Positions 1-32,733 of a stretch of 32,733 nucleotides of DNA are shown piece after piece. Each line of letters begins with the position of its first letter. The first letter of the stretch is position 1. Below the pieces are notes generated by a model. It did no database searches. It saw only the letters and a list, made by a program, of their open reading frames with translations, and was not told where the DNA came from. Location of the stretch: positions 1-32,733 of the forward strand of contig JAFAKX010000064.1 of assembly GCA_019234945.1 (NCBI GenBank), read 5' to 3'. The position numbers and the translations under genes are program-made. The DNA comes from Silvibacterium sp. (lineage in GTDB: Bacteria > Acidobacteriota > Terriglobia > Terriglobales > Acidobacteriaceae).

Positions 1-417
1 CATCGCGGCGACGTGGTGAAGGTGGCCGACGGCTACGGGCGCAATTTTCTGCTGCCCAAGAAGCTCGCCATGGAAGCGACCTCGGCGAACAAGGCTGTGA
101 TCGAGCAGATGAAGGCATCGGCCATCCGCAAGTCCGCAAAGGAGAAGTCCGAGGCTGAGGCTCTCGTGGGGCAGCTCAACAACGTTTCACTCGTCTTCGA
201 GCGCAAGGTGGGCGAGCACGATCAGCTCTTCGGCTCGGTCACTTCGGCCGACATCGCGCACGCACTCGAGACCAAGGGGTTCAACATCGACCGCCGCAAG
301 GTGCATCTCGAAGATCCGCTCAAGCAGCTCGGCGAGTTCCACATCCCGGTCAAGCTGCATCGCGAGGTAACGGCGCATGTCGCCGTTACGGTGAAGGCGG
401 ACGAGACAGCGGAGTAA
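1..417 (+). CDS. rplI: 50S ribosomal protein L9, 5'-truncated by window edge
   Basis: L9 is a large-subunit ribosomal protein that binds 23S rRNA near the L1 stalk. The reading frame is open from base 1 and starts inside the conserved N-terminal rRNA-binding segment (GDVVKVADGYGRNFLLPKK), so only about 14 residues plus the start codon lie outside the window. The GTG codons near base 13 are internal valines, not starts. A charged central helix follows (AIRKSAKEKSEAEAL), then the C-terminal domain with the typical LFGSVTSADIA segment. It ends at TAA 415-417. It is the only housekeeping gene here and marks the boundary of the polysaccharide region. A 184-bp gap separates it from the next gene, so co-transcription is uncertain. 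Confidence 0.97.
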   Translation, partial: HRGDVVKVADGYGRNFLLPKKLAMEATSANKAVIEQMKASAIRKSAKEKSEAEALVGQLNNVSLVFERKVGEHDQLFGSVTSADIAHALETKGFNIDRRKVHLEDPLKQLGEFHIPVKLHREVTAHVAVTVKADETAE

Positions 418-556
418 GTCAGCTGCTCAGGGAACAGGGCGCAGGGCTCAGGTATCGCTAGCGTTATCAGGCCATTACGACTTTCGAGGAATGGCTCAGC
501 GGCCGCTTGCCGTGGGACGCTTGAGTATCCGGAATTCCCCGGAGCGAGACGATCGC

Positions 557-574
557 GGCGGCTGTATTGCCGCC
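557..574 (+). repeat. Perfect 6-bp inverted repeat before the first glycosyltransferase
   Basis: GGCGGC (557-562) and GCCGCC (569-574) flank a TGTATT loop and would form a small GC hairpin. It ends 27 bases before the ATG at 602. No T-run follows, so it does not look like a rho-independent terminator of rplI; a role in the leader of the downstream gene is only a guess. The rest of 418-601 holds a duplicated GCTCAGG but nothing else recognisable. Confidence 0.4.
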
Positions 575-601
575 TAACCTGCTTCTGCCTGCCTCGAGAC
601 C

Positions 602-1861
602 ATGCGGATTTGCATCGTTGCCGAACACGCGTCTTACAAATTCGGCGGAGAAGCCGTGCTGCCGCTGCACCATTTCGCTGACCTGCGGCGCCGGGGCGTG
701 GAGGCGTGGCTGGTGGTGCATTCCCGGACCAGAGATGAACTCGAAGCGGCGCTTCCCGAAGAGCGCGACCGCATGCGGTTCATTCCCGATGCGTGGTTTC
801 ACAAGATGCTCTTTCGGCTCGGTGGATTTCTGCCGCGCCGCATCTCCGAAGCCAGCCTGGAACTGCTGAGCCAGCTTGCAACGCAGTATCTGGCACGGAG
901 GATCGTGCGCGAGCTGATCGCGGCCGCGAGGATCGATCTGGTTCATCAGCCGATTCCTGTCTCTCCGCGCTTTCCGTCGTTGATGACGGGCCTCGGTGTC
1001 CCGGTGGTCATCGGACCGATGAACGGCGGCATGGAGTATCCGCCGGCCTTCTGGCATACCGAATCGGCGTTCAGCCGCATCGCGATCAGCTTCGGCCGCG
1101 GGCTGTCGGATTTCTTCAACTCGCTGGCGTCCGGAAAGAAGCATGCCGATGTCCTGCTGGTAGCGAACGAGCGCACGCGGCTGGCGCTGCCGTCCGGCAT
1201 ACGCGGGCGCGTAATCCAGTTGGTCGAGAACGGCGTGCAGCTTGGGGCGTGGAGTGGTCCTGCGCAGGCGACGAGCCAGGCTGGCAGGTCGCGATTCGTC
1301 TTCCTCGGACGCCTCGTCGACTGGAAGGCGCTGGACATCGTCATCGAAGCGCTCACGCGCGTGCCGGAAGCCCAACTCACGGTGATCGGCGATGGGCCCA
1401 TGCGCGAACCGTGGACCCAATTGGCGGAGAGGCTCGGTATAGCGGATCAAGTGATCTTTACTGGCTGGCTTCTCCAGAAAGACTGCGCACCTTATCTCCA
1501 TACCGCGTTGGCATTAGTAATGCCGAGTGTCCATGAATGCGGCGGCGCGGTGGTGCTCGAGGCCATGGCCAGCGGCATTCCGGTGATTGCGACGAAGTGG
1601 GGCGGCCCTGCCGATTATCTCGACGATACCTGCGGATTTCTGGTCGAGCCATCGAGCCGCGAGGCGATGGTCGAAGGGTTTGCCGCGGCGATGTCGAAGC
1701 TGATTGCCGAGCCGCGGCTGCGCGACGAGCTTGGAGCGCGTGGACGCGCGCGCGTCGAACAGCACTTCGACTGGGAGAAGAAGATTGACCGGATCCAGGA
1801 GATTTATCGTTCATTGCTGCCAGCCTTAGAAAGCGCCGAGGTTGCTCTGTCCGAAAGGTGA
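602..1861 (+). CDS. Glycosyltransferase family 4 (GT-B fold)
   Basis: A 419-residue retaining glycosyltransferase, probably transferring a nucleotide-activated sugar to a lipid-linked or polysaccharide acceptor at the cytoplasmic membrane face. The N-terminus (MRICIVAEHASYKFGGEAV) is the usual GT-B acceptor-domain opening with a glycine loop. The C-terminal half has FVFLGRLVDWKALDIVIEAL, the segment preceding the donor site in GT4 enzymes. It also has the E-x7-E motif in HECGGAVVLEAMASGIPV, which binds the nucleotide sugar. Full length for the family. The ATG at 602 is chosen because the GT-B start follows immediately; no strong Shine-Dalgarno is visible. Its TGA overlaps the GTG of the next gene, so the two are probably translationally coupled. 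Sugar specificity cannot be read from sequence. Confidence 0.9.
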   Translation: MRICIVAEHASYKFGGEAVLPLHHFADLRRRGVEAWLVVHSRTRDELEAALPEERDRMRFIPDAWFHKMLFRLGGFLPRRISEASLELLSQLATQYLARRIVRELIAAARIDLVHQPIPVSPRFPSLMTGLGVPVVIGPMNGGMEYPPAFWHTESAFSRIAISFGRGLSDFFNSLASGKKHADVLLVANERTRLALPSGIRGRVIQLVENGVQLGAWSGPAQATSQAGRSRFVFLGRLVDWKALDIVIEALTRVPEAQLTVIGDGPMREPWTQLAERLGIADQVIFTGWLLQKDCAPYLHTALALVMPSVHECGGAVVLEAMASGIPVIATKWGGPADYLDDTCGFLVEPSSREAMVEGFAAAMSKLIAEPRLRDELGARGRARVEQHFDWEKKIDRIQEIYRSLLPALESAEVALSER

Positions 1862-3093
1862 GAAAGATGCTCACGAAAGAACAAACCCGACCCTCTCTGT
1901 CCTGGCCAATAGCCGTGCTGCGCAGCAATGGCTGGCTTTGGTTCCTGGCGATTGCCGGGACATTGCTGCGTCTTGCTCTGGTTCTGGGAACTCGTCACCA
2001 GACAGCGTTTTACGATGAGCTGGATTACGACAGGATCGGCACGTCCATTTCGCACGGGCTGGGCTTCAGGATCGGCGACTTTTACACCGCCTACCGGCCG
2101 CCGGCGCAGCCATACCTGATCGGCATCGTGTATGGCGTCTTCGGCCACCAGCCTCTGATCGTGAAGATCCTTGAGGCGCTGATGCTGGCTGTTCTTCCCT
2201 TCGTCTGCAGGCGACTCGGAGACGTCCTCGGACTGAGTCCCGTTGCAGCAAATCTCGGGGCGACTCTCGTGGCCTTTCATCCGGCGCTGGCCTACGCATG
2301 CACAACCCTCTATCCGACAATCCTGACGACAACAGCTCTTACAGTTGGGATCTGGCTGTGCTGGCTGGCAATGCATCGCAATCGTTCGGGGATGGCTATC
2401 GCGGCGGGTTTAATGCTTGGTATGGCCGGAGCCGCGACCTCGACCTTCGCGCCGGCTGCATTTCTGGCGGCAATCGTGATCGCGTGGAAGAAACGATTCA
2501 AGGTCGCTGCTCTCGTTCTTATCGTAGGCATGACGCCTGCGGTCGCGTGGATGGTGCGGAACAAGCTGGTCATGAATGACTTCGTGATTGCGACCAATGG
2601 CGGGCAAAATCTGGAGCTCGGAGCGAACGATGAGGCAACGCCCCGCTCCGGCAACTGGATCGAGGCCAAGGGCGATCCGACCAAGGGCGAGGTTCATCTT
2701 GACCGCGAAGAGCAGACGCTTGCCAAACAATGGATTCACCAGCATCCCGGCCGCTACGCCGAGCTTGCGGTGCTGCGCTCGCTCGCCGTCTTCGACTCGG
2801 AAGGCAAGCCGCGCACAACCCAGGGATTGCATACGGGCAAACTGGCGCATATCGCGGCCTGGTCATTGTTGCCGATCATGATCCTGGGAGTCTTCGGCCT
2901 CATCGTCTCTTGGCGGAATTCCCTCGCCTGGCTGACGCTCGCCGCGCTTGGCCTGGTGATTCTGTCTTCGGCGGCAACGATCGCGAAGCCGCGCTTTCGC
3001 TTCCCATGCGATCCGCTGCTGTGCGTCTTTGCGGTCGCCGGAGCAGCGCGGCTGGTTGGAGTAAAGCCGAAGCTCGAGGAATCGTTGCCCTGA
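1858..3093 (+). CDS. Polytopic membrane protein, GT39/ArnT-like glycosyltransferase
   Basis: A 411-residue integral membrane protein. An N-terminal membrane helix (WLWFLAIAGTLLRLALVLG) is followed by a periplasmic-type loop with an acidic YDELDYDRIG segment, as in ArnT/PMT-like (GT-C) transferases that carry their catalytic acid in the first loop. About eight further hydrophobic helices follow, then a soluble loop (about 230-310) with NGGQNLELGANDEA, and terminal helices. This family typically uses polyprenyl-phosphate sugars as donors outside the membrane. The GTG at 1858 overlaps the upstream TGA; an ATG at 1867 is the alternative start. It ends 8 bases before the convergent stop of the next gene, leaving no room for a terminator. 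The membrane topology is clear, the GT39-like assignment moderate, the substrate unknown. Confidence 0.75.
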   Translation: MRKMLTKEQTRPSLSWPIAVLRSNGWLWFLAIAGTLLRLALVLGTRHQTAFYDELDYDRIGTSISHGLGFRIGDFYTAYRPPAQPYLIGIVYGVFGHQPLIVKILEALMLAVLPFVCRRLGDVLGLSPVAANLGATLVAFHPALAYACTTLYPTILTTTALTVGIWLCWLAMHRNRSGMAIAAGLMLGMAGAATSTFAPAAFLAAIVIAWKKRFKVAALVLIVGMTPAVAWMVRNKLVMNDFVIATNGGQNLELGANDEATPRSGNWIEAKGDPTKGEVHLDREEQTLAKQWIHQHPGRYAELAVLRSLAVFDSEGKPRTTQGLHTGKLAHIAAWSLLPIMILGVFGLIVSWRNSLAWLTLAALGLVILSSAATIAKPRFRFPCDPLLCVFAVAGAARLVGVKPKLEESLP

Positions 3094-3101
3094 GTGCCAG
3101 C

Positions 3102-3926
3102 TCAAGCGACCTGGTTCATCAACGTGCCGATCCTGTCGATCGTGATGTGCACTTCGTCTCCGCCGCGCAACGAAAAATGGTCAGGAGGCACGATGCCGGT
3201 GCCCGTTAGCAGGAAGCATCCGAAGGGGAAGCTCTGATCACGGAACAGGTACTCGACGAGCACGGCCGGGTCGCGCTTCATCTCGGTCAGCGTGGTTGAG
3301 CCGGAAAACTCCGCGACGCCGGAGCGCAGGATCTCCATGCGGATGCGCGTGGACGGCGGCATGGGGTCGGGCTGGATGAGGATGCCGGGGCCGAGCGCAC
3401 AGCTCCGGTCGTAAACCTTGGCTTGAGGCAGGTAGAGCGGGTTCTCGCCCTCAATGTCGCGCGAACTCATGTCGTTGCCGATGGTGTAGCCGACGACTCG
3501 CCCGCGGGCATTCACAAGCAGTGCCAGCTCGGGCTCGGGAACAGACCACTTGGCATCTGAGCGGATGCGGACCTTGCCGTCCGGCCCGGCGACCTTGTGG
3601 CCCATGGCCTTGAAGAAGAGCTCGGGGCGCTCGGCGAAATAAACGCGGTCGTAGAAGTCTCCTCCGCCAGCGTCTTTCGATTCCTCAATGCGCGCGGAGC
3701 GGCTGCGGTAGTAGGTGACGCCTGCGGCCCAGACCTCCTGGTGTCCGACGGGCGCCTCGAAGACGAGAGGCTCAGTAAGACTGAGAGGCGATTCGCTTGA
3801 GATGATCGACTGGAGGCGCAGATAAAGGTTGTCGAGCGCGATCAGCGCATCGAGCGACTCCTCGACGGGATAGTAGTGTCCCTTTTCTTCCACGAGCATG
3901 TGGGCTTCGGTGCGATAGAGTTTCAT
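3102..3926 (-). CDS. FAH-family 2-keto-3-deoxy sugar-acid dehydratase-like protein
   Basis: A 274-residue fumarylacetoacetate-hydrolase-fold protein. The C-terminal domain carries [10 protein letters not shown] (metal-binding Glu residues) and [19 protein letters not shown] followed by [12 protein letters not shown]. This pattern resembles 2-dehydro-3-deoxy-D-arabinonate dehydratases, which dehydrate a pentonate-derived keto acid to an alpha-ketoglutarate semialdehyde in oxidative pentose breakdown. Full length; ATG at 3926. It lies on the opposite strand between polysaccharide genes and has no other catabolic partner in the window, so its placement looks incidental, or it could recycle sugar acids. 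The fold is certain; the exact substrate is inferred from motif resemblance. Confidence 0.85.
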
Positions 3927-3947
3927 GCCGCTCTAGTCGATTACTAA

Positions 3948-3983
3948 GCTACGGTTAAGAACTGTTAAAAGCTCGCTACGGTT
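3948..3983. repeat. Direct repeat GCTACGGTT in divergent intergenic region
   Basis: GCTACGGTT occurs at 3948-3956 and 3975-3983, 27 bases apart, just upstream of the minus-strand FAH gene and about 120-155 bases before the GT2 gene at 4105. It could be a binding site for a regulator of either divergent gene. No convincing promoter hexamers or -24/-12 element could be fixed in 3927-4104. Confidence 0.3.
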
Positions 3984-4104
3984 CCAGGCTGCGGGTTCAA
4001 GGCTGGGGATGGCTTCAACGTATCAGAAAGACTGCGAGCCTGCATGTTCATACCAACTTTAGTGGTACGGTTTATTTCTCCCGCCTACTCTAGAATTGAA
4101 GATC

Positions 4105-5106
4105 ATGAGCACTGTGGCGGAGCAAAACGTTGCCATCATCGCTATCGGGCGAAATGAGGGCGAACGTTTGAAGAGCTGCTTACGGGCAGCGGTCCGCGAC
4201 GCGGCGACGGTGCTTTACGTTGACTCGGGATCGACCGACGGGAGTGCTGATTTTGCCCGCTCGCTGAACTGCCATGTGCTGGAGCTTGATCCTTCTCGGC
4301 CGTTCACAGCTGCGCGTGCGCGCAACGAGGGCTTTGCCTGCCTGATGGGGCATGCGCCCGATCTTCCGTTCATCCAGTTCCTTGATGGCGACTGCGACCT
4401 CATGGAGGGGTGGATACAAAAGGGTCTTGAAGCGCTCACGCAACGGCCGGATGTTGGCATTGTCTCTGGGCAGGTCCGCGAGCTGTATCCACAAAGGACC
4501 ATCTATAACAAGTTGTGCGACCTCGAGTGGCAGCAGCCGGCCGGCGAGGTCCGTTCATCGGGTGGAAGATTCATGATTCGAACCGAGGTCTTCAGCGCGG
4601 CACGTGGTTTTCGCGCCGACGTGATCGCGGCTGAAGACGACGAGTTCTGCGTACGGGTACGGCAGCTGGGATGGAAGATCCTGCTTCTTGATGCCCCTAT
4701 GGCGCGCCACGACATAGCGATGACGCGGTTTGGCGAATGGTGGCGCAGAGCGACCCGTACCGGTCACGCTTTCGCGCAGGTGGCGGCGCTGCACGGCGGT
4801 GGTGAAGAACGGTATTTCGTAAAGGACTGCCGCAGGATATGGGTATGGGCGCTGCTTCTGCCCCTGCTCGCGCTTTGCCTTGCTCTTTTCACCCACGGGA
4901 TTTCGCTGATTGTTCTTCTGTGTGCCTACTGCCTCCAGTTCGCGCGGAACTTCCGCTACGGGCGGCAGCGGGGGTGGGGGATCGGCGACGCCTGCGTACA
5001 TGCCTTTTTCACTATGATTTTCAAGTTTCCCGCCTTGCTTGGATTGCTTGAATATCACCGGCGACAGCGTCGCGGGACGGCTTTCACGATTATTGAATAC
5101 AAGTAA
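4105..5106 (+). CDS. Glycosyltransferase family 2 with C-terminal membrane helices
   Basis: An inverting GT-A enzyme of about 333 residues. The N-terminus has VAIIAIGRNEGERLKSCL and the nucleotide-binding VLYVDSGSTDGS; a DxD-type metal site lies in FLDGDCDL, and AEDDEFCVRVRQLGWKI is the ED-x-E acceptor/catalytic segment. After about residue 240, hydrophobic stretches (WVWALLLPLLALCLALF and ISLIVLLCAYCLQF) anchor it in the membrane, as in polysaccharide GT2s. The ATG at 4105 is preferred over a TTG nine bases upstream because it is a canonical start and the conserved core follows shortly. It lies 15 bases before the next gene, which has a GGAG ribosome site, so the two are probably co-transcribed. 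Role: repeat-unit assembly; donor unknown. Confidence 0.9.
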   Translation: MSTVAEQNVAIIAIGRNEGERLKSCLRAAVRDAATVLYVDSGSTDGSADFARSLNCHVLELDPSRPFTAARARNEGFACLMGHAPDLPFIQFLDGDCDLMEGWIQKGLEALTQRPDVGIVSGQVRELYPQRTIYNKLCDLEWQQPAGEVRSSGGRFMIRTEVFSAARGFRADVIAAEDDEFCVRVRQLGWKILLLDAPMARHDIAMTRFGEWWRRATRTGHAFAQVAALHGGGEERYFVKDCRRIWVWALLLPLLALCLALFTHGISLIVLLCAYCLQFARNFRYGRQRGWGIGDACVHAFFTMIFKFPALLGLLEYHRRQRRGTAFTIIEYK

Positions 5107-5121
5107 ACGGAGTTCGTTACG

Positions 5122-7320
5122 ATGACGACCGCCGCTTCAGGTCAGACGGATCAGGTCGAAACTTCTCTTTCTCTCAAACGCCGTACAGGCGGCTCCCGTC
5201 GTCGCGTTGCGTTCGTGGGTACCGGCTACATCGCCGACTGGCATGCGCAGTGCATAAAGCAGGTCACAAATGCGGAACTGGCAGCAGTCTGCGACCGGGT
5301 TCTACCCAAGGCAGAGGCTCTTGCCAGGAAATTCGGCGTGCCAAAGATTTATTCCTCGCTGGAAGACATGCTCGTGCATGAAACGCTCGATGCGGTGCAT
5401 GTCCTGCTGCCGCCGGATCGCCACTTCGAGGCGGCCCGCACGATTCTCGAGGCCGGCGTCGATGTCTTCATGGAAAAGCCGATGTGCGAGCGCGCAGTCG
5501 ATTGCGAATCGCTGGTGCGGATCGCAGCCGAACGCGGCCTGCGGCTGGGCGTGGGTCACAATTTTTTGTTTTCGAGGCCTTACGAACGGTTGCGCCGTGA
5601 TCTTCGCAGCGGAGTTCTCGGACAGATCGATCACGTTACCATCACCTGGCACCGTCCTCTGCCGCCTGTCCTGCATGGCCCCTTCAACATCTGGATGCTT
5701 CGCGAGCCGGCAAATATTCTGCTGGAAATTGGCTCGCATTCCGCCGCGCACCTGCTCGACCTGGTCGGGAAACCGGAAGAAATGCACGTGCATGCCAGCA
5801 ATCCAGTGGACCTGCCGACCGGACAAAGGTTCTATCGGCGTTGGCAAGTAAATGCCTTGAAGGATCGCACCGCCGTCGAGCTGCGCTTTTCTTTCGTGCC
5901 TGGCTTTTCCGAATACTCGATTCAAGTGCGCGGCTCGCTGGCCGCCGCGACCGTGGATTTCGAGCGGAACACCTATTCACTGCTGCAACACACACCGAAC
6001 GATCCGGATTTCGACGTTTACCACATGGTTCGCAATCAAGCGAAGAGCCTGAAGCAGCAAGCTCGCCAGACACTGTCTACATTTTTCCGCGGCAAGTTGA
6101 AGATGGGTCGCGGTGGCAATCCCTATGCCATGAGCATCACGGGGGCCATGGACGCCTTCTACGCTCCGGGGGACGGACCGCTCGATGAGCGGGTCGATGA
6201 CCGCATGGGAGCCGATGTCATCCGTCTCTGTGAACAGATGAGCGCAGCAGCGAACCTGCCCCGTGAGGCTGCCCGAGCATCATCGATACCGAGGAGTGTG
6301 GCTGCTTCACGGACGACGCCCCCGCGGATTCTAGTGCTGGGCGGCACCGGCTTTATCGGGAAAGAGCTGATCCGGCAACTGACAAGCTCCGGTCATGAAA
6401 TTCGCATGCTGGTCCGAAACGCCGGCAACCTTCCCCTCGAGCTTCGCGGGCCGTCAGTAGACGTGCAGTCCGGCGACTTGCTGAACAAGCAGGATCTCGA
6501 GCGGGCCATGGAAGGGATTGACTACGTTCTCCACCTCGCGCGGGCGAACGTCAAGACCTGGGCGGAGTATCAGGAATTCGAGATTGGAGCGACCCGGAAC
6601 GTGGCCGAGGCCGCAGTGGCAGCAGGGGTGAAGCGGCTGGTTTATACCGGCTCAATTGCTTCGTATTACCAGGGGAGCAAGGCGGGAACGATCACCGAAG
6701 CGACGCCTCTGGATAAGCGAATCGCGCGCGCCAATTTTTATTCGCGCGCGAAGACGGCTTCCGAAGAGTTGCTGCTGCAGATGCATCGCGAGCAGGGCCT
6801 GGGAGTGGTGATCCTCAGACCGGGCATCGTGATCGGCCGCGGAGCAAGCCCGTTTCACTTCGGTGTGGGCATGTGGTGGAACGACGCCGTGTGTCAGATT
6901 TTTGGAGACGGCAGAAATAAACTTCCGTTGGTGCTGGTGGAAGACGTTGCCGCGGCCGTGATTGCCGCGATGGAAAAGCCGGATATTGAAGGCAGGTCGT
7001 TCAACCTGGTTGGCGACCCATGCCTCAGCGCCCAGGAGTATCTCGATGAGCTGGACCGCTGCGCAGGGATTCGCATCCAGCGGTTCCCCACTCCGGTTTT
7101 CAGGTTTTATCTGAAGGATATGGCCAAGTGGGTTGTAAAGGTTGCGGTCCGGCATCCGGAGCGGCAGATGCCTACATACCGGGAATCGGAAACAAGGACT
7201 CTGCTGGCTCCTTTCGATTGCAGCGCAGCAAAGAACGTCCTGGGATGGCGGCCGGTAACGGATCGCACCGAACTGGTACGCCGCGGCATCGAAGAGCCGC
7301 TGAAGGAATTCACCCGATAG
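5122..7320 (+). CDS. Two-domain fusion: Gfo/Idh/MocA oxidoreductase + extended SDR epimerase/dehydratase
   Basis: A 732-residue protein made of two complete NAD(P)-dependent sugar enzymes. Residues about 28-345 form a Gfo/Idh/MocA oxidoreductase, with GTGYIA (33-38) for dinucleotide binding, EKP at 118-120 with the catalytic-type Lys119, and EIGSHSAAHLLD around His206. A basic, Ser/Ala-rich linker (about 350-400) follows. Residues about 402-728 form an extended short-chain dehydrogenase/epimerase, with GGTGFIG from residue 407, a TGS serine in LVYTGSIAS, and the Y540-x3-K544 catalytic pair. Such pairs convert nucleotide sugars, so this may be a two-step sugar-nucleotide maker in one chain. 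ATG at 5122 with GGAG nine bases upstream. No frameshift or stop suggests a sequencing-made fusion. Both active sites look intact; the substrate is unknown. Confidence 0.9.
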   Translation: MTTAASGQTDQVETSLSLKRRTGGSRRRVAFVGTGYIADWHAQCIKQVTNAELAAVCDRVLPKAEALARKFGVPKIYSSLEDMLVHETLDAVHVLLPPDRHFEAARTILEAGVDVFMEKPMCERAVDCESLVRIAAERGLRLGVGHNFLFSRPYERLRRDLRSGVLGQIDHVTITWHRPLPPVLHGPFNIWMLREPANILLEIGSHSAAHLLDLVGKPEEMHVHASNPVDLPTGQRFYRRWQVNALKDRTAVELRFSFVPGFSEYSIQVRGSLAAATVDFERNTYSLLQHTPNDPDFDVYHMVRNQAKSLKQQARQTLSTFFRGKLKMGRGGNPYAMSITGAMDAFYAPGDGPLDERVDDRMGADVIRLCEQMSAAANLPREAARASSIPRSVAASRTTPPRILVLGGTGFIGKELIRQLTSSGHEIRMLVRNAGNLPLELRGPSVDVQSGDLLNKQDLERAMEGIDYVLHLARANVKTWAEYQEFEIGATRNVAEAAVAAGVKRLVYTGSIASYYQGSKAGTITEATPLDKRIARANFYSRAKTASEELLLQMHREQGLGVVILRPGIVIGRGASPFHFGVGMWWNDAVCQIFGDGRNKLPLVLVEDVAAAVIAAMEKPDIEGRSFNLVGDPCLSAQEYLDELDRCAGIRIQRFPTPVFRFYLKDMAKWVVKVAVRHPERQMPTYRESETRTLLAPFDCSAAKNVLGWRPVTDRTELVRRGIEEPLKEFTR

Positions 7321-7335
7321 GCACGGCATTGGGCG

Positions 7336-8640
7336 ATGGAGAGAAGGATGAACTTAACCTCAACGGATAACCAGCAGCAGGATCTGACCTTGGAAGAAGC
7401 CAGGGCCGGCATCCGCCTTCCGAAAAATCGCAGGAAGGGCCTGAAGGTACTGTACGCGCTGGGTCCGGGAGACGTTGTCTCGATGTACCGCGACCTGCTG
7501 AATGGCGGGAAGGAAGCGCCCTTCGAGATGTCGATCGCATTCTCGAAGCTGTTTGTCGACTGGTGCGACGAAACGGAGGCGCAAGGTCATTTCATCTCCT
7601 GGTACACGCAGAAGGACTCGCTGCAACACGGCCGGTATCGCTTCGAAAATATTCCGAAGAGTCCTCTGTATCTCAAGGGCGGAATTCAGCATTACGTGGG
7701 ATCTGTGATGTATGGGCTCAAGATCGTGGGTAAGGCATTCCGCGAGCGCCCGGACGTCCTAATCGTCGATTCGGGCACATCCCTATGGATGGTCTTTTCG
7801 CTTGTCTCGCTGCTCGGAATTCCGGTCGTGACTGTGATTCACAGTGCGTTCTGGCCGATGGGTTTTCCGCCGCAACGGCGCAGCAAGCGTTTGCTTGCCT
7901 GGCTGGATGGTTTGTTTTTCCGCAGGTTTGCCGCGGCCACTGTGTGTGTTTCGCCCGAATGCGAGCGGCAGCTGCTCCATCTGGCAGGGAAGACAAAAGG
8001 CCCCGTTTATCAGTGCCGGGCTCAATTCCGGACGGGCTTTCTGGATCGCGTCGATCCGGTGCCGGGCCACGACGTGAGGCCACTCCGAGTGCTCTTCGTC
8101 GGCAGGATTCTGGAGTGCAAGGGAATCTTTCTGATTGCAGCCATGGCCGAACGTCTCGAAAAAGAAATGCCCGGAGTGTTTACCTGGAAGATAGTCGGCG
8201 GCGGACCGGATCTGGAGGCGCTCAAGCGCGATGTGGCAGCGCGGAACGTGACGGGCGTAGTCGACGTTGCCGGAAGGCTTCCGCGCGAGGAGCTTCTGGA
8301 TTGTTATGGATGGGCGCATGCCATGGTAGTTCCCACCACTTCGGAATATAACGAGGGCTTGGCCATGACGGCCGCGGAGGCCGTGCTCGCTGGCCGGCCA
8401 GTGGTTCTGAGCACCGTAGTGCCTGCGTGGGAAGTGCTCGGCGATGCGGCGATCAAGGTGGAGACGGGCGACGTCGACGGCTTCGTCGAAAAGTTTCGGA
8501 AACTCGCGACCGACCGGGCGTACTACGATCACTGCGCTCAGGCGACCCAAAGCGTGCAGCAGCAGTTCTACGACACAGCACAGGGCCTGGGGGCCGTACT
8601 TGGGCGAGCGATTGACGCTCTGGACAGGCGCTCTTCCTGA
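7336..8640 (+). CDS. Glycosyltransferase family 4
   Basis: A 434-residue GT-B glycosyltransferase. The first 35 residues are polar and nonconserved, then KGLKVLYALGPGDVVSMYRDLL begins the acceptor domain. The donor domain contains RVLFVGRILECKGIFLIAAMAE and the E-x7-E signature in EGLAMTAAEAVLAGRPVVL. It lies 15 bases after the fusion dehydrogenase gene, in the same direction, so it is likely part of the same operon. ATG 7336 is used; an in-frame ATG at 7348 is possible, but its AGAAGG is too close to serve as its ribosome site. It converges on the minus-strand GT2 gene with 20 bases between stops and no terminator hairpin visible. Family confident; sugar and acceptor unknown. Confidence 0.9.
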   Translation: MERRMNLTSTDNQQQDLTLEEARAGIRLPKNRRKGLKVLYALGPGDVVSMYRDLLNGGKEAPFEMSIAFSKLFVDWCDETEAQGHFISWYTQKDSLQHGRYRFENIPKSPLYLKGGIQHYVGSVMYGLKIVGKAFRERPDVLIVDSGTSLWMVFSLVSLLGIPVVTVIHSAFWPMGFPPQRRSKRLLAWLDGLFFRRFAAATVCVSPECERQLLHLAGKTKGPVYQCRAQFRTGFLDRVDPVPGHDVRPLRVLFVGRILECKGIFLIAAMAERLEKEMPGVFTWKIVGGGPDLEALKRDVAARNVTGVVDVAGRLPREELLDCYGWAHAMVVPTTSEYNEGLAMTAAEAVLAGRPVVLSTVVPAWEVLGDAAIKVETGDVDGFVEKFRKLATDRAYYDHCAQATQSVQQQFYDTAQGLGAVLGRAIDALDRRSS

Positions 8641-8660
8641 GCCTGCACGACTTTTGACCT

Positions 8661-9812
8661 CTACCAGGGAACCGGAGGACTGATTCGCCCGCCGTTCGTT
8701 TCGCGCCAGGCTTGACGCATCATGGAGCCAAGCGTGGATGCCTGGTCAGCGCGTGCGCTGCGGGCTGGATCGTTGCTCCCTTTGTTGCGCATCTGTCGCA
8801 AGGTGTAAATCAGTAGCTCCAGCCATAGCGCCATCCGAGCCTGCCAGCCGTGGTGTTTGCGGTAGTAGAGCAGGGTCGATCGCATGCGCCAGAGCTCGAC
8901 ACGCGAGACAGATTTTGAGCGATTCAGAGATTTAAGCTGGCGCCCTGATTCGCCACCGATGTGCGTCACCACGACATCGGGCCAGTACGAGACGGCATAT
9001 CCCGCAGCTTTTACGCGCCGACACAAGTCGGTCTCTTCGTAATAGAGGAAGAAGCGCGGATCGAAGAGGCCAGTCTTTTCGAGGGCTTCGCGCCGCATGA
9101 TGAAGAAGGCGCCAGGAACCCAATCGACGTCCGCGGGAAGACTCTGGTCTGCCCATGTGCGATCGGGTGCTCCGAATATCCGTGAATGAGGAAACCGGGC
9201 GGAAAGCCCGCTAAGGACGAAGGCATCACGCAAGATGGTGTGAAAGCATCGTCCCGAAGGCTGCCATGAGCCATCACGGCCAACGAGCCTGCCCCCTCCG
9301 AGGGCAGTCCGCGGATGATCATCCATATGCTTCACGGCCAGGCGAAGCGCTCCGGGATGGAGAAAGGCGTCGGAGTTTACCAGCAAAAGATAACGCCCCC
9401 GGGCCTTTTCGATGGCGAAGTTGTTGGCGGCTCCAAAGCCGAGATTTATTTCGCTCTGAAAGAGCCGAACCGGAACTCCGGAACGGCCGCAGAACTCCCG
9501 CTCCACCATCTCCGGCGAGCCATCGCCGGAGGTGTTGTCGACTACAAGAATCTCGGCTGTTAGGTCTTCGGTCCGAGCGCACTCCTCGAGGAGCGATTGC
9601 AGGCACTCCCGCAACAGCTTGCAGGTATTGAAGGAGACCACAATGATGGAAACGGTGTAAGCGTACCGTCCAGGGCGGGTCCTGGTTGCGGAATCATCAC
9701 CAAGCCAAACGCCGCGGCTGGCATCCTGCACCGAGAGCGTTGCCGCAGGAGTCTGCGTGGCGATGGCATCGGATTGGGGCCTCTGTTTCGAGTCGAGAAG
9801 CACAAGGCTCAA
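8661..9812 (-). CDS. Glycosyltransferase family 2 (rhamnosyltransferase-like)
   Basis: A 383-residue GT-A enzyme. After a variable 50-residue N-terminus it has VSIIVVSFNTCKLLRECLQSLL, EILVVDNTSGDGS for nucleotide binding, and NLGFGAANN, a segment common in dTDP-rhamnosyl-type GT2 enzymes. LLVNSDAFLHPGAL supplies the metal-binding acid. Then come DWVPGAFFIMRREAL and YYEETDLCRRVKAAGY with the catalytic acidic pair. The start is TTG at 9812, which overlaps the TGA of the upstream acetyltransferase gene (TTGA) and has GAGG 7 bases before it, a translational-coupling arrangement. It probably adds a sugar to the exopolysaccharide repeat unit. Donor inferred only from motif resemblance. Confidence 0.88.
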   Translation of the reverse strand: MSLVLLDSKQRPQSDAIATQTPAATLSVQDASRGVWLGDDSATRTRPGRYAYTVSIIVVSFNTCKLLRECLQSLLEECARTEDLTAEILVVDNTSGDGSPEMVEREFCGRSGVPVRLFQSEINLGFGAANNFAIEKARGRYLLLVNSDAFLHPGALRLAVKHMDDHPRTALGGGRLVGRDGSWQPSGRCFHTILRDAFVLSGLSARFPHSRIFGAPDRTWADQSLPADVDWVPGAFFIMRREALEKTGLFDPRFFLYYEETDLCRRVKAAGYAVSYWPDVVVTHIGGESGRQLKSLNRSKSVSRVELWRMRSTLLYYRKHHGWQARMALWLELLIYTLRQMRNKGSNDPARSARADQASTLGSMMRQAWRETNGGRISPPVPW

Positions 9813-10360
9813 GGACGCACCTCGAGGATCTCGGGATGTGTTTCCGGCGTCGGCTGCCTCTCTTTACGCGGGAGAATGCGCGCGGGAATCCCGACGGCGA
9901 TTGAGTTTGCGGGTACGTCAGTGATGACGACAGCGTTTGCGCCGATGGCGACGTCATCCCCGACGTGGATAGGCCCGAGGATCTTCGCGCCGGCGCCGAT
10001 GTCGACGCGGTCGCCGATGATGGGCGAGCCGCGCACGCCGGTGTGGCGCAGGCCAACGGTGACTCCGTTGCGGATGACGCAGTCGTCGCCGAAGACGGCG
10101 TCTCCGCTGATGATGACGCCGCCGAAATGATCGATGCGGAAGCGGCGGCCAAGCGTGACTTCGCAGGGCAGCTCAATGCCGGTAAGGATCTCGGAGATCG
10201 GCTTGAGCAGCTTGTAGAGGAAAGAGAAAGGCAGCCGCAGCCAGCGCCGGCGGATGGTGTATCGCCAGCGGCCGAAGCGGTAGACAACCATCACCCACAT
10301 CCCCTGGCGGGACCACTGGTAGTCGTAGGTGCGCCAATCCTCTCGGAGATTCTCAAACAC
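9809..10360 (-). CDS. Left-handed beta-helix O-acetyltransferase (CysE/LacA-like)
   Basis: A 183-residue acyltransferase with hexapeptide repeats. The N-terminal helical part (FENLREDWRTYDYQW, MVVYRFGRWRYTIR) is shared with serine acetyltransferase-like enzymes of polysaccharide loci. From about residue 67 the repeats run through LGRRFRIDHFGGVIIS (the His is the likely catalytic base), VFGDDCVIRNGVTVG, IIGDRVDIGAGAKILG and VGDDVAIGANAVV, ending with the VPANSIAVGIPARIL cap. It would use acetyl-CoA to acetylate a sugar or lipid-linked intermediate. The start is GTG at 10360 with GGAG eight bases upstream. It follows the sigma-54 regulator by 103 bp on the same strand and overlaps the GT2 gene. 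A true serine acetyltransferase role is unlikely in this context. Confidence 0.88.
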   Translation of the reverse strand: MFENLREDWRTYDYQWSRQGMWVMVVYRFGRWRYTIRRRWLRLPFSFLYKLLKPISEILTGIELPCEVTLGRRFRIDHFGGVIISGDAVFGDDCVIRNGVTVGLRHTGVRGSPIIGDRVDIGAGAKILGPIHVGDDVAIGANAVVITDVPANSIAVGIPARILPRKERQPTPETHPEILEVRP

Positions 10361-10382
10361 CAGCGGTGCTCCTCACCGAAAC

Positions 10383-10414
10383 GCGAACCCCGCGCTCCGC
10401 GGATGCGCGTTCGC
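10383..10414 (-). repeat. Strong inverted repeat between regulator and acetyltransferase genes
   Basis: GCGAAC (10383-10388) and GTTCGC (10409-10414) are perfect arms. Inside them GCGC/GCGC arms and the palindrome TCCGCGGA allow a long GC-rich stem. In the minus-strand transcript it lies just before the ribosome site of the acetyltransferase. It has no U-run, so it may be a processing or attenuation element rather than a classic terminator. Confidence 0.45.
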
Positions 10415-10463
10415 TACAACCCTGTTTCTTCTGGCGCGGGGAACGACGCCGATCTGGGGAAAT

Positions 10464-11897
10464 TCAGGCGCTGACTACGCCGCGCTTGACCTTCTCCACA
10501 ATGCCGTACTTCTGCAGCTTGTACAGGAAGGCCTTGTAATCGATATTCAACTGGGCCGCGGCCTGACGCCGATTCCAGCGCGTCGCGCCGAGCGCGTCGA
10601 GCAGCAGCCGGGTTTCGGCTTCGCGCGAGCTGCGCTCAAGGTGATCCATGGTCACAACGTTGGTCCCGCCGTGTCCGTTGCCGTTGTTCTTGCCATTGGC
10701 CACCTGCGCAGCGGGTTTTTCCGGCGGGGCGGTGATCGGCGCACTCAGGCGCTTCAACTCCTGCGCGAGCACATTCGCGTCCTGGTAGACGAGGAAGCGG
10801 CGCATCACGTTCTCCACTTCGCGCACATTGCCGGGCCAATGATAGGCAAGCATAGCGTCCTGCAATTCCTTCGTGATGAAGGGCGGCTTAGCTCCGGCGG
10901 GGAGATGACGAAGCAGCAGGGTCTCGGCGAGCGGGATGATCTCGTCGCGGCGCTCGCGCAGCGGTGGAATTACGATATTGATGACGTTGAGCCGGTAGTA
11001 CAGGTCTTCGCGGAACGCGCCCTCTTCGATTCCCTTGCGCAGGTCGCGATGCGTGGCCGCCATCACGCGCACATCGACCTTGACGATGCGGCGGCTTCCA
11101 AGCGGCTGCACTTCGCCGTCCTGCAGAACCTGCAAAAGCTTCGCCTGCAGGCGAATATCCATGTCGCCGATCTCATCGAGCAGGATGGTGCCGCCCTGCG
11201 CAAGCTCGAACTTGCCGGGCTTGTCGATAGTGGCTCCGGTGAAGGCGCCCTTCTCGTATCCGAACAGCTCGCTTTCGATCAGCTCAGACGGCAATGCGGC
11301 GCAGTTCAACTTGAGGAAGGGCTTGCCGGCGCGCGCCGAATACGCGCAGAGGCGGCGCGCCATGACTTCCTTGCCCACGCCTGTCTCCCCATGCAGCAGC
11401 ACCGGAACGTCGGCCATGCCGACGCGAGAAAGAAACGTCTCCGAATAATGAAAGCTGGCGGGACTTGAAAGGTCGTTGGCGACAATGCGCAGGGCTTCAG
11501 GGCCCTTCTCGGCGGAGGGACCGGTTGCGGACGCTTCGATCGCCTCGCGAATCGCCCCGTGCGAATCTTCATGGTCGAGCGGCGTCCTGAGAATGTGCAG
11601 GCCGCGCACCGAGGTTCGAAATTCGCTGTGCAGGTCGTGCAGTTCGTCGACGGCCAAGATCAACGCAAGGTGGGGCCGCGAGGCGCATATCTCCAGGATT
11701 GTGTCCAGGTCCGCCTGGCGGCGCATGCCGACGTTCGAGACCACGGCAGGAATCACCAAGGCCGGGTTGCGCAGGTGCGGCAGAGCCTCAGGCAAGGTCC
11801 GCACCGGCAGCACGCTGTACCCATCGAGCTTGAGGCTCTGGATCAACGTCTCATGAGATTGCGGATTTTCACCAATTAGCAGAATAACGCCGGACAT
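10464..11897 (-). CDS. Sigma-54-dependent enhancer-binding regulator with degenerate receiver domain
   Basis: A 477-residue transcription activator of the NtrC class. Residues 1-120 resemble a response-regulator receiver (VILLIGENPQSHETLIQSL), but the usual acidic pocket, the phospho-accepting Asp and the conserved Lys (Thr105 in the LRTP position) are not seen. The central AAA+ domain is intact: Walker A GETGVGK (170-176), the sigma-54-contacting GAFTGA loop (217-222), Walker B ILLDE (about 238-242) and an arginine-finger region (FREDLYYRLNV). A Gly/Asn-rich linker leads to a C-terminal Fis-type helix-turn-helix (about 435-470, RRQAAAQLNIDYKAFLYKLQ). It is transcribed away from a sigma-54 promoter at 12268 that it probably activates. 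ATG at 11897 with a GGGG-type ribosome site. Very confident as a sigma-54 activator; its signal input is unknown. Confidence 0.95.
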   Translation of the reverse strand: MSGVILLIGENPQSHETLIQSLKLDGYSVLPVRTLPEALPHLRNPALVIPAVVSNVGMRRQADLDTILEICASRPHLALILAVDELHDLHSEFRTSVRGLHILRTPLDHEDSHGAIREAIEASATGPSAEKGPEALRIVANDLSSPASFHYSETFLSRVGMADVPVLLHGETGVGKEVMARRLCAYSARAGKPFLKLNCAALPSELIESELFGYEKGAFTGATIDKPGKFELAQGGTILLDEIGDMDIRLQAKLLQVLQDGEVQPLGSRRIVKVDVRVMAATHRDLRKGIEEGAFREDLYYRLNVINIVIPPLRERRDEIIPLAETLLLRHLPAGAKPPFITKELQDAMLAYHWPGNVREVENVMRRFLVYQDANVLAQELKRLSAPITAPPEKPAAQVANGKNNGNGHGGTNVVTMDHLERSSREAETRLLLDALGATRWNRRQAAAQLNIDYKAFLYKLQKYGIVEKVKRGVVSA

Positions 11898-12079
11898 GGC
11901 ACCCCACGCAGGAATGAGTAGTTATCAAATGATGCGCAACAAATCAGTTCGATTAGCAACGCCGCCTTCTGTGGGGCGACAACTTATTTCGTGATAGGCG
12001 GATCATAGCCTCAGCGGAGGGTCGGGACAAAGCCACTTTTGTGTGAATTACCGATTTGGTTACTTGTGCCACCGCTTCT

Positions 12080-12105
12080 GGTACGTAGAGTACCCACGAA
12101 TGGGT
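12080..12105. promoter_or_regulatory. Two adjacent small dyads upstream of the sigma-54 promoter
   Basis: GGTAC/GTACC arms (12080-12094, 5-base spacer) overlap a second dyad ACCCA/TGGGT (12092-12105, 4-base spacer). They lie about 200 bases upstream of the predicted transcription start at about 12295. They may be operators for the divergent regulator gene or for the operon; no factor can be assigned. Confidence 0.35.
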
Positions 12106-12158
12106 TACCTGCGATCTCGGCTTTTCGGCCCTCACCTCCCACCTGTTCCGACGGGCAT

Positions 12159-12193
12159 TCTCCACAGTTCAAACTTTTTGGGAATTGTGGAGA
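12159..12193. promoter_or_regulatory. Long dyad, candidate upstream activating site (distal)
   Basis: TCTCCACAGTTC (12159-12170) and GAATTGTGGAGA (12182-12193) are inverted copies with one mismatch around an 11-base spacer. The centre is about 119 bases upstream of the predicted sigma-54 transcription start, in the usual range for enhancer-binding-protein sites. As it lies between divergent promoters, it could instead control the regulator gene. Confidence 0.5.
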
Positions 12194-12205
12194 CTCTTTC
12201 GGACT

Positions 12206-12222
12206 GCTTCAGCGCCTGAAGC
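12206..12222. promoter_or_regulatory. 17-bp perfect dyad, candidate upstream activating site (proximal)
   Basis: GCTTCAGCGCCTGAAGC has perfect 7-base arms around CGC. It is centred about 81 bases upstream of the predicted sigma-54 start. Size, symmetry and distance fit the binding site of a Fis-type dimeric NtrC-class activator, and such an activator is encoded divergently next door. Binding is inferred, not shown. Confidence 0.6.
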
Positions 12223-12267
12223 GGTGAATGCGATCAACAAAATATTGTCAAATCGCGTTCCTGCGCT

Positions 12268-12285
12268 TTGGCCGCCCGATTGCAT
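12268..12285 (+). promoter_or_regulatory. Sigma-54 (-24/-12) promoter
   Basis: TTGGCCGCCCGATTGCAT matches the -24/-12 consensus. It has the invariant GG (12270-12271) and GC (12282-12283) with the required 12-base phasing, a perfect TTGC -12 box, and a T-rich tract after it. The predicted transcription start is near 12295. It is the only clear -24/-12 element found in the intergenic regions, and it lies in a non-coding region opposite a gene for a sigma-54 activator. It would drive the XRE gene and the long run of genes beyond it. The -24 box departs from consensus after TTGGC. Confidence 0.75.
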
Positions 12286-12357
12286 TTTTCCAAGTCAGTA
12301 GTTGCTGTGGCATGGCCCATGAGTAACCACGGACTTCAATTTACAAAGGGTAAGACA

Positions 12358-12618
12358 GTGAGCCTTGGTCGAGAGATATATCCCAATCTCAAGCTACGAA
12401 TCTACACCAGCGGAATCCGGCAGAACCGGCTGGCCAAGATGCTGGGCATCGATGAAGCGCATCTGAGCCGGATCATCAATGGTTTCCGCCGGCCTAGCGG
12501 CGATATTCGCGAGCAGCTTGCAACCATTCTTCAGAGCGATCCTGAGTGGCTCTTTTACAGCATGCAGATCAACGACCCGGCGATGACGACCGAGGTGCAG
12601 TCCCACGCGAAGGTCTAG
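12358..12618 (+). CDS. Small XRE-type helix-turn-helix protein
   Basis: A short DNA-binding protein of about 86 residues. The HTH lies in SGIRQNRLAKMLGIDEAHLSRIINGFRRPS, the Xre/Cro pattern of a scanning helix, turn and recognition helix; IREQLATILQSDPEWLF follows. The GTG at 12358 is preferred because AAAGGG (12345-12350) sits seven bases before it. An in-frame ATG at 12319 (99 residues) is the alternative. A TTG at 12268 is excluded because it is part of the sigma-54 promoter. As first gene of the operon it may give feedback control or mark a second regulatory layer. No enzymatic domain is present. Confidence 0.8.
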   Translation: MSLGREIYPNLKLRIYTSGIRQNRLAKMLGIDEAHLSRIINGFRRPSGDIREQLATILQSDPEWLFYSMQINDPAMTTEVQSHAKV

Positions 12619-12675
12619 CCACTCCAGATTCAGTGCCTGCTTCTCTAGGTGACGAAGTAGTTCCCCGAATTCCGA

Positions 12676-12711
12676 GCTTCACCCCCGGCCTGTGGCCGGC
12701 ACAGGTGAAGC
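12676..12711 (+). promoter_or_regulatory. Two-tier RNA hairpin just upstream of the antiterminator gene
   Basis: Perfect outer arms GCTTCACC (12676-12683) and GGTGAAGC (12704-12711) enclose perfect inner arms CCGGCC (12685-12690) and GGCCGG (12694-12699) around a TGT loop. Only a small asymmetric bulge separates them. No U-run follows, so it is not a typical intrinsic terminator. It sits 16 bases before the ATG of a NusG paralogue. NusG-like factors such as RfaH and LoaP are recruited by hairpins in operon leaders, so this is a candidate recruitment or autoregulatory site. Confidence 0.6.
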
Positions 12712-12727
12712 CTGCAATGGACAAACG

Positions 12728-13384
12728 ATGGAACCCTCCACAACAACCCGGCCTCAATGGTTCGCAGTGCAGACGCGCTATCGCTACGAACAGCGCGTGG
12801 CCAGCGATCTCACCTCAAAAGGTGTGGAGAACTACCTGCCGCTGCTGCGCGAAGTGCACGCCTGGAAGGATCGCAGAAAGTCCCTCGAAGTGCCGGCATT
12901 CGGCGGTTATTTGTTTGTTCGGCTGGACGAGGCGCAGTGCAACCGCGTGCGTGTACTCGAGACCGTCGGAGTGGTCAGATTGCTCGGCCACCACGGTGGG
13001 TTCGACCCGGTACCGGAGCGCGAGATCGAGTCGTTGCGGCTGTCGCTCGGAAGTGGCAAGCCCTGCATGCGTCATCCTTACCTGTCCGCCGGAACGCTGC
13101 TGAGCATCGAGCACGGCCCGCTCAAGGGGCTCGAGGGGCGACTCGTGCGGTCGGCGAACGCGCTGCGCGTGGTGGTGTGTGTTGCGTCAGTTGGCCAGGC
13201 GGTCGCAGTGGAAGTGGCACGCGAAGACGTCGTGGCCATCGGTGAGACGCAAGTAGCCTTCGCAGAGCGGCTGCGCCGTGCCGACTCGCGTGCCTGCGAG
13301 TTGATCGACATGCGAGTAGTTGGTGTGCCGCAGCCCACCGCAGATCGCACACAAATTGCAAGTAGGGGGCTCCCGACGATGTGA
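12728..13384 (+). CDS. NusG-like transcription antiterminator (UpxY/RfaH/LoaP type)
   Basis: A 218-residue NusG paralogue. The N-terminal NGN domain begins WFAVQTRYRYEQRVASDLTSKGVENYLPL and continues through VPAFGGYLFVRLDE to VGVVRLLG. The C-terminal KOW domain is seen in HPYLSAGTLLSIEHGPLKGLEGRLVR. Specialised NusG paralogues bind RNA polymerase and let it read through long capsule or antibiotic operons. Here the gene is second in a run of more than 20 kb, directly after a strong leader hairpin. The ATG at 12728 is chosen because the NGN domain begins soon after; a GTG at 12692 would lie inside the hairpin. A tail of about 50 residues after the KOW domain is unusual and unassigned. Confidence 0.88.
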   Translation: MEPSTTTRPQWFAVQTRYRYEQRVASDLTSKGVENYLPLLREVHAWKDRRKSLEVPAFGGYLFVRLDEAQCNRVRVLETVGVVRLLGHHGGFDPVPEREIESLRLSLGSGKPCMRHPYLSAGTLLSIEHGPLKGLEGRLVRSANALRVVVCVASVGQAVAVEVAREDVVAIGETQVAFAERLRRADSRACELIDMRVVGVPQPTADRTQIASRGLPTM

Positions 13385-13467
13385 ATGGTTTTCCCGAGAA
13401 GGTGCCGATGGCTCCCCCCGGTTTTGAACGATTTTGAACGACTTTGCAGTACTGAGGTTCGCAATTT

Positions 13468-14781
13468 ATGCCTGGTTTTACTTCCAATTCTGTCGCGGTG
13501 CTGGGCGTCCCGTTCGACAACGTGACCATGGATGAAGCTGTGCGCATCATCGAGGACCAAATCGATAGCGGCGGCTACCACCAGGTAGCAACGGCCAACG
13601 TCGACTTCCTGATGCACGCGATCAATGACCCTGAGCTGCAGAATATTCTGTGCTCCTGCTCGCTGGTGGTGCCGGACGGCATGCCCATACTCTGGTCGGC
13701 GCGGCTGATGGGGTCGCGGCTCAAGGAGCGGGTCTGCGGCATCGACCTGGTGCCCCGGCTGGCCGAGCTCTCAGCGCGCCGCGGCTACAGCATTTACCTG
13801 CTCGGCGCAAGCGAAAAAAGCTCCCAGCGGGCAGCCGAAACACTGCAGGAGCGCTATCCGGGCTTGCGCATTGCGGGCCGCTACTCGCCGCCCGTGCGGC
13901 CGCTCGAGCAGATGAACCATGAAGAGATCCTGGAGCGCATTGAGCTGGCGCAGCCGGACATTCTGCTTGTGGCCTTCGGAAATCCCAAGCAGGAGAAATG
14001 GCTCTCGATGCACCGCGACCGGCTGCGTGTGCCGGTCTCGATCGGCATCGGAGGCTCGCTGGACTTGATCGGCGGCAGGCTGGCGCGTGCCCCGCGCTGG
14101 ATGCAGAAAAGCGGGCTCGAGTGGTGCTACCGCGCCGCCCAGGAACCGCGGAGGCTCGCCGGCCGCTACCTGGCTGACGCTCTCACGCTGGGCCGCTACC
14201 TTCCCCAGCAGATGGCGGCAACAGCCTCGCAGCCGAGAGTGCCCGGCCCGTCGCGGATCGTTCCAACGCAGATCGGCGACACGGTGGTGATCGCGATCCA
14301 GGGGAGCCTGACGGGAGAAACCCTCAGCGAGTTCGAGGCTCAGGCGCGCAATGCCGCTGAAGAGGGTAAGCACATCGTGCTCGATATGACCCAGAGCGGC
14401 TACTTTGCGCCGAGCACACTGGGGTCGCTGGTGCAGCTCATGACCTCGATGCAGCAACGGAGACTTCAACTCTGGCTGGCGGGGATGCGGCCTCACCTGG
14501 TTCGGTTGCTGCGCAGCGCGCGGCTGAACAGTTTCTTCAGGATCACCTCGAGCGTTGCCGATGCGGTCTATCGAATCGCCAAGGCCGAGCATGCCACGCT
14601 GGCCCACATGCCTGCCCTGCTGAGCCCGCGTCGCATGGCGGGCCCGGCGGTGCAGTTGCGCTTCGAGGGCATGCAGGATGTCTGCCAGAAGATGGCGGTG
14701 AGCGGCCAGAGCATGCCGCTCGATTTCGGCCAGGGGCTCAATCACGCCTCACGTTACGGATTCAAAGTCTCGGTTGGATAG
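13468..14781 (+). CDS. WecG/TagA/CpsF glycosyltransferase (GT26) fused to a STAS domain
   Basis: A 437-residue fusion. Residues about 1-245 are a GT26 enzyme: VLGVPFDNVTMDEAV, ATANVDFLMHA (conserved Thr), VVPDGMPILWSARLMG (catalytic-type Asp) and VAFGNPKQEKWL (conserved Gln). Such enzymes add the second sugar, often a ManNAc(A)-type residue, to a lipid carrier. Residues about 268-370 form a STAS fold (VVIAIQGSLTG, IVLDMTQSGYFAPSTLGSLV). The usual Asp-Ser of the phosphorylation loop is Ala-Pro, so classic SpoIIAA-like switching is unlikely. A C-terminal tail of about 60 residues has no known domain. ATG at 13468; a GAGG-type site lies 10 bases upstream. The STAS part may scaffold the enzyme or bind a regulatory partner. 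Confidence 0.92.
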   Translation: MPGFTSNSVAVLGVPFDNVTMDEAVRIIEDQIDSGGYHQVATANVDFLMHAINDPELQNILCSCSLVVPDGMPILWSARLMGSRLKERVCGIDLVPRLAELSARRGYSIYLLGASEKSSQRAAETLQERYPGLRIAGRYSPPVRPLEQMNHEEILERIELAQPDILLVAFGNPKQEKWLSMHRDRLRVPVSIGIGGSLDLIGGRLARAPRWMQKSGLEWCYRAAQEPRRLAGRYLADALTLGRYLPQQMAATASQPRVPGPSRIVPTQIGDTVVIAIQGSLTGETLSEFEAQARNAAEEGKHIVLDMTQSGYFAPSTLGSLVQLMTSMQQRRLQLWLAGMRPHLVRLLRSARLNSFFRITSSVADAVYRIAKAEHATLAHMPALLSPRRMAGPAVQLRFEGMQDVCQKMAVSGQSMPLDFGQGLNHASRYGFKVSVG

Positions 14782-14848
14782 AACGATGCCTGCGGCGAAC
14801 GCGTCGCCCTGGAACTGCACGTTGCAGGGCAAACAATTTGATGATTTG

Positions 14849-14870
14849 GGTGGTCTCCCTTTTGGCCACC
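14849..14870 (+). repeat. Intercistronic hairpin between GT26-STAS and GT2 genes
   Basis: In RNA, GGTGGTC (14849-14855) pairs with GGCCACC (14864-14870) with one G-U pair and an 8-base loop. No U-run follows. It lies 34 bases before the next ATG. It may be an RNA processing or stability element within the operon. Confidence 0.35.
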
Positions 14871-14903
14871 ACATAGTTGCCACCACGGAAGGCGCTTGAA
14901 TCG

Positions 14904-16106
14904 ATGACTCACTTTCTCTATCTGGCGCTGGGCCTGATATTCATAGCCGCCACGCTGCCCCTCGTCCTGGAGCTTGCGCTGGTGACGGCCGGCTCGCTGC
15001 TGCCCCGCAGAAAAACTGCCTCTCTCGCGACTGACGAACAGCACGCGGCCGAGTATCCGCTGACGGTGGTGATTCCCGCACACAACGAGGAGCTGCTGGT
15101 CGCCAGATGTGTCAGGAGCCTTCGCGAATCGGCGCCGGACAGCCCTGCCGTCAGAATTCTGGTGGTCGCGCACAATTGCACCGACTCGACAGCCGACGAG
15201 GCGCGCAAGGCCGGCGCCGAAGTTCTCGTCTACAACGATCCTGCGGCGCGCGGCAAAGGCTTCGCGCTGAGCCATGGTTTCAACGAGGCGCTTGCCGGCT
15301 GCTCCCAGGCGGTGCTGGTGATCGATGCCGATTCCGTAGTCTCGACCAATCTGATCCCTGCGGTCCAGGCGGCGCTCGCTGGGGGCGCAGAGGCCGTGCA
15401 GTGCCGGTATGAGATGGAAAGTTCGACCAGGAAGCCGAGCAGCCGGCTGGCGGCGCTGGCGCTCCGCGGATTCAACGTGATTCGCCCGCGGGGTCGCGAG
15501 CGGCTCGGACTCTCGGCGGGCATTTTCGGCAACGGTTTCGCCCTGACGCGCGCCATTCTCTCCGAGGTGCCGTATGGGGCATTTTCGGTGGTCGAAGACC
15601 TCGAATATCACCTCACCCTGGTGATGAAGAAGAAGCAGGTCCGTTTTCTCGAAGGCGCGCTGGTATCAGCCGCCCTTCCGGCCTCGAGCGAGGGCGCGAC
15701 GGTCCAGCGCTCGCGCTGGGAGGGCGGCAGGTTCCACGCCGCCCGGGTGTGGGCGCTGCCTCTTGCCGGGCAGGTGCTGCGCGGCCACCTGCGGCTCGCC
15801 GAGCCGCTGCTGGACGTGGCCTGCCTGCCGATGGCCTACGGCGTCTTCGCGTTGCTACTCGCCGCCTGCATACCGGTTCCGGCGATCCGCTTCTATGCTC
15901 TGGCGTCATTGATGGTTATTGCCGGACACGTGCTGGCCGCCGCGGCTGCGGGGCCGGATTTTTTGAAGACGATGGGGCTGCTCGCCACCGCCCCGATCTA
16001 CATCGTATGGAAGCTTCGCCTGCTGCCCTCGATTGTGCGCGGATCGCGGGGCAAGGCTGCGTGGGTGCGAACCCATCGTGACTCCAACTTTAGGAGTATT
16101 TCCTAA
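14904..16106 (+). CDS. Membrane-bound glycosyltransferase family 2
   Basis: A 400-residue enzyme with an N-terminal membrane helix (FLYLALGLIFIAATLPLVLELAL). The catalytic GT-A domain begins YPLTVVIPAHNEELLVARCV, has ILVVAHNCTDSTAD for nucleotide binding, AVLVIDADSVVS as the DxD site, and SVVEDLEYHLTLVMKK with the ED acid pair. The later SRWEGGRFHAARVW takes the place of the Q/RxxRW motif of processive synthases. At least three C-terminal membrane helices follow. This architecture fits a polyprenyl-linked sugar transferase or polymerising synthase in exopolysaccharide assembly. The ATG at 14904 is used, with GGAAGG 11 bases upstream; a TTG at 14877 is less likely. The stop codon lies inside a TTAGG/CCTAA repeat cluster. 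Confidence 0.87.
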   Translation: MTHFLYLALGLIFIAATLPLVLELALVTAGSLLPRRKTASLATDEQHAAEYPLTVVIPAHNEELLVARCVRSLRESAPDSPAVRILVVAHNCTDSTADEARKAGAEVLVYNDPAARGKGFALSHGFNEALAGCSQAVLVIDADSVVSTNLIPAVQAALAGGAEAVQCRYEMESSTRKPSSRLAALALRGFNVIRPRGRERLGLSAGIFGNGFALTRAILSEVPYGAFSVVEDLEYHLTLVMKKKQVRFLEGALVSAALPASSEGATVQRSRWEGGRFHAARVWALPLAGQVLRGHLRLAEPLLDVACLPMAYGVFALLLAACIPVPAIRFYALASLMVIAGHVLAAAAAGPDFLKTMGLLATAPIYIVWKLRLLPSIVRGSRGKAAWVRTHRDSNFRSIS

Positions 16107-16144
16107 GTTTAGGGAGCGATGCATGATTAGGAACACTAGCCTAA
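16090..16144. promoter_or_regulatory. Cluster of five TTAGG/CCTAA boxes upstream of export gene
   Basis: TTAGG occurs at 16090, 16109 and 16127, and its complement CCTAA at 16102 and 16140, all within 55 bases. They pair into inverted repeats: TTAGGA/TCCTAA with a 5-base spacer, CCTAA/TTAGG with a 2-base spacer, and TTAGG/CCTAA with an 8-base spacer. The cluster overlaps the end of the GT2 gene and lies 57-111 bases before the start of the export gene. It looks like a multi-site operator or an alternative-pairing RNA leader. Confidence 0.5.
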
Positions 16145-16200
16145 GACCACGGGAGTATGAAGGTACCCGGGCCGCTGAGCCAGCGCAGAAAGGCAGCCAC

Positions 16201-17244
16201 ATGAGACCCGCATTTCGGTCAAAACGGACAGCCGGCATCGCGCTGGCGATGAGCCTCGGCGCGCTCTATCTGGTGGCCCAGCAGCCTGCCGGGATTGCGA
16301 CGACACCGGCGCAAAGCGGGGCCCAGTCCCAGGCTCAAGACCAGCCGCCCACGCCGCAATTGAAGCTCAGTCCCGAAAAGCAGCTGCAGAAATTCGAACC
16401 CGCGATCGACGAAGAGTACACGCTGGGCGCGGGAGACGAGATCAGCCTGGATTTTCCCGGGCGTCCGGAGCTTTCGCGTAAATACATCGTGGGACCCGAT
16501 GGCCGCATCACGCTGCCGATCGCTGGACCGCTGATGGTGGCCAACCTTACGCGCGCCCAGGCCTCCAAGGCGATCGTTGATGCGCTCTCCTCGGACTACA
16601 ACAATCTCACCGTCACGGTGAACGTCGACAAGTACGGGTCGAACCGGGTGACGGTGCTCGGCAATGTGAAAACTCCCGGAGTGTTCTACTTCGACAGCAC
16701 GCCAACCCTGCTGGATGCGGTATCGCGGGGCGGTCTGCAATCGACGCCGTCAAACAAAGATGGCCTGCCCAACCGGGTGATGATTTATCGCGGCAATGAC
16801 CAGGTGATGGAGGTCGATCTCCGGGCTCTGCTGCGCGGCGGCAGCGCCATGGCCGATGTCCGTCTGCGCCGCAACGATATCGTCTTCGTTCCCTCGCAGG
16901 CCGATCAGTTCGTTACCGTGCTGGGAGAGGTCAAGACCCCGGGCGCGGTTCCGCTCACATCTGAGTCCACGCTCCCTTCGGTTCTTGCGCAGGCCGGAGG
17001 ACTGGGCGAAGGCGCAGGCCGGTCGCCCAATATCCAGATCATCCAGAAGAGCTCCGGCACCTCGCGGGTTATTCCTTGGAAGCAATTGATGACGCCGAGC
17101 GGCATTGCTGAAGTCAGGCTCCAGCCGGGCGACGTAGTCGTCGTTCCCCAAAGCGGTTTTTACAAGGCAACTTACTTCATCCAAAGGCTCAGTCCCATCA
17201 CCAGCCTGCTGACCGTGGGCCTGCTGGCGGGGGGAATTCCTTAG
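16201..17244 (+). CDS. Wza-type polysaccharide export protein (PES/SLBB domains), outer membrane
   Basis: A 347-residue export protein. The start is the ATG at 16201, with AGAAAGG seven bases upstream. Residues 1-31 are a signal peptide (basic start, then GIALAMSLGALYLVAQ). After a Gln/Pro-rich spacer comes the polysaccharide-export domain (EYTLGAGDEISLDFPGRPEL, VGPDGRITLPIAG), then two SLBB repeats (about 137-220, VTVLGNVKTPGVFYFD; about 235-320, VTVLGEVKTPGAVPLT). The C-terminus is a short hydrophobic segment (SPITSLLTVGLLAGG). Wza-like proteins form the outer-membrane channel for capsule or exopolysaccharide. No Cys is present, so the lipoprotein anchor of classical Wza is missing. The next gene encodes the matching inner-membrane co-polymerase. 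Confidence 0.93.
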   Translation: MRPAFRSKRTAGIALAMSLGALYLVAQQPAGIATTPAQSGAQSQAQDQPPTPQLKLSPEKQLQKFEPAIDEEYTLGAGDEISLDFPGRPELSRKYIVGPDGRITLPIAGPLMVANLTRAQASKAIVDALSSDYNNLTVTVNVDKYGSNRVTVLGNVKTPGVFYFDSTPTLLDAVSRGGLQSTPSNKDGLPNRVMIYRGNDQVMEVDLRALLRGGSAMADVRLRRNDIVFVPSQADQFVTVLGEVKTPGAVPLTSESTLPSVLAQAGGLGEGAGRSPNIQIIQKSSGTSRVIPWKQLMTPSGIAEVRLQPGDVVVVPQSGFYKATYFIQRLSPITSLLTVGLLAGGIP

Positions 17245-17341
17245 TGATTTCTGCGGTAACTAATTTGCCACGTCTCCGGATCGAGAGAGGTTTCAGCTCG
17301 ATTTTGTTCCGGCAGAACAGGACTTCAAGGACCCGGATCAA

Positions 17342-19546
17342 ATGTACATAACTCCACGACAATTCGAACCGCAGCAGCCCACCAAGTTGCCGCCGGCGCC
17401 GCCCCGGCCCTCGACGGCGGGGAACGGGGCCGGGTTCCGGATCAATGTACTCCACAGCCTCAAGATTCACGCCATCACCGCGAGCATTATCGCCATTGTG
17501 ACCTGCGGACTGGGCCTGGCCGTGCTCCTGCGCCATAAGGCCACGTACACCGCAACGGCCATCATCTATGTCTCCCCGAACTTCCCCAAGACGCTGACCG
17601 ATGACCGCGAGCAGCAGTACCAGTACGAGAGTTACATCCAGCAGGAGATGCACACGGTCACGCGCTACGACGTCATGGCCGATTCCATCAAGAAGCTGCC
17701 GGCCGGAACCTGGCGGTTCCCCGGCGAAACCGAACAGTCTGCGGTCGCGCGCCTGCAGAGCTCGCTCGATATCGTGCGCATCGGCGCCACCTATCAGGTG
17801 GGCATCACCCTGATGGGCAGAAGTCCCAACAATCTTGCTGAGATCGCAAACGCCGTAGCCAACACCTACGTCGAAAAGGCCAAGGACGAGGAGTTCTACG
17901 GGCGCGATCAGCGCCTGGAAACGCTGCGCCAGGAGCGCGCACGCCTTCAGTCCGATCTCGATTCATCGCTCCAGGAGCAGGCCCAGATCGCGCGCTCCCT
18001 CGGTGTGGCGATCGTGAACGGAGAGGGCGCGAATCCTTTCGACAGCCAGCTGGATAAGATGCGGAGCGATCTTGCCACGGCTCATGGGCAGCGCATCCAG
18101 GCCGAAGCACAGCTTTCTTCGCTCGAAACCGGAGATCCGTCGGCGCCGAACTCCGCCCTGAGTGCAGCGGCCGATGAGATTATCGCCACCGATCCGCAGC
18201 TCAATGCTCTCAAAACCTCGCTCGGCCAGAAGCGCAGCGAGCTGCTTGGAACCCTTGCCGGGCTTACGCCGAACAACCCACTTCGGAAGCAGACCGAGGA
18301 GCAGCTGGCTGAAACCGAGGCGGCGCTGCAGAAGATGCAGTCCAGCCTGAGGGCCAAAGCCGCCTCGCGCCTGGAACAAAAACTCCACTCCGAGGTCAAT
18401 CGCTCGGCCACCATCGAATCCAGGCTGCTCCACGAGCTGCAGTCGCAGACCACGAGCGCCACCAGCGCAACACCGAAGATCCAGCGTTCGGAGGAGATCA
18501 AGGCCGATATCGCACGGCTGCAGGCGCGTTACAACCTGATTGACGAGCGCATCGGCAACCTCGAGCTCGAGAGCAGCTCGCCGGGCTCTGTCCACATCTT
18601 CCAGCCGGCGTTGCCTCCGCTCGGTCCGGAGCCGAGCAAGGCTCATAAATACCTGTTGCTGCTGTTCCCGATCTCGATCCTGTTCGGCGTGGTTGCTGCG
18701 GTGCTCTTTGACCTGCTCGATCCGCGCCTTTATACGGGCGCCGACGTTGAGGCCATGATGGGCTTCGCTCCTGTCGGTGTTCTGTTTGATGACCGCGAAG
18801 TTACGCAACTGGTCTATGACGAGTGCGCCCTGCGCATGGCGGCCGGCATCGATCACGCGGCTCATTCTGCGGGCGTGCGTACCTTCGTCTTGACGGCCGT
18901 GACCGCGGGCGCCGGCACTACGAGCATCGTGAGCCAGTTGGGCAGCACGCTGGCCAAGCTCGGTCGGAAGACGCTGACCGTCGACGCCTCTGGCAACAGC
19001 AACCCGGTCGCTTATGCCACGGTGGACCTTCCGGACCCGGCCAGATCGAATTTCGCGGGTGAGATGACCGGCACCGAGCTTCAGTCCGCGGTTGTAACCC
19101 AGCCGCTCACCTCGAAGTTGACGCCGCTTGCCACCAGCTTCATGGCCAAGGCCTTTCAGGAGCTGACCAACGAGTACGACATTGTGCTCATCGACGCAGC
19201 CCCGATCCTTGCCTCGGCCGAAACCGAGTACCTTGCCCGCTTCGCCGACGTCACCATCCTGGTCGGCGAGTCGGCCCGGACGAAGAAGGGGGAACTGAGG
19301 CGCGCGGCGCGGCTCCTCGAGCGGCTCAACGTCAGCGGCGTCGCTGTCATCATCAACAAGGTGGGCCTGCTGCGCGCCGAAAAAACGCTCAGGCGCGATA
19401 TCGACGAGTTCGAGGCCCGCGTCAACAAGATGAACCTGCGGTGGCACCCGAAGTATCACCGCACAGAAGCCACGCCTTTTACTCCCTTCGTCACGAAAGA
19501 CAACGTGGTGGACGCGGAAGAGGTTCCCGCCGCACGGGAAGCATGA
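17342..19546 (+). CDS. Wzc/GumC-type polysaccharide co-polymerase with degenerate tyrosine-kinase-like domain
   Basis: A 734-residue inner-membrane protein. After a Pro-rich start there is a Wzz domain with TM1 (ITASIIAIVTCGLGLAVLL), long periplasmic coiled coils (about 170-430), and TM2 (KYLLLLFPISILFGVVAAVLF) preceded by a Pro-rich segment. The cytosolic part (about 500-700) has the BY-kinase/MinD fold, but the P-loop reads G523-A-G-T-T-S528 with Thr where Lys is needed. Walker A' continues with Ser after Asp548, while Walker B VLIDAAP (Asp618) is kept. The C-terminal tail lacks a tyrosine cluster. It should still set polymer length and export with the Wza protein, but ATP-dependent tyrosine kinase activity is doubtful. 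It ends 27 bases before the PKS/NRPS gene. Confidence 0.92.
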   Translation: MYITPRQFEPQQPTKLPPAPPRPSTAGNGAGFRINVLHSLKIHAITASIIAIVTCGLGLAVLLRHKATYTATAIIYVSPNFPKTLTDDREQQYQYESYIQQEMHTVTRYDVMADSIKKLPAGTWRFPGETEQSAVARLQSSLDIVRIGATYQVGITLMGRSPNNLAEIANAVANTYVEKAKDEEFYGRDQRLETLRQERARLQSDLDSSLQEQAQIARSLGVAIVNGEGANPFDSQLDKMRSDLATAHGQRIQAEAQLSSLETGDPSAPNSALSAAADEIIATDPQLNALKTSLGQKRSELLGTLAGLTPNNPLRKQTEEQLAETEAALQKMQSSLRAKAASRLEQKLHSEVNRSATIESRLLHELQSQTTSATSATPKIQRSEEIKADIARLQARYNLIDERIGNLELESSSPGSVHIFQPALPPLGPEPSKAHKYLLLLFPISILFGVVAAVLFDLLDPRLYTGADVEAMMGFAPVGVLFDDREVTQLVYDECALRMAAGIDHAAHSAGVRTFVLTAVTAGAGTTSIVSQLGSTLAKLGRKTLTVDASGNSNPVAYATVDLPDPARSNFAGEMTGTELQSAVVTQPLTSKLTPLATSFMAKAFQELTNEYDIVLIDAAPILASAETEYLARFADVTILVGESARTKKGELRRAARLLERLNVSGVAVIINKVGLLRAEKTLRRDIDEFEARVNKMNLRWHPKYHRTEATPFTPFVTKDNVVDAEEVPAAREA

Positions 19547-19573
19547 AATCCTGCAGCTCAACACCAGTTATGC

Positions 19574-22500
19574 ATGCCAAAGAACATCAACAATCCGCTT
19601 GGCGGCAACGATCCCTCATCGACGGCAGGGAGTCGCGCTCTCGCCCACGATACCGGTGAGGCCCTCGCGCAGAGCGTAACGCGGCTCTGGAAGGAGATCC
19701 TTGGCTTGCCGCGAACCGGCCTCGACGACAACTTCTTCGAAAGCGGCGGCACATCTCTTCTGGCAACGGTGCTGATCTCGAAGATCAACCAGGCGCTGCG
19801 TGAGGCTGGCCGCGACGAGCTGCCGATTGCCGCCATCTTCGAGCATCCCACGCTGCGCGCGATGACGACGTTGGTCGGCGGCGTGACCCTTCCCGCAGCT
19901 GCCACGGCCGCTGCCACCGCCGCGGAAAAGCCAGCCCACTCTCTGCCTTCATCTGCCATCGCGATCATCGGCATGACCGGGCGCTTTCCCGGAGCCAACA
20001 GCGTCGAGCAGTTCTGGACGAATCTCGCCGCAGGCGTCGAGTCCATCACCTTCTTCGATCGCGAGCAACTCGATGGTTTCGAGCGCGAACTGGCCGGTCG
20101 AACCGAAAGCTACGTCGCGTCGCGGCCGATCCTGGCCGACGCCGACAAGTTCGACGCCGCCTTCTTCGGTATCTATCCGAAAGAAGCAGCGCAGATGGAT
20201 CCGCAGCACCGCGTCTTTCTCGAATGTTGCTGGGAGGTGCTCGAGCGCGCAGGCTACGATCCTGCGCACACCACGCAATCGGTCGGGGTCTTCGCCGGAT
20301 GCAGCATGAATACCTATTTCATGCGCAATCTCGCGACCGGGCGCGAGTTCCTCGAAGACTTCACCGGAGCCTACCAGGTCGGCAACTACGTGACCATGAT
20401 GGGCAACGACAAGGACTTCCTGCCCACGCGCGTCAGCTATAAGCTGAACCTGCGCGGCCCGAGCATGACCGTACAGAGCGCCTGCTCGACAGCGTTGGTT
20501 GCCGTCTGCCAGGGCGCGCAAAGCCTGCTGACCGGCAGCTGCGACATGGCGCTCGCAGGCGCTGTCTCCATCACGGTTCCGCAGCATCGGGGGTACATCC
20601 CACAGGAAGGCGGCCTTGCCTCGCTCGACGGCCATTGCCGGCCGTTTGACCGCAATGCGAGCGGGACGGTCTTCGGTTCGGGCTCGGCCGTGGTGCTGCT
20701 CAAGCGTCTTGAGAACGCTGTTGCCGACGGCGACCAGGTGCTGGCCGTCATCCGCGGCTTTGCGCTCAACAACGACGGCTCGGTAAAGGTTGGATACACC
20801 GCGCCCAGCGTCGACGGGCAGGCGCAGGTCATCCAGCGCGCGCAGAAGATGGCCGGAGTGCCCGCGGAATCGATCACCTACATCGAAGCGCACGGCACAG
20901 GTACGCCGCTCGGCGATCCAATTGAAATTGCGGGACTCAACAAGGCATTCCGGACGTCAACGTCTGCCGCGAATTTCTGCTCGATCGGGACGGCGAAAGC
21001 CAACGTGGGGCATCTCGATGTGGCCGCCGGCGGCGTGGGCCTGATCAAGACGGTGCTGCAGATCCAGAACCGCACCATCCCCGGCCTGCTGCATTTCGAG
21101 GAGCCGAACCCGCATCTCGAACTCGACAACAGCCCGTTCTATTTCACGCGCAGGCTTGAGCCGTGGCAGTCGAATGGATCGCCGCTGCGCGCAGGTGTAA
21201 GTGCTTTCGGCGTTGGCGGCACGAATGCACATGTCGTTGTCGAGGAACCTCCGCAGGTTGAGCCGTCGGACGCAGGACGCGAGCAACAGGTGCTGGTCTG
21301 GTCGGCAAAGACGCCGGGCGCCTTAACGAACCTGACGCAATCGCTCTCCGAGCACTTCGCGCAGCATCCGGAGCAGAATTTCGCCGACGCGGCATGGACG
21401 CTCGAAACCGGGCGCAGCCGTCATCATTTCCGGCGCGCCCTGGTGGCGGGTTCGACGCAGGAAGCAGCCGCGATCCTCACCGCCGGCGATTCGGCAGCCG
21501 TGATCAAGCAGGACAAGCCCTTCGAGAACCCCTCGGTCGTGTTCTGCTTCCCAGGTCAGGGCGTTCAGTCCATCAGCATGGGCCGCAGGCTCTACGAATC
21601 GGAGCCAGTCTTCCGTGAGGCACTGACGCGGTGCAGCGAACTGCTTGCGCCGGCGCTGGGCGCAAGCCTGCTTGACGTGATCTATCCTGCCGAGGCGACG
21701 CCGGAGGCGCAGACGCGGCTCAACCAGACGCTCTACGCGCAGCCGGCGATTTTCAGCTTCGAGTATGCTCTTGCGCAGTTGTGGCTCTCGTGGGGAATCC
21801 GGCCCGCGGCGATGGTTGGGCACAGCGTGGGCGAATATGTTGCTGCCTGCCTCGCCGGAGTCTTCCCGCTCGAAGACGGGCTGCGCCTGATTGCGGCGCG
21901 TTGCCGCCTGATGCAGGACCTGCCACGCGGGTCCATGCTCGCGGTCCGCAAGGACGAGGCGACAGTCGCGAGCCTCATACCCGACGACCTCGATCTTGCC
22001 GCGGTCAACAGCCCGCAGCTTTGCGTTGTCTCCGGACCCGACGCCGCGATCGATGCGTTCATTCAGAAGCTCGATGCCGAGAAGATCGTTACTCGCCGGC
22101 TTGCCACCTCGCACGCCTTCCACAGCCGCATGGTTGAGCCCGCGCTCGCGCCTTTTGCCGAGGTTGTCCGCACGATTAAATTTTCGGAGCCGTCGATCCC
22201 GTATGTCTCCACACTGACCGGTAGCTGGGCGACGCTCGCCGAAGTCTCGAAAGCTGACTACTGGACGAGCCAGCTTCGCCACACCGTGCGCTTTGCCGAT
22301 GCCGTCCGTGAGCTGCTCAAAACGCCCGAGCGCATCATGCTCGAAGTCGGCCCGGCGGAGACACTGGTGCCGCTGATCCGCCAGACGGCGGGATCCGGAT
22401 CCGGACCAGGTTCCATGGTTGCGCTTTCGTCACTCGGCTCGGCGCGCGACAACACGCCCGAAGACAAGGTCGTTCTGTCGGCGCTGGGCGCGCTGTGGAC

Positions 22501-25500
22501 GCTGGGCGCAAGTCCCGACTGGGCTGCATTCCATGCCGGATACCGGCGACGTCGCGTCCTTTTGCCCACGTATCCGTTTGAGCGCCAGCGGCACTGGGTG
22601 GAGGCGCCGGCACGGGTTACGACTGCACAGGTTCCACAGCTCCCCGCCATTCAAGCCATCTCTGTGCCCGCAACAGTTACAAATACTTTACCCGCTTCAC
22701 CGCTTGAGGTTCTTTCAATGCCCACTTCTGCCGCGCAGTCCGAGACCATGCTGACCGAACTGAAAACGTTGATCGCCGATCTCTCCGGCACCGATCTTGG
22801 CGACGCGGAGGCCGAGGCCTCTTTCCTCGAACTTGGCTTCGACTCGCTCTTCCTTACTCAACTTACGCAGGCTATTCAGAGCAAGTTTCGCGTAAAGCTC
22901 ACCTTCCGGCAGATCATGGAGAGCTATCCCACGCTCGGAGCCCTGGCCGCACATCTCGATGCGACCGTCGCGCCTGAACTGCGCAGCGCGCCTGCTTCGC
23001 CAGCGACTCCGGCACAGGCCGTTCCCTCGGTTCCCGCGAATACTGCCGCGCCTGCTCCAGTGCTCTTGACTGCTCCGTTTGCGGCATCGCCCGCGGCAGC
23101 AGCAGGATCCTACGAAGCGCTCTTCGCCAGCCAGATGCAGGCTCTTACATCTCTCTTCCAGCAGCAGATGGCAATTCTGCAGGGCCATGCGGCACCGGTC
23201 GTGCCATCTGTGCCTGCCGTGGCTACAAATATTGCGGCTCTGGCACAACAAATAGCAGTTTCGGTTACAAATAATGCTCCGGCTGCCCCAGCACTAACGC
23301 AGACTGCCGCTGCGCCCGCTCCAGTCGCCGCGGCCAAGCCTGCGAAGTCGGCCTACACGCCTTTCAAGCCGCTTCAGCGCGGCGAAACCGGCGGACTGAA
23401 CCCGGTCCAGGAGAAATACCTCAAGGCCCTGATGGAGCGTTACAGCCAGCGGACGCCCGGTTCCAAGCGCTTTACGCAAAAGCACCGCGGAGTCTTCGCC
23501 GATGGGCGGGTCGTCTCCGGCTTCAACGCGCAGACCAAAGAGGTCGTCTATCCGCTCGTCGTCAACAAAGCCTCGGGCGCCTACCTCTGGGACAATGACG
23601 GCAACCGCTACGTCGACATCCTCAATGGCTTCGGGGCGATCCTGTACGGCCACTCGCCGGAGTTCATCACCGATGCTGTCCGCAGGCAGCTCGACCTCGG
23701 CTTCGCCATCGGGCCGCAGACAGAGCTTACCGGCACCTGCTCCGAGCTCGTGCGTGAGTTGACCGGGATGCAGCGCGTCACATTCTGCAACACCGGATCG
23801 GAGGCCGTGATGGGAGCGATGCGTCTGGCGCGCACTGTCACGGGACGCAATCTTGTAGTCCTCTTCACCGGTGATTATCACGGCAGCTTCGATGAAGTGC
23901 TGGTGAAGGCTGTGGGCAACCGGCGCTCGATGCCGGTTGCGCCGGGTATCCCGCGCGAGAGCGTCGCGAATATCCTCGTGCTCGACTACGGCACGCCGGA
24001 AAGCCTCGAAGTGATTCGGCAGCGCGCCGACGAAATTGCCGCGGTGCTCGTCGAACCGGTGCAGAGCCGGCATCCCGAGCTGCGCCCGGCCGAGTTTCTG
24101 CGCGAGGTGCGGAAGATCACCGAGCAGAGCGGCTCCTGCCTCATCTTCGACGAGGTTGTGACCGGGTTTCGCACGCACGCCGGCGGCATGCAGGCGGTCT
24201 ATGGCATCCGCGCCGACCTGGCGACCTACGGCAAAGTGGTCGCGGGCGGCCTTCCCGTCGGCGTGATTGCCGGCAGCCCCGCCTACATGGACGCGCTCGA
24301 CGGAGGCCAGTGGCAGTACGGCGACGACTCGTTCCCGCAGGTGGGCGTTACGTTCTACGCCGGAACGTTCATGCGACATCCGCTGGCGCTCGCCGCGGTG
24401 CGCGCGAGCCTCGAGCACATCAAAGAGTCCGGACCGGCGCTACAGACCGATCTCGCCGCGAAGACTGCGTCGCTCGTGGCCGATTTGAACGCGATGTTCC
24501 GGGAGTTCTCGTATCCAACCACGATCGAGACGTTCTCCTCGTGGTTCTTCATGAGCGCGCCGACGGAGCCGAAGCTTGCGCGCCTGCTCTACTACCATCT
24601 GCGAGAAAAGGGCATTCACATCCAGGAAGGCTTCCCATGCTTCCTGACAACAGCGCACACCGACGGCGATCTCGATTTCGTCCGTGATGCCTTCCGGTCG
24701 AGCCTGAAAGAAATGGTGGCCGGGCAGGCGATCGGGCACGCCGATGACCTCACACGAGCCGCGGTGCCCGAGAAGGCTGAACCCGCTGCTGCGCCTGAGC
24801 AACATATTGACCGCGACATCGCCATCACCGAGCCGCAGCGCGAGATCCTCTTCGGCACGCAGCTGGGCGATGAGGCCAACTGCTCATTCAATGAAGGCAC
24901 GTCGCTGCGCCTCAATGGCCAACTCGATGAAGCGGCCTTCGTCCGCAGCCTGGAACAGATCGTTGCAAGGCACGAGGCGCTGAGGGCCGTGATCCGCGTA
25001 GACGGTGACACGGTGCACATCTCGGCGGAGATCCCGCTGCCGCTCGAGCGCGAAGACCTGAGCGAACTCGGTCCGGATAGCCGCGATGCCAGGCTGAAGG
25101 AACTGGTGCACGCGCAGGCCTCGACGCCGTTCGACCTGCAGCATGGCCCGCTTTTCCGCACGCGCCTGGTGAAGTTCTCGCCCACGGAGCACGTCTTCAT
25201 ATTTACCGCCCATCACATCATCTTCGATGGATGGTCGACCAACGTCCTCTACTCGGAACTCGCTGAGCTCTATAACTCCGCCGTCGCCCAAAAGCCGGAA
25301 TCGCTGCCCGCACCGCTGGCCTTCAGCAAATACGCGGCCGACGAGAATGCGCGGCACGCATCGGAAGAAAACAGCGCCGTCGAGGCTTACTGGCTCAACG
25401 AGTTCAGCACGCTCCCCTCGGTGTTGCAACTGCCGACGGACCGTCCTCGTCCGGCGATGCGCGGCAACGCGGGCGCAACCAGGCGCTTTGTCTTTCCGCC

Positions 25501-28048
25501 GGAGTTTCTCAAGGCTGTCAGGAAGGCCGGCGCGAAGCAGGGCAGCACCCTCTTCGCCACGCTGCTGGCGGGCTTCTCGCAGCTTATCCACCGGCTCTCG
25601 CAGCAGGAGGACGTGGTCATAGGCATTCCCATGGCCGGCCAGTCGCTGCTCGAAAACGGCGGATCGCTTGTCGGCCATTGCGTCAACTTCCTGCCTATCC
25701 GCAGCCGCTTCGACGCGACTCAGCCGCTTGCCGACTACTTCAAGCAGGCGCGCAAGAAGCTGCTCGACGCGCAGGATCACCAGAGCTACACCTACGGAAC
25801 GCTGCTGCGCAAGCTGAAGATCGAGCGCGACTCTTCGCGGCTGCCGCTCGTAGAGGTGCAGTTCAACGTGGAGACGGTCGGCGCTGGCCTCAAATTCGAC
25901 GGCCTCAGCGTGGATCTTGCCGCCAACGGCAAGACCCATGTCAACATGGACCTTTTCTTCAATTTCATCGATCGCGGCAACGAGCTGTGGCTGGACGTGG
26001 ACTACAACACCGGCCTTTTCGACGAAGCGACAATCGAGCGCTGGCACGGGCATCTTGAGGCGATCCTGCAGGCCTTTATTGATGACGCTGCGCAGCCTGC
26101 GGCCCATGTCTCACTGCTCACAGCAGCGCAGAAGCGGCAGCTTCTGTTTGACTGGAACCAGACCACTGCGGAGTATCCGCGGACGAGCTCGATTCATCGC
26201 GTCTTCGAACAGCAGGCACGCAGTACTCCGGACGGGATCGCCGTCACATTCGGCAAACAGTCGCTGACCTATACCGAGCTGAACGAGAAGGCCAACCAGC
26301 TCGCGCAGTTTCTTGAAAAATCCGGGGTCAGGGCGGGCATGCGTGTCGCCATCTGCCTCGACCGCTCGCTCGAAGTGATTGTTGGCCTGTTGGCGATCCT
26401 GAAGGCCGGGGCGGCGTATGTTCCAATCGACGCGAGCTATCCGGCATCGCGGCTCAGCTTCCTCATCGAGGACTCGCAGGCCCATTCCCTGCTGACCAAT
26501 CGCTCGATTGCCGCAGACCTGCCCCAGCTTGCCACCAACGTCATCTGCCTTGATTCCGACTGGCCGGCGATTGCTCTCGAACCCGGGATTAACCTCGCCA
26601 ACGATGGCGGCCCGGAAGAGCTGGCTTACGTCATGTACACCTCGGGCTCGACGGGTAACCCAAAGGGCGTGCTGGTGCCGCATCGGGCCGTCCTGCGGCT
26701 GGTGAAGAACAATTCTTTCGCCAGCTTTTCGCCCGATGAAGTCTTCCTGCAGCTTGCTCCCCTGTCGTTCGATGCGGCCACGTTTGAGATCTGGGGCGCG
26801 CTGCTGAACGGAGGCCGCCTGGTGGTTGCTCCAGCAGGTCGCGTAACGCCGGAGGACATCGGCGCCATCGTCGTCGAAGACAGGATCACCACCATGTGGC
26901 TCACGGCGGCGCTCTTCCACCTCATGGTTACCAACCATCTCGAGTCGCTGCGCCTGCTGCGGCAACTTCTTGCCGGGGGGGACGTCCTCTCGGTCACGCA
27001 CGTGCGCCGCGTGCTCGAAGAGCTGCCGCATCTGCGCCTGATCAACGGCTACGGGCCGACAGAGAACACGACCTTCACCTGCTGCCACACCATCACGCTC
27101 GACAGCCTGACCTCGGGAACGGTACCCATTGGCCGGCCGATCAACAACACCCGCATCTACATTGTGGACGCGGCGATGCAGCCGGTTCCGGTGGGCGTAA
27201 CGGGCGAGCTGTTCGCGGGGGGCGACGGGGTCTCGCTCGGCTACCTCAACGCGCCCGAGCTGACGGCCGAGAAGTTCATCACCCACACCTTCACGCCCGG
27301 ACTGACCGAGCGCCTCTACCGCACCGGCGATCTGGCCCGCTATCGGACCGACGGTACCGTCGAGTTCCTGGGCCGCGCCGATACGCAAGTGAAGGTGCGC
27401 GGATACCGGATCGAGCTGGCCGAGATCGAGTATGCGCTCGAGCGTTCGCCGCTGGTCCGCGGCGCCGTGGCCTGCGTGCGCACCGACTGGAAGACCGAGC
27501 ACGACGCTCCCGGAGACAAACGGCTGGCGGCGTATGTCATTCCTGAGCGGCCCGGCGACACTGCCGGCCTGATCGCCGATCTTCGTACCTGGCTCAAGAC
27601 GCAGCTGCCCGAATACATGCAGCCGGCGGCCATCATGGCCGTTGAGAGCTTCCCACGCACGGTTAACGGCAAGGTGGACCGCCGCGCGTTGCCGGCGCCG
27701 CAGCCCGAGCAACTCATGCGCGAGCGCTCCATCGTCTACCCGCGCAATACTCAGGAAGAAAAGCTTGCCCGGATTTGGGCTGATGTATTAAATGTGAAGG
27801 AGGTTAGCGTCGAGGATAGTATTTTTGAGTTAGGCGGGGATTCCCTTATGATCTTCCGGATCAATACACTGGCTAACCAGGCCGGAATCAGGATCAACGC
27901 CCGTCACATCTTTCAGTACAAGACGATTGCGGCAATCTGCGCACAGATTCAGGAAACAGGTGACGACAGCCCCGCCGAATCGAACGGTAGAACGATCCAG
28001 CCAGTACCCCGCTCGCTGCATCGCAGGCCGCGAACGATATTGCAATAG
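19574..28048 (+). CDS. Hybrid PKS-aminotransferase-NRPS megasynthase (T-KS-AT-ACP-AMT-C-A-T)
   Basis: A 2824-residue assembly-line enzyme. Domains: carrier T1 (about 31-105, Ser61 in FFESGGTSLL); ketosynthase (about 128-555, Cys304, His440, His480 all present); acyltransferase (about 645-960, Ser751 in GHSVGE and HAFH at 847-850, predicting malonyl-CoA); ACP (about 1055-1135, Ser1091 in LGFDSL); Ala/Pro linker; PLP class-III aminotransferase (about 1280-1710, DEVVTGFR, Lys1554); condensation domain (about 1745-2180, HH at 1880-1881 in HHIIFDGWS); adenylation (about 2205-2720, YTSGSTGNPKG, NGKVDR with Lys2700); carrier T (about 2725-2805, Ser2757). The order matches mycosubtilin/iturin-type beta-amino acyl formation but lacks an acyl-ligase loading domain. 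The A-domain pocket suggests valine. ATG at 19574, 27 bases after the Wzc-like gene, so probably co-transcribed. Confidence 0.96.
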   Translation: MPKNINNPLGGNDPSSTAGSRALAHDTGEALAQSVTRLWKEILGLPRTGLDDNFFESGGTSLLATVLISKINQALREAGRDELPIAAIFEHPTLRAMTTLVGGVTLPAAATAAATAAEKPAHSLPSSAIAIIGMTGRFPGANSVEQFWTNLAAGVESITFFDREQLDGFERELAGRTESYVASRPILADADKFDAAFFGIYPKEAAQMDPQHRVFLECCWEVLERAGYDPAHTTQSVGVFAGCSMNTYFMRNLATGREFLEDFTGAYQVGNYVTMMGNDKDFLPTRVSYKLNLRGPSMTVQSACSTALVAVCQGAQSLLTGSCDMALAGAVSITVPQHRGYIPQEGGLASLDGHCRPFDRNASGTVFGSGSAVVLLKRLENAVADGDQVLAVIRGFALNNDGSVKVGYTAPSVDGQAQVIQRAQKMAGVPAESITYIEAHGTGTPLGDPIEIAGLNKAFRTSTSAANFCSIGTAKANVGHLDVAAGGVGLIKTVLQIQNRTIPGLLHFEEPNPHLELDNSPFYFTRRLEPWQSNGSPLRAGVSAFGVGGTNAHVVVEEPPQVEPSDAGREQQVLVWSAKTPGALTNLTQSLSEHFAQHPEQNFADAAWTLETGRSRHHFRRALVAGSTQEAAAILTAGDSAAVIKQDKPFENPSVVFCFPGQGVQSISMGRRLYESEPVFREALTRCSELLAPALGASLLDVIYPAEATPEAQTRLNQTLYAQPAIFSFEYALAQLWLSWGIRPAAMVGHSVGEYVAACLAGVFPLEDGLRLIAARCRLMQDLPRGSMLAVRKDEATVASLIPDDLDLAAVNSPQLCVVSGPDAAIDAFIQKLDAEKIVTRRLATSHAFHSRMVEPALAPFAEVVRTIKFSEPSIPYVSTLTGSWATLAEVSKADYWTSQLRHTVRFADAVRELLKTPERIMLEVGPAETLVPLIRQTAGSGSGPGSMVALSSLGSARDNTPEDKVVLSALGALWTLGASPDWAAFHAGYRRRRVLLPTYPFERQRHWVEAPARVTTAQVPQLPAIQAISVPATVTNTLPASPLEVLSMPTSAAQSETMLTELKTLIADLSGTDLGDAEAEASFLELGFDSLFLTQLTQAIQSKFRVKLTFRQIMESYPTLGALAAHLDATVAPELRSAPASPATPAQAVPSVPANTAAPAPVLLTAPFAASPAAAAGSYEALFASQMQALTSLFQQQMAILQGHAAPVVPSVPAVATNIAALAQQIAVSVTNNAPAAPALTQTAAAPAPVAAAKPAKSAYTPFKPLQRGETGGLNPVQEKYLKALMERYSQRTPGSKRFTQKHRGVFADGRVVSGFNAQTKEVVYPLVVNKASGAYLWDNDGNRYVDILNGFGAILYGHSPEFITDAVRRQLDLGFAIGPQTELTGTCSELVRELTGMQRVTFCNTGSEAVMGAMRLARTVTGRNLVVLFTGDYHGSFDEVLVKAVGNRRSMPVAPGIPRESVANILVLDYGTPESLEVIRQRADEIAAVLVEPVQSRHPELRPAEFLREVRKITEQSGSCLIFDEVVTGFRTHAGGMQAVYGIRADLATYGKVVAGGLPVGVIAGSPAYMDALDGGQWQYGDDSFPQVGVTFYAGTFMRHPLALAAVRASLEHIKESGPALQTDLAAKTASLVADLNAMFREFSYPTTIETFSSWFFMSAPTEPKLARLLYYHLREKGIHIQEGFPCFLTTAHTDGDLDFVRDAFRSSLKEMVAGQAIGHADDLTRAAVPEKAEPAAAPEQHIDRDIAITEPQREILFGTQLGDEANCSFNEGTSLRLNGQLDEAAFVRSLEQIVARHEALRAVIRVDGDTVHISAEIPLPLEREDLSELGPDSRDARLKELVHAQASTPFDLQHGPLFRTRLVKFSPTEHVFIFTAHHIIFDGWSTNVLYSELAELYNSAVAQKPESLPAPLAFSKYAADENARHASEENSAVEAYWLNEFSTLPSVLQLPTDRPRPAMRGNAGATRRFVFPPEFLKAVRKAGAKQGSTLFATLLAGFSQLIHRLSQQEDVVIGIPMAGQSLLENGGSLVGHCVNFLPIRSRFDATQPLADYFKQARKKLLDAQDHQSYTYGTLLRKLKIERDSSRLPLVEVQFNVETVGAGLKFDGLSVDLAANGKTHVNMDLFFNFIDRGNELWLDVDYNTGLFDEATIERWHGHLEAILQAFIDDAAQPAAHVSLLTAAQKRQLLFDWNQTTAEYPRTSSIHRVFEQQARSTPDGIAVTFGKQSLTYTELNEKANQLAQFLEKSGVRAGMRVAICLDRSLEVIVGLLAILKAGAAYVPIDASYPASRLSFLIEDSQAHSLLTNRSIAADLPQLATNVICLDSDWPAIALEPGINLANDGGPEELAYVMYTSGSTGNPKGVLVPHRAVLRLVKNNSFASFSPDEVFLQLAPLSFDAATFEIWGALLNGGRLVVAPAGRVTPEDIGAIVVEDRITTMWLTAALFHLMVTNHLESLRLLRQLLAGGDVLSVTHVRRVLEELPHLRLINGYGPTENTTFTCCHTITLDSLTSGTVPIGRPINNTRIYIVDAAMQPVPVGVTGELFAGGDGVSLGYLNAPELTAEKFITHTFTPGLTERLYRTGDLARYRTDGTVEFLGRADTQVKVRGYRIELAEIEYALERSPLVRGAVACVRTDWKTEHDAPGDKRLAAYVIPERPGDTAGLIADLRTWLKTQLPEYMQPAAIMAVESFPRTVNGKVDRRALPAPQPEQLMRERSIVYPRNTQEEKLARIWADVLNVKEVSVEDSIFELGGDSLMIFRINTLANQAGIRINARHIFQYKTIAAICAQIQETGDDSPAESNGRTIQPVPRSLHRRPRTILQ

Positions 28049-28090
28049 CACGAAGGATCAATTGCAGTAGGCGGTGGTATATTGCAGCAT
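28039..28090 (+). repeat. Three spaced ATTGCA repeats between the NRPS genes
   Basis: ATTGCAATAG (28039-28048), ATTGCAGTAG (28061-28070) and ATTGCAGCAT (28081-28090) recur at 22- and 20-base steps, about two helical turns each. The first overlaps the stop of the hybrid gene. A GGCGGTGGTAT sequence (28070-28080) between copies two and three resembles the RfaH ops element. They could be a regulator site or an antiterminator pause site. Confidence 0.45.
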
Positions 28091-28111
28091 ATTTGCCCTG
28101 GTTCGAATCGT

Positions 28112-31100
28112 ATGCTTCATCCGTCATTGGCTGGTACAGTACAAAACGTGAACCCTGATGACCCGCCCCCCGTGGACACCGCGGAGTCCCTGGATTCATC
28201 TGCCGCCGGAGTGTACGTCTTCCCGGCGGGGCTCGAGCAGACCCGTTACTGGGTGCTCGACCAGCTCGCAGGCGCCTCGACAGCCTCGAACATGGCTGTG
28301 GCCTTCCGCCTCGAAGGGCCTATCCAGGACAACGCGGCCGAGCAGGCCGTGCCGGCGCTGGTGCTTCGCCACGAAGCTTTGCGCACCACTTTCCGCATGG
28401 TTGACGGCGCTCTGTCGCAGGTCATCTCGGAGGAGGCGACCTACGATTTTTCGGTCTCGGATCTCCGCACGCTGCCCGAGACGGACCGCCGCGACCGGGC
28501 CGAGGACCTCATCCACGAGCACAGCCGCATACACATCGATCTGGCCAACGGGCCGGCGCTCTACGTTCGGTTGATACACGTTACTGACGCCGATCACTTT
28601 CTTGCCTTCACGGTCCATCACATCGCCTGCGACGGGTGGTCGAACGGCGTCCTGATCCGCGATTTCGCCGTGATCTACGCTGCGGCGGTCGAAAGCCGCG
28701 AGCCCTCGCTGCCGGAGCTGCCGTTTCAGTTCGCTGACTTTACCGTGTGGCAGCAGTCCTGGCTCGATAGCGATGCCGCGCAGGCCGCGCTTGCCTTCTG
28801 GAGGGAGCATATCCGGCGGGAGATGCCGGCCATCGACCTGCCGACGGATCATCCGCGGACGGCGCAGAAGAGCGCGCCGGGCAACATCGAAGGGCGCCTG
28901 CTGTCGCCCGGCCTCGCCGCGCGTTTGAAGGCCTACTGCCGCCGGCACGACGCCACCATGCACCAGGTGCTGCTCGCCGCCTTCGAGGCGCTGATCTCGC
29001 GCTACACCGGACAGACGGAGTTTCTCCTCGGCTCGACCATCGCCAACCGTACGCAGGCGGGCATGGAGAACGTTGTCGGCCGCTTTGCGCATCCCCAGGT
29101 GATTCTCGCCGATGTCCGCGGCAATCCAAGCTACCGCGAGCTGCTGGACCGAGTGGTCGATTGGAGCGCTAAGTCGTACGCCCATCAGGACCTCCCGTTT
29201 TCGCGGCTCGCCGAGCAGTTCCAGCTCGACCAGGCGGGTGCGACCTCGCAGTTTCTGCAGGTCTACTTCGTCTACCAGAAGGCGTTCATGCAGCCGCAGA
29301 CGGCCGGCGAGCTGCAAATCATCCCGCGGCCGTCGGTCAGCGGCGGCGTGAACTTCGACATGCTGGTCAGCGTCGTCGAGCGCAACGAAGGCCCGCGCCT
29401 GCAGATCGAATACGACACGCGGCTCTTCGATCACGAGCGTGTGCTTCGTCTGCTCGACCAGTACACGCGTGTGCTTGAAGCCGTGATGGACGACGACACG
29501 CTGCTCGTCTCCGCGCTGCCGCTTGTGTCTGACGAAGAGCGGTCAGCGCTGGTGGCCGCTGCAACACCCGGCTTGCCGGCGCCGACAACCGCTGCAGCTG
29601 AGCGTCCGGTTTTTTCGTCGATAGCTCAGCTCTTCGACTTCCACGCTGCTGAGCTCGGGGGCTCGCCTGCGTTGATCGTTGGAGAGTCGCGGACAAGCTG
29701 GAAGGACCTGCGCGACCGAAGCACGAAGCTTGCACATGCGATGCAGCATCGCGGGCTCCGCGCTGGCCAAACCGTCGCAGTGCGCATCGAGCCCAGTGCG
29801 GATTCGGCTGCCGCTGTGCTGGCCGCTATGCGCCTCGGGCTGGCAATTCTGCCGGTGCCTGCGAGCGTGAGCACGGCGGAGTGGCGGAAGATTCAGGCGC
29901 AGCTGAAGCCCGCGCTCTGCCTCGCCGACGCTGGCTTCGCGGCGAAGGCTTCGGCGATTACCGCGTTTGTTCAGCTTGAAAGCGGATCGCGCGACGCCAG
30001 CGCCGAAATCTCCGGCGTGCCAGACGTTGCCGGTTCCGACACCGCATGGATCGGCGCCGCAATTCGTCACGATGGAAGCTACGAATGGATGCCGGTCTCG
30101 CACGCCGCTACCCTGAGAAGCATAACGAGCGCAGCGCAGGCGCTTGCAATCCAGGCAGGCGACGCCGTATTTGTGTCGGCTTCGAGCGACACTACGCCGC
30201 TTGCCCAGGTAGACGCGTGGACAGACCTGCTGCTGCCTCTGCTGTCCGGAGCGACCATCGTCTACCCCGAGACAGAAAAGCCGGAGCAGTTCCGCACGGT
30301 CATCGACCGAGAGCAGGCTTCGTTTGCCTTCGGTGCACCCGCCGAATGGTCGCGCATGCTCGAAGGCTGGGCCGGAGACCGCAGAGTGAGTCTCGTCGCC
30401 CGGGGATCGCGCCTGTCGCCTCCTGTCTCCGAGAGGCTCGCAAAATCCAGCTTCCGCGCATGGTCGCTGGTCTCCTCTGAGCGAACCGCTGGCCCATTTG
30501 CTTTGGCTCGGGTCGACCCGGCGCATCTCGACTCTCTGCTCGCCCCGCTGCCAGGAGACACGCTGCGCATCGTCGACGAATCGGGCGCGCCTGTGCCGTT
30601 TGGCGTTCGCGGCGAACTTGTAGTCGAGCGGGATCATCTGCAACTCAAGTCCGGCTTCACGGCGCGCTACTCGCCGGCAAAGGGATTCGAATTCGCCGGG
30701 CGGCTTGATCGCTCCGTAAGCCTGCATGGCCATCGTCTCCACCTCGAAGAACTGGAGGATCTGCTGCTCGCGGAGCCGACAGTTGCCGCCGCCGATGCCG
30801 CAATCGTGCCGGGCACGGCAGGTAAGCCGGTCCTGGCCGCCTGGGTCGCGGGCCACAATGGCCAGTTGCCTCCGCTAGCAGCCGTCCGGGCGCACCTTAA
30901 ATCCTCGGCGCCGCCGCACCTTGCCTCGGCCGAGGTCATGGCAATTGCCGCTATTCCCCGCCGCATTGACGGCTCGGCTGACCTTGCTGCACTGCCTGTT
31001 CCGGGATCGGTTCCGCTGGAGGCGCCCGCCGACGCGGATTACGTTCCGCCGCGCGATGACCTCGAAAAGAACCTGGTCTCCATCTGGGAGTCGGTGCTTG

Positions 31101-32113
31101 GGGTCCGGCCCATCGGTATCCGCACGAACTTTTTCACCCTCGGCGGGTATTCGCTGATGATCGTGCGGCTCTTTGCCAATATCAATCGCAGCCTGTCGCT
31201 CTCGCTGCCCATCACCACGATCTTCAACGCGCCGACGATCGAGCAACTCGCGGACATCGTTCGCGGGCGCACGATCTATTCGCCGCTCGTACCCGTGCAG
31301 CCGAAAGGCTCGAAGCCGCCATTCTTCCTCGTCCATTCCTACCTGCTTTACGGAGGACTGCCGAAGGTGCTCGGCGAGAACCAGCCCTTCTACGGCCTGC
31401 GCGAGCTGAACCAGTCGATGTCGATGCCGGAGCGCGTGGCGTCTTACGCGAAGGAAATTCGCGCTGTCCAGCCAAAGGGGCCCTATTTCATCGGCGGATG
31501 GTGCGCCGCCGGCCCGCTGGCCGTCGAGACCGCAAGACTGCTTATCGATGCTGGCGAAGAGGTCGGTATGATCGTTCTCTTCGACTCATGGCGGCCCGGG
31601 TATGCCGCAGAACTGGCGCAGGCGCAGAAGCACATGCCCGAAATGGCGCTCCACGCCCGGCTGCACCGGAAATTGCGCTTTCACCGCGGCAAACTCCGGC
31701 CGCTCTCGCCGGGCGGCAGGGTGAAATACGCGTGGAATGCAGTGAAGCAGAAGGCGCTTTCGATGCGGTCGCGCCTGTACCTGAAAAACTGGGCCATGGC
31801 GCAGCGGCTTTTCCAGCTACTCGGACTTCCGCTGCCGGCGTTCATGCACAACGTCAGTCTGCAGACGTTGGAGGCTGTTCGCTCATACAACGGCAAGCCG
31901 CTTCCGGGCCGCATCACGCTCGTCCGTGCAACAGACGCCCCATATATTCCGGGCGCAGAGCCCGACTGCGGCTGGGGAGCCTTGGCCATCAACGGAATCG
32001 ATGTGCACTGGGCTCCAGGCAATCACGAAACGATGTTCATTGAGCCGAACCTGAGCGTGGTCGGCGACATCGTGCGCGAGAGCTTCAGGCAAGCTCAGGA
32101 GACGCGCGTCTGA
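28112..32113 (+). CDS. NRPS module with vestigial adenylation domain and cysteine-type thioesterase (C-A*-T-TE)
   Basis: About 1333 residues from the ATG at 28112 (a TTG at 28082 and a GTG at 28148 are alternatives). Condensation domain (about 20-450) with intact HHIACDGWS (169 onward), YAHQDLPFSRL and DFTVWQQSWL. Residues about 490-970 match an adenylation fold, but the core motifs are lost: no YTSGSTGxPKG, no YGPTE, no YRTGD, and DGSADL where NGKxDR with catalytic Lys is expected. Carrier T: Ser1014 in LGGYSL. Thioesterase (about 1060-1330): GGWCAAG has Cys1131 as nucleophile, with Asp1158 and His1305 (GNHETMF) completing the triad. It would accept the beta-amino-acyl-aminoacyl chain, perhaps condense a residue loaded in trans, and release the product. 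Confidence 0.93.
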   Translation: MLHPSLAGTVQNVNPDDPPPVDTAESLDSSAAGVYVFPAGLEQTRYWVLDQLAGASTASNMAVAFRLEGPIQDNAAEQAVPALVLRHEALRTTFRMVDGALSQVISEEATYDFSVSDLRTLPETDRRDRAEDLIHEHSRIHIDLANGPALYVRLIHVTDADHFLAFTVHHIACDGWSNGVLIRDFAVIYAAAVESREPSLPELPFQFADFTVWQQSWLDSDAAQAALAFWREHIRREMPAIDLPTDHPRTAQKSAPGNIEGRLLSPGLAARLKAYCRRHDATMHQVLLAAFEALISRYTGQTEFLLGSTIANRTQAGMENVVGRFAHPQVILADVRGNPSYRELLDRVVDWSAKSYAHQDLPFSRLAEQFQLDQAGATSQFLQVYFVYQKAFMQPQTAGELQIIPRPSVSGGVNFDMLVSVVERNEGPRLQIEYDTRLFDHERVLRLLDQYTRVLEAVMDDDTLLVSALPLVSDEERSALVAAATPGLPAPTTAAAERPVFSSIAQLFDFHAAELGGSPALIVGESRTSWKDLRDRSTKLAHAMQHRGLRAGQTVAVRIEPSADSAAAVLAAMRLGLAILPVPASVSTAEWRKIQAQLKPALCLADAGFAAKASAITAFVQLESGSRDASAEISGVPDVAGSDTAWIGAAIRHDGSYEWMPVSHAATLRSITSAAQALAIQAGDAVFVSASSDTTPLAQVDAWTDLLLPLLSGATIVYPETEKPEQFRTVIDREQASFAFGAPAEWSRMLEGWAGDRRVSLVARGSRLSPPVSERLAKSSFRAWSLVSSERTAGPFALARVDPAHLDSLLAPLPGDTLRIVDESGAPVPFGVRGELVVERDHLQLKSGFTARYSPAKGFEFAGRLDRSVSLHGHRLHLEELEDLLLAEPTVAAADAAIVPGTAGKPVLAAWVAGHNGQLPPLAAVRAHLKSSAPPHLASAEVMAIAAIPRRIDGSADLAALPVPGSVPLEAPADADYVPPRDDLEKNLVSIWESVLGVRPIGIRTNFFTLGGYSLMIVRLFANINRSLSLSLPITTIFNAPTIEQLADIVRGRTIYSPLVPVQPKGSKPPFFLVHSYLLYGGLPKVLGENQPFYGLRELNQSMSMPERVASYAKEIRAVQPKGPYFIGGWCAAGPLAVETARLLIDAGEEVGMIVLFDSWRPGYAAELAQAQKHMPEMALHARLHRKLRFHRGKLRPLSPGGRVKYAWNAVKQKALSMRSRLYLKNWAMAQRLFQLLGLPLPAFMHNVSLQTLEAVRSYNGKPLPGRITLVRATDAPYIPGAEPDCGWGALAINGIDVHWAPGNHETMFIEPNLSVVGDIVRESFRQAQETRV
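32097..32112 (+). promoter_or_regulatory. Strong ribosome site placed before a CTG codon overlapping the NRPS stop
   Basis: AGGAG (32097-32101) is followed after eight bases by CTG (32110-32112), which overlaps the TGA stop (32111-32113) of the NRPS gene as CTGA. The phosphopantetheinyl transferase frame has no ATG or GTG upstream of its conserved N-terminus. This decides a likely non-standard CTG start with translational coupling. ATT at 32113 is the only close alternative. Confidence 0.55.
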
Positions 32114-32733
32114 TTCGGTCGCACCCCGAGATCGGCCGCCGGCTCACGAGCGGAGAAGTCCATATCTGGAGGTTGAAGCCCGAGCCGGACGCTGAACTCG
32201 AGCCCTATTCACGCCTGCTCGGCGCAGAAGAGCGCGATCGCGCCGCGCGATTTCGCTTTCCGCATCTCACGCATCGTTTCATCGTCGATCACGGGCGGGT
32301 GCGCCTGATTCTTGGCGCCTGTTCCGAAATTGCTCCCGAAGACATCGCCTTCGCCGTAAACGAATACGGCAAGCCCGAGCTTGCCAATCCTGGGGCGACG
32401 GGGCCGGGTCGGCTGCGGTTCAACCTGTCGCACACCGAAGGGCTCACGCTGCTCGCGCTCTGTCTCGATGCCGATCTGGGCGTAGATGTAGAAGCGGTCC
32501 GTGCTATGAACGATCTCGAGCTGATCGCCGAATCGCACTTTTCGTCCCGCGAGATTGCTGCGCTTCGAGCTGTCGACCCTGTCGATCGGGAGCGGGCGTT
32601 CTTTCGCTGCTGGACCCGCAAGGAGGCTTTCCTCAAAGCTCACGGGCGCGGCCTGTCAATCCCGCTCGATTCCTTTGCCGTGAGCCTCGCCGCCGAAGCC
32701 TTACCGGCTCTGCTCGAATGCCGCTGGGACCCC
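32110..32733 (+). CDS. 4'-phosphopantetheinyl transferase (Sfp type), 3' end cut by window
   Basis: The enzyme moves 4'-phosphopantetheine from CoA to the carrier-domain serines of PKS/NRPS proteins, here most likely the four carriers encoded directly upstream. The visible 208 residues include SGEVHIWRLKPEP near the N-terminus, the KPELANP segment, FNLSHTEGLTLLAL, the magnesium-binding GVDVE (Asp126, Glu128), and FFRCWTRKEAFLKAHGRGL (Trp168, Lys171, Glu172, Lys176). This is the Sfp-type pattern, and the protein probably lacks only its last 20-50 residues. The frame opens after a stop at 32041 and no ATG/GTG precedes the conserved region. The start is set at CTG 32110, overlapping the NRPS stop and preceded by AGGAG. 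A TTG at 32173 would delete conserved sequence. The family is certain, the start is not. Confidence 0.88.
   Translation, partial: MIRSHPEIGRRLTSGEVHIWRLKPEPDAELEPYSRLLGAEERDRAARFRFPHLTHRFIVDHGRVRLILGACSEIAPEDIAFAVNEYGKPELANPGATGPGRLRFNLSHTEGLTLLALCLDADLGVDVEAVRAMNDLELIAESHFSSREIAALRAVDPVDRERAFFRCWTRKEAFLKAHGRGLSIPLDSFAVSLAAEALPALLECRWDP

Follow-up and report, generated by a model that had tools for sequence, protein, structure and literature searches.

A PKS-NRPS assembly line conserved inside an exopolysaccharide operon of Acidobacteriaceae

Introduction

In a contig of Silvibacterium sp., genes for exopolysaccharide (EPS) export and for a hybrid polyketide synthase-nonribosomal peptide synthetase (PKS-NRPS) follow each other in one direction. 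Do these genes belong together, and what could an assembly line contribute to a polysaccharide? The initial annotation of this DNA had tied the megasynthase to EPS export and had suggested an iturin-type, lipopeptide-like product. Iturin and mycosubtilin are made by PKS-aminotransferase (AMT)-NRPS lines, in which the domain order KS-AT-ACP-AMT-C makes a β-amino acyl unit.

Results

Gene content of the locus

The window, by which we mean the whole analysed stretch of 32,733 nucleotides, is one complete contig of a genome (G000) that is 72% complete. All genes previously named, from the XRE-type regulator to the phosphopantetheinyl transferase (PPTase), were recovered on the same strand behind a sigma-54-like site by ORF calls and Pfam searches of the window, with the Wzc-like gene assigned by NCBIfam and PDB comparisons. 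To this set we add a divergent sigma-54 activator and a hexapeptide acetyltransferase, which are part of the same conserved block. The features are as follows.

9809..10360, minus strand: hexapeptide-repeat acetyltransferase, divergent neighbour (Pfam Hexapep)
10464..11897, minus strand: sigma-54-dependent activator (Pfam Sigma54_activat and HTH_8; divergent position conserved)
12269..12284, plus strand: predicted sigma-54-like promoter, TGGCCGCCCGATTGCA (TGGC-N7-TTGC)
12319..12618, plus strand: XRE-type regulator, revised start (Pfam HTH_3)
12692..13384, plus strand: putative NusG-like specialised antiterminator (Pfam NusG, 67 bits)
13468..14781, plus strand: GT26 glycosyltransferase (WecG/TagA) fused to STAS (Pfam)
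14877..16106, plus strand: GT2 glycosyltransferase (Pfam)
16033..17244, plus strand: Wza-like polysaccharide export protein (Pfam Poly_export and SLBB)
17342..19546, plus strand: Wzc-like co-polymerase with degenerate kinase domain (NCBIfam, CapB alignment)
19574..28048, plus strand: PKS-NRPS megasynthase T-KS-AT-ACP-AMT-C-A-T, 2824 aa (Pfam, motifs, A-domain residues)
28082..32113, plus strand: NRPS C-(degenerate A)-T-TE, Cys in the TE nucleophile motif (Pfam, motifs, PDB alignments)
32110..32733, plus strand: Sfp/HetI-like PPTase, cut by the contig end (Pfam ACPS)

The Wza-like gene probably starts further downstream than 16033. The stop/start overlap described before the PPTase gene is putative: the frame is open back to 32110, but there is no ATG, GTG or TTG at the stop and the overlap would need an unusual start codon.

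The window encodes both a Wza-type (OPX) exporter and a Wzc-type co-polymerase, a feature of Wzx/Wzy-dependent EPS loci, and it also resembles such loci in its GT26 and GT2 enzymes. It differs from them in the PKS-NRPS line built into the operon and in a Wzc without the Walker-A lysine. The Wzc-like protein gave weak Pfam matches, stayed below the cut-off of the NCBIfam BY-kinase models and matched CapB/Wzc chains in the PDB; in the alignment with CapB, its Walker-A motif reads GAGTTS where CapB has GAGKS. The lysine is absent from all 12 aligned Wzc homologues. Neither Wzx nor Wzy was seen in the window, which ends within the PPTase gene; both are found downstream in the related genomes G160, G142, and G141.

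Promoter and operon structure

A single sigma-54 promoter had been proposed upstream of the gene set. We found such a site, but at 12269 it lies inside the ORF called from TTG at 12268. Therefore, the XRE-type regulator more likely starts near 12319, and the shorter ORF keeps the HTH_3 domain. Of 11 EPS loci (G183 included, G099 left out of the count), 10 have the element TGGC-N7-TTGC at the corresponding position upstream of the XRE gene; G066 is one base off the consensus. The background rate of the element in these regions is 0.042 per kb per strand. The gap between the Wzc-like gene and the megasynthase gene, from 19546 to 19574, measures 27 bases as annotated, and a consensus scan of it matched neither a promoter nor a terminator.

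The NusG-like gene combines a NusG N-terminal domain with a place at the operon head, both features of specialised NusG antiterminators, which suggests that it may act in antitermination along the operon. ORFs clustering with it occur in five other loci of the close group defined below and were not recognised in its remaining members. According to the sections of PMC7819879 used here, the NusG paralogues TaA and LoaP act on PKS operons and UpxY on capsule operons. The window is like those operons in that a NusG-domain gene heads a long PKS or capsule operon, and unlike them in that both kinds of target are joined in one.

Conservation of the linkage between Wzc and megasynthase

We searched 200 genomes of the window's family with the ACP-AMT-C part of the megasynthase. 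Strong matches (>590 bits) were obtained in 27 genomes, with the next best match at 207 bits, and the neighbourhoods were analysed in 22 of the 27 (leaving out G186, G087, G016, G184, and G153). Eleven loci from five genera, including the window, form a close group with 52-79% megasynthase identity to the window. In all ten close loci that could be assessed on a contig, again including the window and covering five genera, the Wzc gene is located directly upstream of the megasynthase gene. The gap amounts to 13-142 bases in eight of these ten loci and to about 530 bases in G099, while in G142 the Wzc half and the megasynthase half lie at the ends of two contigs. Among the loci with this adjacency, Wzc identity to the window falls as low as about 40%, and the identities of Wzc and megasynthase co-vary (Mantel r 0.96, p 0.0001 for 10 genomes, with species relatedness not corrected). 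Hence the gene linkage, which the initial annotation had singled out as a check, is conserved in related genomes and, together with the gap free of promoter and terminator matches, upholds its core claim that the megasynthase is tied to EPS export.

The conserved order is sigma-54 activator (minus strand), XRE, GT26-STAS, GT2, Wza, Wzc, megasynthase, and NRPS-TE. Exceptions are G099, where a Wzy-like gene stands in place of GT26-STAS and activator, neither of which was matched, G035, whose GT26-STAS and GT2 genes are separated by a Wzy-like gene, and the cut loci G197 and G142. A homologue of the hexapeptide acetyltransferase occupies the matching position in 7 of the 10 other close loci and in G183. 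The PPTase gene comes next after NRPS-TE in the window, G175, G117, G160, G141, G066, G142, and G099. An acyltransferase-3 gene follows NRPS-TE in G102 and G035, with the PPTase gene behind it in G035; in G102 no PPTase gene was found after NRPS-TE, and the G197 contig ends before this position. Further downstream, Wzy and Wzx genes directly follow the PPTase gene in G160 and G142. In G141, a gene that we labelled cupin-like by reading its sequence is followed by Wzx and Wzy within 5 kb, and in G066 a cupin-like gene is followed by Wzx on the opposite strand; G175 and G117 carry a weakly PMT-like gene. In the part of the gene clusters scanned, none of the nameable ones common to at least three loci resembles a small-molecule transporter.

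Some further genes recur. A PAF-AH/PETase-like hydrolase with a GxSxG motif and membrane-like N-terminal segments is encoded in 13 of the 22 loci within their initial boundaries, with members of both the close and the distant group among them, and was also found when the flank of G035 was extended. In the window genome, two copies are located on contigs other than the window. The hydrolase is missing from five of six synthase-free genomes tested, the sixth (G183) having a 28% match, and was not found in the synthase carriers G142 and G099 either. Cupin-8-like genes also recur among the loci, the one scanned scoring just below the Pfam cut-off. A large protein is encoded downstream in six loci; in the copy that was scanned, the C-terminal repeats are of chitobiase type and a lectin model matched below cut-off.

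Presence and absence across the family

This type of Wzc is present in 13 of the 200 genomes, 12 of them scoring >500 bits and the thirteenth being G142, where the gene is cut by the contig. A PKS-AMT-NRPS is encoded within the same locus in 12 of these 13 genomes, namely the 11 close loci and G169. The G169 synthase belongs to a distant lineage, has its own A-T gene and lies about 11 kb from Wzc, with the EPS genes in the opposite direction; two synthase lineages are therefore tied to the same type of EPS locus. The one remaining locus, that of G183, carries these EPS genes but no synthase, so that the polymer can be made without it. Across the 200 genomes, the association between presence of the Wzc type and of the synthase has a p value of 2e-16, with relatedness not corrected. 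Most distant members of the synthase family in Acidobacteriaceae do not adjoin Wza/Wzc.

Chemistry of the assembly line

As far as the contigs reach, the close group has intact motifs in the KS, AT, ACP, AMT, C, A, and T domains; the G099 megasynthase has no N-terminal T domain. The AT motif is HAFH, which we take to be malonyl-specific, and the nine code residues of the A domain read DAFWLGGTF in all 11 close loci, presumably a valine-like code. The second protein does have the annotated C-A-T-TE architecture, but motif searches and PDB alignments revealed its A domain to be degenerate, with motifs A3 and A10 lost in all ten close loci. Nine of the ten preserve the C motif of this protein (G099 reads SHxxxDG), and all ten have the serine of the T domain and a Cys in the nucleophile motif of the TE, as judged also by alignment with solved enzymes. 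In the distant group of ten loci, G140 alone has an intact A domain in its last protein (G039 has a fragment of 450 residues), and the last protein of Rhizobium lusitanum is C-T-TE, lacking an A domain.

An A-T gene precedes the synthase gene in eight of the ten distant loci. By our assignment of the codes, these A domains are Thr-like in five cases, Val-like in two and other in one, and nine of the ten internal A domains are Gly-like. We built a midpoint-rooted tree of 104 A domains, from which G047, L078 and L080 (duplicates of G102 and G169), and all rows no longer than 400 residues (including G197) were left out. In it, the domain of the close group shares a side with 23 of 34 loading A domains (98% SH-aLRT) and is separated from 49 of 60 internal ones; the loading domains of Thr type fall on the opposite side. 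This suggests that the window lineage may have retained the loading carrier without its A domain and acquired a Val-type A domain for the internal module. Therefore, one A domain may serve several carriers.

We also considered whether the first carrier is always charged by a separate amino-acid A domain. This is not general, since the megasynthase of G066 (99% complete) holds the sole adenylation domain above the TIGR01733 cut-off in that genome. The same was found in the less complete genomes G000, G160, G142, and G099, and additional such domains are present in G102, G197, G117, G175, G035, and G141. The extra protein of G102 (L154) is an A-T-TE with a remnant C domain. Alternatively, a non-amino-acid ligase might load the first carrier.

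Comparison with known PKS systems

The KS-AT-ACP-AMT-C core of iturin and mycosubtilin lines is shared by the megasynthase in domain order (Pfam), with all motifs intact. In contrast to these lines, there is no acyl-ligase loading domain: neither Pfam nor motif searches found an AMP-binding domain before the KS of the megasynthase, where the T domain stands alone. A cyclic lipopeptide calls for many NRPS modules; the locus has just two, with two C domains and one working A domain, the second being degenerate. Distant relatives of the synthase also differ from iturin lines by starting with an amino-acid A-T gene. The loading and A domains make a fatty-acid starter less likely, and on their evidence we abandoned the lipopeptide reading.

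Capsule PKSs of the RkpA/WcbR type have reducing domains for an acyl chain. Pfam found no KR, DH or ER in the megasynthase, and hence no alkyl chain is expected. The window further differs from RkpA/WcbR in being a hybrid PKS-NRPS with an aminotransferase and peptide modules. What they have in common is a PKS gene within a polysaccharide export cluster, the rkp and wcb clusters having a type I PKS alongside capsule synthesis and export genes in the portion of PMC3908369 on which we draw. A literature search of titles and abstract openings, covering few subscription papers, returned no description of NRPS modules inside a Wza/Wzc locus.

Related synthases in other phyla

A contig scan across genomes yielded the best 80 synthase loci from many phyla. 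In our selection of 50 of these 80 (149 match rows used), at least 18 have a Poly_export (Wza-family) gene within 30 kb of the synthase, with 1.7 expected at random. Other NRPS loci of the same genomes served as a control (search covering 41 loci), and at least 4 of 22 were within 30 kb of a Wza-family gene. Because the difference is not significant (Fisher p 0.17, related species counting more than once), we do not rely on a cross-phylum enrichment. According to Pfam searches of the neighbours, polysaccharide genes lie beside related synthases in five other genera. They comprise a pyruvyl transferase in both Rhizobium lusitanum and Nitratireductor, a GT4 glycosyltransferase and an acyltransferase-3 in Paraburkholderia, Wzz/Wzc in Haloferula, and a polysaccharide deacetylase and Wzy in Dyella. 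An acyltransferase-3/SGNH protein was found in Nevskia. No polysaccharide gene was detected among five ORFs tested near the Reyranella synthase. Named hosts of the synthase family include Acidicapsa dinghuensis, Rhizobium, Paraburkholderia tropica, and Dyella jiangningensis.

Discussion

The assembly line lies inside an EPS operon, and the joining of the two is real and conserved. The coupling of synthase and EPS genes is well supported. As to its meaning, we lean, tentatively, towards one functional locus for an assembly-line-modified EPS, in which a short β-amino peptide decorates the polysaccharide or is secreted with it. The sigma-54 activator would switch on the long operon, and the NusG paralogue probably keeps transcription going along its length. 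GT26, GT2, Wza, and Wzc would make and export the polysaccharide, aided by Wzx/Wzy and the further glycosyltransferases encoded downstream in relatives. After the PPTase has armed the carriers, a starter, most likely an amino acid, would be loaded in trans on the N-terminal T domain of the megasynthase, which would add one malonyl unit and convert the β-keto group to a β-amine. This unit would be joined to one amino acid picked by the sole working A domain, and the chain would pass through C and T of the second protein and be released by the Cys-type thioesterase. The resulting short, amino-rich acyl peptide may then decorate the polysaccharide or be laid down with it. Gene content, intact and lost motifs, gene order, the recurring promoter-like site and the co-variation of Wzc and synthase are observed, whereas the starter, the product, antitermination and attachment are inferred.

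In favour of this reading we count the order and adjacency of the genes, the 12 of 13 loci, the sigma-54 site, Wzx/Wzy and acyltransferase-3 downstream, the co-variation, the lack of a transporter cluster, and the polysaccharide genes in five other genera. Against it we count that no transferase joining peptide to sugar was identified, the synthase-free G183, the distant members away from Wza/Wzc, Reyranella, the non-significant proximity across phyla, and a co-variation not corrected for species relatedness.

Its strongest competitor, a real contender that we rank second, is a free diffusible peptide-polyketide, for example an aminostatine-like enzyme inhibitor, a signal or a metal binder, with both products serving biofilm life and the operon providing co-regulation only. 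The release machinery is complete with its TE, NusG paralogues drive PKS and capsule operons separately (PMC7819879, sections cited above), G183 has EPS genes alone, and related synthases occur away from EPS genes. Against a free product speak the position of the synthase, which in several relatives is enclosed by the EPS operon, Wzx/Wzy or other sugar genes following beyond it, the two synthase lineages tied to one type of EPS locus, and the lack of a recognisable recurrent small-molecule exporter in the clusters examined.

By analogy to RkpA/WcbR, the product might instead be a special lipid-like or peptide anchor or primer of the polysaccharide. The combination of a type I PKS with capsule synthesis and export genes in rkp/wcb clusters (PMC3908369, same portion) is a precedent, but the reducing domains are missing and the AMT and NRPS modules are indicative of an amino-rich peptide, which makes this role improbable. 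A chance neighbourhood of two unrelated clusters, for which only the synthase-free G183 speaks, is contradicted by the synteny (adjacency in 10 of 10 assessable loci from five genera, down to about 40% Wzc identity) and by the presence/absence association (p 2e-16 over 200 genomes, relatedness not corrected), and we reject it as very improbable.

Taken further, the favoured reading leads to a bolder proposal, which we regard as possible though doubtful: an undescribed, widespread class of surface polysaccharides decorated with assembly-line β-amino acyl peptides. The PKS-AMT-NRPS family would then serve polysaccharide loci in Acidobacteriota, several classes of Proteobacteria, Verrucomicrobiota, and Planctomycetota, and in the window lineage one A domain would load several carriers and the kinase-dead Wzc would help to export the product.

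If true, nonribosomal assembly lines would tailor polysaccharides in addition to making free small molecules, and clusters filed by genome mining as orphan natural products would gain a function. The named hosts of the synthase family make the question testable. For soil acidobacteria, a peptide line conserved within a slime operon suggests two products made to work together, and amine-bearing groups would alter how the slime binds minerals, water, and metals in soil.

The Walker-A lysine is absent from the Wzc-like protein of the window (17342-19546), in which the motif reads GAGTTS, and it is also missing in all 12 of the aligned Wzc homologues. Because of this shared loss, the Wzc-like protein is probably a kinase-dead co-polymerase. 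The left half of the same contig (602-8640) harbors further glycosyltransferase and sugar-epimerase genes, adjoining the gene for ribosomal protein L9, and may because of these two gene types represent a second or extended glycan locus.

Additional genes were observed in the relatives. In G102, a genome of the same family, a stand-alone A-T-TE protein is encoded next to the EPS locus (L154:225-3617). Its C domain is a remnant, its A domain looks functional, and the protein may load carriers in trans. An ORF of the A-T-TE type occupies the equivalent position in the relative G197. G102 also encodes a 1247-residue protein downstream (L044:10986-14729), with C-terminal repeats of the chitobiase type and a weak lectin match; homologues are found at five further loci. 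Outside the close group, a related synthase of Rhizobium lusitanum (L082:1248-22665) sits amid genes for polysaccharide pyruvyl transfer, GH16, a DegT aminotransferase, and a GINT1-type protein.

The same sigma-54/EPS locus is present in another relative, G183 (L064:7466-16685), but the megasynthase is absent. The assembly line thus resembles a cassette that such a locus may or may not carry.
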